Source of the DNA: Planctomycetota bacterium
Lineage (GTDB): Bacteria; Planctomycetota; Phycisphaerae; Phycisphaerales; UBA1924
Direction: 5' to 3'
Length of the DNA stretch: 64,000 nt
Assembly (NCBI GenBank): GCA_018242625.1
Contig: JAFEBO010000006.1
Location: 529,132 to 593,131, forward strand
The translations under genes and the position numbers were made by a program. This document shows, in pieces, positions 1-64,000 of this stretch. The first letter of the stretch is position 1, and each line of letters starts with the position of its first letter. The notes below the pieces were generated by a model, which saw nothing but the letters and a program-made list of their open reading frames with translations, did no database searches and was not told the DNA's origin.

Positions 1-1682
1 AGGCCGTTGCCGATCGCCGACCAGCTCGTGCCGTTCCACCTCGCGATGTTGGAGGTGGAAACTCCACCGATCGAAGCGAAATTGCCGCCCACAATGAGAT
101 CTCCGTTGGGCATTTCGGCGACCGCTACAACGGAGTCGAACGAGCCCGAGAGGGCGGATGCGCCGATCGGCTGCCACGCGGCGCCGTTCCACCGGGCAAG
201 GCAACGCGTGCCCGGGACGCCACCGGCGCTGGCGAACGGCCCGCCCGCGATGACATCACCGTTTGCCAAGGCCTGGACCACGTATGCGCCGCCGGTTCCC
301 AGTCCGCTGCCGAGCGGTGACCACGCAGTGCCGTTCCATCGCGCGATGCGATTGGCGCTCACGCCGCCGATGGTGGTGAAGTTGCCCCCCGCGACGATGT
401 CGCCACTGGGAAGCGTGGTCATGCTCACGGCCGAATCGTTGTTGGTGCCCGAATTGAGCGGCTCCCATCCGGCGCCGTTCCAGACCGCGAAGTACTTGGT
501 GTTGGCGAGGCCCGCGACCGAATCGAAGGTGCCCGAAATGATGACCTTTCCGCTGTTGAGAAGACCGAGCGAAAGGACGGGCGCCGAGGGCCCGGTGCCG
601 GGCGTGAGCGCCATCCAGGCGCCGGAGGTCAGGCGTGCGAGTCGTGCCGCGGGCTTTCCCTCCGCGGTTTCGAACACGCCGCCGATGTAAAAGCTGCCAT
701 CGGGAAACAGGGCCATCTTCTTGGTGCCGCCGCTCGGTGCCTGGCCGATGCCGCTCCAGGCGGTCCCGTTCCAGCGAGCAACACCCGATCCGTTGACGGT
801 GAAATAGCCGCTGACGATCAGATCGCCGTTGGTGTCATTGATGATGCTCGTCACCTGGTTGTTGTTGAGCCCGGCGCCGATCTTGCTCCAGGTCGTGCCG
901 TTCCAGGAGGCGACGCCGTTAATCGCGGTCCCGCCCGCAAAGCCGAAGATGCCGCCGACCGCAAGGTCGCCGTTGGGCATCAATCCCAGCGAGTTCACGG
1001 CCGCGTTGGTTCCGCCGCCCATGTCGACCCAGTTCGTGCCGTTCCATCGTGCGATGCGGCTCGGAGTGGTGAAGGCGCCGCCGGCGATGAGGTCGCCCTT
1101 CCACACCATCATCGCGATGACATCGCTGCCGAAGCCGTTGCCGATCTTGGACCATGTTGTGCCGTTCCATCGTGCGATGCGTGCGGCGGCATTGCCACCG
1201 GCGTGCGTGAATGAACCGCCAGCGATCAGGTCGCCATTGGGCATGGTGTACAGTCCACGCACGGCGTTGTCCACGCCCGTCCCGACGGAATGCCACGACG
1301 TGCCGTTCCACTTTGCGATGTAGCTCGCCGCGGCCCCGCCGGCTTCTGTGAAGGCCCCGCCGGCAACGAGCTCGCCGGTCGCCAGCACGGCGAGCGCGTT
1401 GACCTGGTTGTTGACGCCGGCACCGAGCGCGCTCCACACGCCCGTCTGCGGATTCCACATCGCGATGTTGTTGGCCGGTGCGGTACCCGCGAGATGGAAT
1501 AGCCCGCCCGCGACAAGGCAGGTGGGTAGCGGTCCGGCGCCGTCCGGATCCCACGCGATGACGGTCCAAACGTCGCCGTCGGTTCCCGGCATCGCGGGTC
1601 CGGGCAGCCAGCCGGGGAGGCACTGCGCGGAGGATGTCGCGGCGAACAAGGCGGTTGAAGCAAAGAAGGAAAACGTGCGCAT
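1..1682 (-). CDS. Secreted WNGT-repeat protein, C-terminus outside window
   Basis: The frame starts at ATG 1682 and stays open to the left edge, so the C-terminus is missing. The first 20 residues (MRTFSFFASTALFAATSSAQ) read as a Sec signal peptide. The rest is a chain of about eleven imperfect repeats of roughly 41 to 50 residues. Each repeat has a G-D-L-I-A-G-G-x-F strand followed by A-R-W-N-G-T-x-W, which recurs about every 125 to 150 bases. This periodicity fits a beta-propeller or similar all-beta ectodomain. No catalytic motif is visible. Several secreted proteins further right in the window carry a C-terminal dockerin, so this one may too, but its end cannot be seen. The secreted repeat-protein call is firm; the function is unknown. 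Confidence 0.8.
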   Translation of the reverse strand, partial: MRTFSFFASTALFAATSSAQCLPGWLPGPAMPGTDGDVWTVIAWDPDGAGPLPTCLVAGGLFHLAGTAPANNIAMWNPQTGVWSALGAGVNNQVNALAVLATGELVAGGAFTEAGGAAASYIAKWNGTSWHSVGTGVDNAVRGLYTMPNGDLIAGGSFTHAGGNAAARIARWNGTTWSKIGNGFGSDVIAMMVWKGDLIAGGAFTTPSRIARWNGTNWVDMGGGTNAAVNSLGLMPNGDLAVGGIFGFAGGTAINGVASWNGTTWSKIGAGLNNNQVTSIINDTNGDLIVSGYFTVNGSGVARWNGTAWSGIGQAPSGGTKKMALFPDGSFYIGGVFETAEGKPAARLARLTSGAWMALTPGTGPSAPVLSLGLLNSGKVIISGTFDSVAGLANTKYFAVWNGAGWEPLNSGTNNDSAVSMTTLPSGDIVAGGNFTTIGGVSANRIARWNGTAWSPLGSGLGTGGAYVVQALANGDVIAGGPFASAGGVPGTRCLARWNGAAWQPIGASALSGSFDSVVAVAEMPNGDLIVGGNFASIGGVSTSNIARWNGTSWSAIGNG

Positions 1683-1880
1683 TGAAAGCTCTCCCGCCCG
1701 ATTCCCACGCGGTCGGCGACCAACCTGATGATAATGACGGCCGGGGATTCGGCGCTCGCAAACTTGGGAAATGATTCCTGTTCCTCGAGTCGGCGCGGCA
1801 CATATTTTCGGGCGTGGGGGCCCGGAAGCGACGCCGGTGCGTACGACATGCGAACTTCTTCATCCCGCGTACCCTCGCTC

Positions 1881-2843
1881 ATGCCCTCGGTCTTCCTTAA
1901 CGGCGCGTTTCTGGAGCGGGATGATGCCCGCATCTCGGCGTTTGATGCCGGTCTGCAGCACGGCGTCGGTCTCTTCGAGACCATGCTGGCCGTCGCACGT
2001 AATGACGGCCGGGAAGTGCTGGACCTGGATGCGCACCTTGACCGGCTCGCGCTCTCGGCGCGCGAGCTGCGGCTGACCGAGCGGCTGCGAGTGGATGCGC
2101 TGCGCGATGCGGTGCTCCACACAGTTTCGCGTGCCGGCGAGGAGGAAGACGCGGGTCGACTCCGGGTACGGCTCACAATCACTGGCGGCGATTTGAACCT
2201 GCTCCAGAACAGCAGAACTTCGGAATCAAAGACCGGCGAGACTCAACAGCAGCCCACGCTGCTCATTTCCGCCACGCGCGCCACAGAATATCCCGCGGAG
2301 ATGTTCGAGAAGGGTGTGCTGGTGTCGATCGCCGACTGGAAGGCCAATCCGCTCGACCCGATGCAGGGGCACAAGACGATCAACTACTGGGCGCGGATGC
2401 GCGAGCTGCAGACCGCCGCCGCGAAAAACGCCGCCGAGGCTCTGATTTTCCAGGTGACCAACCACCTTGCCGGGGGCTGCGTGAGCAATGCGCTCCTCGT
2501 GCGGGATGGGGCCGTTATTTCGCCCATCTGCCGCACCGAAGAGGTCCGGGCCGCCGGTGCGGAGGATCAGCCCGGTTCCTCCGGGGCCGCGATTCTCCCG
2601 AGCCCGATCCTGCCGGGAATCACGAGAAGGTGGGCGCTCGACTGGGCTCAAGGAGAAGGAAGAACCATCGAGCGGCGTGCGCTCACCATTCACGACATTC
2701 TCGCGGCCGATGAGCTGCTGCTGACAAACTCGAGCTGGGGCGTGCTTCCGGTTGTGGCGGTGGAATCGCACGTGGTCGGGGCCGGCAGGCCGGGTGAAGT
2801 GGGCAGGGCCCTGACCGCCGCGTGGCGAGAGCGACTGATTTAG
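1881..2843 (+). CDS. PLP-dependent class IV aminotransferase (BCAT / aminodeoxychorismate lyase type)
   Basis: A protein of about 320 residues with the fold-type IV PLP architecture. The N-terminus MPSVFLNGAFLERDDARIS and the following G-V-G-L-F-E-T are typical of the family. The lysine in G-H-K-T-I-N-Y is the expected Schiff-base residue, and L-L-T-N-S-S-W-G-V near residue 285 matches the C-terminal phosphate-binding region. The family includes branched-chain amino acid aminotransferases, D-amino acid aminotransferases and 4-amino-4-deoxychorismate lyase (PabC); sequence reading alone does not separate these. The frame is open upstream to 1728, but the family N-terminus begins at ATG 1881, which is why that start was chosen; no good ribosome binding site was seen. 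It diverges from the secreted repeat gene to its left. Confidence 0.85.
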   Translation: MPSVFLNGAFLERDDARISAFDAGLQHGVGLFETMLAVARNDGREVLDLDAHLDRLALSARELRLTERLRVDALRDAVLHTVSRAGEEEDAGRLRVRLTITGGDLNLLQNSRTSESKTGETQQQPTLLISATRATEYPAEMFEKGVLVSIADWKANPLDPMQGHKTINYWARMRELQTAAAKNAAEALIFQVTNHLAGGCVSNALLVRDGAVISPICRTEEVRAAGAEDQPGSSGAAILPSPILPGITRRWALDWAQGEGRTIERRALTIHDILAADELLLTNSSWGVLPVVAVESHVVGAGRPGEVGRALTAAWRERLI

Positions 2844-2858
2844 AAGCAGAGGGCGCCG

Positions 2859-3152
2859 TTACATCGGGGCGATGTGCGGCACGACGTACACGACCACGAT
2901 GTGGACCAGCAGTCCAAGAGCCCAGATTCCAAGCACGATCTGCACGGTCATGCCGAGCGCCTGCTTCGCGAATGCCGCCAGCACCCCGCCGAGCGCCCCG
3001 TCGAAGTTCTGCCAGCGCAGGGCCTTGTAGGCCACGGCGGTAAAAAACGAGACCACAATCAGGCACCAGACGTTGACGAACCATGGCGAGCTGTACGCGC
3101 CCGGCCAGAGCGTCGCGACGGGGTCGATAAACGGCGTGTAGGCAAGAAGCAT
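2859..3152 (-). CDS. Small membrane protein, function unknown
   Basis: A 97-residue protein with two clear hydrophobic segments, around residues 25-44 (VNVWCLIVVSFFTAVAYKAL) and around 68-92. It begins 3 bases after the stop of the larger membrane protein encoded upstream on the same strand (3156-3671), so the two are almost certainly co-transcribed and may act together in the membrane. No recognisable catalytic or binding motif is present. I do not recognise the family. The tight coupling and clean reading frame argue that it is real. Confidence 0.7.
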   Translation of the reverse strand: MLLAYTPFIDPVATLWPGAYSSPWFVNVWCLIVVSFFTAVAYKALRWQNFDGALGGVLAAFAKQALGMTVQIVLGIWALGLLVHIVVVYVVPHIAPM

Positions 3153-3155
3153 GCT

Positions 3156-3671
3156 CTAGCTCCGGCGTCCGAGGGTCGGGAACATCGAATCAATGATCGC
3201 CAGCACGTTGAGCAGGCCGGCCACGGCGGTAAACAGGATCCCCATCTCGTGCACCCGGGCGAGCGACCGCTGCGCCGGCGGGTTCCCGCCCTGCACGATT
3301 ACTCCGCGATCGTTGATCGACTCGCCGGGGTAGGGCATGCGCCGGAGGCCGCCACGGGTCATGGGGTCGACGCCCTTATAGAAATTCTGGTGGATCGCGT
3401 TTGCTCCGAAGGCCACGATGCCGGCCGGGGCCTGGGCGATGAACCAGAGGCCGTCTTCCTTGTTGTCGACGGCGTCGATCCCGCCCACGAACAGTCCCGC
3501 CAGAAAAAGACCGATCACTCCGAACCCGACCAGCACTCCCCTGCGAAACTGCCCCAGGATGACGTGTCCCAGCCCCGGCACAAGGAAGGTGGCGATGCCC
3601 GCCGCCGGATTGAATCCGTTGGCGTGGTGTGCCGTCTGCGGGGCCGGGCTTGAAGTTGGTAGTTGGGACAT
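3156..3671 (-). CDS. Multi-pass membrane protein, TM2-like
   Basis: A 171-residue protein. After a polar N-terminus of about 20 residues comes A-T-F-L-V-P-G-L-G-H-V-I-L-G-Q-F-R-R-G, which resembles the P-G-L-G-H-x-Y-x-G motif of TM2-like small membrane proteins. It is followed by a strong hydrophobic segment (GVLVGFGVIGLFLAGLFVGG), a middle region with further hydrophobic stretches, and a C-terminal segment (GILFTAVAGLLNVLAII). It is the first gene of a two-gene unit with the small membrane protein at 2859-3152. Function is unknown. It is transcribed divergently from the acidic protein gene at 3943, across a 271-base intergenic region. Confidence 0.7.
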   Translation of the reverse strand: MSQLPTSSPAPQTAHHANGFNPAAGIATFLVPGLGHVILGQFRRGVLVGFGVIGLFLAGLFVGGIDAVDNKEDGLWFIAQAPAGIVAFGANAIHQNFYKGVDPMTRGGLRRMPYPGESINDRGVIVQGGNPPAQRSLARVHEMGILFTAVAGLLNVLAIIDSMFPTLGRRS

Positions 3672-3847
3672 CGTGGGGATTTTTCCGGGTACTTCTTGGG
3701 GTTCTCTGAAGCTGGATTTACCGGGTGGACCCGGGCCGGGAGAGAGGGAAAGATCGGCCGACCGGACGATCCTTCACCTTCTTTCCACCGGATATCCACA
3801 AGACCGGGCGGAACGAGCCGGGGGAAACCGGCGGGATCGGTCGATCG

Positions 3848-3867
3848 GGCCGGTTTGACAACCGGCC
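3848..3867. promoter_or_regulatory. Perfect 8-bp dyad over the -35 box, candidate operator
   Basis: GGCCGGTT (3848-3855) and AACCGGCC (3860-3867) form a perfect inverted repeat with a 4-base centre. The TTGACA -35 hexamer at 3855-3860 lies within the dyad, so a dimeric regulator bound here would be expected to block the promoter of the downstream acidic protein. The sequence is seen directly; operator function is inference. Confidence 0.45.
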
Positions 3868-3882
3868 GAAAGGCAGTACTGT
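3855..3882 (+). promoter_or_regulatory. Sigma-70-like promoter for the acidic protein gene
   Basis: TTGACA at 3855-3860 is a perfect -35 consensus. After a 16-base spacer, TACTGT at 3877-3882 matches TATAAT at four of six positions. The element lies about 60 bases upstream of ATG 3943, which is preceded by an AAGGAAGAG ribosome binding site. The -35 box is embedded in a perfect inverted repeat. Confidence 0.55.
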
Positions 3883-3942
3883 ACCGCCACTCGCGGCGGG
3901 AGAAGGACCCGCGGGCTTCATCAGGTTTGCAAAGGAAGAGAC

Positions 3943-4278
3943 ATGGTGGCAACGAAGTTCAGAACGCACTCGCCCGCCCGGCGCCTCAGCGACGCCGCCG
4001 GAGCCTGCCTTGAAGAGATCGAGTCGCCTGTTCCGGGCCGCTCGGATCCTTTCGAGCAGTCGCCCTCCCTCCCCGCCGCCCCCGTGCTATTCGACGACGA
4101 TGATGACGACGAGGACGATGACGACGATTCGCCGTTCGAGGACGACGAAGATGGGGACGACGTTTTCGATGACGAAGGCGCCGAGGATGACGAGGACTTC
4201 CTCGACGACGAGTCCGAGGAAGCGGAAGATGACGACTTTGACGATGATGAGGAAGAGGACGACGACGACGACCTCTAG
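3943..4278 (+). CDS. Polyacidic-tail protein, function unknown
   Basis: A 111-residue protein of two contrasting halves. The first 50 residues are of normal composition and slightly basic at the start (MVATKFRTHSPARRLSDAAG). From residue 50 onward 47 of 62 residues are Asp or Glu, in runs such as FDDDDDDEDDDDD, with interspersed Phe, Gly and Ser. ATG 3943 has a good ribosome binding site (GGAAGAG). The gene has its own promoter-like element with an overlapping dyad upstream and a strong terminator downstream, so it is a self-contained transcription unit. This argues against it being a spurious low-complexity frame. Acidic tails of this kind can bind cations, mimic nucleic acid or contact basic proteins, as in the RNA polymerase delta subunit, but no homology to a named family is claimed. 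Confidence 0.75.
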   Translation: MVATKFRTHSPARRLSDAAGACLEEIESPVPGRSDPFEQSPSLPAAPVLFDDDDDDEDDDDDSPFEDDEDGDDVFDDEGAEDDEDFLDDESEEAEDDDFDDDEEEDDDDDL

Positions 4279-4303
4279 CCTCCGGTAACTCCGATGCCCT
4301 CCC

Positions 4304-4335
4304 AAGGCGACGCCCGGCGTCGCCTTTTCTTTTTC
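4304..4335 (+). terminator. Rho-independent terminator
   Basis: AAGGCGACG (4304-4312) pairs perfectly with CGTCGCCTT (4318-4326) around a 5-base loop and runs into TTTTCTTTTT. It lies 26 bases after the stop of the polyacidic protein gene. Confidence 0.88.
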
Positions 4336-4414
4336 CTTCCCCCGCTCTGGTCAATCTCCGCCCCGCTCCGCCCGATGTCTGCCCGAGATGAGAGCGATTC
4401 CGCCGGAGAAAGCT

Positions 4415-4870
4415 ATGTCCAACCAGGCAAACACCCCGTCCGAGAAAGGTCCCATGGCCGTCAATCCCTTCACCGGCAGCGGCGAGGGGGGCGTGGTCGA
4501 TCGGCGCCTGGGGCTGGATCGCCGGGAGCTTTCCGCGGAGGCCACCGGCCTGGAGCGCCGGCGGGGCCGGGGTCGGCGCCTGTCGGACTTCACCAAGAGC
4601 GCCGAAGAGGGCGAGATGACCAAGGAACAGTTCCTGTTCCTTTCCGCGGTTGATGCCTTCAAGAAGGCCAACGGCAAGACCTTCCCCACCTGGACCGACG
4701 TGCTCGAGGTTGTGCGCTTGCTCGGCTATCGCAAGACGTGCAGGAGTGAGATCTCGCTCCGCAACGCCGAGGATTGGCTCGAAGCCGCCGACACGCCGTC
4801 CAACACGCGTCCGCAGCGGTGGGCCCAGCGCGAGCGGATCGACCGCGAGCGCGCCCAGAAGGCCGCCTGA
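4415..4870 (+). CDS. Hypothetical protein with Arg-rich segment
   Basis: A protein of about 151 residues. ATG 4415 was chosen over an upstream ATG at 4388 because GGAG lies 7 bases before it. Residues 20-60 are rich in arginine and glycine and contain a repeated D-R-R motif (VDRRLGLDRREL, then LERRRGRGRRLSDF). Residues 65-130 look like a compact helical domain (FLFLSAVDAFKKANGKTFPTW, then EVVRLLGYRK), and the C-terminus is charged (QRERIDRERAQKAA). No signal peptide or membrane segment is present, so it should be cytoplasmic. I do not recognise the family. The gene sits between a terminator and the ClC gene, with which it may be co-transcribed. Confidence 0.65.
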   Translation: MSNQANTPSEKGPMAVNPFTGSGEGGVVDRRLGLDRRELSAEATGLERRRGRGRRLSDFTKSAEEGEMTKEQFLFLSAVDAFKKANGKTFPTWTDVLEVVRLLGYRKTCRSEISLRNAEDWLEAADTPSNTRPQRWAQRERIDRERAQKAA

Positions 4871-4950
4871 ACCGGCTGATACTCTCTGCCGGGAATCCCG
4901 GCTTGGAACCAGTCAGCGCACAGAAAGAATGGCGGGGAGGCGCACATCTC

Positions 4951-6246
4951 GTGCGCCTTGTCCTGTTTTCGATCATCGCCGGCGCCGTCGTCGGCTTTGT
5001 CGCCGCCTCGTTCCGGCTGACGCTGCTCTGGGCGGACGGACTGCGCGAGCGGGCGCTCGTCTGGGCCTGGGGAACTCCCTGGTGGGGCTTTGCGGTTGTC
5101 GTCGGCTGCTGCGCGCTCGCCGCCGGACTGGCCGCCTGGAGCGTTGAAAGGTTTTCCCCCGTGTCCGCCGGGAGCGGCATCCCGCACGTCGAATCCGTGC
5201 TTCAGCACGACCTGCCCGTCGCCTCCTCCCGGCTCATCCCGGTGAAGTTCATCGGGGGCGTGCTGGCGATCGGGTCGGGGCTTGCGCTGGGCCGGGAAGG
5301 CCCGAGCGTTCAGATCGGCGCAACGCTCTCGCAGACGATCGGGCGGCTTGCGGGGTTCGGCCGCCAGGACTGCCGCTCGCTGCTCGCCGCCGGGGCGGGG
5401 GCGGGCCTGGCCACCGCATTCAACGCGCCGATCGGCGGCTCGGTCTTCGTGCTGGAAGAGCTTGTCCGCCGGTTCGACACCCGCATCGCCATCGTGACCT
5501 TTGGCGCTTCAACCGGGGCGATCGTCGTGGCCCGCCTCATGACCGGATCCGCGCCGGACTTTCCCATGCAGGGGCTCGCCGAGCCCTCGATCGGCGCGAT
5601 CGCGGGTTTCCTGCTGCTCGGGCTCCTGCTCGGCGGCGCGGGCGTGGTCTACAACCTGCTCATTCTGGGCCTGCTGAACGCCGCCGACGATTTCAAGGCA
5701 CTCTCGCGCACCTCCAAGGCCGCCTTCATCGGAGCTCTGGTCGGGTGCATCGCGCTCGTGCGTCCCGAAGCCGTGGGCGGCGGCGATCTGCTCACGATCG
5801 GCGCGCTGCACTGGGGACAGAAACTCTGGTGGCCGCTGCTCGGCCTGCTTGTGCTGCGGTTTGTGCTCGGTCCCTTGTCGTACGCGGCCCAGACCCCCGG
5901 CGGGCTGTTCGCACCGCTCCTGGCGGTGGGAGCCCAGGCCGGCGTGCTCTTTGGAATCGCCTGGAATGCGCCCGGCATCCTGCCCGCGATGGACCCTGCG
6001 GCGGCGGGGGTGGTGGCGATGGCAGCCTTCTTCACGGCCGTGGTCCGGGCGCCGCTCACGGGCATCGTGCTGGTCGCCGAAATGACTATGGCGACCAGTT
6101 CAACCGGGGGCGGCATGTCGCTGCTGCTGCCCATGGTCGCCGCCACGGTCGGGGCGATGCTCGTCCCCACCATGCTCGGAAGTGAACCCATCTACGAGTC
6201 GCTCAAGCAGCGGGCGGTTCGCCTATCGGATGTGAAAGCCGCCTAG
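4951..6246 (+). CDS. ClC-family chloride channel / H+:Cl- antiporter
   Basis: A polytopic membrane protein of about 431 residues carrying the ClC signatures in order. G-S-G-I-P-H-V-E is the chloride-coordinating GSGIP motif. G-R-E-G-P-S-V-Q-I-G-A is the GREGP motif with the gating glutamate. L-E-E-L-V-R-R-F-D corresponds to the region of the intracellular proton glutamate, and G-G-L-F-A-P-L-L-A-V-G is the GxFxP motif. Retention of both glutamates favours a proton-coupled antiporter over a passive channel. No C-terminal CBS domains follow. The frame is open back to 4774, but hydrophobic sequence starts at L-V-R-L-V-L-F-S-I-I-A-G. GTG 4951 with GGGGAGG 10 bases upstream is the best start, though TTG 4903 cannot be excluded. 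Confidence 0.9.
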   Translation: MRLVLFSIIAGAVVGFVAASFRLTLLWADGLRERALVWAWGTPWWGFAVVVGCCALAAGLAAWSVERFSPVSAGSGIPHVESVLQHDLPVASSRLIPVKFIGGVLAIGSGLALGREGPSVQIGATLSQTIGRLAGFGRQDCRSLLAAGAGAGLATAFNAPIGGSVFVLEELVRRFDTRIAIVTFGASTGAIVVARLMTGSAPDFPMQGLAEPSIGAIAGFLLLGLLLGGAGVVYNLLILGLLNAADDFKALSRTSKAAFIGALVGCIALVRPEAVGGGDLLTIGALHWGQKLWWPLLGLLVLRFVLGPLSYAAQTPGGLFAPLLAVGAQAGVLFGIAWNAPGILPAMDPAAAGVVAMAAFFTAVVRAPLTGIVLVAEMTMATSSTGGGMSLLLPMVAATVGAMLVPTMLGSEPIYESLKQRAVRLSDVKAA

Positions 6247-6271
6247 CCCGGGTGTCTCGTACCCTTCTGAT

Positions 6272-7939
6272 ATGTCCGCCAGCCCCTACGACACCTACAC
6301 CAGCCCCCTCGCCACCCGCAACGCGAGCGAGGAGATGCTGCGGCTGTGGTCGGCGCGGCACAAGTTCAACACCTGGCGACGCATCTGGCTCGCGGTGGCC
6401 GAGGCCCAGCACGAGATGGGGCTGCCGGTCACCAAGGAGCAGGTCGAGGAACTGCGGGCGGTCGTGAATCGGCCCGGCGGGATCACGGATGATGAGATCC
6501 GGGCCGCCGAGAGGTACGAACGCGAGCTGCGGCACGACGTGATGGCCCATGTGCACGCGCTGGGGGATTCGTGCCCGAAGGCCAAGGGGATCATCCATCT
6601 GGGGATGACGAGTCAGGATGTGGTGTGCAATGCGGATTTGTTGATCATTCACGCCTCGATGATGCAGACTGAAATCAAGGCCGCACGTCTCGTGCTTTCA
6701 TTGAGCGGAGCTGCGCGGAAGTATGTGAAACAACCGACACTCGGTTTCACTCATTATCAGCCTGCGCAGCCAACAACCGTCGGGCGTCGGTTGGCGGGTT
6801 GGGCACACGATGCTCTGGTGGTCTTTGAGGAGCTCAACCGCACATACCCAATCACGGTGCAGCTTCGTGGCTTCCGCGGTGCGACTGGCACGCAGGCGTC
6901 GTTTCTTTCGCTCTTTGGCGGTGACGCCAGCCGCGTCGACGAGTTTGAAGCAAAGGCGGTCGCGAGGCTTCTTCCTGACCCGCGAGACCAACATGGTTTT
7001 CTGAGTGATTCATTCCTAGAGGAGTGGCGTACCCGGGTTATTGAAAAGCTTGGCGCTCGGAGCAGCACAGATGCTCGTCAGAGAGTTGAGTTCTTGCGAA
7101 ATGCGTCTCGCGCCGACCTCTTGCAAGAACATGTTGGAAGCCTGATCTCGGCAAGGGTGTTCTCCTTGACCGGTCAGACTTATCCAAGAGTCTTCGACGC
7201 CACGATCATCTCACGACTTGCCTCCGTCGCCGCCGTCCTGCACAAGATCGCCACCGACATCCGGCTTCTCTGCAACCGCAAGGAGATCGACGAGCCGTTT
7301 GAGGACAAACAAATTGGCTCGTCGGCGATGCCGTACAAGCGGAATCCGATGCGGTGCGAGCGGATCTGTGGCCTTGCCCGCTTCGTGATGAACCTCGTCG
7401 GCAACGCGTACGACACCGCCGCCACGCAGTGGCTGGAGCGGACGCTCGACGACTCGTCGAACCGGCGGCTGTCGCTGCCCGAGGCGTTCCTCGCGCTCGA
7501 TGGCGCGCTCGACCTGATGCACAACGTCGCCTCCGGCCTCATCGTCCACGAGGCGATGGTGAAAAAGAACCTGATGGCCGAACTTCCGTTTATGGCGACC
7601 GAGAACGTCATGATGGAGTGCGTCAAACTCGGCGGCGATCGCCAGCACTACCACGAGTTGATCCGCCAGCACGCGCAGGCCGCGGGATTGCGGGTGAAGC
7701 AGGAAGGGCTCGACAACGACCTCTTGGAGCGGCTGAAGAACGACAAGAACTTCTGGAGCACGAAACGCGGCGGGCCGCTGAGCGCGGAGTTGAACTGGGA
7801 CGGCGTGATGGACCCGATGAAGTACGTGGGCCGCAGCGTCGAGCAGACCGAGCGATTCATCAAGGAAGTGGTGGAGCCGCTGCGCGAGCAGTACAAGGAC
7901 GCGATAGCGAAGCTGGGGTCTGCAGGGCCGCGTGTGTAA
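6272..7939 (+). CDS. purB: Adenylosuccinate lyase with internal insertion
   Basis: Catalyses two non-sequential steps of purine synthesis, SAICAR to AICAR and adenylosuccinate to AMP, each releasing fumarate. The fumarase/aspartase superfamily signature G-S-S-A-M-P-Y-K-R-N-P is present, as are R-H-D-V-M-A-H-V-H, T-L-G-F-T-H-Y-Q-P-A-Q and Q-W-L-E-R-T-L-D-D-S. The sequence closely resembles the animal-type ADSL subfamily. At 555 residues it is longer than the roughly 484-residue human enzyme as I recall it. Most of the excess is about 57 extra residues between L-F-G-G-D and T-G-Q-T-Y-P-R. Roughly 6660-7200 also has lower GC (57% by hand count, against 67% in a sampled upstream line) and less GC-biased third positions. 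Start at ATG 6272; no strong ribosome binding site. Confidence 0.93.
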   Translation: MSASPYDTYTSPLATRNASEEMLRLWSARHKFNTWRRIWLAVAEAQHEMGLPVTKEQVEELRAVVNRPGGITDDEIRAAERYERELRHDVMAHVHALGDSCPKAKGIIHLGMTSQDVVCNADLLIIHASMMQTEIKAARLVLSLSGAARKYVKQPTLGFTHYQPAQPTTVGRRLAGWAHDALVVFEELNRTYPITVQLRGFRGATGTQASFLSLFGGDASRVDEFEAKAVARLLPDPRDQHGFLSDSFLEEWRTRVIEKLGARSSTDARQRVEFLRNASRADLLQEHVGSLISARVFSLTGQTYPRVFDATIISRLASVAAVLHKIATDIRLLCNRKEIDEPFEDKQIGSSAMPYKRNPMRCERICGLARFVMNLVGNAYDTAATQWLERTLDDSSNRRLSLPEAFLALDGALDLMHNVASGLIVHEAMVKKNLMAELPFMATENVMMECVKLGGDRQHYHELIRQHAQAAGLRVKQEGLDNDLLERLKNDKNFWSTKRGGPLSAELNWDGVMDPMKYVGRSVEQTERFIKEVVEPLREQYKDAIAKLGSAGPRV

Positions 7940-7956
7940 CGAAAGGCGGGGGAACG

Positions 7957-8187
7957 ATGGATCTGGTGCGCCGGATCGCGACGCAATTACTCGTCATTCT
8001 GGCCGTGGTCGGACTGGTCTTGCTTGTGGTTCTGATCCTGTTTCCCGCCGCCGTGCTGGGCGGTTTGGCGCTTCTCATCCGTGCGGCCTTCCGTACCGCG
8101 GTGGATTCGCTGCGTGGCCGTGGGGGTATACCCGCCCACGATTCCGAGGGCCGGGAAAACGTCCGTGTGCGGCGTGATCCACCCTGA
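7957..8187 (+). CDS. Small single-pass membrane protein
   Basis: A 76-residue protein beginning at ATG 7957, with AGGCGGGGG just upstream as ribosome binding site and 17 bases after the purB stop. Residues 8-42 form one long hydrophobic stretch (QLLVILAVVGLVLLVVLILF and beyond) that could be one or two membrane helices. It is followed by a basic, polar C-terminus (SLRGRGGIPAHDSEGRENVRVRR). No family is recognised. Its position suggests co-transcription with purB, with no obvious functional link. Confidence 0.6.
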   Translation: MDLVRRIATQLLVILAVVGLVLLVVLILFPAAVLGGLALLIRAAFRTAVDSLRGRGGIPAHDSEGRENVRVRRDPP

Positions 8188-8291
8188 GCCCTTGCGGGGC
8201 GCGGGCGCCCGCCGCCGCCGAAGAACAGGCCCTGCTCCTGGAGAGCGAACTTGCATCGCGGAGGAACTCGGGCCGGATCGGCCGCTGACCC

Positions 8292-9638
8292 CTATCGCGA
8301 CTGGATCTCAAGAAACTGTGCCCAGTGGGTGCCCGTACCCAGGTTCATAACCCGGTAGCGGGTCGCGTGGAGACTCGGTGCTATGAATGCCTGATCGATG
8401 TGGAAGAACGGGATATCGCTCGGAATAAAGACCCGTACGAGCGAGGAAAGACCCGGCCCGTCCAGCTGCGTGAACGGGACCTTGCGCGGGTACGACGCCG
8501 TGTAGCCGACGCCGGCCTGGTCGTAGGCGTTCTGCATGTTTCCGACAAAGTTGTTCAGGCTGCGACTGCCGCGCGGGATGTTGAAGTCGCCGATGATAAC
8601 GTCCGGAACCGGGAAGCCCCGACGCCCGAGCTGCTCAGACGGCACGTTGATCCACTGCGGCTCTCCTTTGCTGTCGGGCGTTTCGGAGAGCAGCGTTGCC
8701 GTGCCCTTCCAGTTGTCGACCGCGCGGCGTGCCTCCCGCGTCACGTTCTGCCGGCTCAGAGACGGATCGCTCGGAAAATCCACAAGCCACACAACAAACG
8801 GCTGTCCGGTGCCCTGCTTGACGGTTCCCTCCGGGTCAAAGAGCAGGTACATCGCGTAGCCCGGGTCGCGATTTTCGTAGCGGCCGTTGGCCTTTCGGAT
8901 ATCAAAGCCCACGCCCTGCTCGATGTTGAGAGTGGCCAGCCCCCATTCGCGCAACTTCAGCCGCGTGTGCACCAGGAACAGGCCCGCAAGAAACGTCGTG
9001 TCGTTGTTTGTGGGATGCACGGCCGGGGCCGGGTGGGGCGGCGCTGCCTCGCCCGCGGCCGGTGTGCCGGAGTCCGGCGTCGCTTCCGGCGCTTCGAGCG
9101 TCCGGAACTGCTTGACGACATCCCAGTTGGTCTGGTTCGAAACAACCACGAGGTCTGCGTCGATCGAGCGGAGCGGTTCCACCCAGCCCTCCCGTGCCTT
9201 GCCCCCGATGTTCCAGAACAGAATCGTGTTGGAGATGCGCTTGCGGTCGCGTCCGTTGTCACGCGAGATCCAGTCCGCAACCAGGCGATGCTCGAACACG
9301 CCCGACCAGGCGCCGCACAGCCCCCACGCAAGGCACAAGAGCACGTACGGGTTCCGGGCCTCACGCTTGTAGATGGGCGGGCGCCCTTCCGGCGGCCCCC
9401 CCGCCAGCAGTTGCTCCCACCCCTTGACCAGCAACTGGATGGAGAGCGCCATCGCCGCCGCCAGCCCGGACATCAGGATCGAGAACGCGCTGGGAATCCA
9501 GTAGATGTACTGCGACCACCGCCAGGAGTCGTTGAAAAGGCGCCCGATGATCCAGAGCGCAAGCATGATCGCACCGAGCGTCCAGAACGCGGCGCTGATC
9601 ATCCGGAGGATGCGCAGAAAGACCGGCAGCATGTCCAC
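8292..9638 (-). CDS. Membrane-anchored endonuclease/exonuclease/phosphatase-fold protein
   Basis: A 448-residue protein. The N-terminal 120 residues hold three or four hydrophobic segments (residues 8-35, 45-75, 97-115). The rest resembles the EEP (DNase I-like) fold: N-T-I-L-F-W-N-I-G-G as the first core strand with Asn, V-I-I-G-D-F-N-I-P-R-G-S as the G-D-F-N motif, and F-H-I-D-Q-A-F-I as the I-D-x-x-F strand. Two usual metal or catalytic positions look altered. The Q-E after the second strand reads L-V-V-V-S-N-Q-T, and the terminal S-D-H reads G-T-H-W. It may be a divergent phosphodiesterase or phosphatase, or an inactive relative. It follows the flippase on the same strand after 3 bases (stop 9642, start 9638), so the two are probably in one operon. 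Confidence 0.75.
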   Translation of the reverse strand: MDMLPVFLRILRMISAAFWTLGAIMLALWIIGRLFNDSWRWSQYIYWIPSAFSILMSGLAAAMALSIQLLVKGWEQLLAGGPPEGRPPIYKREARNPYVLLCLAWGLCGAWSGVFEHRLVADWISRDNGRDRKRISNTILFWNIGGKAREGWVEPLRSIDADLVVVSNQTNWDVVKQFRTLEAPEATPDSGTPAAGEAAPPHPAPAVHPTNNDTTFLAGLFLVHTRLKLREWGLATLNIEQGVGFDIRKANGRYENRDPGYAMYLLFDPEGTVKQGTGQPFVVWLVDFPSDPSLSRQNVTREARRAVDNWKGTATLLSETPDSKGEPQWINVPSEQLGRRGFPVPDVIIGDFNIPRGSRSLNNFVGNMQNAYDQAGVGYTASYPRKVPFTQLDGPGLSSLVRVFIPSDIPFFHIDQAFIAPSLHATRYRVMNLGTGTHWAQFLEIQSR

Positions 9639-9641
9639 AGA

Positions 9642-11345
9642 TTACTTTGTGGAATCGGTTGCGGGGCGAAGACCAAACAAAAGGGACGCGAGGGAACGGT
9701 AGCGGGCTGGCACCATCTGGAGCCCCTCCTCAAGGGCGTGGGCGAAGAAGAAGCGGGTGAGCAGGGCGTAGCAGAAGCAGAAAACCACGCCGCTCACACC
9801 GAACAGGAAGAGTTCGGTGATGATCTGAGAGAAGCGAGCCTGCGCGATCAGCGAAGCCCCCAGCGCGCGGGCGGTCGGCGCGATCACATGATCGAACCAG
9901 ACGGTCAGAGCACCCGCCACCAGCCCGAGCGACCAGACTCGCACAGCGTTCAGAACCACCTCACGCCGGCCCACACCCAGCGGCTTCAGGGCGATGACCA
10001 GGTGCAGGAAACTGGCAGTCACCGTAAACGCCGCCGCGGCCACCGCCACATATATCCCCGACATCGCGACCTGCTCCGTCAGATACGGCACAAAGGCAGG
10101 TGAGATCACGGCGGCCACGGTCGCCTGCGTCAGGTCCGCACGGCCGTACAGCGCCCCCAGGTACGTCGAACCCATCGCGCCGATGGCCAGCAGCACCAGC
10201 CCAATCCCCCAGGCCCGAAACTGCCCTCTGGCCTGCTGCACCGCCAGGCTGATGCACAAGAGCACGTTGATCGCATAGCTCGCCCCCATGATCTGCACGG
10301 GGAGAATCGTGGCCGACCACTTCTGCCCCCACACCGCCGCCTCAAACGGCCGGTACGTCGCGGCAAGACCCAGCGAGACAAAGGTGGCAACCAGGCTCAC
10401 CTGGCGCAGCGTCCGCAAAACCGCGGCCCTCTTGCGGTCCGGCTCATCCGCCAGCCTGGTAAAGACCGGCACCAAAACCTGATTGATGTTCGTCGAGAGC
10501 AGGCTCGCCACCTGCACAACGATCAGGAACGTAAAGGTGTAAATGCCAACCACTTCGAACGGTGCCGCCAGACCGATCGACGCGCTCGGACCCTGGTTCA
10601 TCCCCGCGATGCCGATGATCGCGAGCAGTGCCCACTTGGATCGGTTGAACAGGTCGAGCCAGATGCCCGCGTTGGGGCCCGATCGCCACGGCCTGTCGGA
10701 GCAGTACCGAAGCGCCATGATGTTCTCGACCAGGGCGCACAGGATGTTCGGCAGCACGAACGAGAACGGACCAAACCCGGCGAATGCGAACGCTACCGAC
10801 GAGAGGTACCGGGTCGCGGCGCTCACCGTCTGAATTTGCGCATTGTCGCGGTACCGCATGTCCGCCAGGAGTTTGGTAATCAGGATGCCCCCGGGCGTGC
10901 CGAGCGGGATGCTCCATGCGATGATCACCAGCATCCAGGCCAGGCGGGGCTCGTTGTACAGCTCGGCCGAGGGCCAGGCGATCGCGGTGAGCAAAAGGGC
11001 GAGCGTCACGTTGAACGCGGTCGCCATCCAGAAGCAGGGCCCCAGCAGCACGCTGTGCTCGTCGTGGTGCTTCAGCAGGATCTGGCGAACGCCCCCGTCC
11101 CTCAGGAAGGACGCGATGCCGCTGAGCCCGAGCGCAACCCCGCACAGCCCAAAGTCGTTCTTGCTCAGCCACATCGCAAGAAAAATCTGGGCGATGAAGC
11201 TGCCGATGCGGGTGATGACCGTCGTCACCACCATCCAGAACGAACCCTTCACCACTTTCTTGGCGTAGCCGCCGTCGGAAGGAGCTCCCTGAACGGACGA
11301 AGGGGCCGACGAAGCGGCCGCGGCATTTTGCGAAAAGTTGCTCAC
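9642..11345 (-). CDS. Polysaccharide/oligosaccharide flippase (MOP superfamily, Wzx-like)
   Basis: A protein of about 567 residues with many hydrophobic helices. It starts after a polar, Ala/Ser-rich N-terminus and the typical flippase opening K-K-V-V-K-G-S-F-W-M-V-V-T-T-V-I-T-R. Motifs such as L-G-L-S-G-I-A-S-F-L-R-D-G-G and M-N-Q-G-P-S are consistent with the polysaccharide transport (PST) branch of MOP exporters. It would move a lipid-linked glycan across the membrane. The frame is open to 11519, but the extension is basic and low-complexity. GTG 11345 (V-S-N-F-S-Q-N) is my preferred start, without a strong ribosome binding site. It heads the polysaccharide block and is followed closely by the EEP-fold gene. 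Confidence 0.85.
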   Translation of the reverse strand: MSNFSQNAAAASSAPSSVQGAPSDGGYAKKVVKGSFWMVVTTVITRIGSFIAQIFLAMWLSKNDFGLCGVALGLSGIASFLRDGGVRQILLKHHDEHSVLLGPCFWMATAFNVTLALLLTAIAWPSAELYNEPRLAWMLVIIAWSIPLGTPGGILITKLLADMRYRDNAQIQTVSAATRYLSSVAFAFAGFGPFSFVLPNILCALVENIMALRYCSDRPWRSGPNAGIWLDLFNRSKWALLAIIGIAGMNQGPSASIGLAAPFEVVGIYTFTFLIVVQVASLLSTNINQVLVPVFTRLADEPDRKRAAVLRTLRQVSLVATFVSLGLAATYRPFEAAVWGQKWSATILPVQIMGASYAINVLLCISLAVQQARGQFRAWGIGLVLLAIGAMGSTYLGALYGRADLTQATVAAVISPAFVPYLTEQVAMSGIYVAVAAAAFTVTASFLHLVIALKPLGVGRREVVLNAVRVWSLGLVAGALTVWFDHVIAPTARALGASLIAQARFSQIITELFLFGVSGVVFCFCYALLTRFFFAHALEEGLQMVPARYRSLASLLFGLRPATDSTK

Positions 11346-11680
11346 GAGGGGAAACGAAGCTTTCCTGACAAGGCCCCGGTCTCGCCCCCAACGGACGGTA
11401 TCTAAGCACGCTTTCACACTGCACACGCATCGCCCCCGGCCAAATCTGCGCGTGCCGTCGCCTCCCGAGGAACGGGAGGCTCGTTTAGTATTCGGCCATC
11501 CGGGTCCGCGTTCTTGCACCAGCGAAAAGAAACCCCGATCTGAGCGCTCGCTGAAAAGTGGATCGGTAATTTTCCCCAGCCGGCGCTTTGATTCGTCATG
11601 GATGGCTGCGGGCCGGCAAAACAGACGATATGAGCCCGGTTCAGTCTTCCCCGGTGGGAACTGCGACGGTCGGAGGTCTC
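11346..11680. other. Intergenic region between flippase and acyltransferase
   Basis: This 335-base stretch separates two divergent genes. Both reading frames extend into it (the flippase to 11519, the acyltransferase to 11588), but the extra residues look non-coding or unconserved. It should contain both promoters; I found no pair of hexamers good enough to report. Confidence 0.5.
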
Positions 11681-12841
11681 ATGGGCGTTATCCGCATTCT
11701 GCTCGCAATCTCGGTGGTCATCGCTCACAGCACGCCCTTGTTCGGGCTCTCGTTCGTGGGCGGCCGGTACGCCGTGCAGTGCTTTTACATGGTCTCAGGG
11801 TTCTACATGGCCCTGGTGCTGAACGAGAAGTACCTGGGCCCCGGTTCGTACCGGGTATTCATCAGCGCACGCCTCCTCCGCCTGTTCCCGGTCTACCTCG
11901 CCGTCGTGCTCGCGACCCTGGCGGGCGAGGGCCTCCTGCCCAATGTCTTCAGGCACCCCCTCAACGTGCCGGTGCATGCGCCAGAAGGCGTCAAGCAGAC
12001 GATGGGCAACGACAACACGGTGCAGCTCTGGGAAAAGTACGCGCACCTCATGACTCCCTGGCAGAAGGCCTACTTCGCCGCGACAAACCTGACAACGCTG
12101 GGGCAGGAATCCACCATCCTCTTCGCGGTCGATACCAAAAACGGAGAATGGGTCAAGGACTGGCGCGGGCCCGAGGATGTTGAGGCCTACCGCTTTTTGC
12201 TCGTTCCGCAGGCCTGGTCGATCGGCGTGGAACTCATGTTCTACTTCGTGGCGCCCTTCCTGGTGCGCCGGAAGATCCCCATTGTGCTCGGAGTGATGAT
12301 GGCGAGCATGGCCGTGCGTCTGGTTCTTTTCAAGTACGGGTATAAGGACGACCCCTGGAACTACCGGTTCTTTCCGTCGGAACTCTTCTTCTTCATGGTC
12401 GGAACGCTGGCCTATCGAACGTACAAGTACCTTGAGCCACGCAACGCCGTGCCGGGGTGGCTCTCCATGGCCTGGTGGATCGCCACGGTCGTTGTGATCG
12501 TCTTCTGGATGCAGATTCCGCTGCCGGGCGGCGTCAAGGCCCTGGGGCTTCTCGGCCTGGTCGCCACGGCCATCCCGATCGTCTTCATGCGGACCAAGCG
12601 CAACAAGCTCGACCGCTACATCGGTGAGCTTTCGTACCCGGTGTACATCTCGCACTTCCTGGTCGTGAGCTGCCTCACGGGGCTGGGCTGGCGTGAGGGC
12701 TACGTCGCGGTGCCGGTGACGATTGTCGTCTCGATCGCGCTGTACCACCTGATCGATCGGCCCGTCGACAGCTTCCGGCACAAGTGGGCAACCCGGGCCT
12801 CGGCGCGTGCGAAGGCGGCCGCCGCGGCGAGCGGCTCCTGA
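11681..12841 (+). CDS. Acyltransferase family 3 (OafA-like membrane O-acyltransferase)
   Basis: A protein of about 386 residues starting at ATG 11681, with GGAGG 4 bases upstream; an in-frame ATG at 11630 is the alternative. The opening M-G-V-I-R-I-L-L-A-I-S-V-V-I-A-H-S places the conserved family histidine in the first membrane helix, and R-L-L-R-L-F-P-V-Y-L follows around residue 65 as the conserved arginine region. Later hydrophobic segments, A-W-S-I-G-V-E-L-M-F-Y-F and L-S-Y-P-V-Y-I-S-H-F, are family hallmarks. Members transfer acyl groups, usually acetyl, to sugars of surface polysaccharides. Location beside the flippase supports a role in modifying the exported glycan. It converges on the FkbM gene at 12872. 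Confidence 0.88.
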   Translation: MGVIRILLAISVVIAHSTPLFGLSFVGGRYAVQCFYMVSGFYMALVLNEKYLGPGSYRVFISARLLRLFPVYLAVVLATLAGEGLLPNVFRHPLNVPVHAPEGVKQTMGNDNTVQLWEKYAHLMTPWQKAYFAATNLTTLGQESTILFAVDTKNGEWVKDWRGPEDVEAYRFLLVPQAWSIGVELMFYFVAPFLVRRKIPIVLGVMMASMAVRLVLFKYGYKDDPWNYRFFPSELFFFMVGTLAYRTYKYLEPRNAVPGWLSMAWWIATVVVIVFWMQIPLPGGVKALGLLGLVATAIPIVFMRTKRNKLDRYIGELSYPVYISHFLVVSCLTGLGWREGYVAVPVTIVVSIALYHLIDRPVDSFRHKWATRASARAKAAAAASGS

Positions 12842-12871
12842 ACAGCTCCCACCCGAGGAAACGATCCGGCT

Positions 12872-13756
12872 TCAGGCGGGGAAGAACACGATGTTGGTAT
12901 AGGGATAGGTTTCGAGCGGAGTATGCTCGACACGCCGCCCGTTCTTGTACTCGAACGGCTTGTAGCCGCGGGCGAGAATGTGGTCGACGACGGCCCTGCT
13001 CTGGTGCGTGCCCTTGGCGGTGCCCACATCCCCGACCTCGAGCGTCACGATCGGGCGGATGGCGGTGAGCGTGCGCTCCATTCCCTTAAGAATCTCCAGT
13101 TCTGCGCCCTCGGCATCGATCTTCATCGCGCCCGGCTTCACGCCGGTCCGCTCGGTGTAGCCGTCGATCGTGATCGCCTGTACGTTTACGCGATGCAGCT
13201 GCGCCCGGGCCTCCTGCTCACCCGTGAGCTTGGCCCCCGCGATCGAGTTGTACGCGCTGAACTCAACGCCGAAGTCGGTGAATTCAAGAGTCGTCTCCCG
13301 GCTGAAGGCGGCGGCGTTCACCGTGGTGACGTTCGAGAAGTGTCCGACGTTTTTCTTCAGCATCTGGAACGTGCTGGGGGTCGGGTCGAAGGCGTGCACC
13401 GCCCCCGTCGGGCCGACCAGCTCGCGGGCCAGCAGCGAGAAATATCCAAAGTGCGACCCCACGTCAAAGAAAGTCATGCCCGGCTTCAGGATGTCGATGA
13501 ACGCCCGGGTCAGCTCTTCTTCGAAAAAGCCGTAGCGGTAGATCGTCGTCGAGACGGCCTCCGGGATCATCGCGTGGAACGGGGCGCCCCAGAAGGTCGT
13601 CGCCAAGGCGGGAAAGGCACCCCCCTTGGCGTGGGCTTTGCGCTCGGTCAGCTTCGACCCGAACATCCGGATCGGATGCCTCAGCGCACGCACAATCTTG
13701 GGCGAACGCATCAGTGCTACGGCCCGGTCGAGATTCTGGATGGCCTGCTGTTCCAT
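12872..13756 (-). CDS. FkbM-family SAM-dependent methyltransferase
   Basis: A 294-residue cytoplasmic protein. SAM-binding motif I is F-F-D-V-G-S-H-F-G-Y-F-S near residue 100, and the acidic residue of motif II lies in V-H-A-F-D-P-T-P. The FkbM signature M-K-I-D-A-E-G-A-E-L-E-I-L-K-G is near residue 215. FkbM enzymes methylate hydroxyls of sugars or secondary metabolites, so O-methylation of a glycan is the likely role here. It lies 170 bases downstream of the glycosyltransferase gene at 13927 on the same strand and may belong to the same transcript as ugd and the two glycosyltransferases. A second FkbM gene is at 17863; the two are not close duplicates. Confidence 0.9.
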   Translation of the reverse strand: MEQQAIQNLDRAVALMRSPKIVRALRHPIRMFGSKLTERKAHAKGGAFPALATTFWGAPFHAMIPEAVSTTIYRYGFFEEELTRAFIDILKPGMTFFDVGSHFGYFSLLARELVGPTGAVHAFDPTPSTFQMLKKNVGHFSNVTTVNAAAFSRETTLEFTDFGVEFSAYNSIAGAKLTGEQEARAQLHRVNVQAITIDGYTERTGVKPGAMKIDAEGAELEILKGMERTLTAIRPIVTLEVGDVGTAKGTHQSRAVVDHILARGYKPFEYKNGRRVEHTPLETYPYTNIVFFPA

Positions 13757-13926
13757 GACCCGAGTCCTCCGGTGGTCCGGCTGCGGATGCCGCGGCGGGG
13801 CGGCAACAAAGACGCGAGCGGAATCCGATCGATCATATCGGACGCCCGCACCGGCTTCTGTACTCCGGATCGGACGAACATGGCCAATCCAAGGGCGAGG
13901 GCCAATCGCGCGGGAATTGCCCGACC

Positions 13927-15153
13927 CTATCCGTGTTCCGGCGCCGCTTCAAGCACCCAGGCCCACGTGCGCCGCGGGAGCGCCGGCAGGTTCAGGCGCT
14001 CGCGAATCCTCGCAGACCAGTACGCAAGGGCGTTGGGGATGCTGTGAAACTCCACAAACCGGGCGCTGGCCGGTGCGGGCGACCACTGCGACGAGAGGGC
14101 CCTTGCCAGCGTCTCCGCCAGCTCGCCGGGATTGCGGATGTTGCAGTCAAAGCCGAGGCCGAATTGCCGGCAGGTCCGGCCCATCCAGCCCAGGTTTGTT
14201 GTCAGAACCGGACGCCTCTGGGCCGCGGCGCGGATCAGAATGCTCGAAGAGCTCGAGTGGTGGCGATAGACCACGCCGACCAGGTCGCACGCCGCATTCG
14301 CCAGATTCATCGTTTCATCGGGAACATAGCCGTCGACAACGATGATCCGGCCTGAGCGCACCGCGGGCGCGGCATCTGCGGCGAGCAGGTCGCCCACTTC
14401 GGGCATGACCTTTCCCATGAGCAGCAGCCGGTCGGTGGCGTGCGTCGGTGCGTCGAGGAAGGCCCTGACAAGAAGGTCAACACCCTTGCGGGCATCCAGG
14501 CGGCCGACGCACGAAACAAGCCGCCCGTCTGTCGGAATGCCAAGCCTCGCGCGTGCATCGGCCTTGGAGACTTCGGGGATCGCCTCGACCGGATCGGGAG
14601 CCAGAACGGTCCGCCGTGCGATGGCGCGAGCTTGGTCCTGGTAGGCCTCATAGACAATCGGATCGATGACGTGCAGCGTGCGAACGGCGCTCGCGCCCAC
14701 CAGCACCGACCACGCGAACGCCTTGGCCCGCCGGCGCGGCCCCGGGGCGTTGTACGCCCACGAAGTGCTCATCAGCATCGCCTCCAGTTCGGCGGGAGCG
14801 GCGCCCGAACGCAGGCTGAGGCGGCGTGCGCCGAGCATTTCGAGCGTGCCGTCGGCCGCCGGCACGATCAGGTGGTCGGGTCGGACGCGGCCCGCCGCAT
14901 GAGCGAGCGACGCGGCGTGCGCAAGGGCGAGCGCAAACTTGCCCTGTCCCGGATCGGCCGGCGCCACCGATTCATCAAGGGCGAAGCTGTTCTGGAGCGG
15001 GGCGAGCTGCTGCCGGAAGGATTCGGTCTTCGAGGCGCCGGGGCTGGTGATGAGCGTGAGGCGGACGGGGAGTTCGCGGAGGGCGTTGACCACGTGCCGC
15101 ACGTACGTGAAGCGGTGTCCTTGCGGGTAGGGCTCGTAGATCGCGACGTGCAT
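13927..15153 (-). CDS. Glycosyltransferase, GT4-like (GT-B fold)
   Basis: A 408-residue protein. The start M-H-V-A-I-Y-E-P-Y-P-Q-G-H-R-F resembles the N-terminal Rossmann half of GT-B enzymes. The C-terminal half contains L-V-S-C-V-G-R-L-D-A-R-K-G-V-D-L-L-V-R-A-F, the typical nucleotide-sugar region of family 4. Near residue 310 H-H-S-S-S-S-S-I-L-I-R-A-A-A-Q-R-R-P-V lies where the E-x7-E region normally sits, but it lacks a clear first glutamate. The donor and acceptor are not predictable. It begins 33 bases after the stop of the neighbouring glycosyltransferase (15187-16374) and is the third gene of the ugd operon. Confidence 0.85.
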   Translation of the reverse strand: MHVAIYEPYPQGHRFTYVRHVVNALRELPVRLTLITSPGASKTESFRQQLAPLQNSFALDESVAPADPGQGKFALALAHAASLAHAAGRVRPDHLIVPAADGTLEMLGARRLSLRSGAAPAELEAMLMSTSWAYNAPGPRRRAKAFAWSVLVGASAVRTLHVIDPIVYEAYQDQARAIARRTVLAPDPVEAIPEVSKADARARLGIPTDGRLVSCVGRLDARKGVDLLVRAFLDAPTHATDRLLLMGKVMPEVGDLLAADAAPAVRSGRIIVVDGYVPDETMNLANAACDLVGVVYRHHSSSSSILIRAAAQRRPVLTTNLGWMGRTCRQFGLGFDCNIRNPGELAETLARALSSQWSPAPASARFVEFHSIPNALAYWSARIRERLNLPALPRRTWAWVLEAAPEHG

Positions 15154-15186
15154 GGGGGAAGCGTCGACCGTATCGGGTCTTTGCGG

Positions 15187-16374
15187 TCACGACTTGCGGG
15201 TTGTTGAATGGGCGTAGCGGATGGCGGCCTCGAGCCCGTCGACCATGCGCTTGAGGGAGTACTCCCTCGTGGCGGTCCTGTATGCGGAATCACGCATCCG
15301 CTGCAGGCGCTCGGGGTTCTGCAGCATGTTGCGGATGACAAACGCCAGATCCTCGACGGATTCGTGGTTGAACGTCATGCCGTTCAGCCAGGGCTTGAGA
15401 CCATCGAGCTCGGGCGCCCATGTTGAGGACTGGTCGGTGGTGATCACAGGAAGCCCGTAACCCATCGCGTGGAGCAGGCTCAGCCCCATGTTGCTCGGAT
15501 ACACAAAGAGCGAGGCGGAGAGGAACCAGGGCGCCAGCTGGGCCTCTTCGTAGATCGCCCCGGTGAAAATCGTGTGCTGTTCCACCTGGGCCGATTTCGC
15601 GACGGTGCGAAGGTGCTGCTCTTCCTCGCCACCCCCCACGATGACGACGCGCAGATCCGGAAAGTCGGGGAGAAGCCGCTTGGCGGCCAAGATCAGGAGG
15701 TCCGTGCGGTTGTCCTGGACCAGGCGCGAAACAAAGAGAAGGACCGGCCCCTTGTCCAGGCCGTTCTTGCGTTTGAATTCTTCGAGAAAGCCCGGGGCCT
15801 CGAGAACCTTTTTGCGGGCCGCCTGGATTTCGCTCTGGTCGAGCGTGTTCAGCGCGACAAATGCTCTCTCTGGGCGACCGTGGCGGGCGACGAATCGCTT
15901 GCAGCCGGTGTGGCCGTAGAAGATGAGGGCAGTCGCCAGATTTGCTACAAAGTCGCGGAATGAGCGTTTGAGAAAAGTCTCGCGCTTGGAATAGCCGTGC
16001 CCCCAAAGCACCACGGGCACGTTCAATCGAGCGGCTTTGAGCAGGCACGGGATCAGGCTGACATAGCGGGTGTTCCAGCCTGCGACGATCACGTCGAATC
16101 GCTTGGGATCGACCAGGTCAAGGTGCGCTTTGCGCCAGAGCAGCCGGGGGCGCCGGGTAAGCAGCCGAGTCGCGATCGGGGTCGCCCGGAAACCATCCGG
16201 CTCCACGTTCTTGACCGGCTCGTCGTTCGAAAAAAACAGCTGGAAGTCGATCCCCGGGCGCCGGGACAGCTCACGGAAAACGGGATTGCGATACTTCGGC
16301 AGCGCCGGCTGCAGCATCGCCACGCGGATGAGCGGGGGCTGATCTGTCCGGGTTGTGGAACCGCTTTCGTTCAA
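15187..16374 (-). CDS. Glycosyltransferase family 4
   Basis: A 395-residue GT-B glycosyltransferase. After a short polar N-terminus comes I-R-V-A-M-L-Q-P-A-L-P-K-Y-R-N-P-V-F, an arrangement common in family 4. The second domain shows L-L-F-V-S-R-L-V-Q-D-N-R-T-D-L-L, V-V-I-V-G-G-G-E-E-E, and F-V-Y-P-S-N-M-G-L-S-L-L-H-A-M-G-Y-G-L-P-V, the last being the donor-binding region. The start is TTG 16374, which overlaps the ugd stop codon as TTGA, so translation is probably coupled to ugd. It is likely to elongate the surface glycan, possibly using a sugar derived from the Ugd product. Confidence 0.88.
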   Translation of the reverse strand: MNESGSTTRTDQPPLIRVAMLQPALPKYRNPVFRELSRRPGIDFQLFFSNDEPVKNVEPDGFRATPIATRLLTRRPRLLWRKAHLDLVDPKRFDVIVAGWNTRYVSLIPCLLKAARLNVPVVLWGHGYSKRETFLKRSFRDFVANLATALIFYGHTGCKRFVARHGRPERAFVALNTLDQSEIQAARKKVLEAPGFLEEFKRKNGLDKGPVLLFVSRLVQDNRTDLLILAAKRLLPDFPDLRVVIVGGGEEEQHLRTVAKSAQVEQHTIFTGAIYEEAQLAPWFLSASLFVYPSNMGLSLLHAMGYGLPVITTDQSSTWAPELDGLKPWLNGMTFNHESVEDLAFVIRNMLQNPERLQRMRDSAYRTATREYSLKRMVDGLEAAIRYAHSTTRKS

Positions 16375-17720
16375 GATTTCCGATCCCCGGGAGCAACCGG
16401 CCGACCGACGCAGATGTACTCGAATCCGTGCCCGATCATTTCTTCGGGCCGGTAGAGATTCCGTCCGTCGAAAATAAGCTTCGACTTCAGAGCGGCGCCG
16501 AGTCGGCCCAGGTCCGGACTTTTGAAGTCGTCCCAGTCCGTAGAGATGACAAGAGCGTCACTGCCCCGGGCGGCCTCGTACATATCGGCCAGGATGGCGG
16601 CGTCCGGCCCGATCTCCGCCCGGGCCGTTTCCCCTGCTACGGGGTCAAAGGCCCGGACACTTGCGCCGGCCGCCAGTGCCTTGGCAATCAGAGTCAGGGC
16701 GGGAGCTTCGCGCACGTCGTCGGTCCGGGGTTTGAACGCCAGCCCCCAGAAGGCGAGCGTCTTTCCGCGGAGGCCGCCGGCCGACGCGAAGCGGGATTCG
16801 ATGCGTGCGAAGAAGCGGTCTCGCTGGCGCTGATTAGTCTCGTGCACGGCCGAACTGAGGGGGACCGGCACCCCGGCCTGCTTCCCCATCGCGATGCACG
16901 CCAGTGTGTCCTTCGGAAAGCACGAGCCGCCGTAGCCCAGCCCCGGATACAGGAACTGCGAGCCGATGCGTTTGTCGGCGCACATGCCCTCGCGGACCTT
17001 GGCGATGTCGGCGCCGTACGCCTCGCACAGGTTGGCCATCTCGTTGATGAATGAGATTTTCGTGGCGAGAAAGTTGTTGCTCGCGTACTTCACCATCTCG
17101 CTCGAGAGAATGTCCATCACGTAGATGGGGTGACCGTTGCGGACAAACGGGTCGTAGAGCCGGCGGAAGAGATCGCCGGTTTGCTCGTTCTCTACGCCGA
17201 CCACGACGCGGTCGGGCTTGTTGAAGTCGTTGATCGCGTCGCCTTCTTTGAGAAACTCGGGGTTGTTGGCGATCGCGAAGCGGACGTTCGGTGCCGCGGC
17301 CCGGATCCGGTCGCGCACCTTGAGCGTGGTGCCGACGGGGACGGTGGACTTGACGACGATGGTTCGGTGACTCGACGGATCTTTCTGGAGAGCGCGGGCG
17401 ATGTCGTCCGCGGCGCCCATGACGTATTTCAGATCGGCATGCCCGGTGGCGTCGCTCGGCGTGCCGACGCAAATGAAGATGATTTCCGCGTCGCGGTAGG
17501 CCCCGGCCGGATCGGTGGTGAAGTGGAGGCGGCCGTTCTTGATGTTGCGTTCGAGCAGCTCATCGAGGCCGGGCTCGTAGATCGGGCACCGTCCCTGGCG
17601 GAGCGAATCGATCTTGCGGGCGTCGAGGTCGAGGCACGTCACGTCGTTGCCGGTGCCCGCAAAGCAGACGCCGGTGACGAGGCCGACGTATCCGGTTCCG
17701 ACCATGGTCAGGCGCATCAA
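16371..17720 (-). CDS. ugd: UDP-glucose 6-dehydrogenase
   Basis: Oxidises UDP-glucose to UDP-glucuronate with two NAD+. The 449-residue length is typical. The N-terminal NAD-binding motif is M-V-G-T-G-Y-V-G-L-V-T-G, and the active-site cysteine is in G-Y-G-G-S-C-F-P-K-D-T near residue 270. E-F-L-K-E-G-D-A-I-N-D-F and the C-terminal W-G-L-A-F-K-P-R-T-D-D-V-R-E-A-P are also present. It is the first gene of a run with two glycosyltransferases; its stop overlaps the next start by four bases. It would provide UDP-glucuronic acid, or sugars made from it, for an acidic exopolysaccharide. Confidence 0.96.
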   Translation of the reverse strand: MMRLTMVGTGYVGLVTGVCFAGTGNDVTCLDLDARKIDSLRQGRCPIYEPGLDELLERNIKNGRLHFTTDPAGAYRDAEIIFICVGTPSDATGHADLKYVMGAADDIARALQKDPSSHRTIVVKSTVPVGTTLKVRDRIRAAAPNVRFAIANNPEFLKEGDAINDFNKPDRVVVGVENEQTGDLFRRLYDPFVRNGHPIYVMDILSSEMVKYASNNFLATKISFINEMANLCEAYGADIAKVREGMCADKRIGSQFLYPGLGYGGSCFPKDTLACIAMGKQAGVPVPLSSAVHETNQRQRDRFFARIESRFASAGGLRGKTLAFWGLAFKPRTDDVREAPALTLIAKALAAGASVRAFDPVAGETARAEIGPDAAILADMYEAARGSDALVISTDWDDFKSPDLGRLGAALKSKLIFDGRNLYRPEEMIGHGFEYICVGRPVAPGDRKS

Positions 17721-17862
17721 CGACCTCCGAAGGGATCCGCGAAGGGGGAGGATACGCCCGGACAGCGCCGGTTTGTTCGAGCCGGGGACGCGCGGCCAGG
17801 CGGCATCGCATGGCGTCCCTCGCGCCGCTTTCGCTCAAAGGTGTGCCGAAAACCCCGCCCGT

Positions 17863-18567
17863 TCAGGCGTGGTCGGGATGGAAGAGCGAGTAATCCTGTC
17901 CCGCCGAACGCACGGCAAAGACCTTGAATCCGGCGGCCTCGAGCGTCGAGATCGCCTTGCGAGTCTTCTCCATGCCGATCGAAGGATGGCGGTGATGGAA
18001 CTCGATCAGAAGCTGGCCGATCTGCACATTTTCACGCACCAGGTCGTCGATCACTCCATACTCCGAACCTTCGATGTCCATCTTCAAGAGGTCCAGCTTC
18101 TTGTGGCCCAGCTCCCGCATGAGCGTTGTGAGCCGCTGCACGGGAAGACGAATCGGTTCGACCTTCTCTCCGAACCGTTCCACGCTCGAATGGGAAACAT
18201 GGCTCGGGTCTCGCGGCGGGAAGAACTCGAGGTTGCCGTCAAAGTCCGCCAGTCCCACGGGGTGGAAGTGAAACTGCTCCGGAAAAGACTGTTTCAACAC
18301 CCAGGCGAGGCTCACCGGCGTTGGATCGAAGGCGTGCACCTCCGTGCTGTAGCGACGGATCAGCTCCAGGTCAAAGGAAACATTGGTCCCGACCCCTACG
18401 CAGTACGCCACCGCCCCGCGCTTGAGCCCGATGTCCAGGATGCTCCAGGATGTTCCCTCGTCCCCAAGCTCGATGCTCGGGTGCTTTTCGACCCGCCCGC
18501 AGACCTCGACAGGGCGGATCATGTCGCGCACCGAGTTCCTTGCGCGGCGAAGAAATGAATGCAGCAT
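17863..18567 (-). CDS. FkbM-family methyltransferase
   Basis: A 234-residue protein. SAM-binding motif I is the [16 protein letters not shown] type found in one FkbM branch, followed by E-V-H-A-F-D-P-T-P as motif II. The signature [16 protein letters not shown] sits around residue 165. It probably O-methylates a sugar of the local glycan. The gene lies 142 bases upstream of ugd on the same strand and diverges from the fucose-synthase-like gene to its right. Confidence 0.88.
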
Positions 18568-18695
18568 GCGTTGAACCCCTTCACTCCCTGAGCGGACCCC
18601 GGTATTTCGGACAGAGCGGGGTCGTCGCCGTGCCCGCGGGCCCGCCCCTTGAAGTGCTTTGCAGAATGAAGGGCCCGTCCTACCCTCTCAAGACT

Positions 18696-19709
18696 ATGTC
18701 AGAAAACACAGCCTCTATTGCGGTTAGTACCTCCCAACCCATCGACTGGAAGTCCGCCCGCGTGATCGTGACGGGCGGCGCGGGATTTCTGGGCAAGGCC
18801 GTCCAGAATTGTCTCGCGCGCCGGGGGGTGAAAAGTGAGAACATCTTCATCCCGCGGCGCAAGGACTTCGACCTCACCGACCGCGCCGACACCGCACGCC
18901 TCTACCGCTCTGCTTTCGGCAAGGACAAGGCCGATGTGGTCATCCATCTCGCCGCGGAAGTCGGCGGCATCGGCGCCAACCAGAAAAACCCCGGCCGCTA
19001 CTTCTTCGCCAACATGGCGATGGCCGTCAATCTCATCGAGGAAGCCCGTCTCGACGGACTGTCCGAGCGCGGCGGCAAGTTCATCCAGACCGGCACCATC
19101 TGCGCCTACCCAAAGTTCGCCGCCATCCCTTTCAAAGAAGACGACCTGTGGAGCGGATACCCGGAAGAGACCAACGCTCCCTACGGAGTCGCCAAGAAAG
19201 CCGCCTGGCAGATGCTCGACGCGTACAAGCTCCAGTACGGCTTCCGCAGCGCCTTCATTCTCCCCGTCAATCTCTACGGCCCGCACGATAACTTCGACCT
19301 GCAGAGCAGCCACGTGATCCCCGCCCTCATCCGCAAGTGCATCGAAGCGCAGCAGCGCGGCGACCGGGAAATCGTCTGCTGGGGCACCGGCAGCGCCAGC
19401 CGCGAGTTCCTTTATGTCGACGACGCAGCCGAAGGCATCTGCCGCGCCGCCGACGTCATGGTGGACCCCGACCCGATCAACCTGGGCGCGAGCTTTGAAA
19501 TCAAGATCAAGGATCTGGTCGAACTCATCGTGAAGCTGACGGGTTTCAAGGGCGGCATCACGTGGGATACCACCAAGCCCGACGGCCAGCCGCGCCGCAA
19601 ACTCTCTGTCGACAAGGCCGGAAAGCTCCTGGGCTGGAAGAGCCAGGTCGGATTTGAAGAAGGCCTGAAGCGCACGATCGACTGGTACCGGGCCAATCCG
19701 AGCCGGTAA
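18696..19709 (+). CDS. NAD(P)-dependent epimerase, GDP-L-fucose synthase-like
   Basis: A protein of about 337 residues of the extended SDR family. It shows the glycine-rich N-terminus [12 protein letters not shown], a Y-x-x-x-K catalytic pair in [11 protein letters not shown], and features shared with GDP-L-fucose synthase (Fcl/WcaG): [22 protein letters not shown], and [10 protein letters not shown]. Fcl converts GDP-4-keto-6-deoxymannose to GDP-L-fucose. The partner dehydratase Gmd is not in the window, so the exact substrate is uncertain. ATG 18696 is used; the frame is open further upstream without a family-like sequence. It starts a plus-strand run of sugar-modification genes. Confidence 0.83.
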
Positions 19710-19804
19710 CCTTTCGCACCTCGCACACAACTCCGGAATTTCGCGCTTTTGCGCTTGTGCCGCAACGGTCATGCGTCATACTGCCCTTGAAAGCAGCGAC
19801 GACC

Positions 19805-20539
19805 ATGAGCCAAACCACACTTCAGGACAGACTCCAGCAGGCGTACAACACCAAGTACCCCGGAGAGAAGCTGCCCCCGCCCACCCTCCTCCGCCCCGAC
19901 GCTGTCACCACCAACCGCAACGACGACGTGGCCCGGCTCATCCGCGGCCTGCGCGGCCGCGTCCTTGAGATCGGCTGCAACACCGGCTCTCTCTCCGCCG
20001 CTCTCGCTCCTCAGTTTGACCACATCAGCGGGATCGATATCTCCAGCACCGCCGTCGAGGCCGCCAACCGACGCATCGCCGAAGATCCCTCCCTGCAGGG
20101 CAAGCTGGATTTTCGGGTTGCGAGCGCCGATCAGCCGCTCCCTTTCGCCGATGAATCCTTCGACGTCGTTCTGGCCATTGCCGTCCTCGAACACCTCGTC
20201 TTCATTTACGAAGCGCTGGACGAATGGCACCGGGTCTGCAAGCCCGGCGGTCACCTGATCCTGTGCGTGCCCAACATGGCGTACATCAAGCACGTGGTCG
20301 ACCTGTTCTTCGGTCGGCAGCCACTTACCGGCAGCCCGACACGCGATGCCGCCTACTGCCGCGAGCACGGCTGGGACGGCCATCACCTGCACTATTTCAC
20401 AAAGTCCTCCCTCACCGGCCTTCTGCGCCATGTCGGCTTTGAGCCCGAGGTCTGGACGGGCGACGGCCGATACGCCAAGTACCGGCGCTGGTACATCAAC
20501 TTTGTCGGCTGCCTCACGGTCCGGGCCCGCAGGCTCTAG
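19805..20539 (+). CDS. Class I SAM-dependent methyltransferase
   Basis: A protein of about 244 residues, start ATG 19805. The Rossmann-like core shows motif I V-L-E-I-G-C-N-T-G-S-L-S near residue 57, and F-D-V-V-L-A-I-A-V-L-E-H-L as motif IV with the L-E-H-L often seen in the Methyltransf_11 group. W-H-R-V-C-K-P-G-G-H-L-I-L-C-V-P follows as the next strand. This family methylates many small substrates; placed between a sugar epimerase and acyltransferases, a sugar or glycan substrate is likely. It follows the epimerase gene by 95 bases on the same strand. Confidence 0.85.
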   Translation: MSQTTLQDRLQQAYNTKYPGEKLPPPTLLRPDAVTTNRNDDVARLIRGLRGRVLEIGCNTGSLSAALAPQFDHISGIDISSTAVEAANRRIAEDPSLQGKLDFRVASADQPLPFADESFDVVLAIAVLEHLVFIYEALDEWHRVCKPGGHLILCVPNMAYIKHVVDLFFGRQPLTGSPTRDAAYCREHGWDGHHLHYFTKSSLTGLLRHVGFEPEVWTGDGRYAKYRRWYINFVGCLTVRARRL

Positions 20540-20569
20540 CCCGGATGCCGGGCTCCCTCTCTGCCGATA

Positions 20570-21142
20570 ATGGAGAGCATGCAGACCGGCACGAGCACGA
20601 ACCAGGCCCAGGCAGTCCCCGTCGGCAGCACCTGGGGCCTCAAGAAGAACATCATCCGGGTCTTCTGGATGCTGATCGGGCGCACCCTGCAGCACGCGAG
20701 CCCGACCGGGGCGCACGGCTACCGCTGCCTGGTGCTCCGGCTCTTTGGAGCCAAGATCGGCCGCAACGTCCGCATCGCCCGCGATTGCCGCATCGATATC
20801 CCCTGGACCCTCGAGATCGCGGACAACGTGACGGTGGGCGACCGGGCGATCCTTTACTCGCTCGGGCCCATCCGCATCGGCGAGGGCACGGTCATCGAGC
20901 GCTTCGCCCACCTCTGCGCCGGTTCGCATGATTACACCCGGCGCACGTTCGACCTGACCCGCCCGCCCATCACGGTCGGCCGGGGCTGCTTCATCGGCAC
21001 CGACGCTTTCATCGGCCCCGGTGTCACGCTCGGCGACGGATCCATCATCGAACCCCGCGCCAGCCTTTTCAAAGGCGCCGAAGCCGGTGCCCGCTACGCC
21101 GGAAACCCGGCCCGCAAAGCCGAACCTCAGGGGGCTTCATGA
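20570..21142 (+). CDS. Hexapeptide-repeat acyltransferase (WcaF-like)
   Basis: A 190-residue left-handed beta-helix protein. After an N-terminal helix region (K-K-N-I-I-R-V-F-W-M-L) the hexapeptide repeats begin at G-A-K-I-G-R-N-V-R-I-A and continue through I-T-V-G-R-G-C-F-I-G-T-D-A-F-I-G-P-G-V-T-L-G-D-G-S-I. The catalytic-type histidine is probably in C-A-G-S-H-D-Y. This layout matches colanic-acid-type WcaF acetyltransferases. It would O-acetylate a sugar of the exported polysaccharide. Its last four bases, ATGA (21139-21142), overlap the start of a second acyltransferase, so the pair is translationally coupled. Confidence 0.88.
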   Translation: MESMQTGTSTNQAQAVPVGSTWGLKKNIIRVFWMLIGRTLQHASPTGAHGYRCLVLRLFGAKIGRNVRIARDCRIDIPWTLEIADNVTVGDRAILYSLGPIRIGEGTVIERFAHLCAGSHDYTRRTFDLTRPPITVGRGCFIGTDAFIGPGVTLGDGSIIEPRASLFKGAEAGARYAGNPARKAEPQGAS

Positions 21143-21630
21143 GTCTTCGCGCCCTCCTCTGGAGTCTCCTGGGCCGGCACGCTTTCGCCTGGACTTTCCA
21201 CAACTGGTACGGCGCGCGCCGGAACATTCTCCGCGTCTTTGGTGCCAAGCTCACCGCGACCAGCAAGCAGCGCCCGACGTGCACCATCACCTGCCCCTGG
21301 AATCTCACGATGGGGGTGGAGAGTGCCATCGGCGATTACGCATTCATCGACAGCGATCAGCCGGTCTCCATCGGCGACTACTGCACCGTCAGCCAGTACG
21401 CCAAGGTCCTCACGCGTGCTCGCGTGCCCGGTTCCGAGTTGCGAGCCCCCATCCGCATCGAGACCGACGCGTGGGTTGCCGCCGATTCAATCGTCTTCCC
21501 GGGTGTGACCCTCGGACCCGGGGCGATCCTGGGTTCGCGTGCCGCGGCCATGAGAGACCTCTCAGCCTGGACCATTTTCGGGGGAGAGCCCCTCCGCGCC
21601 ATCGGTGCCCGGCCCCGCGTCGACCTTTAG
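21139..21630 (+). CDS. Hexapeptide-repeat acyltransferase (second of pair)
   Basis: A 163-residue left-handed beta-helix protein of the same general type as its upstream neighbour but clearly different in sequence. Repeats include G-V-E-S-A-I-G-D-Y-A-F-I-D, P-V-S-I-G-D-Y-C-T-V-S and A-D-S-I-V-F-P-G-V-T-L-G-P-G-A-I-L-G. The usual active-site histidine is not obvious; at the equivalent turn it reads S-Q-Y-A-K-V. The pair may therefore form a catalytic and non-catalytic set, or the two may act on different positions. It starts at ATG 21139 inside the stop of the previous gene. Confidence 0.85.
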   Translation: MSLRALLWSLLGRHAFAWTFHNWYGARRNILRVFGAKLTATSKQRPTCTITCPWNLTMGVESAIGDYAFIDSDQPVSIGDYCTVSQYAKVLTRARVPGSELRAPIRIETDAWVAADSIVFPGVTLGPGAILGSRAAAMRDLSAWTIFGGEPLRAIGARPRVDL

Positions 21631-21682
21631 CCAATTCTTTTTTTGTGAGAACCTGCGGCGGACCCGGGGCGTTGGATAAACG

Positions 21683-21710
21683 TTGGGCGCCGCCCGGCCG
21701 ATGCTATAGT
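21683..21710 (+). promoter_or_regulatory. Possible promoter for the SDR gene
   Basis: TATAGT at 21705-21710 matches the -10 consensus at five of six positions. TTGGGC at 21683-21688 is a weak -35 with a 16-base spacer. The element lies 55 bases before GTG 21766, in a 135-base gap that follows a T-run at about 21637. Confidence 0.35.
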
Positions 21711-21765
21711 CCTGTCCACGCTCGGCCGCTAGGCTCCTGCGTGGGGGTGAATTGGAGACGGAGTC

Positions 21766-22854
21766 GTGCGGATCTGCATCCCCGGCGGTTCGGGCTTCAT
21801 CGGCCGCTATTTCCATGAGCAATTGACGGCCAAGGGCCACGAAGTGGTCATCTTGGATCTCGTCAAACCAGAATGGGATATCGGACGTTCACCTTTTTTT
21901 CACGGTGACATCCGGGATCCTCAGATCGTCCAGCGGGCCATCCGCGGCTGCGACCGCGTGCTCAACCTGGCCGCCGCCCACCACGATTTTGGCATCAGCG
22001 AGAAGACGTTCTTCGATGTGAACGAGAACGGTGCGCGGGTCCTGTGCGAGGCGATGGACAAAGAAAGCGTTCGCGAGCTGGGGTTCTACTCCACGGTCGC
22101 GGTCTTCGGGAGCGCTCCCGAGCCTCACACAGAAGACGCCCCCAAGCAGCCCGAGTCCAACTACGGCAAGAGCAAGCTCGCGGCAGAAAAGGTGTACGAG
22201 CCTTGGGTGAAGAAGGGCGAGGGGCGCCGGGCGCTCATCATCCGCCCGACCGTGACCTTCGGCCCGCGCAACTTCGCGAACATGTACTCGCTCATCCGGC
22301 AGGTTCAGAGCGGCAAGTTCGTGCTGGTGGGCGACGGCGAGAACATCAAGAGCCTGTCCTACGTCGAGAACATCGTCGACGCCACGATCTTCCTGTGGAT
22401 GCGCGAGCAGCGCGAGAATTGGGGCGTGTACCACTTCGTGGACAAGCCGGATCTCAAGAGCATCGAGATCACGCAGCAGGTCTACCGCTCGCTGGGAAAA
22501 AACCCGCCCGGGTTCCGCATCCCGCTCGGATTCGCGTGCCTGCTGGCGCTGCCCTTCGACATCGTGATCAAGCTGACGGGCAAAAACCTGCCGGTGAGCA
22601 GCGCCCGCATCAAGAAGCTCTTCGCGATGCAGACGAAGTTCGAGGCGCAGAAGGTTCTGGACGCGGGTTTCAAATCAAAGATTCCGCTGACGGGTCCGGA
22701 CGGCGCGATCGACCGGATGGTGAAGTGGTACTTGGCCGAGGGCCAACACAAGAAGGCCGTGTGGCATCTGCCGCCGCCCGAGGTCCAGAAGTTCAGCGAT
22801 GGCGAGCCGGCGACCGGGAATGCTCCGGCGCGCAGTGCTGTGAGCGCGGCCTGA
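21766..22854 (+). CDS. NAD-dependent epimerase/dehydratase (extended SDR)
   Basis: A 362-residue protein. GTG 21766 is preceded by GGAG and begins directly with the NAD-binding motif R-I-C-I-P-G-G-S-G-F-I-G. The catalytic Y-x-x-x-K is S-N-Y-G-K-S-K-L-A-A-E, and R-P-T-V-T-F-G-P-R-N-F-A-N follows as the substrate region. The C-terminal part has a hydrophobic segment around residue 260 (L-G-F-A-C-L-L-A-L-P-F-D-I-V), which suggests membrane association and resembles the 3-beta-HSD/sterol-dehydrogenase-like SDR branch. It closes the plus-strand polysaccharide run and converges with the M48 protease gene. A nucleotide-sugar or lipid-linked-sugar substrate is plausible but not proven. Confidence 0.83.
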   Translation: MRICIPGGSGFIGRYFHEQLTAKGHEVVILDLVKPEWDIGRSPFFHGDIRDPQIVQRAIRGCDRVLNLAAAHHDFGISEKTFFDVNENGARVLCEAMDKESVRELGFYSTVAVFGSAPEPHTEDAPKQPESNYGKSKLAAEKVYEPWVKKGEGRRALIIRPTVTFGPRNFANMYSLIRQVQSGKFVLVGDGENIKSLSYVENIVDATIFLWMREQRENWGVYHFVDKPDLKSIEITQQVYRSLGKNPPGFRIPLGFACLLALPFDIVIKLTGKNLPVSSARIKKLFAMQTKFEAQKVLDAGFKSKIPLTGPDGAIDRMVKWYLAEGQHKKAVWHLPPPEVQKFSDGEPATGNAPARSAVSAA

Positions 22855-22863
22855 GCGCCCCTG

Positions 22864-24189
22864 TCAGTGGGCCGTGTTCTCGGCTTTCCACGTCATCGAA
22901 CGCAGGATGCGGTCGTAGCCGCTGGGGTGGTCGTAGAAAATAAACTCTTCCCACGGGCCCGGCTTCATCTTGCGGTATTCGGCGAGTTTGATCGCCGCCT
23001 CGGCCATTCCGTCGGGCTCGCGGGCCGCGTTGAGGCCGAACGCGTCCGCCTCCGCCTCGTGCATCCGGATGATCGTGTTGATCACCGGCGTCAGCACGAA
23101 GACGCACGACGACATGAGCAGCACGATGAGCGGCAGCCCCGCCGGATCGGAGATCGATTCGATCCCGAACCGCGTGCGCAGGCGTTCGAAGCCCCAGGCG
23201 GTCGCCGCGAAGGAAATCAGGAACACAATCCCGAGCATCAGAACCAGCTTGTACACGTGGTTCATGACGTAGTGCCCCATCTCGTGCCCCAGCACGGCGC
23301 GGACCGCGCCGGGTGAGCAGCGCGTCAGCAGATTGTCGGTCATCGAGATGCGCATGGTGCCCAGCGCGCCGCTCACATTGGCGCTGATGCGGTTGGACTG
23401 CTTGGACTCGTCGAAAACATACACGTTTTCCGCCGGGATGCGGTTGGCCCGCGCAAGGCTCAGGATCGGCTCGCGCACCGCGGGATCGTCCAGCACTTTG
23501 TACCTGTTGAACAGCGGCGAGATGAAGACGGGGGCGATCGTGACGACAAAGAGAAGGAACAGAGTCGTTCCCGCGCCGGCCCAGAGCCACCACGCGCCCC
23601 GCACCTTGCGAAGCATCAGGTAGAGCAGAAACACGGCGATCCCGCCCAGCACGGCGTTCACCAAGAGCCCGATGGCCTGTTCGCCCAGCCACTGACCCAG
23701 CGGTTCGACCATGAGCCCATACGCGTGCTCGCGATAGAAATCCTCGTAGATCGTCAAAGGAAAAGTCAGCGCTGTGACAATCACGAGGTAGCACGCGCCG
23801 TACACGAGCGGCTGGAGCCAGCGAAAACGCGTCAGCCGCTCGGCCAGCCGCCGGATCCGCACCGAAAGCCCCGAAGCAAGGAGCCCCAGCGAGATCGCCG
23901 CCGACAGCAGGAAACCCCACAGCCGCAGCCAATAACCCCCTTCGAAATACGCGTCGGACTTGGCCCGCTGGTCCGCGGGGATCGTCGCCAGATACGCATC
24001 CGTGGCGGCGATCGGATCAAACGGCTTGCCCGCAGCCGCCTGCGCCGCCGGAGGAATGACAAAGGCCGGTGCCGGACCGGCGGACGCGGGGTTGGAAGTG
24101 GGGGCGGGGGTGGGGGATTCGTTCTTTGGATCGGCCGCTCGTGCAAAGGGCAGCAGCAGCGACAGCACAACCACGAAAGCAAGTGTCAT
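22864..24189 (-). CDS. M48-family membrane metalloprotease (Ste24/CAAX-protease-like)
   Basis: A protein of about 441 residues. The start ATG 24189 gives a signal-like N-terminus M-T-L-A-F-V-V-V-L-S-L-L-L-P-F-A-R-A-A; the longer frame to 24339 has no such signal. A Pro/Ala-rich linker of about 50 residues precedes a polytopic domain with helices near residues 100-120, 145-170 and 190-245. The zinc-protease motif H-E-M-G-H-Y-V-M-N-H is near residue 300 and the third zinc ligand is in H-E-A-E-A-D-A-F. The order matches Ste24-type M48 peptidases, which cleave membrane proteins or peptides. The substrate is unknown. It converges on the SDR gene with a 9-base gap. Confidence 0.9.
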   Translation of the reverse strand: MTLAFVVVLSLLLPFARAADPKNESPTPAPTSNPASAGPAPAFVIPPAAQAAAGKPFDPIAATDAYLATIPADQRAKSDAYFEGGYWLRLWGFLLSAAISLGLLASGLSVRIRRLAERLTRFRWLQPLVYGACYLVIVTALTFPLTIYEDFYREHAYGLMVEPLGQWLGEQAIGLLVNAVLGGIAVFLLYLMLRKVRGAWWLWAGAGTTLFLLFVVTIAPVFISPLFNRYKVLDDPAVREPILSLARANRIPAENVYVFDESKQSNRISANVSGALGTMRISMTDNLLTRCSPGAVRAVLGHEMGHYVMNHVYKLVLMLGIVFLISFAATAWGFERLRTRFGIESISDPAGLPLIVLLMSSCVFVLTPVINTIIRMHEAEADAFGLNAAREPDGMAEAAIKLAEYRKMKPGPWEEFIFYDHPSGYDRILRSMTWKAENTAH

Positions 24190-24289
24190 TCGCAATTGAC
24201 AACCCCTTTGAGAGCAGAATCGGTGCAGCGAATCATTGGGAATCGGCGAGCGATTCTTTCTCCGCAATCCCGCTCCCGCCGGGGACGTC

Positions 24290-25153
24290 TTAGCGACGCC
24301 GGCGTGCGAAGAGCGGCAAACCCGCCAAAGCGATGCCACTCAGCCCGGGCGCCGGAATCGCGTTGATGATCACATCATCCAGCACCAGTTCGCTCGTAAA
24401 GGCCCCCGTGGGCTGGCCGTTCACATCCGGCCACTGCTTGAGGTGCCCCCAGTTGATGAACTCGATCGTGACCGGGGCCAGCGGGTTGAGCGGCGTGAAC
24501 TGAAACTCAAACCGATGCGATGCGCCGAGCGCCGACATGCCGCCCGGGCACGTGAGGTACTGGATCGGATCGCCCGCCAGCACGTTAGTGACCCGCAGGC
24601 CGAAGATGCCGTCGGCCCAGGAAGCAAAGGCCGCGTTCTCTCCCGAGGCCCAGAAAGACAGGATGTACGTCGCGGCGGGGCTGGCGTTGGTCGCGACCGT
24701 CTGCGAAAGCGTTACCGGCGAGCCGAACACCGGAGAAAATGTCGGAGTGCCGGAGAACGAGACGGTTCCGTTCGCGTTCCATGTCGGTGTCTTGTCGATG
24801 TCCGTGAAGTTGTTGCCGAAATACAGGCCGTTCTGCCCGTCCGGAAGATTGTCGCTCAGCGCAACCTGATACGGGCCCGCGCCCGTCCCGCCCCAGTAGG
24901 CGTACGCGTTGCTCGAGCCCGAAGAAGTCCATCCTGGAGGCACCGCAAACGGCGTCAGGCTTGTGCCCGTTGCCCAGGCCACCGTCGTGTTGATCGCCGG
25001 CGCACCGGTCTCGAACGAGCCGTTGGTCACGAGGTTGCCGACGTGCGTGCCCTGCTGCGGGCCGCTCAGGATCGACAGCGAAGCCAGTGAAATCGGGGCG
25101 GCGCTCACAAGCACCACGAGGGCGGCAATGCCGCGGCGGGACGTTCCATTCAT
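24290..25153 (-). CDS. Secreted protein with PEP-CTERM-like sorting tail
   Basis: A protein of about 287 residues. ATG 25153 has GGGAGAGAG upstream and starts a signal peptide (MNGTSRRGIAALVVLVSAAP). The body is a single beta-rich domain containing N-G-S-F-E-T-G-A near residue 35 and W-T-S-S-G-S-S-N-A-Y, which resembles carbohydrate-binding or DUF642/choice-of-anchor extracellular domains. The C-terminus P-A-P-G-L-S-G-I-A-L-A-G-L-P-L-F-A-R-R-R-R is a short Pro motif, a hydrophobic stretch and an Arg cluster. That is the organisation of PEP-CTERM exosortase signals. No exosortase is in the window. It is not dockerin-tagged, unlike the other secreted proteins here. Confidence 0.8.
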   Translation of the reverse strand: MNGTSRRGIAALVVLVSAAPISLASLSILSGPQQGTHVGNLVTNGSFETGAPAINTTVAWATGTSLTPFAVPPGWTSSGSSNAYAYWGGTGAGPYQVALSDNLPDGQNGLYFGNNFTDIDKTPTWNANGTVSFSGTPTFSPVFGSPVTLSQTVATNASPAATYILSFWASGENAAFASWADGIFGLRVTNVLAGDPIQYLTCPGGMSALGASHRFEFQFTPLNPLAPVTIEFINWGHLKQWPDVNGQPTGAFTSELVLDDVIINAIPAPGLSGIALAGLPLFARRRR

Positions 25154-25301
25154 GATGTCTCTCTCCCACGGGAAGGGGCGGAATCTTCCCAAATCCAGCC
25201 TATCAAACCCGTTGCTCGCCTCCAAGGGGAATTTCAGCATCCTGCCGGTGCGGCCGTACGCCCCGGGGCCTGCTCTTCACACCACCCTGCTAGGCTCGGG
25301 C

Positions 25302-25757
25302 ATGCAGATCCATCATCTCACCCCGATCCTGAATGTGAGCGACGTGGACGCGAGCATCGCGTGGTTCGAGAAATGGGGCTGGCGCCGGTGCTGGGCGTGG
25401 TATGACCAGGTGATGATGATGGACGGCGATCCCCGCTTCGAGGCACTGAAAAACAGCGGCAAAGCCGGCACGCCGAGCTTCGCCGCCGTGGGCGCGGGCC
25501 ATTCAGAAGTCTTTCTCTGCCGCGACGGTCAGGGAGGAAAGGGCTTGCCCGATTCCACCGACTACGAGGCCGGCTCGCGCGGCGTGTGGATGAGCATCTT
25601 TGTCGAGGGTGTCGACGAGATTCACCAGCAATGCAAGGCCGCCGGCCTGACCGTGCTCATGCTTCCCACCAACGAGCCCTGGGGCATGCGCGAGTTCCAT
25701 CTCCAGCACCCCGACGGTCACGTCTTCCGCGTTGGCCAGGGAGTTTCTCAGGGCTGA
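25302..25757 (+). CDS. VOC / glyoxalase-like protein
   Basis: A 151-residue protein from ATG 25302. The opening M-Q-I-H-H-L-T-P-I-L-N-V-S-D-V-D-A-S-I-A-W-F-E-K-W-G-W is the classic first beta-alpha module of the vicinal-oxygen-chelate fold. The second module ends in P-D-G-H-V-F-R-V-G-Q, where family metal ligands usually lie. Members include glyoxalase I, extradiol dioxygenases and antibiotic-binding proteins; the specific role is not determined. The frame is open well upstream, but homology-like sequence starts here. The flavoprotein gene begins 17 bases later, so the two may form an operon. Confidence 0.82.
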   Translation: MQIHHLTPILNVSDVDASIAWFEKWGWRRCWAWYDQVMMMDGDPRFEALKNSGKAGTPSFAAVGAGHSEVFLCRDGQGGKGLPDSTDYEAGSRGVWMSIFVEGVDEIHQQCKAAGLTVLMLPTNEPWGMREFHLQHPDGHVFRVGQGVSQG

Positions 25758-25774
25758 TTTCGCTACGCTCAGCC

Positions 25775-26356
25775 ATGGCGAAACGGATCTTTGTTCTGTG
25801 CGGCAATCCGGTCTCCGGCAGTCTCTGCGAAGAGTTCGCGCGCTCCTACGCAGCGGGCGCCTCACAGGGAGGGCACGAGTGCCGCTGCTCGTTCGTCGGT
25901 CAGCTCCGGTTCGATCCCAATTTGCGCTACGGCTATCACCAGCGCCTGGAACTCGAGCCCGACCTGCTCGCGGCGCAGGAGTCCATGCGCTGGGCGCAGC
26001 ACCTGGTCTTTATCTATCCAACCTGGTGGGGCTCGCTTCCGGCGCTGATGAAGGGGTTCATCGACCGGACCTTTCTGCCCGAATTCGCCTTCCGCTACCG
26101 GCCGGGCTCGGTGTTCTGGGACAAACTGCTCAAAGGCCGCAGCGCGCGGCTGATAGTCACGATGGATGCGCCCTGGTGGTGGGACACCATCGTGAACGGC
26201 GCCACCTCGCGCCACACCATGGCCGCCCCGGTTCTCAAGTTCAGCGGTGTGCGCCCCGTCCGACAGACAGTCTTCGATCAGGTGCGCCGCTCAACCCCCG
26301 AGAAACGCGCCGCATGGATCGAGCGGGTCAGGCAGATGGGCGCCTCGGCCGGCTGA
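25775..26356 (+). CDS. NAD(P)H-dependent oxidoreductase, flavodoxin-like fold
   Basis: A 193-residue protein from ATG 25775. F-V-L-C-G-N-P-V-S-G-S-L-C is the phosphate loop for FMN or FAD. F-I-Y-P-T-W-W-G-S-L-P-A-L-M-K-G-F-I-D-R-T-F matches the conserved W-W-x-x-P-x-x-x-K-G-x-x-D-R region of the NQO1/KefF/MdaB quinone-reductase family. Such enzymes carry out two-electron reduction of quinones or act as regulators of Kef potassium channels. It sits directly downstream of the VOC gene, suggesting a joint detoxification role; that link is inference. Confidence 0.87.
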   Translation: MAKRIFVLCGNPVSGSLCEEFARSYAAGASQGGHECRCSFVGQLRFDPNLRYGYHQRLELEPDLLAAQESMRWAQHLVFIYPTWWGSLPALMKGFIDRTFLPEFAFRYRPGSVFWDKLLKGRSARLIVTMDAPWWWDTIVNGATSRHTMAAPVLKFSGVRPVRQTVFDQVRRSTPEKRAAWIERVRQMGASAG

Positions 26357-26365
26357 GTCCTGCGA

Positions 26366-27616
26366 TCAAGCGTCCGTCGCCAGCGCCACGAACATCTCGA
26401 CGCCCGTCGCGATCGCGTCGTCGTTAAAGTCAAACTCGGGCTGGTGCAGCGTCGCCGGGCTTTGATCGCCCGCCTTGCGAAGCCCAAGCGTGAAAAAGAC
26501 GCTCGGGACGCGCTGCGCGTAGTACGAAAAATCCTCGCCCCCCATGGTCGGCTCCGGCAGCATCTCGACCCGACCCTCGCCCAGCGTCCGCCGTGCCGTC
26601 TCGAACCACCCGTCGGTCAGCGCCGGATCGTTGTACGTCACCGGATATCCCTCGTGCCACTGGATGTCCGCCTCGCACTGATGCGCCGCGGCGATCCCTC
26701 CCACGATCTCAAACAGCCGCTTCTTCGCAAGTTCCCGTGTGTGCTTCGCCAGCGTGCGGATCGTCCCCTGAAAACTCGCCTCGCGCGGGATGATGTTCGT
26801 CGCCGAGCCGCCCTGGATGATCGTCACCGAACACACCACGTTGTCGAACGGGCTGGAGTTCCGCGCCACAAGCTGCTGCAGGCTCGAAACACAGTGCGCG
26901 AGGCACAGGATCGAATCCCTGGAGAAGTGCGGGTAGGCCGCGTGCGACTGTTCGCCGCGGATCGTGACGGTGAATTCGTCCGTCGCCGCGAGCAGCGGCC
27001 CCGGACGCGTTCCGACGGCGTTGAGCGTCTGCATGGGCCAGCCGTGCAGTCCGTACATGCGCTCGATGCGCGGGCCGAGCACCGACCCATCCAGCACGCC
27101 CTCGTTGCATAGCACGTTCGCCCCGCCGCCGGATTCTTCCGCCGGCTGAAAGACAAAGTGCACGCCCCGCGCACGCACGGGCAGCCGGCTCAGCACCCGC
27201 GCCGCGCCCAGCAGCATGGTCACGTGCCCGTCGTGCCCGCAGGCGTGCATCACGCCCGGTGTCGTGCTCGCGTACGGCTTGCCCGTTTTCTCGGCGATCG
27301 GCAACGCATCCATGTCCGCCCGCAGGCCGATCGAGGGCGAGTGCTCCGCCCCCCCCTTCGTCGGAGGCAGAAACGCCAGAACTCCGGTCCCCTTCGCCAG
27401 CCCCGCTTTGAATCGCAGACCCGCCGGCTCCAGCTTCGCCAGTTCCTTCTGGATCACCGCGCTCGTTCGCGTCTCCTGGAAGAACAGCTCTGGATGCGCG
27501 TGCAGATCGCGCCGGATCGCAATAAGTGACGGCACTTCCGCCGCGATCAGCGATCGCACATTGTCCCGCATCGAGGCAGAATTGTCCGGTCTGGCAACGG
27601 CCGTTGACATGCTCAA
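26366..27616 (-). CDS. M20-family amidohydrolase (N-acyl amino acid hydrolase type)
   Basis: A 416-residue cytoplasmic metallohydrolase. I-R-R-D-L-H-A-H-P-E-L-F-F-Q-E-T is the typical N-terminal motif of amidohydrolases such as hippurate hydrolase. Metal-ligand regions appear as G-L-R-A-D-M-D-A-L-P-I and M-H-A-C-G-H-D-G-H, followed by F-Q-P-A-E-E-S-G-G-G-A and, near the C-terminus, M-G-G-E-D-F-S-Y-Y. The family hydrolyses N-acyl or carbamoyl amino acids or peptides. The start is ATG 27616; a second in-frame ATG at 27610 is equally possible. The stop lies 9 bases from the convergent flavoprotein gene. Confidence 0.92.
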   Translation of the reverse strand: MSMSTAVARPDNSASMRDNVRSLIAAEVPSLIAIRRDLHAHPELFFQETRTSAVIQKELAKLEPAGLRFKAGLAKGTGVLAFLPPTKGGAEHSPSIGLRADMDALPIAEKTGKPYASTTPGVMHACGHDGHVTMLLGAARVLSRLPVRARGVHFVFQPAEESGGGANVLCNEGVLDGSVLGPRIERMYGLHGWPMQTLNAVGTRPGPLLAATDEFTVTIRGEQSHAAYPHFSRDSILCLAHCVSSLQQLVARNSSPFDNVVCSVTIIQGGSATNIIPREASFQGTIRTLAKHTRELAKKRLFEIVGGIAAAHQCEADIQWHEGYPVTYNDPALTDGWFETARRTLGEGRVEMLPEPTMGGEDFSYYAQRVPSVFFTLGLRKAGDQSPATLHQPEFDFNDDAIATGVEMFVALATDA

Positions 27617-27661
27617 AGGGTAGGAACCGGCGAGCCCAGTTCCGCCCCGCGCCCGACAGCG

Positions 27662-28714
27662 CTAGTGCCCGCCGTGCGATGGGGGCTTCTTGGCTTCGCC
27701 GTGGCCCCCGCCCTCTCCCTTGGCGTCTTTCTCGCCGGGTTTCTTCCCCGCCAGCTTCGCAGCCATGACGTCCGACAGGGCGTACGTCGGCTTCTTTTTG
27801 ATGAGCGGCAAAGCGCCCGTAATCGGCGATTCATCGGGGGCCGCAGCGCCATGGGCATCCGCGTGCTCTGTCTCGCCCGGTTTGCTCGCCTCGGGCTTGC
27901 CTTCCCCGTGTCCTTCCCCCGTTGCTTCTGCGTGCGTGCCGTGCGCCTCGTGCTCGTGACCGGCCACAACAAGGCCTGCGGGCGAGTGATCCGCCACGAT
28001 CGCCTCCGGGCGCTGGAACCAGACGTGATACGCCCAGACCACACCCGCCAGGAACACGCTGTTGACCCCCAGCCACCCGACCGTATCTCGCACCAGCCTT
28101 GGCTTGCCCGCCAGCGGGCGCGACAGGGCCCGCACAAGACCGCTCGGCTCCCGGGTTTTCACAACAACCGGAGCCGGCGCCGCAGCAGGCTTGGCCGGTT
28201 CGGAATCAGCAGCGACAGGTGCGGGCGGCGGATCTTTCTTCTCCGGGGCCGCCGCGGCCGGCGCGGGAGTCGGCGCTTGCTGAACTGCGGGCGCCGGCGC
28301 CGCAGGGGCGGGCGTCGCAGCAGACGCTGGAGCGGGCGCAGGAGCTTTGGCCTCCGCGGGCTTTGTGCCCATCCCCTGCGTGAGTCTCGCAAGCTGTTCG
28401 TCCAGCGCCTCGATACTCGCCGGCACTGTCTCCAGGTGCGTCGCAGGGGCGGCCGCTTCCTCTTTTGCCGGAGCGGGCGTGGCTTCCGCAGCGGGCTCAG
28501 ACGCCTGCACAAACTGATCCACCAGCGATTCGACCTGCTGCTCGATCGTGGCGACGGTTTCTTCGGCGGCGCGGGCCGCATCCACCGGGGGGGCCGCGGC
28601 CGCCTGATCGGGCACCGTCATCTCTGCGAGCAGTGCATCAAGCTGCGCATCCAGGCCCGATGAGCCTGTTGGCGCAGTGTGCGTGGCGGGCGAATTGGTG
28701 CCTTCGGCTGACAT
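27662..28714 (-). CDS. Ala/Pro-rich protein with central hydrophobic segment and His-rich tail
   Basis: A 350-residue low-complexity protein. Residues 1-110 contain two similar acidic helical stretches (L-D-A-Q-L-D-A-L-L-A-E-M and I-E-A-L-D-E-Q-L-A-R-L). Residues 120-190 are Ala/Pro-rich (APAPASAATPAPAAPAPAV). A single hydrophobic segment near 215-235 (W-L-G-V-N-S-V-F-L-A-G-V-V-W-A-Y) could span the membrane. The tail after 250 is rich in His, Glu, Gly and Lys, including H-E-H-E-A-H-G-T-H and a C-terminal P-S-H-G-G-H, which might bind metal. I do not recognise a family. It diverges from rsmE. Confidence 0.65.
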   Translation of the reverse strand: MSAEGTNSPATHTAPTGSSGLDAQLDALLAEMTVPDQAAAAPPVDAARAAEETVATIEQQVESLVDQFVQASEPAAEATPAPAKEEAAAPATHLETVPASIEALDEQLARLTQGMGTKPAEAKAPAPAPASAATPAPAAPAPAVQQAPTPAPAAAAPEKKDPPPAPVAADSEPAKPAAAPAPVVVKTREPSGLVRALSRPLAGKPRLVRDTVGWLGVNSVFLAGVVWAYHVWFQRPEAIVADHSPAGLVVAGHEHEAHGTHAEATGEGHGEGKPEASKPGETEHADAHGAAAPDESPITGALPLIKKKPTYALSDVMAAKLAGKKPGEKDAKGEGGGHGEAKKPPSHGGH

Positions 28715-28859
28715 AGCTGAATAGGACTGAATCGGCGGTCTCGGAGGGGCTCTCCAGTCAACCGGACTCTATAGGACCTAAACGCCGTTTGCAGCCCCCG
28801 CCAGGGCCTCTTTTCAAAGGCTCTCGGACGTTGGTTGCCGGATCCGCTACGCTCGCGCC

Positions 28860-29612
28860 GTGCCTCATCACCGGGTCATTCTCGAAGGACTGCATGCCGC
28901 CCCGGTCGGGACCCGCCTCTGTGTCGAGGGTGAAGAAGCTCACCACGCCATCCGCGTAAAAAGGCTGGAAGCGGGCGACGTCGTCGAAGTGCTCAACGGG
29001 CGGGGCCTTCGCGTCTCAGGCAAGATCGCCGCCACACACAAACTAGGCAAGCACGGCTGGCAGATGGAGATCGACGCCACCCGGTCCGAAACCGAGCCGC
29101 GCGACGAGCGTCTCGAGGTCTTCGCCGCGGCCGCGAAAGGCGAGCGCCTCGAGGAAATGGTCGAAAGCCTTTCCCAGATCGGCGTCAGTCTCTTCCGCCC
29201 GCTTCTGACCGAACGCACCGTCGTCGATCCGCGCGAGGGCAAACTCGCGCGGCTCAGCCGCATCGCGTTGGAAAGCATCAAGCAGTGCGGCAGGTCCTGG
29301 CCCATCCAGATCGGCGAGGCCATCACGCTCAGAGAAGCTCTCCGCTCGCAAAGTGGTGTCACCATCTGCGCCGCCGATGCTTCCGGCGGCTCCCCCTCCC
29401 TTAAGAACACGCCCGAACGAGTGGTGCTGCTTGTCGGCCCCGAAGGCGGATGGTCACCGGCAGAATTCAAAGTTCTCACGGACGCCGGCGTAACACTCCA
29501 GAACTTCGGGCCGCACATCATGCGTGTGGAGACCGCGGCGGTCGTCGGTGCCGGAATCCTCTCGACCCTATTGCGGCCGGGAGTACACTCGCCACATCAG
29601 GCAAAGTCTTAG
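28860..29612 (+). CDS. rsmE: 16S rRNA (uracil-1498-N3)-methyltransferase
   Basis: A 250-residue SPOUT methyltransferase. The N-terminal PUA-like part has the conserved E-A-H-H-A-I-R-V-K-R-L-E-x-G-D motif. The C-terminal knot shows L-L-V-G-P-E-G-G-W-S-P-A-E-F and G-P-H-I-M-R-V-E-T-A-A-V-V-G, the SAM-binding deep trefoil of RsmE. The enzyme methylates U1498 of 16S rRNA in the 30S subunit. The start is GTG 28860. It is followed after 14 bases by the prenyltransferase-repeat gene, which has its own ribosome binding site. Confidence 0.95.
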   Translation: MPHHRVILEGLHAAPVGTRLCVEGEEAHHAIRVKRLEAGDVVEVLNGRGLRVSGKIAATHKLGKHGWQMEIDATRSETEPRDERLEVFAAAAKGERLEEMVESLSQIGVSLFRPLLTERTVVDPREGKLARLSRIALESIKQCGRSWPIQIGEAITLREALRSQSGVTICAADASGGSPSLKNTPERVVLLVGPEGGWSPAEFKVLTDAGVTLQNFGPHIMRVETAAVVGAGILSTLLRPGVHSPHQAKS

Positions 29613-29626
29613 ATGAAGGAGGGCTC

Positions 29627-30862
29627 ATGATCGGTCGCGTCGTTTGGATGAGCGTGCTGCTGGTTGCAGGGTCGCCCGTCGGGCTCGTGGCCGCCGCCCC
29701 CGGCACAACGGCCCCCGAGCGCGCGCTCTCGCCCGAAGCGCAGGAACTCGGCCGAAAGATGGCCGCCAAGGCGGCGGCGTATCTCAAATCCAAACAGGAC
29801 AAGGCCACCGGCGGCTGGTCGATCCCCGAAAAAGGTCCCTCCTACCCGGCCATGACCGCGCTCGCCGTGAGCGGCCTGCTCGTCGAGCCCGGCGCCAAGA
29901 TCGAAGACGAAGCAATCGCACGCGGCGTCGCCTTCGTGCTGAGCAAGCAGAACAAAGACGGAGGTATCTACGACCAGATCCTCCCCAGCTACAACACCGC
30001 GATCTGCCTCTGCATGCTCAGCCGCATCGACACCCCTCAGGCCAAGGCAGCCATCAAGCCCGCGCAGGACTTCCTGAAAGGGCTCCAGTTCGGTGAAGGC
30101 GCCCACCCCGGCGTGCACAAGGAAAGCCCCGACGTCGTGGGCAAGGACAACCCCTTCTACGGCGGCATCGGATACGGCAGCAAAGGCAGGCCCGACGTTT
30201 CCAACCTCTCCTGGATGCTCCAGGCCCTGCACGACAGCGGCGTGCCCGGCGATGACGAAGCCTTCCGGCGCGCGCTCGTCTTCCTGCAGCGCACGCAGAT
30301 GGTCGAGGAATTCAACGGCATGAAGATCAACGACCAGCCCTACGCCAAGGGGTCCAAGCAGGGTGGCTTCATCTATTCCGCCGGCGCAGGCAGGGAAAAG
30401 GCCGGGCAGGGCGAGACCAACGGCGGCGAGATCGAAGAAACCATGGACGACGGCACCAAGGTGAGCCGGCTCAGGGCCTACGGCAGCATGACCTACGCCG
30501 GCTTCAAGAGCTACCTCTACGCGGACCTCAAGCACGACGATCCGCGCGTCCTCGCCGCACTCGGCTGGATCAAGGACAACTACACGCTCACCGAAAACCC
30601 CGGCGTCGGACTCAACGGCTATTACTACTACCTCGTCATGTTTTCCAAAGCCATGAATGCGTACGGGCAGCCGGTCCTCCAGGTGCAGGAAGAAACCGGG
30701 CGCATGCGCAAGGCCGACTGGCGTGAAGACCTGATCAAGGCCATGGCAAAGCATCAGAAGCCCGACGGCAGCTTCGAAGTGCTCGATAGCCGCTGGATGG
30801 AAAACAACGAAGTGCTGATCACGGCGTACTGCCTGAACGCTTTGGGCGAAGCGCTCAAGTAA
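29627..30862 (+). CDS. Secreted prenyltransferase/squalene-oxidase-repeat protein
   Basis: A protein of about 411 residues. ATG 29627 is preceded by GAAGGAGGG and starts a signal peptide (M-I-G-R-V-V-W-M-S-V-L-L-V-A-G-S-P-V). The mature part is an alpha/alpha toroid with repeats of the type Y-L-K-S-K-Q-D-K-A-T-G-G-W-S-I and A-F-V-L-S-K-Q-N-K-D-G-G-I-Y, ending with M-A-K-H-Q-K-P-D-G-S-F. These resemble the QW-like repeats of squalene/hopene cyclases and prenyltransferases. The catalytic D-x-D-D of hopene cyclase was not identified. Secreted proteins of this type are common in planctomycetes and probably bind or process an unknown extracytoplasmic substrate. Confidence 0.82.
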   Translation: MIGRVVWMSVLLVAGSPVGLVAAAPGTTAPERALSPEAQELGRKMAAKAAAYLKSKQDKATGGWSIPEKGPSYPAMTALAVSGLLVEPGAKIEDEAIARGVAFVLSKQNKDGGIYDQILPSYNTAICLCMLSRIDTPQAKAAIKPAQDFLKGLQFGEGAHPGVHKESPDVVGKDNPFYGGIGYGSKGRPDVSNLSWMLQALHDSGVPGDDEAFRRALVFLQRTQMVEEFNGMKINDQPYAKGSKQGGFIYSAGAGREKAGQGETNGGEIEETMDDGTKVSRLRAYGSMTYAGFKSYLYADLKHDDPRVLAALGWIKDNYTLTENPGVGLNGYYYYLVMFSKAMNAYGQPVLQVQEETGRMRKADWREDLIKAMAKHQKPDGSFEVLDSRWMENNEVLITAYCLNALGEALK

Positions 30863-30871
30863 TCCCGGGTT

Positions 30872-32209
30872 CTACGCCCGCCGCCGAACGGCCAGCATCG
30901 TCTGGTCGTCGCTGGGCTTGGCGTGCCCGATGTGCGCCTTGAGCGCCGCGTTCACCGCGTCGAGCGCGCCCTGCGCTCCCTGCGGAGCGTGCAGGAGCGC
31001 GTCGCGGATCCGTTCGACGCCAAAGAGCTGGTGATCCATCGTCATCCCCTCGCTCACCCCGTCGGTGTAGAGAAGCAGCGTGTCCTCGGGAGCGAGAAGA
31101 GTTTCGATTGTCTCGGAACCGACCTTGTCCAGAATGCCGAGCGGCGGCCCGCCCTCGATCATGACTTCCGCGACCGTTCCGCCGCGCCGCAGCATCGGGT
31201 GCGGGTGCCCCGCACCAGACAGCCGCATCGTGGCGTTCCGCGGGTCGTAGACGCCCGCCAGCGCCGTCACGAACGAATTGCCGATCCGCCTCGAGAAAAG
31301 CCGCCGGTTGATCTCCTCCAGCAGCTCCGCAGGTTCGGGCAGAAAGGTCAATTGCGCGACGATGGCGTGGAGCATGGCGACCACAACCGCCGCCGAAGGG
31401 CCGTGCCCCGAGGCGTCCGCGATGAGAAAGCCGTACCGGCCCGAACCCGCGGGGTCCGCAAAGACGTCGTAGTAATCCCCGCCCGCACGGTCGAATGTCG
31501 CGTATGAGGCGGCGAGTTCAATCCCCGGAATCTGGGGGAACTGCTGGGGCAACAGGCTCCGCTGGATCTCGGCGATCTGGTCGATCTCGTTCTGGATGTA
31601 CGAAGTCGCCTCTCTCAGCCTTCGCGCAATATTGAGGTTGCGGATCACAACCCCGACAAGATTCGCCTGCAGAACCAGGGTCTCGAGCTGTTCGAGCGAC
31701 CAGCGATTCTCGGCCATATCCATCAGGATCAGCCAGTCGGCCGGCTGAGATTTTTCCGGGAGCGGCGTCGCAACCAGCGACCGAAGCCCGCGCGTCCATT
31801 CCCCGAGCACCGGGTCGGCCCCGCCCTCAAGACGCGCCATCCGCGGATGTTCATGCTCGACAACCAGCGAGATCAGCCCGCCCGTGCGAACAGGCAGCGT
31901 TGCCACCTGAGCGTCATGATGGGCAGGTTCCACCAGTTCCGCGCCCTCAAGGGTTCGCCAACGCGTGATCCGGAACGAGCCCGGAGGGCAGTCACGCGTC
32001 CGCACCATCACCATGCACGACCTGCCCCGGATCTTCCCCATTGCCTCCGCAAACTCGTTGATGATTCCCGAGTCCTGCGTCTGATCAAAGAGCTTGTGGG
32101 TCAGCTTGAGCAGAAGCGGAATGCGCTCATTTCCCGAGAGATCCGCCAGCGAAACCGAGGGGATCGCGCCAGGCAGGAAAACGGGATCTGGAAATGATCG
32201 CTGGGGCAT
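30872..32209 (-). CDS. PP2C-type serine phosphatase (SpoIIE domain) with GAF-like sensor
   Basis: A 445-residue protein. Residues 30-200 form a GAF-like sensory region (F-A-E-A-M-G-K-I-R-G-R-S-C-M-V-M, then S-L-V-A-T-P-L). A helical linker (A-E-I-Q-R-S-L-L-P-Q-Q-F-P) leads into the SpoIIE/PP2C domain with metal motifs R-A-G-G-D-Y-Y-D-V-F, I-A-D-A-S-G-H-G and L-L-L-Y-T-D-G-V-S-E-G. The R-S-L-L-P sequence before the phosphatase is diagnostic of RsbU/RsbP-like proteins. It probably dephosphorylates an anti-sigma-factor antagonist in a partner-switching pathway; no partner is nearby. ATG 32209 was preferred to TTG 32215. It diverges from the M32 peptidase. Confidence 0.9.
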   Translation of the reverse strand: MPQRSFPDPVFLPGAIPSVSLADLSGNERIPLLLKLTHKLFDQTQDSGIINEFAEAMGKIRGRSCMVMVRTRDCPPGSFRITRWRTLEGAELVEPAHHDAQVATLPVRTGGLISLVVEHEHPRMARLEGGADPVLGEWTRGLRSLVATPLPEKSQPADWLILMDMAENRWSLEQLETLVLQANLVGVVIRNLNIARRLREATSYIQNEIDQIAEIQRSLLPQQFPQIPGIELAASYATFDRAGGDYYDVFADPAGSGRYGFLIADASGHGPSAAVVVAMLHAIVAQLTFLPEPAELLEEINRRLFSRRIGNSFVTALAGVYDPRNATMRLSGAGHPHPMLRRGGTVAEVMIEGGPPLGILDKVGSETIETLLAPEDTLLLYTDGVSEGMTMDHQLFGVERIRDALLHAPQGAQGALDAVNAALKAHIGHAKPSDDQTMLAVRRRA

Positions 32210-32324
32210 GCGCAATCAGCCTGCGGCGGCGGGGCCAAAGGGGGGTGTTTTCGGGCGTAAACTCTGCGACTGTATTCGAGCGCCGGTGGCGCCCCGGATT
32301 CCCGGTGAAAATGAAGGAATTTCA

Positions 32325-33851
32325 ATGACCTCAAGCCCCTACAAGGAACTCTGCTCTCTCGCCCGCCGCTCGACCGCCCTCGGCTCCATCGGCCAGCTCC
32401 TGAACTGGGACCAGGAGACCTACATGCCCCCCGCGGCCGGCGCGTTCCGCGCCGAGCAGTCGTCGCTGATCGCCGAACTGCACCACAAGCACTCGACGGA
32501 TAAGCGTGTGGGCGATCTGATCGCGGCGTGCGAGCAGGATCGGTCGCTGCTGGCCAACGCGGCGGTTGCCGCCAACATCCGGGAGTTCCGGCGGGATTAC
32601 GACCGCCTGACGAAGCTCCCGGCGTCGCTCGTGGCGGAGCTGGCGAAGGTGGGCAGCCAGGCGCAGGAGGTGTGGAAAGAAGCGCGGCAGAAGAACGATT
32701 TCAACATGTTCGCGCCGTGGCTGGAGAAGATGTTCGAGCTTTCGCGGCAGAAGGCGGACTGTTACGGCGTGGGGCCGGGGGGGGAGCGGTATGACTCGCT
32801 TCTGGATGAGTACGAGCCGGGGATGACGGGGCGCCAGATCGAGGCGATTTTTACGCCGCTGCGGACCCGGCTGGCCGCGCTCGTGCAGCGGGTTGCGCAG
32901 GTCGGGCGTCACCCGGACACTTCGATGCTCAAGAGACCGGTGCCGGCGGACAAGCAGCACGCGTTCGGGCTGATGGTTCTTCGCGCGATGAAGTTTGATC
33001 TGGAGGCGGGGCGGCTGGACGTGACGACGCACCCGTTCTGCTCCGGCTTGGCGCCCGGCGATACGCGACTCACCACGCGTTACCGCGATGAATCGTTCAC
33101 CGATGCGCTGTACGGGACGATGCACGAGGCCGGGCACGGCCTGTACGAGCAGGGGCTGCCCAAGGCGGGGAATGAGGAGAGTCTGTACGGGCAGCCGCTG
33201 TCCGAGTCGATTTCGCTGGGAATTCACGAGAGCCAGAGCCGGATGTGGGAGAATCTGGTTGGTCGCAGCCGCGAGTTCTGGATGTGGGCGCTCCCGCTGG
33301 CGAAGAAGGAGTACGGGGCGGCGCTCGACGGTGTGGACCTTGAGACGATCTACAAGGCGGTGAACACGGTGAAGCCGAGCCTGATCCGCGTCGAGGCGGA
33401 TGAGGGCACTTACAACATGCACGTGATGGTGCGCTTCGAGATGGAGCGGGCGCTGCTTTCGGGCGCGATGAAGGTGAGAGATGTGCCCGGTGAGTGGAAC
33501 CGGCGTTACAAGGACTACCTGGGCGTGGACGTGCCCGATGATCGGCGCGGGTGCATGCAGGATGTGCACTGGTCGTTCGGGCTCATCGGTTACTTCCCGA
33601 CGTACACGCTGGGGAACCTCTACGCGGCGCAGTTCTGGGAGACGATTCTCGGCGAGATCAGCGATCTGCCGGGGCAGATCTCGCGGGGCGAGTTTGGTGC
33701 TCTGCGCGAGTGGCTGCGGGTCAAGATTCACCAGCACGGCAAGCACTACCGCGCGGATGAACTCTGCCAGCGGATCACCGGCAAGCCGCTCAGCGCGGAT
33801 GCGCTCTTGCGGTATCTCGAGGGCAAAGTGAAGGCTGTTTACGGGGTGTAA
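32325..33851 (+). CDS. Metallocarboxypeptidase, family M32
   Basis: A 508-residue cytoplasmic peptidase. The opening Y-K-E-L-C-S-L-A-R-R-S-T-A-L-G-S-I-G-Q-L-L-N-W-D-Q-E-T-Y-M-P matches Thermus/Pyrococcus carboxypeptidase. The zinc motif is M-H-E-A-G-H-G-L-Y-E-Q-G near residue 265, followed by G-I-H-E-S-Q-S-R-M-W-E-N with the third ligand, and Y-F-P-T-Y-T-L-G-N-L-Y-A-A-Q near the C-terminus. The family removes C-terminal amino acids with broad specificity. ATG 32325 is the family start, though the frame is open to 32094. Confidence 0.95.
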   Translation: MTSSPYKELCSLARRSTALGSIGQLLNWDQETYMPPAAGAFRAEQSSLIAELHHKHSTDKRVGDLIAACEQDRSLLANAAVAANIREFRRDYDRLTKLPASLVAELAKVGSQAQEVWKEARQKNDFNMFAPWLEKMFELSRQKADCYGVGPGGERYDSLLDEYEPGMTGRQIEAIFTPLRTRLAALVQRVAQVGRHPDTSMLKRPVPADKQHAFGLMVLRAMKFDLEAGRLDVTTHPFCSGLAPGDTRLTTRYRDESFTDALYGTMHEAGHGLYEQGLPKAGNEESLYGQPLSESISLGIHESQSRMWENLVGRSREFWMWALPLAKKEYGAALDGVDLETIYKAVNTVKPSLIRVEADEGTYNMHVMVRFEMERALLSGAMKVRDVPGEWNRRYKDYLGVDVPDDRRGCMQDVHWSFGLIGYFPTYTLGNLYAAQFWETILGEISDLPGQISRGEFGALREWLRVKIHQHGKHYRADELCQRITGKPLSADALLRYLEGKVKAVYGV

Positions 33852-33937
33852 AGGTTCTCGCGATTATTCGGCGATTTTGCTGAACCTCGTTCCGGCGAGC
33901 GGCGCTGAAGTTCCGCACACAAACCGGAGCCGCGCCT

Positions 33938-34879
33938 ATGACACGCAAGCTGTTGCCCTTGTTCGTGATCGCTCTGTCTCTGCAGGCTTGTACGACTTCT
34001 CAGATGGTCGCTACGAAGCCCGAGCCCGCGAAGTCTTCTGTCGTGATCGAGCCGGAGGAGCTTGCCCGCTCGCTCGCTTCGTCGCAGGCGCCCTCGCGGG
34101 CCGGATCGAAGCTCGAGTCCAGGCCGATCCTGCTCGATGCGCGGAAGCTGGAGGATTACGGGCCGGCCCACGCGGCGGGGGCGCAGCGCGTCGACATGAG
34201 CGACTGGACGAGGGCGAGCCGTGAAGGCGACGGCCCGAAGCAGGGGCTCCGCAATGTCGACGCCTGGTCGGTGCGGATCGGTGCGCTGGGTATCGATGAA
34301 GATTCGACCGTGATCGTCTACGACGAGGGAGGCATGACAAGTGCGGCCCGGGCGTGGTTTATTCTCCGCGAGTGCGGGGTGCGCGATGTGCGTGTTGTAA
34401 ACGGCGGCTGGGCGCAGCTCTGCCCGGCGCTTGATCCGAGGCTCGTGCAGGCGGGGAGTCCGGGCGAGTTCGTTCCGACGCGGTTTGCCGCCAGAGAGCC
34501 GTCGGATGTCGTGACGCGAGAGGAACTCAAGCGGATATCCCTGGACCGCACGCGGGCGATCATCGATGTTCGGACGGCGGATGAGTACAAAGCCGGCGAG
34601 GACAAGGGCCGGCGCTCCGGGCACGTGCCGGGTGCCGCCAGCGTGCCGCACAAGCAGATGATCGCCGAGAGCGGCAGGCTGCGCTCGCCCGAAGAGATCC
34701 GGGCGCTCTTTGCCGGCGGCGGCACTGAGCCAGACAGGCCCGCGGTCGTGTACTGCCAATCGGGCGGGCGTGCGGCGTTCGCTGCGCTCGCGGCCGAACA
34801 CGCGGGCTTGCACGACGTGTCCGTCTATTACATGTCGATGGGCGAGTGGTCAGCAGACCCGAGTTGCCCGATGGAGTAG
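33938..34879 (+). CDS. Tandem-rhodanese sulfurtransferase lipoprotein
   Basis: A 313-residue protein with a lipoprotein signal (L-F-V-I-A-L-S-L-Q-A-C-T-T) whose lipobox cysteine is about residue 19. Two rhodanese domains follow. The first (residues 65-165, I-L-L-D-A-R-K-L-E-D-Y and V-Y-D-E-G-G-M-T-S-A-A-R) has Asp in place of the catalytic cysteine and is structural. The second (residues 185-310) has I-I-D-V-R-T-A-D-E-Y and the active-site loop V-Y-C-Q-S-G-G-R-A. This is the layout of thiosulfate or 3-mercaptopyruvate sulfurtransferases. Lipid anchoring places the activity outside the cytoplasm. It converges with tspO, only 3 bases apart. Confidence 0.88.
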   Translation: MTRKLLPLFVIALSLQACTTSQMVATKPEPAKSSVVIEPEELARSLASSQAPSRAGSKLESRPILLDARKLEDYGPAHAAGAQRVDMSDWTRASREGDGPKQGLRNVDAWSVRIGALGIDEDSTVIVYDEGGMTSAARAWFILRECGVRDVRVVNGGWAQLCPALDPRLVQAGSPGEFVPTRFAAREPSDVVTREELKRISLDRTRAIIDVRTADEYKAGEDKGRRSGHVPGAASVPHKQMIAESGRLRSPEEIRALFAGGGTEPDRPAVVYCQSGGRAAFAALAAEHAGLHDVSVYYMSMGEWSADPSCPME

Positions 34880-34882
34880 ACG

Positions 34883-35371
34883 CTATCGGTTGAGCTGCCA
34901 AAGTGTAAAGTTCAGCACCGACGCGAAGGAAACCCACGCAAGATACGGGACGAGCATTGCCGCGGCGGGCCTTGAAACCCGCCAGAAGGCGATGATGGTG
35001 GCGGCAACGGCGAGCCAGAGAACGAGTATCTCACCGAAGGCGGCGCCGAGCATGTGCATGCCGAAGAACAGGGGGGTCCAGATGGCATTGAGCAACCACT
35101 GGGCGACAAAGAGTGCCAGCGGCCGGCGCTGGACCGCCCATCCCCCGCGGCGCCAGACGAGCCATGCGGCGACGGCCATCATCGCGTAAAGCAGGGACCA
35201 GACGGGGCCGAAGACCCAGTTCGGCGGATTCCATGCGGGCTTGTTCAGTGAGGCGTACCAGCCGTCCACGGAAACGAAGACCGCCGAAAGCGAGGCGGCG
35301 AAGCAGAGGATGAGCCAGCCGAGGAGGGCGAGGCCCTGTCGCGATGGTGAACCGCTCGGCGGCGTGCTCAT
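34883..35371 (-). CDS. tspO: TspO/MBR family tryptophan-rich membrane protein
   Basis: A 162-residue, five-helix membrane protein. Diagnostic features are K-P-A-W-N-P-P-N-W-V-F-G-P-V-W-S-L-L-Y near residue 44, W-L-L-N-A-I-W-T-P-L-F-F-G and the C-terminal V-P-Y-L-A-W-V-S-F-A-S-V-L-N. TspO proteins bind tetrapyrroles such as protoporphyrin and take part in stress responses; the exact bacterial function remains debated. The gene has the same strand as the class V aminotransferase upstream (141 bases away). Confidence 0.93.
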   Translation of the reverse strand: MSTPPSGSPSRQGLALLGWLILCFAASLSAVFVSVDGWYASLNKPAWNPPNWVFGPVWSLLYAMMAVAAWLVWRRGGWAVQRRPLALFVAQWLLNAIWTPLFFGMHMLGAAFGEILVLWLAVAATIIAFWRVSRPAAAMLVPYLAWVSFASVLNFTLWQLNR

Positions 35372-35512
35372 GCGGAAACGTACGCGGCAGATGCGGGACG
35401 GGCGCCGGATGAAGAAAAGTTCGCCCGCGGCGGCGAAATCGGGATTTGTGGGAGGATGGGTGCAAAAAACCTGCGGGCGGGCCGCAGGTCTTTGTTCGCG
35501 CTTGGGAGATTT

Positions 35513-36820
35513 TCAGCCGGCCTTGCGCTGGCTGTTCGCCGGGAGGGAACCCTCGGCACGGAGCTCTTTGACGAGCGCTTCGGCGAGGGTTTCGTATTGA
35601 TCGAGTGTGTTGTATGCCTGGGCGCTGATGCGGATGATGCGCCGGTCGTTGCCGCCGACGCGCCAGATGGGGGTCACAACGCCGTGGTTGTGGATAAGGG
35701 CGTCCTGGAGCGGATCGTCGTAGAGGCTCGGGCGGCCCTTCATGTTGGCGGCGGGCTCGGGGAGGATGATCGAAGCCATGGAGCCGAGCATCGAGTCGGG
35801 GCAGGGCGGTTCGGCGCCGATGGCGCGGCAGACGATCTCGCGTCCCTTGACAACCATCTCGTGATTCCGGCGGTAAAGCTCGGGCCAGCCCCCGGGGAGC
35901 AGCCGGCTGATGTAGGCGATTGCTTCGGGGACGACGAGGAAGCCGGAGTAATCAAGGGTGCCGTGGTAGTCGAAATCGCGGAGGAACAGGTCGCGATCGT
36001 GGCGGATCTTGTTGGCGCGGCTGGAGAGGAAGACAGGGCGGAAGGTTGCCTGCTTTTCCTTTGAGACGCTCAGGAAGGCGGTTCCCTTGGGGGCGCTCAG
36101 CCACTTGTGGAGGCTGCCAACGTAGTAGGTGGGGGCCAGGGCGCGAAGATCGACGGGGATCTGTCCCGGGCCGTGTGCGCCGTCGACAATCACATCGATG
36201 CCTCTGGCCTTAAGGGCGGGAACGAGGCGTTCGACGGGGAAGATGAGCGAGCTGCCGCTCGTGATCTGGCTGATCATCGCCAGCTTGGTCCGGGGCGTGA
36301 CGCAGCGCATCACCGCCTCAAACACCTCGTCCTGGCTCCTGATCGGGAAGGGGATGGGAGCGAGCACCACCTTCACGCCGACCGTCTTGGCCATCCGCTC
36401 GAGTTCGTTGATGCCCGACTGGTACTCGTGGTCGGTCAGCAGGATTTCGTCGCCGGCCTTGAAGGGGGTGCTGCTGAAGATAGAGGCGATCCCCATCGTG
36501 GCGTTGGGGACCGGGGCGATGGTGGTCGGGTCGCAGTTGATAAAGGAGCCGAGCACTTCGCGGACGCCGTCCATCAGGCGTTCGAGGTCGACCTTATAGA
36601 AGCGTACGGGTTCGCGCTCGGTGCGTGCCCGCATGCGGTTCTGGGCCTCGAGCACGGCCCGGGGGGTTGCGCCGTAGCTGCCGTGATTGAGAAAGGTCAC
36701 GGCCGGGTCGAGATCCCAGTGGGAGGTCTGAAAGCGGATTCGCGAAACCCGGTCGGCGGGCGCTGCAGAACCCGAGGTTGCGGGTTCGGTAACGGCGTGT
36801 TGACCGGACGACGTGTTCAT
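35513..36820 (-). CDS. Class V aminotransferase (isopenicillin N epimerase-like)
   Basis: A protein of about 435 residues of PLP fold-type I, class V. F-L-N-H-G-S-Y-G-A-T-P-R-A-V-L near residue 40 is the hallmark of the CefD-like branch. V-D-G-A-H-G-P-G-Q-I-P-V-D-L contains the PLP-contacting Asp, and Y-V-G-S-L-H-K-W-L-S-A-P-K-G contains the Schiff-base lysine. Family members include isopenicillin N epimerase and cysteine desulfurase-like lyases. The active-site cysteine loop of IscS is not evident, so an epimerase or lyase is more likely. ATG 36820 is used instead of GTG 36832. The cysteine dioxygenase gene lies 108 bases upstream on the same strand. Confidence 0.88.
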   Translation of the reverse strand: MNTSSGQHAVTEPATSGSAAPADRVSRIRFQTSHWDLDPAVTFLNHGSYGATPRAVLEAQNRMRARTEREPVRFYKVDLERLMDGVREVLGSFINCDPTTIAPVPNATMGIASIFSSTPFKAGDEILLTDHEYQSGINELERMAKTVGVKVVLAPIPFPIRSQDEVFEAVMRCVTPRTKLAMISQITSGSSLIFPVERLVPALKARGIDVIVDGAHGPGQIPVDLRALAPTYYVGSLHKWLSAPKGTAFLSVSKEKQATFRPVFLSSRANKIRHDRDLFLRDFDYHGTLDYSGFLVVPEAIAYISRLLPGGWPELYRRNHEMVVKGREIVCRAIGAEPPCPDSMLGSMASIILPEPAANMKGRPSLYDDPLQDALIHNHGVVTPIWRVGGNDRRIIRISAQAYNTLDQYETLAEALVKELRAEGSLPANSQRKAG

Positions 36821-36928
36821 TCTGAATATCACAAAGGCGGTATCGGCACGCGCGGGCGCCGGGCTGGAAACGGTGCGCAGGATTTCGGGGGAGCATACGA
36901 GAGCACTTTGGCCGCGTGCGGGAACCTG

Positions 36929-37486
36929 TCAGCAGCGGGCTTCGTCGGTGTCGGGGCCGTCCGAACAGGCGAACTGGTAGGTGCTCATTTTCTTGATCGG
37001 GGGGCTGTAGATATGCAGGGTGATCAGGTCGGAGCCGGGTGCCTGCATGTTCGCGACCTGGTGGATGTCCGAGTCCTCGGCGGCACAGACGTAACCGGGA
37101 GGCATGGAGTTGGTCGAGTCCGGACAGACCAGGCCGGAAGGGGTCTTGCGGAAACGGATTTCGGTGCCGGTTCCCTCAACGACCCGGAAGGCGCACGAGC
37201 TTCCCTTGTGATCGTGGATCGGGGTGCAGTGCCCGCTGCGCCATGTCAGTGCCAGGAGTTCGTACCAGTCGCTCCCGCTGATGCGGTTGCGGCGGTAGCC
37301 GTGCGAACCGAAGATGCAGACGGGCTCGAGTTCCTGGCGGGTGACCTGCACCTTGCCGAGCAGACCGGCCAGCACTTTGAGATCGGCGCGGTCGCGAACG
37401 GTGTCGAGGTAACCGATCAGTTCCGCGAGGCCGGGGAACCGCTTTGCGGGGGGGAGGGTGGTGGCGGTGGTTGCCGGTGCTGTCAC
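36929..37486 (-). CDS. Cysteine dioxygenase family protein
   Basis: A 185-residue cupin. The iron-ligand histidines are in R-S-G-H-C-T-P-I-H-D-H-K-G-S-S-C, and the third is in S-D-I-H-Q-V-A-N, matching type I cysteine dioxygenase. R-V-V-E-G-T-G-T-E-I-R-F-R supplies the next cupin strand. The enzyme oxidises cysteine to cysteine sulfinate. The cysteine after the H-x-H pair (S-S-C) lies near where the Cys-Tyr cofactor cysteine is found, but bacterial enzymes often lack the crosslink. Possible relatives are mercaptopropionate dioxygenases. It is the last non-dockerin gene before the cluster begins. Confidence 0.9.
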   Translation of the reverse strand: MTAPATTATTLPPAKRFPGLAELIGYLDTVRDRADLKVLAGLLGKVQVTRQELEPVCIFGSHGYRRNRISGSDWYELLALTWRSGHCTPIHDHKGSSCAFRVVEGTGTEIRFRKTPSGLVCPDSTNSMPPGYVCAAEDSDIHQVANMQAPGSDLITLHIYSPPIKKMSTYQFACSDGPDTDEARC

Positions 37487-37551
37487 GAAAGGAGTTTAAT
37501 CGTTCCGGGCCGGAAAGCCAAGCCAAAGTGGGGGAGGGGGACATCTCCGGG

Positions 37552-40500
37552 CTATTGGCAGACCAGTACGTTATACGCCTTGGCGAAGATCACGAAATCG
37601 GCGTCTTCGACGACGCCGTCCTCGTTGAGGTCGGCCGGGCAGGGCTCGGGCTGGAGCGGATAGGTCGGGGAGGGGGGGGTGGGGCATTCCAAGTTTTCGT
37701 AGGCGTAGAGGAAGTATTGGAAGTCGGTGTCGTCGACCAGGCCGTCGCCGTTGAAGTCGGCGGCGCAGGTGAGGCGGAGGGTGACATCGGTGGGCAGATA
37801 GTTGAGACGCCACTTGCGCTTGAGGGGTGAAACGGGCGGTGTGGGGAGATTGAAGCTGTCAAAGCCCCCCGTCCGCGTGGCGCCGGCGGAGCCATCGACA
37901 ATGGTGAAAAGATCGGTCGAGATGGGATTGAAGCCGCCGATCAGGGTCACCTTGAGAGCGCCCCCCAGCGAGTAGGGCTTGCTCATGGCGAGCGAGTCGT
38001 AAGCCGAGGCGGACGCCAGTTGCAGATCCCAGACGACGGCCGCGCCGATGCCCGGGCCCAGATCGAACGCGATGGTGCCCGTTCCGTTGGGGGAAGCGCC
38101 GGGGGCGACCGTGCCCTGGAGCAGCACGTTGCCGCCGACGGTGCCGCTGCCGCGGAGCGTCTGGGTGGGGGCCAAAGTGAGCAACTGGGGGGCGGCGGGG
38201 CCTTCGATCCGGGCGCGGCTTGCGATGTCGGGCTGGCCGTTCAGAATGATGTTGCCCGTGCCGAGAAGGGTCTGGCTGCCCGGGAAAATGAGCTTTGTCA
38301 GGCCCGCGCCGGCGGTCGTGTTGACGGTGATGTCGCTGTCGTTGGTGAAGCCGGAAAGCGAGAAGGCTGATCCCGCGGCGATGTCGATCGGGCAGGTGGT
38401 CCGCATGGAGGAGGCCGAGGCGGTGCCGTCAACGGTGAGGCGGCCGGCGCCGGTGCGGCTGAACTCGCCGCCGGAGATGGCGGCGCCGGAGCGCAGCGTG
38501 AGGGTTCCGGCTCCGGCGCGGATGCGTCCGCCGACGGATTGGGAGACCGGGCCCAAGATTTCGAGGAACTGTCCGGCGCTGCCGGCGGCGATGAGGCCGT
38601 TGTTCTGCATCTGGGCGTAGATGCGACCCTGTCCTGTGATGGAATGAGTTGAAGCCTGTGAAAGGGTGATGTCTTTGAGCGACTCGATGAGCGCCGAATC
38701 GAGATTGGAGGGATTGGCGTTGAGCGTGATCGAGCCGGTACCGGTCAGGGCGGTATCGGAGTTGGCCCGGAGACGGGTGATCTGCAGGTCGCCGGCGGGG
38801 TTGACGATCAGGGAGCCGTTGTTGGTGAGTGCGGTCAGTAGCTGGAGCAGTCCGCCACCCATGACGTGCGCCGTGCTGCCGCTGGTGAGGGTCAAGGAAC
38901 TCAGGAAGGCGGTTTCACCCTGCGGCACGCTCATCCTTCCGGTGCCGAAGCTGGTGAAGGAGCCTCCGCTAAGGGTCATGCCGTTGGCGATCTGGAGCGT
39001 GGCGTTGCTGGCGGAGATGCTGCCGCCGCTGTTCGTGAGATTGGATCGGAACTGGAGGGGGCCGTTCGGGTTGTTGGCGGAGATGAAGCCCTGATTGGTG
39101 ATCGGGAGGGCGACGCGACCTGTGCCGCGGATCGTGTGCCCGCTGGCGTTGGTGAGGGTGACGCCGGAAGCGCCGTCGAGCAGCGCGGAGTCAAGATCTG
39201 CGGAATTGGCGTTGAGGGTGAGGTTGCCGGCACCGGTGAGAGAGGCGGACTGGGTGAGGCGGATTCCGGTGGGCGTGTTGGTGGCGATGGAATTGACGAT
39301 GATCGTGCCGCTGTTGGCCATACCCGCATCGAGCCGGAGGCGGGAGCCGGGGCGGAGTTCCAGCGTGCTGGGAGAGGAGAGCGTGGTGCCCTTGAAGAGG
39401 GGCGATCCGAAGTCCTGGACGCGTGCGAACGCGCCGGCGATGGCCGAGATCGTGCCGCCGGTGATTGTCGGATTGCCCGAGAAAGCGAGCACGGCGCCAG
39501 CGGCCGATGCGCTCAGCGAGCCGCCGCCGGACAGATCCACATCGCCCAGAATCTCGAGGGTCTTGCCGGCGGAGCTGGCGTTGACCTTTGGGCTGCCCGA
39601 GAGAGGAGCGTAGATGCGGCCGCTGCCGCGGATGGTGTGGCCCGGAGCGATGGAGACTGCGCCGGCGGTCGAACTCAGCGATGCAGAGTCGAGATCGGAG
39701 GCGTTTGCGTTGAGGGAGGTGGTCGAGGTACTCGCGTTGCCAAGGGTGGCCGCGGCGATGACGACGAGTGCCGTCGGCGAATTCGCGGCCGACTGATTGA
39801 CCTGGATGTCGAAAACGCCGCTCAACGCGCCGGCGCCGATCTCCAGACGCGCGCCCGGTGCGATGGTGGCGTTGCCGGCGAGGGAGAGAGAGGCGATCCC
39901 GGCGAGATCGGGGACGCGGAGGAGTCCAGAGGGGCCGATGGCGATGGAGCCGCCCGCGAGTCGTGCACCTTGTGCGATTTCCAGGATGCCGGTCGTGGCC
40001 GAGACGGTGCCGCTGTTGGTGATGTCGCCCGCAATCTGGAGAACCTTGCCGGGCTGATCGGCGGTGATTGCGCCGAGGTTGGATGCCGGTCCGTAGAGCC
40101 GGCCGGTGCCGGCGATGGTGTGCCCGGGTGAATTGGTCCACGTGAAGCCGGGGTCGGCGCTGACGAACGCGCTGTCGAGCAGAGTGGGGTCGGCGTTCAG
40201 GCGGATGGTGCCTGAGCCGGAAATGACGGCGCCGGCGGGGAACCGGAGCTGGGTGATGAGCGCGGTGTTGGGCGGGTTGAAGGGCGCGGGCAGAGAGCCG
40301 TTGATCTGCAGCGTGCCGTCATTGATAAGCCCGGTGTTCAGCCCCGCGGATCCGACCGCGAGCACGGTGCCGGGATTCATCGAGAGGATGGCGGCGGCGT
40401 TTGCTATGTCGATGCCGACGACCTGTCCGGGTATGTCGAGCGTGGCGGTGTAAGCACCGGATCCGGCGAGGATTGCCTGATCCTGCGGCAGCGCCGGAAC

Positions 40501-40674
40501 ATGGTTGGGATTCCACTTGAGCGGGTTGCTCCACAGGCCCGAGGCGGGCACCCAGAAGATCGGCACCTGCGCCATCGCGGACTGCGAGGCGAAAGCGGCA
40601 ACCGCCGCCGCCAACAGCGACAACGCGGGGCCGGCATGCCGACCTTTGCGGACTGAATCTGGGAATCGCTCCAT
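37552..40674 (-). CDS. Large secreted beta-helix-like repeat protein with dockerin
   Basis: A 1040-residue secreted protein, signal peptide about residues 16-36 (ALSLLAAAVAAFASQSAMA). The ectodomain contains about five repeats of 170-180 residues. Each has G-[ST]-G-x-I-x-L-N-A-N-x-x-x-L-D-S-A, then G-H-T-I-x-G-x-G-R-[IVL]-Y, then N-S-G-x-[IV]-x-A-x-x-x-x-L-x-I. They resemble autotransporter-type parallel beta-helix passenger repeats, probably adhesive or structural. The end is a two-loop dockerin (37552-37767). Its linker is unusually long and Pro-rich (P-T-P-P-S-P-T-Y-P-L-Q-P-E-P) and it ends in C-Q rather than C-P. It is the last gene of the minus-strand dockerin run. Confidence 0.85.
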   Translation of the reverse strand: MERFPDSVRKGRHAGPALSLLAAAVAAFASQSAMAQVPIFWVPASGLWSNPLKWNPNHVPALPQDQAILAGSGAYTATLDIPGQVVGIDIANAAAILSMNPGTVLAVGSAGLNTGLINDGTLQINGSLPAPFNPPNTALITQLRFPAGAVISGSGTIRLNADPTLLDSAFVSADPGFTWTNSPGHTIAGTGRLYGPASNLGAITADQPGKVLQIAGDITNSGTVSATTGILEIAQGARLAGGSIAIGPSGLLRVPDLAGIASLSLAGNATIAPGARLEIGAGALSGVFDIQVNQSAANSPTALVVIAAATLGNASTSTTSLNANASDLDSASLSSTAGAVSIAPGHTIRGSGRIYAPLSGSPKVNASSAGKTLEILGDVDLSGGGSLSASAAGAVLAFSGNPTITGGTISAIAGAFARVQDFGSPLFKGTTLSSPSTLELRPGSRLRLDAGMANSGTIIVNSIATNTPTGIRLTQSASLTGAGNLTLNANSADLDSALLDGASGVTLTNASGHTIRGTGRVALPITNQGFISANNPNGPLQFRSNLTNSGGSISASNATLQIANGMTLSGGSFTSFGTGRMSVPQGETAFLSSLTLTSGSTAHVMGGGLLQLLTALTNNGSLIVNPAGDLQITRLRANSDTALTGTGSITLNANPSNLDSALIESLKDITLSQASTHSITGQGRIYAQMQNNGLIAAGSAGQFLEILGPVSQSVGGRIRAGAGTLTLRSGAAISGGEFSRTGAGRLTVDGTASASSMRTTCPIDIAAGSAFSLSGFTNDSDITVNTTAGAGLTKLIFPGSQTLLGTGNIILNGQPDIASRARIEGPAAPQLLTLAPTQTLRGSGTVGGNVLLQGTVAPGASPNGTGTIAFDLGPGIGAAVVWDLQLASASAYDSLAMSKPYSLGGALKVTLIGGFNPISTDLFTIVDGSAGATRTGGFDSFNLPTPPVSPLKRKWRLNYLPTDVTLRLTCAADFNGDGLVDDTDFQYFLYAYENLECPTPPSPTYPLQPEPCPADLNEDGVVEDADFVIFAKAYNVLVCQ

Positions 40675-40833
40675 CGCTGCTCACATCGGACGAACCACTA
40701 CCAGTGTGCCACACGCACCGCCAAAGCACTAGCCTAGAAGGGCGGAGAGGCGCGGAATAACTGCCACGGGCGGGTCGGGATGGCGAGTCCGGGGCATGTC
40801 CGAGAACTGCTGAATACGACGCGGGCGTGAGAT

Positions 40834-43752
40834 TCAGGCGCAGAGGAGCCGGTCGTAGGCCTGCGCGAAGAGCACAAAGTCGGCGTCGTCCACGAAATGG
40901 TCGTCGTTGAAGTCTGCGGGGCAGCCGGCGGGCATGGAGGCGTCGGCGCAATCGAGCAGGTTGTAGGAATTGGCGAAAAAGACAAAGTCGGCGTCGTCGA
41001 CCTGGCCGTCCTGGTCAAAATCGGCGGGGCAGGCGCACAGGCCGGGCGCGTCGCCGGTTTTCCCTGTGGCGATCGAGCCGGGCGGGACGCAGAGGAGGAA
41101 GCCGTCGCTGAAGTGGACGCCCAAGGTGGTGGTGCCGGGATTCCACGCGATGTAGCGGCGGATACCCGACTTTTCGAAGACGGCGTAGTGCGGGGTGTCG
41201 GCGGAGATGGCGGCGTTGACGGGGCCCCAGATGTTGAGCGATTGGATCCACTGATAGGTGCGAGCGGCAGAGTCGCCGGCTTCGACGTCGTAGCCGGGGT
41301 TGCCGCTCAGCAGTGAGGCGGCCTGCGTCGGATTGGCGGTCGCGAGGGCGGAATACAGGATGCTGTGCCAGGAGGAAGGGTTGTTGCCGGTCTGGGCCAT
41401 GAGCAGGCTCCAGTTGTCGAGCATGCCCTGGCGGTTGTGGCCGAGGTAGAGCGAGGCGGCGGTGACGGGGAGGAAGTTGATGCCGTGGATCTGTGCCGGG
41501 TCGCCGGTCCACCAGGTGCCGTAGGCGACGCCGTCGCCCCAGACGATGCCGGCGATTGGTTTGGTGAAGGCGGCGGGCATGACGGCATCGTCGGCGTTGA
41601 ACCAGTACTGCTGGATGGCGGCCTCTTCGCTCGCGCACAGGAACATGCCCATGTCCCGGATGGCGGAGTTACCGGTGGCGGCACCCCAGAGTGCCGCGGC
41701 GGCAGAGAAGTTCATAGATTCGGAGGATGACTCCTGGTTGTTGCCGGCGGCGAAGGCGGCGTGACCCGAGGCCCAGGAGTGGCCGGCATAGGGATCAAAG
41801 CTGCGGAGGAAGGGGAAGCGGGTGTCGGAGCGCTCCCAGTTGCTGGCATCGCGGATAAGAAGTTCGACCATCGGGCCGTAGGCGCTGGCCCACGCGGGAT
41901 CGAACTGAGCGACGGCGGCGGCCGCCATGACGAAGTAGCCGTAGTGGAAGTTGTGGTCGTTCATTTCCTGGGCGAGGTTGAAGGATCCGGGATTGCCCAG
42001 GAGCGTGGACCAGGCGGACTGGTAGTAGAAGTTGCGGGTGTCGGTGCTGCTGCCGCCGGCGCCCGGGAGGTTGAACTTGATCCAGTCGATGCGCATCAGC
42101 TCGCCGGAGTAGGGCGTGTTGCAGGTGATGTAGAGGTCGTGGACACGGTTGTTGGTTGCAAGGGCGTTGACGCCGGCGGAATTCACGCCGAGGTTGAGAT
42201 TGACCCAGGTGTTGGCGCCGCCGGTGTTGCCGATGCCGGCTTCGGCGAGCAGTGGTCCGTTGATCGAATCGACGCGGACCTGGAAGAGACCGCTGCCGGA
42301 GGTGCCGGAGGCGAACCGCATGGACATGCCGTTGGGAGTGCCGCCGGAGAAATCGACGCTGCTCAGTTTGAACCAGTCGGTGCCGCTGAAATCGACGACG
42401 GCCTGGCCACCGTCGATGTTTCCGATCGATACACCCGAGCCGTCGCTGTAGGTTTCGGCCTCGATGGTGCTGAACGCTCCGCCCGGGCCGCCGTTCGCGA
42501 TCGTGCCGGCGGTGAACCAGTCGGCCAGTTCGGACTTGAGGAAGCTCAGGAATCGGGCCTTGGCCTGGGTGTGCCCGACCTGGTCCGCCAGATAGAGGAG
42601 TTGAGCGACGCGGCCGTAAGACTTGCCGGAGCCGTAGGTGTCTCCCGCGGAGTTGAGACTGGCGGCCTGATAGGCCTGATTGACGAGGGAGTAGAGCTGG
42701 GATTGGTTGAGCCCCTCGGCGCCGGGGAGGCGCGGGAGGATTCCGCGGTAGGGGAGGTTGACGGTGAAGGAGGCGGTCTCGGCCTGTTTCATCGTGCCGC
42801 GGGAAGTGAGGAAAGTGCCGCCGGTGGTGGGCTGGGTGCTGTTCAGGTACTGGTGGCGGTAAAGCGCGATGAGGGGCGCGGTCTCGGAACCTTCCTTGAT
42901 GGATGTCTGGAAGGTGAAGGTTGCATCCATGGTGGAAGCGGCGGAGTTGTAGTTCCAGGCGACGGTGCTTCCGGTGACATAGACGAAGGCATGCTTCTGG
43001 ACCAGGTCGAGCGCCGCCGAAGAGGTATCAGGAAGGAGCGCGACGGAGTAATAGTCCTTGCCGGCGAGGTTAGAGATTGCGGATGAGGAGTTGATGGTCC
43101 AGCTCGCGCCGGCGGGTGCGCAGAGCGCGTAGGGCACGCCGCCGATAGTGACTCCGATGATGTTGCCGCGATTCGCGAAGACTGTGGCGCTCGAGCGGAA
43201 AACAACCTTTGCGTTGCCGCCGGTGACCTTGCAGTAGGCGAAGGGCATGCCGTGGCCGAGGGTTACATCGATGGAACGAGAAGCGTCGGCAAAGCGGGCG
43301 GTGACGGTCCAGTCGCCGGCGGCGGCGAGGCGGCAGTCTGGGGCGTTGAGACCTTCAACGGAGAGCGCCATGGCGATGCGGTTGCCGCCGAAGTCGTAGT
43401 TGTAATAGGTGCCGGCGATGACGGGGGTTGGGGCGTAACCGATGTTCATTCCGTCGGCGGTGGGACGGGCCGAGAGCGGGTGGGGGTGCATGTTCTGTCC
43501 CCAGTTGTCGCCGGCGGCTCGGGGATAGACGAGGCTCGACCACCACTCGTTGGTCGGTACGGGTCCGGAAAAGCCGGTGGCGGTCCGGGGGAGGCAGGGA
43601 GCGCCGTCCGCGTTGGTGGGGACGGCGTAGCCGGAGGGAACGCCGTTGTAGTAGCTGCCCGAACCGGCAGGGACGACGGGCTGAGCCGCGGCAAGCGCGG
43701 AGAGACAAGAAGCGAGCGCGAAGATGGGGCGATTGATTTGGAGCATGGTCAT
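40834..43752 (-). CDS. GH81 endo-1,3-beta-glucanase with internal CBM6 and dockerin
   Basis: A protein of about 972 residues. ATG 43752 (or 43746) starts the signal peptide; the frame extends to 43935 without one. The GH81 N-part runs to about residue 425 and includes V-P-T-N-E-W-W-S-S-L-V-Y-P. Residues about 427-562 are a CBM6-like domain (I-E-A-E-T-Y-S-D-G-S-G-V, G-G-Q-A-V-V-D-F-S-G-T-D-W-F, ending Y-I-T-C, then M-R-I-D-W-I-K-F). The GH81 domain then resumes with M-N-D-H-N-F-H-Y-G-Y-F-V-M-A-A-A near 597, and N-N-Q-E-S-S-S-E-S-M-N near 671, where the catalytic acids are expected. The dockerin occupies 40834-41031. The enzyme should cleave laminarin/callose-type beta-1,3-glucan outside the cell. 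Confidence 0.9.
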   Translation of the reverse strand: MTMLQINRPIFALASCLSALAAAQPVVPAGSGSYYNGVPSGYAVPTNADGAPCLPRTATGFSGPVPTNEWWSSLVYPRAAGDNWGQNMHPHPLSARPTADGMNIGYAPTPVIAGTYYNYDFGGNRIAMALSVEGLNAPDCRLAAAGDWTVTARFADASRSIDVTLGHGMPFAYCKVTGGNAKVVFRSSATVFANRGNIIGVTIGGVPYALCAPAGASWTINSSSAISNLAGKDYYSVALLPDTSSAALDLVQKHAFVYVTGSTVAWNYNSAASTMDATFTFQTSIKEGSETAPLIALYRHQYLNSTQPTTGGTFLTSRGTMKQAETASFTVNLPYRGILPRLPGAEGLNQSQLYSLVNQAYQAASLNSAGDTYGSGKSYGRVAQLLYLADQVGHTQAKARFLSFLKSELADWFTAGTIANGGPGGAFSTIEAETYSDGSGVSIGNIDGGQAVVDFSGTDWFKLSSVDFSGGTPNGMSMRFASGTSGSGLFQVRVDSINGPLLAEAGIGNTGGANTWVNLNLGVNSAGVNALATNNRVHDLYITCNTPYSGELMRIDWIKFNLPGAGGSSTDTRNFYYQSAWSTLLGNPGSFNLAQEMNDHNFHYGYFVMAAAAVAQFDPAWASAYGPMVELLIRDASNWERSDTRFPFLRSFDPYAGHSWASGHAAFAAGNNQESSSESMNFSAAAALWGAATGNSAIRDMGMFLCASEEAAIQQYWFNADDAVMPAAFTKPIAGIVWGDGVAYGTWWTGDPAQIHGINFLPVTAASLYLGHNRQGMLDNWSLLMAQTGNNPSSWHSILYSALATANPTQAASLLSGNPGYDVEAGDSAARTYQWIQSLNIWGPVNAAISADTPHYAVFEKSGIRRYIAWNPGTTTLGVHFSDGFLLCVPPGSIATGKTGDAPGLCACPADFDQDGQVDDADFVFFANSYNLLDCADASMPAGCPADFNDDHFVDDADFVLFAQAYDRLLCA

Positions 43753-43992
43753 GGTTGTGCGCCCGGAAAAATCGCAGATGCTCGGAAGCGAGCTTCGGCG
43801 CGAGTGGGGGGAGCGGAGAGCGCCGCGGAGTGAGCGGCAGAGAGTGGGAGGCAGGAATTCACCGTGCGTGGTGTGCGACACATATGGAACTGCCACCAGC
43901 CTACGGGCAATTCCCTGAACTTGTTGCTGTTTCATCGGGCGAAATGCAGTTTCATATCGCTCGGTTGAAATGCCGGGTTGTTGCGGTCCCCG

Positions 43993-44766
43993 TCAGGGGC
44001 AAAGCAGGTCGTTATACGGAACGACAAAGAGCGGGAAGTCGGCATCATCGACAAGGCCGTCCCGGTTCAGGTCGGCGGGGCAGTTGCTGGGCATGGCGGG
44101 GTCCGCGCAGTCGAGCAGGTTGTAGGCGTAGGCGAAGATTGAGAAATCTTCATCGTCAACGAGCCGGTCGCCGGTGAGGTCGGCGGGGCATGGGCCGCCG
44201 ATGAGGGTGATCGAGGCGTCGGCCCAGCACATGTGGTTGGAGTTGTACTGGCCGGTGTGGTCGGTGATGAGCGAGAGTGTTGAAGCGCCGACAACGCTGA
44301 TGGCGACGGGGATGCTCGGGCTGGAGCGGCCCGCGATTGCGACCTGAGACTGGACCACTCCGTCGACGAGGACTGTGAAGACGCCGCCGTTGTTGTTCAC
44401 GCTTGTTGGATAGTCCACGCCGACGCGGGCGGTGAAGACGGCGAGATCGCGCGTCGTGTGGATGCGGAGTGCGGCGAGGGAGAAATCGATGCGCTTGCTC
44501 GCGAACTGGAAGGGATGCTCTCCGATCCCCTTGGCGAAGCTGCCCGCATCCTGGAATTGAATGGGAGAGGAAGCAAAGGTGCCCGGGCAATCGGCGCCGA
44601 ATCCGTACGGCAGGGCGCCGAAGGGAAGTGAGGTATAGGGCGGATTGGCCGCGGTTGCGGCGCTTCCGGAGGGGACGCCGAGGTAATCGCTGAGGTAAAT
44701 GAGATCGCCCACGGCCGCATTGGAAGCGAAGATGGCGAGGAGCGTGAGGCCGGTGGAAATGCCCAT
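43993..44766 (-). CDS. NPCBM/NEW2-domain secreted protein with dockerin
   Basis: A protein of about 257 residues. ATG 44766 starts a signal peptide (M-G-I-S-T-G-L-T-L-L-A-I-F-A-S-N-A-A). The single domain (residues 25-190) has F-A-K-G-I-G-E-H-P, F-T-A-R-V-G-V-D, V-F-T-V-L-V-D-G and L-S-L-I-T-D-H-T-G, which is the organisation of NPCBM carbohydrate-binding modules. The dockerin is at 43993-44190 and ends L-L-C-P. With no enzyme domain, this is probably a stand-alone glycan-binding component. It starts 14 bases after the stop of the duplicated-domain gene, so the two form an operon. Confidence 0.87.
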   Translation of the reverse strand: MGISTGLTLLAIFASNAAVGDLIYLSDYLGVPSGSAATAANPPYTSLPFGALPYGFGADCPGTFASSPIQFQDAGSFAKGIGEHPFQFASKRIDFSLAALRIHTTRDLAVFTARVGVDYPTSVNNNGGVFTVLVDGVVQSQVAIAGRSSPSIPVAISVVGASTLSLITDHTGQYNSNHMCWADASITLIGGPCPADLTGDRLVDDEDFSIFAYAYNLLDCADPAMPSNCPADLNRDGLVDDADFPLFVVPYNDLLCP

Positions 44767-44780
44767 AGCAAGGCTCCGGT

Positions 44781-46178
44781 TCAGGGGCAGAGCAGGACGT
44801 TGTACCCTACCACGAAGATGCTGAAATCGGCATCGTCCACGAGTCCGTCGCCGTTGAGATCGGCCGGGCATCCGGGCGCCATGGTGGGGTCGGCACAATC
44901 GAGCAGGTTGTACGCAACGACGAAGATCGAGAAGTCGGCGTCATCGACGAGTTCGTCGTCGTTCAGGTCCTGCAGGCAGCGGCCGCCGAGGGTGAGGTGA
45001 TCGAATGCGATGCCGTCGCCGAAGGCGCCAACGCGATTGTTGGCGAAACGGATGGAGTTGATGCTCGGGCCGGAGAGGGACTTGACGCGGAAGAAACCCT
45101 GTCGGCCGCCGAGCGCCGCGAGGCCCGAGATGGTGGCGAAATCGCCGATGTCACGCTCGTTGACCATCACCCGGGTGGGGCCGTCGATCTGCTGGACGCT
45201 GAATCCGACGCGCTGCTGAGGCGTGCTGAAGGTGAAGAGGATGTCTCCCCAGTTTGTTCCCGCGCTGTAGTTGAAAGACTGATTTCCAAGGCCGCTGATG
45301 ACGCAGCGTGAGCCGTCCCATACTCCGTTCAGGAAGGCAGTTCCGAAGGGATCGTTGGTGACGGGATTGAACAGATGGGGCAGCGTGTTGGAAGGCGCGA
45401 TGGTGCCGGCCGGGGCTTCCCAGCCGACGGCGAGCTGCGGGACGAGCGCGGCGTCTTCAAAGTCTTCGAAGATCGCGTTGGCTACGCCCAGCGACGTGTT
45501 GTCGATGCCCCAGATCGTGGGAGAAATGCCGTGCACCTCAACCGAGGGATTCGGAGCTGTTGAGAACGCGAGGTGGTCGAAGGTGAAGCCGTCACCGGAA
45601 GGGACTGAACCGTTCTTGATCTTGACCGAGCTGATGGTGTCGCTGTCGGTCGCCTGGATGACGATGTAGCCGTACTTGCCCCCGTTGGGAGAGAGGCCGG
45701 TGAGCGTGGAGAGCTTGCCCTTGTTGACGCCGTTGATGAAGAGCCCCAGATCGGTCTCGTTCTGGTGCACGCTGAAACCGACGATCCGCACCGGCGGATC
45801 GAACAGAAAGGTCACGTCGCCGTAGCTTCCCGAGTCGTTGTACGAGAACGTGTCGTTGGTCCGCGTGTTGAGCAGGCAGTGGGTGCCGTCAAAGGCGCCG
45901 CCGACGAAAGCGTTGCCGAACCCGTCGTCGGTCAAAGGGTTGAACACATTCGGAAGTACAGCGGTCGGCCCGACATTACCGGCCGGCGACTCCCAGAGCA
46001 CCTTGAGCCCGGGGGCGAGATTCACGTCTTCGAAGTCTTCAACCGTGGTGTTGCCGACACCCAGCGTGCCGTTGCTCTGGCCCCAGCGGATAGGGCTGAC
46101 GCCGTGGACCGAAATCCCGGCAAGAGCCGAGGACAGCCCGAAGGACACACCCACCCACGACGCGAGAAAACGCTGCAT
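44781..46178 (-). CDS. Secreted protein with two tandem duplicated domains and dockerin
   Basis: A 465-residue protein with a signal peptide (MQRFLASWVGVSFGLSSALA). It contains two homologous domains of about 190 residues. The first begins V-H-G-V-S-P-I-R-W-G, the second V-H-G-I-S-P-T-I-W-G; both continue with E-D-F-E-D, W-E-[SA]-P-A-G, F-N-P-[LV]-T-[DN]-D and end with a F-D-H-L strand. This is an internal duplication. Binding-type beta-sandwich domains are likely, but I do not recognise a named family. The dockerin lies at 44781-44978. It is the first gene of a two-gene unit with the NPCBM protein. Confidence 0.82.
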   Translation of the reverse strand: MQRFLASWVGVSFGLSSALAGISVHGVSPIRWGQSNGTLGVGNTTVEDFEDVNLAPGLKVLWESPAGNVGPTAVLPNVFNPLTDDGFGNAFVGGAFDGTHCLLNTRTNDTFSYNDSGSYGDVTFLFDPPVRIVGFSVHQNETDLGLFINGVNKGKLSTLTGLSPNGGKYGYIVIQATDSDTISSVKIKNGSVPSGDGFTFDHLAFSTAPNPSVEVHGISPTIWGIDNTSLGVANAIFEDFEDAALVPQLAVGWEAPAGTIAPSNTLPHLFNPVTNDPFGTAFLNGVWDGSRCVISGLGNQSFNYSAGTNWGDILFTFSTPQQRVGFSVQQIDGPTRVMVNERDIGDFATISGLAALGGRQGFFRVKSLSGPSINSIRFANNRVGAFGDGIAFDHLTLGGRCLQDLNDDELVDDADFSIFVVAYNLLDCADPTMAPGCPADLNGDGLVDDADFSIFVVGYNVLLCP

Positions 46179-46307
46179 AATCCACTCCTCTTGAGGAGCG
46201 GTATTGTGACCGGCCGAACGGGTCGCGCCAAGCGGGAGCCGTCAAACAGGCTTCAAACTGGCCTGAACGCCCGGTCTTTCGGCTTCTCGGACCTTCCGCC
46301 TGCGGGT

Positions 46308-47216
46308 TCAGGGGCAAAGCAGCGCGTTGTACGCCGCGGCGAAGATGACAAAGTCGCTGTCGTCGACGACGCCATCCTTATTCAGATCGCTCGGGCAATT
46401 GGAAGGCATGGCAGGGTCGGCGCAATCGAGGAGGTTGTACGCCGAGGCGAACTGCACGAAGTCGGCGTCGTCCACCATGCTGTCGCCGTTGAGATCGGCG
46501 GGGCAAGGCACTCCGATGATGAGGGTGAGTTTGGGAGGTCCGCCCCACGACGGATCGGAGCCGGAGAAACCGAAACATGCCTGGCGGTAGTTGCCGGAGG
46601 AGATCGTCGTGAGGTGGCCGCCGACCGCGAAGTTGTTGGCGCCAGAGGCGAGCCGCAGTTTCATCTCATTGGTGACCTTCGCGGGATCGAGCGTCATCGG
46701 AAGGTATCGAATTCCCTGGAAGGGCTCTGCGTTGGGCGTCAGTTCGCGCGAGCCGTAGATGATGCCATCGCCCAGATCGTTGTACGTGCTGTAGTGCAGC
46801 CAGATCGAGGTGTTGACGTCGAGCAGGTCAAAGTACGAGCTGTCGTTCACATGGAAGAGGGCGTAAGTCTCGGAGGGATCGAGGCTCTGATAATGGTTGA
46901 AGACGGTGCCGATTTCGAACGTGGCCGACTTCACCTGCTGGCCCGCAGGGATCATCCCAGGAGTTAGATTGAAAACAAAGTAGTTCCGCATGGCCGAGCC
47001 GTTGCCCATGTAGCCGCAGAGGTAATTGCCGGGGCCGGTGTTGAAGTTCTTGTTGTTCTGGCCGTACGAGGTGAAGAGGCCCTGGACCGAGGCCCAGAGC
47101 GTGACGGTCGTGTCCGCCCGGACGAGCGGGGCGGCGATCGCTATGGCCGCGGCGCCGAAAACCGCGGCGTAACGGGGGCGAGGGAAAATCGGGCGGATCG
47201 TGTTCGGGGCGCGCAT
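46308..47216 (-). CDS. Secreted protein of unknown fold with dockerin
   Basis: A 302-residue protein. The N-terminus has a basic start and a hydrophobic core (Y-A-A-V-F-G-A-A-A-I-A-I-A-A-P-L-V-R-A), cleaved near residue 35. The ectodomain has Q-V-K-S-A-T-F-E-I-G-T-V-F-N-H and R-L-A-S-G-A-N-N-F-A-V-G-G. These patterns recall DNRLRE/TGF-beta propeptide-like or lectin-like secreted beta domains, but the assignment is weak. The dockerin is at 46308-46505 and ends A-L-L-C-P. The gene is spaced by 129 and 175 bases from its neighbours and may have its own promoter. Confidence 0.78.
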   Translation of the reverse strand: MRAPNTIRPIFPRPRYAAVFGAAAIAIAAPLVRADTTVTLWASVQGLFTSYGQNNKNFNTGPGNYLCGYMGNGSAMRNYFVFNLTPGMIPAGQQVKSATFEIGTVFNHYQSLDPSETYALFHVNDSSYFDLLDVNTSIWLHYSTYNDLGDGIIYGSRELTPNAEPFQGIRYLPMTLDPAKVTNEMKLRLASGANNFAVGGHLTTISSGNYRQACFGFSGSDPSWGGPPKLTLIIGVPCPADLNGDSMVDDADFVQFASAYNLLDCADPAMPSNCPSDLNKDGVVDDSDFVIFAAAYNALLCP

Positions 47217-47391
47217 GAGAACCTCCGGGTTTACTCGCAGTTGCGTCGATCGCGCTCACGGACCCTCACGACAATCAGGAAAAGACCAAGATTTTTCGCT
47301 TGGCGGATCGGGACGCGGGTGGGGGCTCGACCCCGTCTCCCCCCCCCCGGATGTGCCGTCCCGCGGCGACCGCTTTTGGAAACACAAACGC

Positions 47392-48663
47392 CTACGGGCA
47401 CAGTAAGTCGTCGTAGGCCTGGGCGAAGATCGCAAAGTCAGAGTCGTCCACCACTCCGTCCAAATTGAAATCGGCGGGGCAGTCGAGCGGCATTGAGGGG
47501 TCGGCGCAGTCCAATATGTCATAGTCGCGCGCGAAGGAGACAAAGTCCGCGTCGTCGACGGCACGGTCGCCGTTCAGATCCCCGGGGCAGTAGGCTCGGA
47601 ACATCTCCCACGCGGGCAGCGAACGGTGATCGAAATCGAAGAGCGCCAGGTTTTCCCAGGGGCTGGGAAGCCCGGAAAAGGCCGCAAACTCCGGTGCCCA
47701 GTAGCACACGCCCATGCCGCGGTTTTCCGGGAGTCCACGCTGGATGCGAAAAAGCCTGGAAACGAACCCGGCTTGGCCCTGGGGTGACGCCGCGAAGGAA
47801 GGCAAAAGCTGGGAGTTCTGCCAGACAAAGTTGGGCTGGGAATCGGACCATCCCAGTGTCCATGGGTAGGCGGTTTCGGCGATGAAGATGGGCTTTGCGT
47901 AGCGTGCCGCGACGTCCTGGAGATTTGCCGTGAGCGCATCGAGCGAGCCGTGCCACCACGGGTAGTAAGAGAGGCCGATCACGTCGAACGGAACACCGTA
48001 TTGCACGGCCCGATCGAAGAAAGCACGGGTGCCCGGGTTATCTCCCCCGCGATCAATATGGAGCATGATGCGGGCGGTCGGGCAGGCGGCGTGGACGCCG
48101 GTGATGCCCGCCTTCAGAAGCGTGGCGAGATTCTGCCAGTTCGGATCGCCCCAGAAGGAGACCTTGCCGTCATTCCACAGCATGCCGCCGGTGATCTCGT
48201 TGCCGATCTGGACGATGTCCGGCGGAGTGCCCTGCAGGACGAGCGACTGGACCAGGGACTGCGAGTAGCTCTGCACCGCGTAGGCGAGCTGGGAGAAGGA
48301 GAGGGACGCCCATGCGGCGGGCTTGTTCTGCTGGCCGGGATCGGCCCAGGAGTCGGAGTAGTGAATGTCGAGCACAAGTTTCAGTCCGGCCGCATGCGCT
48401 CGCTGCGCCAGGGCGAGTGTGCGTGCCGTGCCGCAGAAGCCGTCGGCCGGGCTGTGCCAGACGCGGAGGCGCACGGCGTTGACACCGTTTGAGGCGAAAA
48501 ATGCGAGCGGATCGACGGGTGTGCCGCCTGAAAAAAGAGTGCCGCCGAGCGACTCGATCTGAGGGATGAACGAGCAGTCGACGGCGCGGAGGGGCTCATC
48601 CGCCCGGGCGGCGCTCGCGCACAAGGCCAGGAGTGCAAGATAAGAGATCGAGCCCACTCTCAT
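47392..48663 (-). CDS. GH53 endo-beta-1,4-galactanase with dockerin
   Basis: A protein of about 423 residues. ATG 48663 starts the signal peptide M-R-V-G-S-I-S-Y-L-A-L-L-A-L-C-A-S; the longer frame overlaps the previous gene. The TIM barrel carries GH53 motifs: R-L-R-V-W-H-S-P near residue 58, D-I-H-Y-S-D-S-W-A-D-P-G near 99, V-Q-I-G-N-E-I-T-G-G with the acid/base Glu near 156, and I-F-I-A-E-T-A-Y-P-W with the nucleophile near 263. GH53 enzymes cleave arabinogalactan type I. The dockerin is at 47392-47589. The gene starts 7 bases after the GH15 stop, so it is co-transcribed with that glucoamylase. Confidence 0.93.
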   Translation of the reverse strand: MRVGSISYLALLALCASAARADEPLRAVDCSFIPQIESLGGTLFSGGTPVDPLAFFASNGVNAVRLRVWHSPADGFCGTARTLALAQRAHAAGLKLVLDIHYSDSWADPGQQNKPAAWASLSFSQLAYAVQSYSQSLVQSLVLQGTPPDIVQIGNEITGGMLWNDGKVSFWGDPNWQNLATLLKAGITGVHAACPTARIMLHIDRGGDNPGTRAFFDRAVQYGVPFDVIGLSYYPWWHGSLDALTANLQDVAARYAKPIFIAETAYPWTLGWSDSQPNFVWQNSQLLPSFAASPQGQAGFVSRLFRIQRGLPENRGMGVCYWAPEFAAFSGLPSPWENLALFDFDHRSLPAWEMFRAYCPGDLNGDRAVDDADFVSFARDYDILDCADPSMPLDCPADFNLDGVVDDSDFAIFAQAYDDLLCP

Positions 48664-48670
48664 CGGGTTC

Positions 48671-51600
48671 TCACGGGCAGAGCAGGGCGTCGTAGGCTCC
48701 CGCGAAGATGACAAAGTCGGAATCGTCGACGATCTGATCGTAGTTAAAGTCGCTCGGACATCCGCCGGGCATGCCCGGATCCGCGCAATCGAGAAGGTCA
48801 TAAGCAGCGGCAAAGAGCACGAAATCGGAGTCGTCGACGAAGCCGTCGCCGTTGAGGTCGGCCGGGCAGCCCGTCACAACCACGACGGACGTGATGCTGC
48901 CGGCGCCCGTGTCGAGCGAAGTGTCCACCGAGACGGCGCCGATGGCGGCGTTGTAGGCGAACGCGACCGGCAGACTGTTGCGGAGTACCTGCGCAACCGC
49001 GGCGTTGGCCGGAACACGCACAACTGTGCCGACGCTCAGGGCAAAGCCGCTGTCATTGCGGAACGAGTGCGTGAACACGTTTTTGTTGGTGGGAACGGTG
49101 TTCTCGTTGACGGTGACATCGACCTGATGGCGCTTCCCGCTCGGCTGGTGTTCGAGGATGACGTTGTTGAAAGTCATCGTCGTCCACGCGCTGGGCAGCT
49201 TGGGACGGAAGTTCATTTTCTGGTTCGGCGCGTCGGGGTCATAATCGAGGAACGCCATCGTTGCGTCCACGAAAGTGCTCATGCTCTCCCACGCGTTGGG
49301 CCAGGCGGTCTGCAGCACGAAGTCGGGGTACGAGATCGAGTTGTTGTAGGAGATCTGCTCGGCGCCCAGGCCCGCCGGGCCAAGACGATCGATCATGAGA
49401 TCGATGCGGTGCTTGAGATTGTCGATGTCGCTCTTTCCGGCGGTGAAGTCGGCGCGCTGGGCGTAGTAAAGCCCATACCAGAGCGTCGAGAGGAACCAGG
49501 GGCCGCCGTTCCAGTAGTTGTCGCCCCAGTAGCGGTTGACGGTGTCCTGGTGCTGGCCGGTGAAGTTGATGAGCGGATGGTTATTGCCGAAGGTGTCGGT
49601 GGCGACGCCGTTGATACGGTCGGCGATTTTCGCGACACGGGCGTCGGTGGGGCTGTGGCTCTCGAAGGGATAGGCGATGCCGAGCTGGGAAATGTCGGTG
49701 TTCTCACCGTTCCAGTCGAGGCGTGCGTTGAGCGAGGGCAGAAGCGCGTTGGCCTTGCCGCTCGCAACGGCGGCCTCGGAGCCCAGGCCCAGGACGCTGA
49801 AGATGTTTGCCGCGTCCTTCAGCCCGCGGTGCACGTTGGCGTTGCTGTAGATGAACGTGTCGTACGAATCTTCCCACACGTTGTTCGAGTACATCAGTCC
49901 GAACGAGACGTTCAGCCGCGAGGGATCGACGATCGAGGTCTGCGTCGTGGAGTAGACCGCGTCGCGGACCTGATCGACAAACGTGCCGAGCAGGCCGCTG
50001 TCGGCGTTCATCTTGTAATGGAAGTAGAGGCCCCAGGGGAGCACGGCGGTCTCGTCGATCTGCGGCGCGCCCCAGATCACGTAGCCGTCGGTGCTGTATT
50101 TCTGCTTCCAATATCCCTTGCGCGTGCCGTAGAGCGGATTGTTGCCGATGGCGTTGCCCGGGGGCGTATTGCCCGCGTTCCAGTTTTCAAAGTCGCGGTA
50201 GCAGGTATCCCGCATCCACTTGTACACATTGAACGATTCGAGCAGGTGGCCGGTGCGGGCCATGGTGATGGCCGCGTAGACAGCGTCGCGCGGCCAGACG
50301 TACGGGTAGGCGCCGTTGTGGAACCCGGCGATCACGCCGCCGTTCACCGCGTCGCAGTGCAGGGCGGTGGCGAGCAGGCCGCGGTTCATCAGGTTGTTGA
50401 AGTGTGCGTCGGGCGTCGAGACCGTCGTGCCCGCGTTCAGCCAGTTGGCCCAGTAAATGTCGGTGATCTGGCGGATGAGGCCGATGTCGGTGTTGTAGAG
50501 CCAGTTGATGATGTTGGCGGCCTTGACGTTGTACGTCTCGGTTGCGCCGGCGAAGTCGTCGTGCACGCCGACGGTCAGGATGTCGATCGTGACGGGAACT
50601 CCGGGCGAGAGCGTCCACTTGAGGCCCATCCATCCCTGGTTGTTGTCCTGCGAGGAGTCGCGCCAGAACTCGGTGGCGGCGGAGACCGTGCCGCCGCCGC
50701 TGCCGTTCACTTTCATCGCGCTGGCGAGGTACAGGGACTTGTCCTTCGTGTATCCCGCTGAAGTGGTGGGGTTGTACTCGTTGGGGTCGGTGAAGCCTGT
50801 GCCCGTGCCGGTGACGACTCGGTACGTGTTGTCGTACGCGACCATGGCCCCGCGGGCGTAGTCCACAAACATGGCGTCATAGCCGTCGCCGCCGTTGAGC
50901 GCCGGATCGAGATACCAGTAGATATTGACGTCCTGCGGATTGGCCGTGTTGTTGGTGAGCGTCAGCCGCTTGATATAGATGTTGCGCTGAGGCTGGAAAT
51001 TCTGGTCTGCCGGCCAGTTGATGCCGGCGGGCGCGAAATCGACCTGCGAAACGCTGATGTTGTTGCCGTTGGCGTAGAGCGTCTGGCTCGTCAGGATTGT
51101 GTTGCTGGTGGGCACGTACGACTGATGCACGTTGGTATACGACACGCCGGACGGATTGCTCAGCCAGTGCGTGAGCCCGTCAGCCGGGGTGCGAATGCCG
51201 ATCATGGCCTGGTTGATGTGCATCTGCCCGCGCCAGCCCTGGGGCAGACCGGGCGGGAAGGTATCGACGCCGTCCACGTAGCCCTCGTTGCGGGTGCCGA
51301 CGCCGTAGATGCCGCCGGGCGTGGGGAAGTGGAAGTCGTAGAGCGTGCCGTTCTGATCGAGCTGTCCGGCGCAGTAGTTGTTGCCGAAGATCGCCTCTTC
51401 CTTATAGAAAGAGACCGGCGGATACCCCTCGCCCGGGTTGGGATTCCCCGCGCCGCGCCCGGGCCAGGCGAGCTTGGTGAAATAGGAGTACGCGCTGCCG
51501 CCGTTGGCGAAGACCTCGCCGCCTGCGAAGGGCTTCCAGGCGCTGATGCGGTACTTGATGTTCTTGGCGTACTGGCGCGTAGCGGCGGGAAGGGTGCCCT

Positions 51601-51952
51601 TCCACCAGTCGCGCGTGCCGCCGCTGTTCTCGTTGCGGACAAAGGTGATCGTGCCCGCGTCGTTGGTGAGCACCTGGGTGGTGCCGGTGGGGGAGCCGAA
51701 CGCGCCGGCGGGGTCGGTGCCGTCGGTCGTGTAATAGATGCAGACTTTGTCGTAGGTGAACTGGAAGCTGACGCGGAAGAAGAGCGTGACGGCCTCCTCT
51801 TCGCGGGGCACATCGGGCTCGCGCTGCGTGATGTTTGCCGCCTCCCCGTACGCCTGCGAGCCGGGGACGTGCTCAACGCTCGCGGGCTGGGCCAGCGCGA
51901 AGCAGGAAAGGGCGGCCGCGACCGCCGCGCCAAACAAACGCGAAATCCGCAT
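48671..51952 (-). CDS. GH15 glucoamylase-like enzyme with dockerin
   Basis: A protein of about 1093 residues. ATG 51952 with GGAGGAG upstream starts the signal peptide M-R-I-S-R-L-F-G-A-A-V-A-A-A-L-S-C. An N-terminal beta domain has I-Y-Y-T-T-D-G-T-D-P near residue 85, followed by a large GH15-type super-beta-sandwich. The (alpha/alpha)6 domain shows P-Y-V-W-P-R-D-A-V-Y-A-A near 554, A-P-Q-I-D-E-T-A-V-L-P-W near 632, and G-A-E-Q-I-S near 865, corresponding to the general acid and base regions. It should release glucose from starch-like alpha-glucans. The dockerin is at 48671-48868. It heads an operon with GH53 and has a good promoter candidate upstream. Confidence 0.9.
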   Translation of the reverse strand: MRISRLFGAAVAAALSCFALAQPASVEHVPGSQAYGEAANITQREPDVPREEEAVTLFFRVSFQFTYDKVCIYYTTDGTDPAGAFGSPTGTTQVLTNDAGTITFVRNENSGGTRDWWKGTLPAATRQYAKNIKYRISAWKPFAGGEVFANGGSAYSYFTKLAWPGRGAGNPNPGEGYPPVSFYKEEAIFGNNYCAGQLDQNGTLYDFHFPTPGGIYGVGTRNEGYVDGVDTFPPGLPQGWRGQMHINQAMIGIRTPADGLTHWLSNPSGVSYTNVHQSYVPTSNTILTSQTLYANGNNISVSQVDFAPAGINWPADQNFQPQRNIYIKRLTLTNNTANPQDVNIYWYLDPALNGGDGYDAMFVDYARGAMVAYDNTYRVVTGTGTGFTDPNEYNPTTSAGYTKDKSLYLASAMKVNGSGGGTVSAATEFWRDSSQDNNQGWMGLKWTLSPGVPVTIDILTVGVHDDFAGATETYNVKAANIINWLYNTDIGLIRQITDIYWANWLNAGTTVSTPDAHFNNLMNRGLLATALHCDAVNGGVIAGFHNGAYPYVWPRDAVYAAITMARTGHLLESFNVYKWMRDTCYRDFENWNAGNTPPGNAIGNNPLYGTRKGYWKQKYSTDGYVIWGAPQIDETAVLPWGLYFHYKMNADSGLLGTFVDQVRDAVYSTTQTSIVDPSRLNVSFGLMYSNNVWEDSYDTFIYSNANVHRGLKDAANIFSVLGLGSEAAVASGKANALLPSLNARLDWNGENTDISQLGIAYPFESHSPTDARVAKIADRINGVATDTFGNNHPLINFTGQHQDTVNRYWGDNYWNGGPWFLSTLWYGLYYAQRADFTAGKSDIDNLKHRIDLMIDRLGPAGLGAEQISYNNSISYPDFVLQTAWPNAWESMSTFVDATMAFLDYDPDAPNQKMNFRPKLPSAWTTMTFNNVILEHQPSGKRHQVDVTVNENTVPTNKNVFTHSFRNDSGFALSVGTVVRVPANAAVAQVLRNSLPVAFAYNAAIGAVSVDTSLDTGAGSITSVVVVTGCPADLNGDGFVDDSDFVLFAAAYDLLDCADPGMPGGCPSDFNYDQIVDDSDFVIFAGAYDALLCP

Positions 51953-51999
51953 TGCAAAGACTCCTCCGGGCACCTGCTGACGCCCCGGCTCACCCGTTA

Positions 52000-52028
52000 A
52001 CTATCGCGGAACATCGTTCGCCGGTCAA
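52000..52028 (-). promoter_or_regulatory. Promoter candidate for the GH15-GH53 operon
   Basis: On the minus strand TTGACC (complement of 52023-52028) and GATAGT (complement of 52000-52005) are separated by 17 bases. They match the -35 and -10 consensus at five and four of six positions. The predicted start of transcription is about 40 bases before ATG 51952, with GGAGGAG in between. Confidence 0.5.
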
Positions 52029-52197
52029 TGAAATTGGGGAGGATTAAACTCATCTTCGGCCTTCTCCGGCTGGGCTTTGTGAGGATGGGATCGGTCCAAG
52101 CGGGGTTTGGTGCGGCAGGACCCCAAGCAGGTCCGATAGACTTGCCCACATCAATCTCGGTCGACCGTTTCCAGTCAACCACACGCGGAACCCTCAC

Positions 52198-53445
52198 ATG
52201 CAAAGCAACGCTCCGACACGGCGCAGCACGATCCACACCTGGTTCACGATGGCCGGCCTCGCGCTGGTCTCACTCGCAGGCTGCGACAGCGGGACTTCCC
52301 CGTCCGCCTCTGCGCCCAAGACGCCCACTGCCCCGACGCAGGCCGCGGCCAGCGCACCGGCCCCCGCATCCGAGGCGGGTGAGGTGATCATCGGCCATTA
52401 CGGATCGCTCACCGGCGCCGAGGCCACCTTCGGCATTTCCACGGACAACGGCATCAAGCTCGCGGTGGAAGAAGTCAACGCGGCGGGGGGGCTGGACTTC
52501 GGGGGTAAAAAGCACAAGATCGTGCTGCACTCGGAAGACACCGAGGGCAAGCCGGAGAAGGCGGGCACGGTTGTGACCAAGCTCATCACCGCCGACAAGG
52601 TTGTGGCGGTGATCGGCGAGGTTGCATCGAGCGTCACGCTCGCCGGTGCGCCCGTCGCCCAGCAGTTCGGCGTCCCGATGATCACCCCCAGCAGCACGAA
52701 CCCACAGTGCACGGCCGTGGGAGACATGATCTTCCGCGTTTGCTTTATCGATCCGTTCCAGGGATACGCGTGCGCCAAGTTCGCGGCGCAGGATCTCAAG
52801 GTGAAGAAGGCGGCGATCCTGTTCGATCAGGCCGCGGCCTACTCGGTCGGGCTGAAGGATGAGTTTGAGAAGAACTTCAAGAAGATGGGCGGCGAGGTTG
52901 TCGCCGTCGAGGCGTACACCAAGGGCGAGGCCAATTTCAACCCGCTGCTGACCAAGATCCGGGAAAAGGGCGCCGAGCTGCTGTTCATCCCCGGCTATTA
53001 CACCGACGTCGCCAACATCGCGCTGCAGGCACGCAAGCTCGATATGAAGATGCCCCTTCTGGGCGGCGACGGATGGGACTCGGCCGACCTGGCCAAGAAC
53101 GGCGGTGCCGCGATCGAGGGCAGCTTCTATTCCAATCACTACGCGTCCGATCAACCGACGCCGGAGATCCAGGTGTTCGTGAAGACGTACAAGGAGAAAT
53201 TCGGCGAGACGCCCGACGGGCTCGCGGCGCTCGGTTACGACGCCGCCCGCGTGCTCTTTGATTCGATCCAGCGCGCGGGCTCGACGGATGGAAGCAAACT
53301 CCGCGATGCCATCGCCACAACCAAGGGCTTCAAGGGCGTGACGGGAAATATCTCGATCAACGAGAAGCGCGACGCGGTCAAGCCCGCCGTGATCGTCGAG
53401 ATGAAGGGCGGCAAGCCGGTCTTCCGTGCCCGCGTGGAGCCGTAA
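52198..53445 (+). CDS. ABC-transporter substrate-binding lipoprotein (LivK-like)
   Basis: A 415-residue lipoprotein: basic N-terminus, hydrophobic stretch and lipobox L-V-S-L-A-G-C-D near residue 25, followed by a Ser/Pro/Ala-rich linker to about residue 60. The periplasmic-binding-protein type I domain has I-I-G-H-Y-G-S-L-T-G, I-K-L-A-V-E-E-V-N-A-A-G-G, V-V-A-V-I-G-E-V-A-S-S and G-Y-Y-T-D-V-A-N-I-A. The overall form is that of branched-chain amino acid or related solute receptors. No permease or ATPase genes accompany it, so it is an orphan receptor here. Transcription ends at a strong hairpin at 53472, which separates it from the downstream dockerin genes. Confidence 0.9.
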   Translation: MQSNAPTRRSTIHTWFTMAGLALVSLAGCDSGTSPSASAPKTPTAPTQAAASAPAPASEAGEVIIGHYGSLTGAEATFGISTDNGIKLAVEEVNAAGGLDFGGKKHKIVLHSEDTEGKPEKAGTVVTKLITADKVVAVIGEVASSVTLAGAPVAQQFGVPMITPSSTNPQCTAVGDMIFRVCFIDPFQGYACAKFAAQDLKVKKAAILFDQAAAYSVGLKDEFEKNFKKMGGEVVAVEAYTKGEANFNPLLTKIREKGAELLFIPGYYTDVANIALQARKLDMKMPLLGGDGWDSADLAKNGGAAIEGSFYSNHYASDQPTPEIQVFVKTYKEKFGETPDGLAALGYDAARVLFDSIQRAGSTDGSKLRDAIATTKGFKGVTGNISINEKRDAVKPAVIVEMKGGKPVFRARVEP

Positions 53446-53471
53446 ACGGCGATTTGCATGCAACGCTTCTC

Positions 53472-53501
53472 AAACCGCACGCTTCAGGCGTGCGGTTTTT
53501 C
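53472..53501 (+). terminator. Rho-independent terminator
   Basis: AAACCGCACGC (53472-53482) pairs perfectly with GCGTGCGGTTT (53488-53498) around a 5-base loop and ends in TTTTT. It lies 26 bases after the substrate-binding protein stop. Confidence 0.9.
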
Positions 53502-53586
53502 ATTGGTTTTCGGACGTCGCTTCGGCGCGCTCTGATCTGCCGGCACGCAAAGAATTGTCCGGTCGCGTTACAGAAGGGGAGAGGCC

Positions 53587-54780
53587 ATGAGGCAAGGCTT
53601 AGTAGGAGCGGTCTTGGCGCTGGCGGCGGGCGCGTCGTTGTGCGCCGCGCAGCAGTGCACGGGACAGGTCGGCTGGTGGAAGTTCGATGGCGACGTGAGC
53701 GATTCGTCGGGGCTGGGGAACAGCGGCACGTTTTTCGGAGGACTTCCCAACTTTGTGCCGGGCGTGCACGGCCAGGCGCTGGAACTGGACGGCATCGACG
53801 ACTTCGTCCGCGTGCAGAATGTTGCCTCGCTCAATCCTTCGTCCGCGATATCCCTTGTCGCGTGGGCACGGATCAGGCCTTATGCGGGTTCGGGCTCCGA
53901 TCCGATCATCGACAAGGCGTATTTCTCGCACAACCCGCCGTACTACCAGTACCACCTCGGAGTTACCGGTTCTCAATACGGCAACTCGCAGCGATCGATC
54001 TCGTTTGTGACCTCCACCTCCGCGGGGAGCATCGGCACGGGCACGGCGCCGCTCGCGTATTCGACTGGCCAATGGTGCTTCGTCGTGGGAACGTACGACG
54101 GGACCAAGAGCCGCTTTTATTTGAACGGCGAGCTGCTGGACACCCAGGTGCTGCAGGGAACGATCAGTGATTTCGGCTCGCCGTTGCAGTTCGGAAAGTT
54201 CAACAACCTGAACTTCTTTCTGCCCGCGGCGCTGGACGATATCCGCATCTTCAATCGCGCCATCAGCGCGGACGAGGTTGCGGCGCTCTATGCCAATCCG
54301 GAGGGTGCGGCGGCTGTATTGCCGGCGGCGGCGGGCGTGTGCGCGGGCGGGTCGGTGACATTCCGCGCCGCGCACCTGGCGAGCGCCTCGGCGGCGTACG
54401 CATGGAAACTCGACGGCAGCCCGATCTCCGATGGCACGCTGCCCGATGGCACGACCGTGAGCGGCTCTTCAACCGGCGAGTTGACGCTCGGCGGGCTCTT
54501 CGGCGCGGCGGTGCGCTCGGTGACCTGCGATGTGACCTCGTGCTCCGGTATCTCGCAGACTCCGGCGGCCACGGTGCGGGTGTGCGCGTCCGATTTCAAT
54601 TGCGACGGCGCGGTCGACGACGCGGACTTTGTGTCCTTTGCCGCCGCGTACAACCTGCTGGTCTGCGACGACGCCGAGATGCCCGCGGGCTGTCCGGGCG
54701 ATCTGAATCGCGACGGCCAGGTGGATGATGCCGACTTCGTCATCTTCGTCGCGGCGTACGATGCACTGATCTGTCCATAG
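53587..54780 (+). CDS. LamG-domain secreted protein with dockerin
   Basis: A 397-residue protein; ATG 53587 follows GGGGAGAGG and starts a signal peptide (M-R-Q-G-L-V-G-A-V-L-A-L-A-A-G-A). Residues 25-235 form a concanavalin-like LamG domain: G-W-W-K-F-D-G-D-V-S-D-S-S-G near the start, then L-E-L-D-G-I-D-D-F-V-R-V, G-T-Y-D-G-T-K-S-R-F-Y-L-N-G and L-D-D-I-R-I-F-N-R-A-I-S at the end. This is followed by an Ig-like segment (A-Y-A-W-K-L-D-G-S-P-I). The dockerin is at 54583-54780 and ends A-L-I-C-P. LamG domains bind glycans or proteins; no hydrolase domain is present. It is the first of the plus-strand dockerin genes. Confidence 0.87.
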   Translation: MRQGLVGAVLALAAGASLCAAQQCTGQVGWWKFDGDVSDSSGLGNSGTFFGGLPNFVPGVHGQALELDGIDDFVRVQNVASLNPSSAISLVAWARIRPYAGSGSDPIIDKAYFSHNPPYYQYHLGVTGSQYGNSQRSISFVTSTSAGSIGTGTAPLAYSTGQWCFVVGTYDGTKSRFYLNGELLDTQVLQGTISDFGSPLQFGKFNNLNFFLPAALDDIRIFNRAISADEVAALYANPEGAAAVLPAAAGVCAGGSVTFRAAHLASASAAYAWKLDGSPISDGTLPDGTTVSGSSTGELTLGGLFGAAVRSVTCDVTSCSGISQTPAATVRVCASDFNCDGAVDDADFVSFAAAYNLLVCDDAEMPAGCPGDLNRDGQVDDADFVIFVAAYDALICP

Positions 54781-54915
54781 CAGAATTCGGGCCCGTCGTA
54801 TTCTCATCGCCGTCGTTGTTAAACCCGTACGAGCGGTGCGCACGATTGAGCCTCAGTCTCACTGGACTCGCGGTTCTTTCGACGCGTAGATTCTGATTCA
54901 TCTCGGAGACACATC

Positions 54916-56481
54916 ATGCGTTTGGACAGTGTTTTTGTGTCCGCTTGCTGCGCGCTCGCCTGCCACGGCCTTGCCCAGCCCACCTACGACGTTCTCGACG
55001 TTGGCGACCTTGTCAACGGCGTCGGCACCTCCGATCCCCGCGGCATCAACAACGCCGGTCAGGTTATCGGCACCGCCTCGCCCGCCAGTGGCCCGACCCG
55101 CGGTTTTCGTTGGGAGCCCGCAAACGGCATCAAAGCTCTGCTCAGCGCGCTGCCCGGACAGACCAACGCGAACGCCGTCGTCGTCGATCCGTACTTCATC
55201 GCCAACGACGGCACCGTGCTCGGCGGTGCGCCCGTCTACAACGGCGCCAGTTTCGTGAACTATCACGCGGCCAAATGGACCAGCCCCACCGCGTCGTTCG
55301 AAATCCTCAACTCCGGCACGCAGCGCTCCAACGCCAGCGCCATGAACGCGCTGGGCGACATCGCCGGTTACGAGAACATCCCGCCCGGCTTCAGCCGCCC
55401 CCGTCTCTGGCTCGCCGACGGCAGCACGGTCAGCATCCCGATCCTCCCCAGCGAGACGATCGGCATCGCCCAGCGCATCACCGACGACGGTCGCACCCTG
55501 GTCTACGTCAGTCAGTCCGCCTCGCCCTATCTCAAGGCTTTCATCCGCAAGCCCGACGGCACCCGCGTCGACATCCCCTTCATCGCCGGCACCGAGCAGT
55601 TCACGCCCGCGGACATGAACAACCTGGGCCAGGTTGTGGGCGTGGTGCGTCAGGGCAGCCTGAGCAAGGCGATCATCTGGGACGAAACCGGCGGCACACG
55701 CTTCCTGCCTCTGGGCACAATGACCGAGTCGGGCGCCATGGGCATCAACGACGCGGGCGCGATCGTCGGCTGGGTGAAGGGTCCGGGCTTCGCGTTCCTG
55801 ACCGCCGCCATCTGGTACACGCCCACGTCCAACCCAGTCATCTTGTCCCAACGCCTCACGCCGGCTTCCAGCACCTGGGGCATTGTCGGCGGCGACAGCG
55901 TCAGCGACATCAACGAGAGCGGCTGGATCCTGGTGACCGGCCTCACGCCCCCCAAGCCCGGTCGCTACCAGCACGCCGCGGTGCTCGCCCCTGCGTACCC
56001 GTGCCCGGTCTTCAGTGATCATCCGGACAACGTCCGCTTCAACTACAACTCCTCGATCATTTATCTCGGTGCCGCGGCGAGTTCGAATCAGGTCATCACC
56101 TACTCCTGGAAGCGCAACGGGCAGACTGTGACCGACGGCCTCTACGGCAACACCCGCGTCATCGGAGCGACGACCAACGCCCTGCGGATTCAGAATCCGA
56201 CGCCCGCCTGGGCCGGCGAGTGGATCTGCGAAGCAACGAACGCGTGCAGCACCGTGGCGAGCACGGCGGCACAGGTAACGATCTGCCGCGCCGATTTCAA
56301 CAACGACAATCAGGTGGACGATGCCGATTTCGGCACGTTCGTTGTTTCGTACAACTTGCTGGACTGTTTCGATCCGGGGATGGTGGGGGGCTGCCGCGCC
56401 GACCTCAACGGCGACCTCGTCGTGGATGACGCGGATTTCACTCATTTTGTGCTCGCATACAACGATCTGGTGTGCCCCTGA
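54916..56481 (+). CDS. HAF-repeat-like secreted protein with Ig-like domain and dockerin
   Basis: A 521-residue protein, start ATG 54916 with CGGAGA upstream and a short signal peptide ending near A-C-H-G-L-A-Q. The main domain (residues 25-350) shows repeats of the type G-I-N-N-A-G-Q-V-I-G-T, A-M-N-A-L-G-D-I-A-G-Y, D-M-N-N-L-G-Q-V-V-G-V and G-I-N-D-A-G-A-I-V-G-W. These match the HAF family of extracellular repeats, probably a beta-propeller. An Ig-like domain (I-T-Y-S-W-K-R-N-G-Q-T-V-T-D-G) follows near residues 360-455. The dockerin is at 56284-56481 and ends L-V-C-P. Function is unknown, probably binding. Confidence 0.83.
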   Translation: MRLDSVFVSACCALACHGLAQPTYDVLDVGDLVNGVGTSDPRGINNAGQVIGTASPASGPTRGFRWEPANGIKALLSALPGQTNANAVVVDPYFIANDGTVLGGAPVYNGASFVNYHAAKWTSPTASFEILNSGTQRSNASAMNALGDIAGYENIPPGFSRPRLWLADGSTVSIPILPSETIGIAQRITDDGRTLVYVSQSASPYLKAFIRKPDGTRVDIPFIAGTEQFTPADMNNLGQVVGVVRQGSLSKAIIWDETGGTRFLPLGTMTESGAMGINDAGAIVGWVKGPGFAFLTAAIWYTPTSNPVILSQRLTPASSTWGIVGGDSVSDINESGWILVTGLTPPKPGRYQHAAVLAPAYPCPVFSDHPDNVRFNYNSSIIYLGAAASSNQVITYSWKRNGQTVTDGLYGNTRVIGATTNALRIQNPTPAWAGEWICEATNACSTVASTAAQVTICRADFNNDNQVDDADFGTFVVSYNLLDCFDPGMVGGCRADLNGDLVVDDADFTHFVLAYNDLVCP

Positions 56482-56572
56482 TGCATTCCGGGCGGGGGAG
56501 GCCGCCGGCAATCGCAGAATTTTCTTGACGGATATCGCCCGATCGCGACAATACACCGCGGAGGGTTTCGTC

Positions 56573-57835
56573 ATGCAAACAACGCGTCTGATCACGCTCG
56601 CGCTCCTTACGTTCACCAGTTCTATGTCGCTCGGACAGTCGCTGGTGGGCGCCAGTGCCCCCAACACGGTCGGCGGGCAGGGCGGCAGCGATCTCATTGT
56701 CATCGACCCCGCCACGGGCTCGTGGGACTTCTACATGCGTGTCCCCCACGACACCAGCGACAGCCGCCAGCTCTACTACTTCACCTCGCTTCCGGGTTGC
56801 CGCCTCGCCTCAACCCTCTACCGCAACAACGGCACCGCCAACACGACCGCCCAGTACATGGTCATCAACCCCGGCACCGGCGGCGTCTCGACCTTCAATT
56901 TCGGTGCGCCGCTCGCAACCAGTTACATTGAAGGAATCGAGTACTCTCCCCGCCACGGCAACCTGCTGGTGTCTTTCGGCGCGCTGGGCAACTTTGGTAC
57001 CAACCGTCTCGCGGTTGTCAACGCCGACGATGGCACCGTGATCTCGAGTACGACCGCGATCTCGGGCATTGCCGACATGGACTACATCGTGAGCACCGCT
57101 TCCGAGGACCTGTTCATCGATTTCAATGCGGGCACCGCCGCGGCCCGCATCAAAAAGCTCACGAACCCGCTCCCCGCGACCGCGTTTACAAGTTTCGCCT
57201 CGCCGCCGCTCCTGAACCTCTATTGGGATGCCGCCCGGCACCCATCCACCAACGAAATCATCTTCGCCGATACCAACGGTAATCGTCTGGTGCGTCTGGT
57301 CGGGAATGCCTATGTCAGCGGTCCCAGCCTGGCGGGCGGAGCCCAGATTCGTGGGCTCGCGTGGGGGTTCCTGCCCCCCCGGACGGTGATGCCCGCGTTT
57401 GCGGGCGTCTGCCCCGGCGGCACCGCCACCATCACGGCGCACGCGGTGGGCACGGGGCCGTTCTCGTACAAGTGGCGAAAGGACGGTCAGGACATCGCCG
57501 CGAGCGAGAACCCGTCCGCGCTCAAGCCCACGCTGGAACTTCCCGGAGCCAGCGGCGCAACGGTCGGTCAGTACGATTGCGTGATACTCAACGACTGCGG
57601 CACGCATGTCACCGACGCTGTTCCTTTCATCCTTTGCGTCGCCGATCTCAACTGCGACGGCGCTGTGGACGACACCGATTTCACGATTTTCCTTGTTCAG
57701 TACAACATTCTCGATTGCGCCGACCCGTCCATGCCAGCCGGCTGCAGTTGCGATTTCAATGCGGACGGAATCGTCGAGGACACCGATTTCCAGCTTTTCC
57801 TGCCCGCCTACAACCGCTTCGCCTGCGGCGAATGA
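56573..57835 (+). CDS. Secreted propeller-like protein with Ig-like domain and dockerin
   Basis: A protein of about 420 residues. ATG 56573 with GGAGGG upstream starts the signal peptide M-Q-T-T-R-L-I-T-L-A-L-L-T-F-T-S. Residues 25-265 contain strands of the form G-N-L-L-V-S-F-G-A-L-G, R-L-A-V-V-N-A-D-D-G-T and N-E-I-I-F-A-D-T-N-G-N-R-L, suggesting an NHL/YVTN-like propeller; the family is not certain. An Ig-like domain follows (F-S-Y-K-W-R-K-D-G-Q-D-I). The dockerin (57635-57835) is divergent: its second half begins C-S-C-D-F-N and it ends C-G-E instead of C-P. Confidence 0.82.
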   Translation: MQTTRLITLALLTFTSSMSLGQSLVGASAPNTVGGQGGSDLIVIDPATGSWDFYMRVPHDTSDSRQLYYFTSLPGCRLASTLYRNNGTANTTAQYMVINPGTGGVSTFNFGAPLATSYIEGIEYSPRHGNLLVSFGALGNFGTNRLAVVNADDGTVISSTTAISGIADMDYIVSTASEDLFIDFNAGTAAARIKKLTNPLPATAFTSFASPPLLNLYWDAARHPSTNEIIFADTNGNRLVRLVGNAYVSGPSLAGGAQIRGLAWGFLPPRTVMPAFAGVCPGGTATITAHAVGTGPFSYKWRKDGQDIAASENPSALKPTLELPGASGATVGQYDCVILNDCGTHVTDAVPFILCVADLNCDGAVDDTDFTIFLVQYNILDCADPSMPAGCSCDFNADGIVEDTDFQLFLPAYNRFACGE

Positions 57836-58054
57836 ACTCGCATCTTATCGCAGTTGCATTTCCACCAAAGGGGGCTCCGGCGACCATGTTGCCATTGTGT
57901 ATACTGCAAGCCTCGAGGGGTATTGGGTTAGGAATCAATGCAATAAAACTGGGCCGCAAGAGCGCGAATGGTGAGGGCATACTCACAGTGTGTGTTCTGG
58001 CAGGTGCTTCATAGAACGGGTTTGTGCTGTCACGGATTTCGGGAGTCCATCGTC

Positions 58055-61000
58055 ATGATGATCGGGATTCAACGGTGCTTGCTCGCGGTCCTGGCGGTTC
58101 TCATTTGCCTGCAAGCTCGAGCGGACTGGGGTCTCAAGTTTGAAGTGTGGGACGGTTCGAACTGGGTGAGCAGTGTGAACGCGGCTGTCGGGGATGTTGT
58201 CAAATTCCGCGTCGGCTCCTATTTCACCGACGGCACCTTGGTCATTACGGCAGACGGCGCGGGTGGCGCTCTTGACCTGAATCGCTTTACCGGCTCGAAC
58301 AAGTTCACGAACTTCTCGGTCGGTCAGGACGTGATCCAGAACCTCGTCCGCACGATGCCGACGGGCAACGTCGCGCTCCTGACCAATACGGGCAACGGCG
58401 TCGTGGGCACCACGGTGGCCACGAGCTTTGCTTCGCAGGTGATCCTCGGAGACCTCAATCCGACTCCCATTTATTACCGCGAGATCTATAAGGGCGAAAT
58501 CAAGATCGTGGACGGCACGGCCCGCACTCTGACCTGGACCTCGAACAGCTTCGGTGTCGGGAGCGTCAAGGGGCTCACTTTCTACAACGCCGGCTCACCG
58601 ATCAACAAGAACACCGCCGCGCCCGAGGGAACTCCCACGCACATCCCGGCGCAGATCGCGGTCAGCGGGTGCGCGAAGCCGGGCGTGAGCGGCCCGAGCG
58701 CTCAGTCCGTTTGCGCCGGATCGCAGGTTTCCTTCTCCGTAACTGCGACGTTCGGGCCTGTCACCTATCAATGGCGCAAGAACTCGAATCCGATCGATGG
58801 CCAGACGCAGAGCACACTCACTCTGAATACTGTGAACAAGGACGATGAAGGGGAGTACGACGTCATCGTCACGAATGCGTGCGGGTCGACGACAAGCGGC
58901 AAGGCGGCGCTCGCGGTTTATGCGCCCCCCGCAGTTCTTTCCCAGCCCAACAGTGTTGTTGTGCGCCCGGGGTCCAACGGCGGATTCTCGGTCGTCGCCG
59001 TCGGCAGCGGGCCGCTGCAGTACCAATGGAAGAAAGACAACGTCGCGCTCTCGGATGGAGGCCGGATCGCCGGTGCTCTTACAGCGGTGCTCCAGATCTC
59101 AAACGCCCAGGTGGCGGACAAAGGCGAGTATTCCTGCACGGTGACGGATCCAATCAATCCGTTCTGCAACTCGACCACAACTGCGACTGCGCAGTTCAGC
59201 GTGGGCGACTGCGCGATCACATGGGCGCAGGTTGCGACCTCGGGCCCAGGTGCGCGGCGCAATCCCGCGATGGCGTACGACTCCGCGCGTGGGCGCCTTG
59301 TTCTCTTCGGGGGTTCCAACAACTCGGGCACGCTCGGCGATACGTGGGAATGGGACGGCAGCACGTGGACGCTGCGATCGACCAGCGGGCCAGGGCCGCG
59401 GACCGGCGTGGCGATGGCGTTTGATGCGACCCACGGCCGAACTCTTCTCTTCGGCGGCTACAACGCCGCTTCCCAGGCCCAGAGTGATACGTGGAGCTGG
59501 GACGGAACAACCTGGACCAAGGTTGCAACCACGGGTCCGACCGCACGCTTCTACGGGACAATGACCTTTGATGGAGCCCGGGGTGAGATTATCTTCTTTG
59601 GGGGGCTCCAGCAGAATTTCGCTCTTCCTTCAGATACCTGGGCGTGGGATGGGGTTAAGTGGGTGCTGGTATCGAACACGGGCCCCGGAGGCAGGTACGC
59701 CGCTTCGATGGCATACGACTCGGTCCGCCAGCGCGTAGTGGTGTTCGGCGGATTTGATGTGTCCAGCACGAACTTCGCCGACACCTGGGAGTGGGACGGT
59801 GTTGCTTGGGCGAAGAAGGCCGACGGCACGCCGACGGCCCGCACCGGGGCGTCGCTGGCGTTCGATCCCGGACGCGGCCGCATCATCATGTTCGGCGGGC
59901 GCCTGCAGGTTGAGGATCAGATCGCCTGGAGCACCCGTACGTGGGAGTGGGACGGCACGACTTGGGTTTCAACCCTGACCGGAAATCCGTCGGCACGCTG
60001 GCTCGCGGGCATGACGCTGGATACTTCCAAGCAGCGCATCGTGCTTTTCGGAGGTGAGGATTCGAGCGGCGGCTTGCTCGGAGACACATGGGAGCTCGCT
60101 GCCCGCATCCCCATCACCCAGCAGCCGACCAGCGTCGCAACCAACTTCGGTCAGAACGCGGCGTTCAACGTCGCGGCAACCGGCACGGGCCTGACCTATC
60201 GCTGGCGGAAGAACGGCGCCGACCTGACCGCCGATCCTCGGATCAGCGGTGTGGCCACTCCAAACCTGCTGATCACCCAGGCCGGACTTCAGGATGAAGG
60301 GACGTACGACGTTGTGATCACCAGCCTCTGCGGTCAGGAGATCAGCCAGCAGGCGCTGCTCTCGGTCGCCAGCTGCCCATCCTCGTGGCAGGACCTGCAG
60401 GTGAGCGGCCCCATCCCGCGGTTCAGCGGCGCGGCCGCGGCGGACGTGCCGCACAAGCAGATCGTGCTGTTCGGAGGCCGCTCGAGCGGCGGTCTGCTCG
60501 GGGATACCTGGATCTGGAACGGCAACGCGTGGAGCCAGAGGTTCGTCGTCGGCCCGAGCGCACGTTCGGACCACACCATGGCTTCGTGGGGGTCGGGCGT
60601 CCTGCTGTTCGGCGGGCGAGATACGCCCGGCAATACCAACAAAAGCGACACATGGTTCTGGAACGGCACGTCCTGGGCACAGCTCAGTCCGCCCCACGCG
60701 CCCCCGGAACTCGCCGGGCATTCGATGGCGTACGACAGCGTGCGCAACCGCGTCGTCGTCTTCGGCGGCGTCAAGTCCGGCGACATCTTCAGCAACGAGA
60801 CATGGGAGTTCGACGGCTCAGACTGGACGATGGTCGCGGCGTCGGGCCCGGCACCCAGATTTGCGCAGAGCATGACCTTCGACTCGGTACGCGGCAAGAC
60901 CGTGATGTACGGCGGAGCGCTGTTCTTCGGAACCGTCTTCTTCGACACATGGGAGTGGGACGGCGTTGCCTGGACCAAGAAGTTTGAAGGTGGCCCTCCC

Positions 61001-61720
61001 GCTCAGGTCTACGGGTCACTCACGTTTGATCCGCTCCGCGGGCGCAGCATCTTTGTCAGCGGCTACACGCACAACCGGGTCTTCTCATCCGAAACCTGGG
61101 AGTGGAACGGCACCAACTGGGCCAAGTCGCTCAACATCAGCCCATCGGTTCGGGAACTCCCCGCGGTGGCGTACGACTACCAGCGGTCGCGACTGGTGCT
61201 GTTCGGGGGCCTCAATCCGGCGGGCACGTACCTTGGCGATTCCTGGGGCCTGATCCTGGGCCCCTCGGTTGTGACGCCTCCGCAAAACCAGATCGTGCCC
61301 GCAGTCCATGCCGCGATCTTTTCAGTCAGCGGGTCCGCGCCCGGATTGCAGTATCAGTGGCTCCGGAATGGATCCAACATGGCTGATGGCGGGCGCATCT
61401 CCGGGACGCACACCTCCACTCTGACGATCGCGACGGCGACCGCCGCGGACGCCGCGAGCTACCGCGTGCGCGTCACCGATGCGTGCGGCTCCAACGTGAT
61501 CTCCGCGCCGGCGACGCTCACGGTGACGTGCGTGTCCGACCTGAACGGCGACGGGGTCGTGGATGATGCCGATTTCTCAGTCTTTGTCGTCGCGTACGAC
61601 GCGCTGCTCTGTGATCCGGCGCCGACCGCCTGCGTTGCCGATCTGAACGTGGACGGCTTTGTGGACGATTCGGACTTCACGATCTTCGTTGTCGCGTACG
61701 ACAATCTCGAGTGTCCGTGA
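58055..61720 (+). CDS. Multidomain protein: Ig-like domains, two Kelch propellers, dockerin
   Basis: A protein of about 1221 residues, start ATG 58055 (or 58058) with a signal peptide ending near C-L-Q-A-R-A. The order is: a unique N-terminal domain to about residue 205, Ig-like 1 (Y-Q-W-R-K-N-S-N-P-I), Ig-like 2 (Y-Q-W-K-K-D-N-V-A-L), six Kelch repeats (about 388-682), Ig-like 3 (Y-R-W-R-K-N-G-A-D-L), six more Kelch repeats (about 776-1066), Ig-like 4 (Y-Q-W-L-R-N-G-S-N-M), dockerin. Each Kelch unit has a D-x-x-R-x-R-[IVL]-V-[LM]-F-G-G core followed by D-T-W-E-W-[DN]-G-x-x-W. The dockerin (61529-61720) has a six-residue linker rather than eight. It is a binding or scaffold protein with no catalytic domain. 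Confidence 0.88.
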   Translation: MMIGIQRCLLAVLAVLICLQARADWGLKFEVWDGSNWVSSVNAAVGDVVKFRVGSYFTDGTLVITADGAGGALDLNRFTGSNKFTNFSVGQDVIQNLVRTMPTGNVALLTNTGNGVVGTTVATSFASQVILGDLNPTPIYYREIYKGEIKIVDGTARTLTWTSNSFGVGSVKGLTFYNAGSPINKNTAAPEGTPTHIPAQIAVSGCAKPGVSGPSAQSVCAGSQVSFSVTATFGPVTYQWRKNSNPIDGQTQSTLTLNTVNKDDEGEYDVIVTNACGSTTSGKAALAVYAPPAVLSQPNSVVVRPGSNGGFSVVAVGSGPLQYQWKKDNVALSDGGRIAGALTAVLQISNAQVADKGEYSCTVTDPINPFCNSTTTATAQFSVGDCAITWAQVATSGPGARRNPAMAYDSARGRLVLFGGSNNSGTLGDTWEWDGSTWTLRSTSGPGPRTGVAMAFDATHGRTLLFGGYNAASQAQSDTWSWDGTTWTKVATTGPTARFYGTMTFDGARGEIIFFGGLQQNFALPSDTWAWDGVKWVLVSNTGPGGRYAASMAYDSVRQRVVVFGGFDVSSTNFADTWEWDGVAWAKKADGTPTARTGASLAFDPGRGRIIMFGGRLQVEDQIAWSTRTWEWDGTTWVSTLTGNPSARWLAGMTLDTSKQRIVLFGGEDSSGGLLGDTWELAARIPITQQPTSVATNFGQNAAFNVAATGTGLTYRWRKNGADLTADPRISGVATPNLLITQAGLQDEGTYDVVITSLCGQEISQQALLSVASCPSSWQDLQVSGPIPRFSGAAAADVPHKQIVLFGGRSSGGLLGDTWIWNGNAWSQRFVVGPSARSDHTMASWGSGVLLFGGRDTPGNTNKSDTWFWNGTSWAQLSPPHAPPELAGHSMAYDSVRNRVVVFGGVKSGDIFSNETWEFDGSDWTMVAASGPAPRFAQSMTFDSVRGKTVMYGGALFFGTVFFDTWEWDGVAWTKKFEGGPPAQVYGSLTFDPLRGRSIFVSGYTHNRVFSSETWEWNGTNWAKSLNISPSVRELPAVAYDYQRSRLVLFGGLNPAGTYLGDSWGLILGPSVVTPPQNQIVPAVHAAIFSVSGSAPGLQYQWLRNGSNMADGGRISGTHTSTLTIATATAADAASYRVRVTDACGSNVISAPATLTVTCVSDLNGDGVVDDADFSVFVVAYDALLCDPAPTACVADLNVDGFVDDSDFTIFVVAYDNLECP

Positions 61721-61746
61721 TTTCCTGACGGAACCAGAGCGTCGGG

Positions 61747-61773
61747 GAGCGCCGGCGCCCCCCGGCGCTCATT
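61747..61773 (+). terminator. Hairpin, possible terminator
   Basis: GAGCGCCGG (61747-61755) and CCGGCGCTC (61762-61770) form a perfect 9-bp stem with a 6-base loop, 26 bases after the Kelch gene stop. Only ATTT follows, so intrinsic termination would be weak. Confidence 0.5.
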
Positions 61774-61787
61774 TGAAAGGCGCCGAT

Positions 61788-64000
61788 ATGGCCGCGTATG
61801 TAGCCGCCCTTCGCAAGACGGTTCTCACGCTCGCCGGTGCGGTCTGCGCTTCGGAGGCGTCCGCGCTGCCGCCGGGCTTTGCGGACGAGGCTGTGCTGGG
61901 AAACTGGGACCGGGCGGCGGGCGTTGCATTTTCTCCCGACGGGCGCTGCTTTGTCTGGGAAAAAGCCGGACGGGTGTGGATTGTCGAGGGTGGCGTTCGG
62001 TCCGCGCAGCCGCTCATCGATATCCGCTCGGAGGTGCGGGACTTTGGCGATTACGGGCTGCTCGGCTTCGCTATCGACCCCGGATTTGCGACAAACGGTC
62101 GCATCTACCTCCTCTACGCCGCCGACTACTACCACGTTACGCATTTCGGACAGCCCGACTTCGATCCGACCCAGCACAACCTGCAGCGCGACAGCATTGG
62201 GCGTATCACCCGGTACAGCTGCAACTCGTCCGACGGGTTTCATTCGGTGGATCCGGCCTCCCGCAAGGTGCTCGTCGGAGAGTCTCTCTCCACGGGCTTC
62301 CCGATGACCTTTCAGTCACACGGCGTCGGCACGATCACCTTCGCCGAAGACGGCTCTCTTCTGGCCGGGAGCGGTGATGCGGCGAGCTTCCTCGAAATGG
62401 ACGACGGGGGCCCCCGGCTTGGTTCATCCAATACAGCGCTCCCCGACGGGATCATCACCCCGAAGGAAGACGTCGGTGCTTTTCGCTCGCAGCTCGTCGA
62501 TTCTCTCGCGGGCAAGATCATCCGCGTCAGCCCCGAGACCGGTGACGGGCTGGTTTCAAATCCGTTCTTTGACAGCGCATTCCCGCGGGCTCCCCGGTCA
62601 CGCGTCTGGGCCATGGGGCTTCGCAACCCGTACCGCTTCGGGATTCGTCCGGGTTCCGCAAGCTCCGCCAATCCCGCAGGCGTTCTCTACATTGGCGATG
62701 TCGGCTGGGACGCGCACGAAGAGCTGAACATTGCGCGTGCGCCGGGTCTGAACTTTGGCTGGCCTCTGTTCGAGGGGCTCGAGAGCCAGCCCCTGTACAC
62801 AGCTTCTCTCGCGCGGAACCTCGATGCCCCGAACCCTCTCACGAACGCCGGATGCGATCCGCACTTTGGCTTCCGTGATCTCCTCGTGCAGGAGACCCTC
62901 GCCACCCCTGTCTGGCCCAATCCCTGCCAACCACTGGTTCAGATCCCTGCGAGCATCCGGCACTTCGAGCACACAAGGCCCGCGATCGAATGGGGCCACG
63001 GGTATACGACACGACTCCCGGTCTTCGCAGGACAAGAGGCCGCTGCAATCGACATCACCAACCCCGATTCACCCGTTGTCGGCGTGCCGATTTCCGGCAA
63101 CTGCTCTTTGGGAGGAGTCTGGTACACGTCTTCCGCCTTCGGGCCGGAGTACCAGAACACCTGCTTCCTGGGAGACTTTGTCACAGGAACGATCAAATGC
63201 CTGGTTGTGGACACGCAGAATGACCAACTCGTAACGGTTCGCGACTTTCACGAGACCGGAGGTCCGATTGTCTGCATCGCGATGCATCCGATCGACGGCT
63301 CACTTTATTACCTCGCGTACACCTACAACGGCGCATCCACTCTCCGTCGCATCTCGCGAACTTCCAACCTGCCGCCAGTTGTCAGCGCAGGTGCGTCTGC
63401 TTCGTACGGGCCTTCGCCGCTCCTGGTGCAATTCTCAACGCTGGGCACGACCGATCCGGAGGGTTCGGCGCTGACATTCCACTGGGCCTTTGGCGATGGG
63501 TCTCCCGGAAGCACAGAGGCCAATCCTGTGCACGTTTTTTCGGCGCCCCCGGGGACTCCCGTTCGCTACGACGTGCTGCTCACCGTCTCGGATGGGATCA
63601 ATACCGTCCACAAATCCTTTGTCATTTCCCCCAACAACTCGCCGCCGGCCGTCGAGATCACCAGCCCCGCCGCCAAACTCGTTATTGAAGTTCAGGGAGA
63701 AGTCTCGCTGCCCCTTGCCGCCACGGTTTCAGACGCCGAGTCCCTGCCCGGCTCGCTCACCTGCTCCTGGCAGCGCATCCTCCACCACAACACGCACACA
63801 CACCCGGATCCGGCCCAGCCCGGCTGTGGCGCGACCGGGGAAATCGACCTCCACGGCACAACGGGCGACCTCTATTTCTTCGAGTTTCTTCTCACCGTGA
63901 CCGACCCTCAGGGTCTTTCGACCAGCCGCAGCTCTTCGGTGTATCCAGTCCTCTGCCTTGGCGATCTCAACGCGGATTCCGTGGTTGACGACGCTGATTT
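61788..64000 (+). CDS. Secreted sugar-dehydrogenase-like protein with PKD domain and dockerin start, partial
   Basis: The frame runs from ATG 61788 off the right edge (over 737 residues). After a signal-like N-terminus comes a six-bladed glucose/sorbosone dehydrogenase domain (residues 30-510): L-L-G-F-A-I-D-P-G-F-A-T-N-G-R-I-Y-L, S-H-G-V-G-T-I-T-F-A-E-D-G with the likely catalytic His, G-K-I-I-R-V-S-P-E-T-G-D, and A-M-G-L-R-N-P-Y-R-F-G. The family oxidises sugars with PQQ. A PKD-like domain (H-W-A-F-G-D-G-S-P-G) and a second beta domain (S-P-P-A-V-E-I-T-S-P) follow. At 63954 the dockerin begins (C-L-G-D-L-N-A-D-S-V-V-D-D-A-D) and is cut by the window edge. Confidence 0.87.
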   Translation, partial: MAAYVAALRKTVLTLAGAVCASEASALPPGFADEAVLGNWDRAAGVAFSPDGRCFVWEKAGRVWIVEGGVRSAQPLIDIRSEVRDFGDYGLLGFAIDPGFATNGRIYLLYAADYYHVTHFGQPDFDPTQHNLQRDSIGRITRYSCNSSDGFHSVDPASRKVLVGESLSTGFPMTFQSHGVGTITFAEDGSLLAGSGDAASFLEMDDGGPRLGSSNTALPDGIITPKEDVGAFRSQLVDSLAGKIIRVSPETGDGLVSNPFFDSAFPRAPRSRVWAMGLRNPYRFGIRPGSASSANPAGVLYIGDVGWDAHEELNIARAPGLNFGWPLFEGLESQPLYTASLARNLDAPNPLTNAGCDPHFGFRDLLVQETLATPVWPNPCQPLVQIPASIRHFEHTRPAIEWGHGYTTRLPVFAGQEAAAIDITNPDSPVVGVPISGNCSLGGVWYTSSAFGPEYQNTCFLGDFVTGTIKCLVVDTQNDQLVTVRDFHETGGPIVCIAMHPIDGSLYYLAYTYNGASTLRRISRTSNLPPVVSAGASASYGPSPLLVQFSTLGTTDPEGSALTFHWAFGDGSPGSTEANPVHVFSAPPGTPVRYDVLLTVSDGINTVHKSFVISPNNSPPAVEITSPAAKLVIEVQGEVSLPLAATVSDAESLPGSLTCSWQRILHHNTHTHPDPAQPGCGATGEIDLHGTTGDLYFFEFLLTVTDPQGLSTSRSSSVYPVLCLGDLNADSVVDDAD

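Follow-up and report, generated by a model that had tools for sequence, protein, structure and literature searches.

Dockerin-tagged secreted proteins and a predicted cohesin-fold family with exosortase-type tails in a planctomycete genus

The planctomycete genome that contains the 64,000-nucleotide stretch analysed here (the window) encodes at least 150 secreted proteins with the same C-terminal dockerin-like tag. The initial annotation had suggested a modular extracellular display system with an unknown receptor. The display part is well supported at the sequence level by the strictly C-terminal position of the tags, their exchange with another tail and a near-invariant Asp at loop position 10, and the receptor now has a strong candidate, a domain with a predicted cohesin fold. 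We propose a cohesin-dockerin surface display system that is anchored by exosortase, is distinct from cellulosomes and operates genome-wide with cryptic cohesins, a proposal that we judge slightly likelier to hold than to fail. On the predicted structures, the system would appear less cohesin-free than equipped with cohesins diverged past detection and carried on an exosortase-type tail. The main supports for this reading are the match of the modelled fold and the co-occurrence of the tags with the cohesin-fold family, which is limited to one clade and therefore counts as one event.

By six-frame reading, the 26 kb from 37552 to 64000 encode twelve secreted proteins with the tag and contain a single gene without it, as had been described. 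Eleven of the two-repeat tags are complete, and the twelfth is cut by the right window edge and completed past it (G000:C9:593085-593279). Seven tags are on the minus strand and five on the plus strand. All twelve N-termini are signal-peptide-like according to a simple heuristic, in line with the secretion assumed earlier. The ectodomains first read as GH81, GH53, GH15, CBM6, NPCBM, LamG, propeller and sugar dehydrogenase were also recovered with Pfam/NCBIfam, as GH81 with CBM6, NPCBM, GH53, GH15 and LamG, and further as HAF repeat/Ig, Kelch/Ig and glucose/sorbosone dehydrogenase with PKD. The features are as follows, the start of tagged protein 10 having been chosen at the signal-peptide Met.

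1..1682, minus strand: further tagged protein, N-terminal part; tag outside the window, to its left (G000:C9:527985-528179)
37552..40674, minus strand: tagged protein 1 (1040 aa) with a long ectodomain rich in repeats, no family assigned
37555-37767, minus strand: tag of tagged protein 1, inter-repeat segment of 22 residues
40834..43749, minus strand: tagged protein 2, GH81 with CBM6 inserted; tag 40840-41031
43993..44772, minus strand: tagged protein 3, NPCBM domain; tag 43996-44190
44781..46178, minus strand: tagged protein 4, an unnamed domain present as two repeats; tag 44784-44978
46308..47216, minus strand: tagged protein 5, weak DNRLRE match; tag 46311-46505
47392..48660, minus strand: tagged protein 6, GH53; tag 47395-47589
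48671..51955, minus strand: tagged protein 7, GH15-type; tag 48674-48868
52198..53445, plus strand: untagged ABC substrate-binding protein of branched-chain amino-acid type (PF13458)
53587..54780, plus strand: tagged protein 8, LamG-like lectin domain; tag 54583-54777
54916..56481, plus strand: tagged protein 9, HAF repeat and Ig; tag 56284-56478
56573..57835, plus strand: tagged protein 10, Ig-like domain followed by the tag; tag 57635-57826
57968..61720, plus strand: tagged protein 11, adaptor-like, with predicted cohesin-fold domain, Ig, Kelch propeller, Ig and dockerin
58124..58663, plus strand: predicted cohesin-fold domain of tagged protein 11, candidate dockerin-binding module, without Pfam match
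61529-61717, plus strand: tag of tagged protein 11, inter-repeat segment of the short type
61788..64000, plus strand: tagged protein 12, glucose/sorbosone dehydrogenase with PKD; tag from 63954

When 150 tags were placed at random on 3.76 Mb in 2000 trials, the maximum per 26.4-kb window was 10 and 12 was never reached, so the clustering exceeds chance. It is not the densest of the genome, as 14 tags lie near C9:324-350 kb. Between the ABC substrate-binding gene (52198-53445) and permease-like genes that follow shortly after the right window edge (L067:1977-4294) lie the five plus-strand tagged genes, and the tagged cluster looks as if it had grown inside a transport operon. Outside the dockerin cluster, a PEP-tailed protein is encoded at positions 24290-25153 of the window; it matches 'choice-of-anchor C' weakly.

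The consensus of the tag is CxADLNGDGxVDDADFxxFAxAYNLLDC-ADPxMPxG-CPADLNxDGxVDDADFxIFxxAYNxLLCP. Its AlphaFold (AF2) model (pLDDT 80.8) was matched by VIA-align to dockerin or dockerin-containing chains in all 15 PDB rows listed (Z 7.1 to 3.0), the comparison with 2y3n_B giving Z 7.1 and 1.8 A over 54 residues. The four leading PDB matches found by Foldseek were dockerin-bearing, and the PDB sequence matches of the tag include 2y3n_B as well. According to the model, the tag is of dockerin fold. The tag scored below the cut-offs of both NF041540 (best window score 26.3 vs 29 bits, nine window proteins scanned) and PF00404 (best window score 18.8 vs 22.9 bits). Judged by sequence, it is a divergent, four-cysteine relative of the GC-type dockerin (NF041540), and not a member by that model.

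In 87 tags, each of the two repeats has an almost invariant Asp at loop positions 1, 5, 9 and 12. Position 10 is Asp in 173 of 174 repeats, and we take it to be a partner-recognition site in known dockerins, not a Ca2+ ligand. The partner-recognition residues of known dockerins lie at the two positions preceding the last Ca2+ ligand. Four cysteines are present in 75 of the 87 two-repeat tags and only the outer two in 11, one of which has a third cysteine out of register, while the first is missing in one tag; a single inner cysteine in register was found in none of the 87. The two inner cysteines are present or absent jointly, and their absence goes with a shorter segment between the repeats. 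This segment measures 16 residues in 70 of the 87 genome tags. Since the inner cysteines are lost only together, pairing of the first with the fourth and of the second with the third is most likely. Disulfides joining the first to the second and the third to the fourth were considered, but the joint loss fits the outer-outer and inner-inner arrangement instead.

Some tags depart from the common form. Seven tagged paralogues, mostly of ~750 aa, are clustered together in L053-L056 (G000:C9:280001-360000; e.g. L054:3252-5522), and their tag is of the two-cysteine, short-segment form (CPGDFNGDGQVDDxDF...DPRGDL...CP); similarity to ThuA was weak in the one member scanned. The protein encoded at L059:10748-13735 ends in a single half-tag, one repeat between its own two cysteines. 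The product of the 132-aa ORF at L056:6551-6949 consists almost entirely of a signal peptide and a dockerin, and eight residues follow the matched tag.

The search for further copies suggested in the initial annotation found at least 150 in the window genome (G000; 3.76 Mb in 12 contigs, 92% complete), as all 150 scored candidates matched, among 236 candidates. In 364 kb of this genome, 89 tagged ORFs carry one tag each, the split hits among them being the two repeats of one short tag and not two domains. The tag ends at most one residue from the stop in 84 of the 89, and nearly all have a signal-peptide-like start. Four-Cys tags number at least 101 in each of the eight genomes of the genus, and other genera of the same family have 0-21 weak matches per genome. 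GC-type dockerins are found by the dozens per genome in most other genomes of the family, with more than 80 at most. Scanning a contig collection with a broader alignment gave nine related loci, from Phycisphaerales / Planctomycetota MAGs, after a narrower first scan of the same collection had found no relative. A two-tag locus in the distant genome G055 was set aside, no obvious sorting gene being located alongside.

A second C-terminal module, a PEP-CTERM-like tail with the motif VPAPGxxALLGLGGLxxARRRR, is present in about 55-60 proteins of G000. The tails of the four PEP-tailed cohesin-fold proteins matched PF07589 over the full length with E 0.0005-0.007, just under the Pfam cut-off. G000 contains one exosortase gene (PF09721, E 8.7e-49), which, from our reading of the flanking proteins, sits in an exopolysaccharide-type locus; exosortase was found in 61 of 61 genomes. 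Several ectodomain families of G000 carry either a dockerin or a PEP-like tail, and the LTD-like and lectin-like domains, so named by inspection, also occur with both. Because several ectodomain families are found with either one, the two tails appear to be interchangeable modules, and this interchange suggests a role in localisation for the dockerin tag as well. Tail exchange alone does not mark a receptor, since other ectodomains also occur with both tails. In a literature search, no paper naming PEP-CTERM and dockerin together was found, nor was the term 'GC-type dockerin'.

The genome was searched for cohesins with PF00963, as the initial annotation had advised, and gave 0 matches at E<=1; none was found in the eight genomes of the genus either. 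The earlier statement that no cohesin is present thus holds by sequence (Pfam, in genome and genus) and fails by fold, the domain at 58124-58663 being predicted to have a cohesin fold. Among 60 relatives, the Pfam cohesin was absent from nearly all, the few matches including those in G015 and G017. The three in G015 are on a 3.6-kb contig and have TPTP-rich linkers, and contamination is suspected. G017 encodes a protein with a true Pfam cohesin, an HYR-like domain and a dockerin. Directly before it, a PEP-tailed protein with weak cohesin similarity is encoded (L069:8342-11983, in G017:C1); the arrangement of this pair resembles that of anchor and adaptor in the 'planctosome' discussed below, in a genus with few GC-type dockerins. 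The PEP-tailed protein has no homologue in the window's genus except for its tail. A planctomycete cohesin profile gave two weak matches in the genus, the stronger of which (L073) is antisense to a flhF-like gene and was taken as chance. Because GC-type dockerins are many and the Pfam cohesin occurs in hardly any relative, dockerins without recognisable cohesins are the rule in this family.

The cohesin-fold family was marked as a possible receptor from its PEP-tailed copies, prior to any folding. In the window it is represented by the first domain (180 residues) of the protein 57968-61720. The AF2 model of this domain, built from a 22-sequence alignment, has a pLDDT of 90.6 and a pTM of 0.87. 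The first seven Foldseek PDB matches were cohesins (best E 1.9e-5), as were all VIA-align PDB rows from 1 to 42 (Z 11.1 down to 9.3), the top row giving Z 11.1 and 3.0 A over 131 residues. Pilin domains also matched the model, with Z about 9, below the cohesin rows. Comparison of the family with cohesins by hhalign gave no signal (probability 0.1% or less), and the cohesin identity is drawn from the predicted fold because sequence profiles give no link. The domain is thus predicted to fold like a cohesin and is a strong candidate for the missing receptor. Chains of 5lxv, 6kge, 5nrm and 2y3n, which we take to be cohesin-dockerin complexes, surfaced in the structure searches with both the tag and the domain. 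Eight columns of the family are invariant, three of them Arg, and one may guess at a salt bridge between an invariant Arg and the position-10 Asp at the interface with the tag.

A 36-sequence profile, run against 400 genomes of the order, detected the family in eight. These are all the genomes of the genus and no others, and each of them has at least 101 four-Cys tags. The profile scored 4-8 copies per genus genome, an earlier one 4-9; of the six in G000, four have a PEP-CTERM-like tail and two a dockerin tag. All 45 domains collected occur singly in their proteins, 27 with PEP-like and 18 with dockerin ends. By analogy, the PEP-tailed copies have the layout of a cell-anchored receptor and the dockerin-tagged ones that of an adaptor. 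PEP-tailed genes of the family are also found in tandem arrays of three or four (L139-L145, L159-L164), in a gene neighbourhood shared by several species of the genus.

The tail context changes six times on the tree of the domains, five of the changes being forced by well-supported branches, and a single-clade constraint was rejected (p-AU 1.9e-46). The window domain is 76% identical to that of a PEP-tailed protein of the same genome. The adaptor (57968-61720) has orthologues in three other species with 64-66% identity past the first domain, and without that domain it is orthologous across four species at 64-82%. The cohesin-fold domain of the G000 adaptor is 75% identical to the PEP-tailed copy of that genome and at most 56% to the listed copies from other species; for the G005 adaptor, these values are 87% and at most 65%. 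Since the first domain is nearest the anchored copy of its own genome though the remainder of the adaptor is orthologous, some context changes probably represent within-genome domain exchange between anchored and adaptor genes. Such exchange would fit a need of both kinds of protein to bind the same tags. The inter-repeat segment is short (11-14 residues) in nine of the nine dockerin-tagged members with a stretch separating the cohesin-fold domain from the tag, and these short-segment dockerins possibly constitute a second dockerin class.

In the system that we propose, varied secreted proteins would each bear one C-terminal dockerin made of two F-hand repeats that bind Ca2+; an outer disulfide, and in most cases also an inner one, would close it. 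The small, genus-specific cohesin-fold family would be the socket for this tag. The exosortase, the only one of the genome, would process its PEP-tailed copies, which would be retained in the envelope of the cell, each as an anchor with one cohesin. Into these anchors the secreted clients would plug by their C-terminal dockerin in a Ca2+-dependent manner. The dockerin-bearing copies (cohesin-fold, Kelch/Ig and dockerin) might serve as adaptors that extend the display, placing the cargo on the cell surface. Somewhat less probable, at just short of an even chance, is the fuller version in which the genus displays more than 150 secreted proteins on a few exosortase-anchored, profile-invisible single-domain cohesins, with anchor and adaptor cohesins kept alike by exchange and dockerins that are interchangeable. 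If so, the orphan dockerins of the other genera of the family would have equally hidden cohesins.

The most serious competing explanation, which we consider rather unlikely, is that the tag, as a C-terminal signal for sorting or anchoring, binds another envelope protein or a polysaccharide, the cohesin-fold domain being mere cargo with a 'choice of anchor'. The strictly C-terminal position of the single tag per protein, the several unrelated ectodomain families of G000 that occur with either tail and the lack of a cohesin at the sequence level all agree with it. So do the dozens of GC-type dockerins in genera that have no cohesin-fold domain, because of which those genera would need other receptors. 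However, the supposed cargo is predicted to fold like the known partner of dockerins, cohesins filling the first 42 rows, and in two species the adaptor domain is nearest the anchored copy of the same genome.

It is improbable that the true receptor is a divergent cohesin of another family, i.e. that dockerin display uses a different socket, even if most of the 55-60 or so PEP-tailed proteins of G000 have no assigned fold and, in G017, a PEP-tailed, weakly cohesin-like protein adjoins the Pfam cohesin protein, because a cohesin-fold family with the right anchors is already present in every genus genome. Least credible, and very improbable, is the absence of any common partner, the tag being a compact, disulfide-locked Ca2+-binding cap that stabilises the proteins or is removed, and the proteins being soluble. 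Cysteines and Ca2+ loops alone would explain much of the conservation of the tag, but the Asp at position 10, which is no Ca2+ ligand and yet nearly invariant in either repeat, speaks against a cap, as do the exchange with an anchoring tail and the at least 150 copies in one genome.

Many genomes encode dockerins without cohesins, which raises the question of what such dockerins bind. Like the tag, the GC-type dockerin (NF041540, 'GC-type dockerin domain-anchored protein') has two F-hand repeats, a Cys before the first loop and a Cys at or beside the C-terminus, and many genomes of the family contain dozens to more than 80 copies of it. The tag differs from it in that mostly an additional, inner pair of cysteines is present, the segment between the repeats is longer, the score was below the model cut-off in the nine window proteins scanned, and the four-Cys form is confined to one genus among the relatives searched. 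With the clostridial cellulosome, the window system shares the dockerin fold, the cohesin fold (predicted here), the adaptor (cohesin and dockerin) and anchoring (cohesin and anchor) layouts, and dockerin-bearing glycoside hydrolases (GH81, GH53, GH15), here amid many non-enzymes. It differs by single cohesin-fold domains where cellulosomes have multi-cohesin scaffoldins (type I/II dockerins), by a PEP-CTERM-like tail as anchor instead of SLH or LPXTG, by a cargo that is mostly not cellulolytic and by putative cohesins that are unrecognisable by sequence.

The nearest published idea is the 'planctosome' of freshwater Nemodlikiaceae, in which cohesin and dockerin proteins were proposed to form a non-cellulosomal surface complex with a cohesin-dockerin adaptor (PMC6461901), a layout seen in both systems. 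The 'planctosome' model builds on cohesins that can be recognised, with an LTD anchor and peptidases as cargo. The window system differs in that no cohesin can be recognised by sequence, the putative anchor is of exosortase type, and the clients are diverse and number at least 150. An expansion of dockerins has also been described in kelp-associated planctomycetes (PMC5264255). As in PEP-CTERM/exosortase sorting, the window genome has VPAPG-hydrophobic-RRRR tails and one exosortase in an exopolysaccharide-type locus, but here the tail would hold a receptor for other proteins and not only its bearer. If this is true, a sequence-invisible cohesin-fold family in the same cluster, on an exosortase-type anchor, would answer the orphan-dockerin question for one group, and would join the exosortase and cohesin-dockerin systems in Gram-negative planctomycetes.
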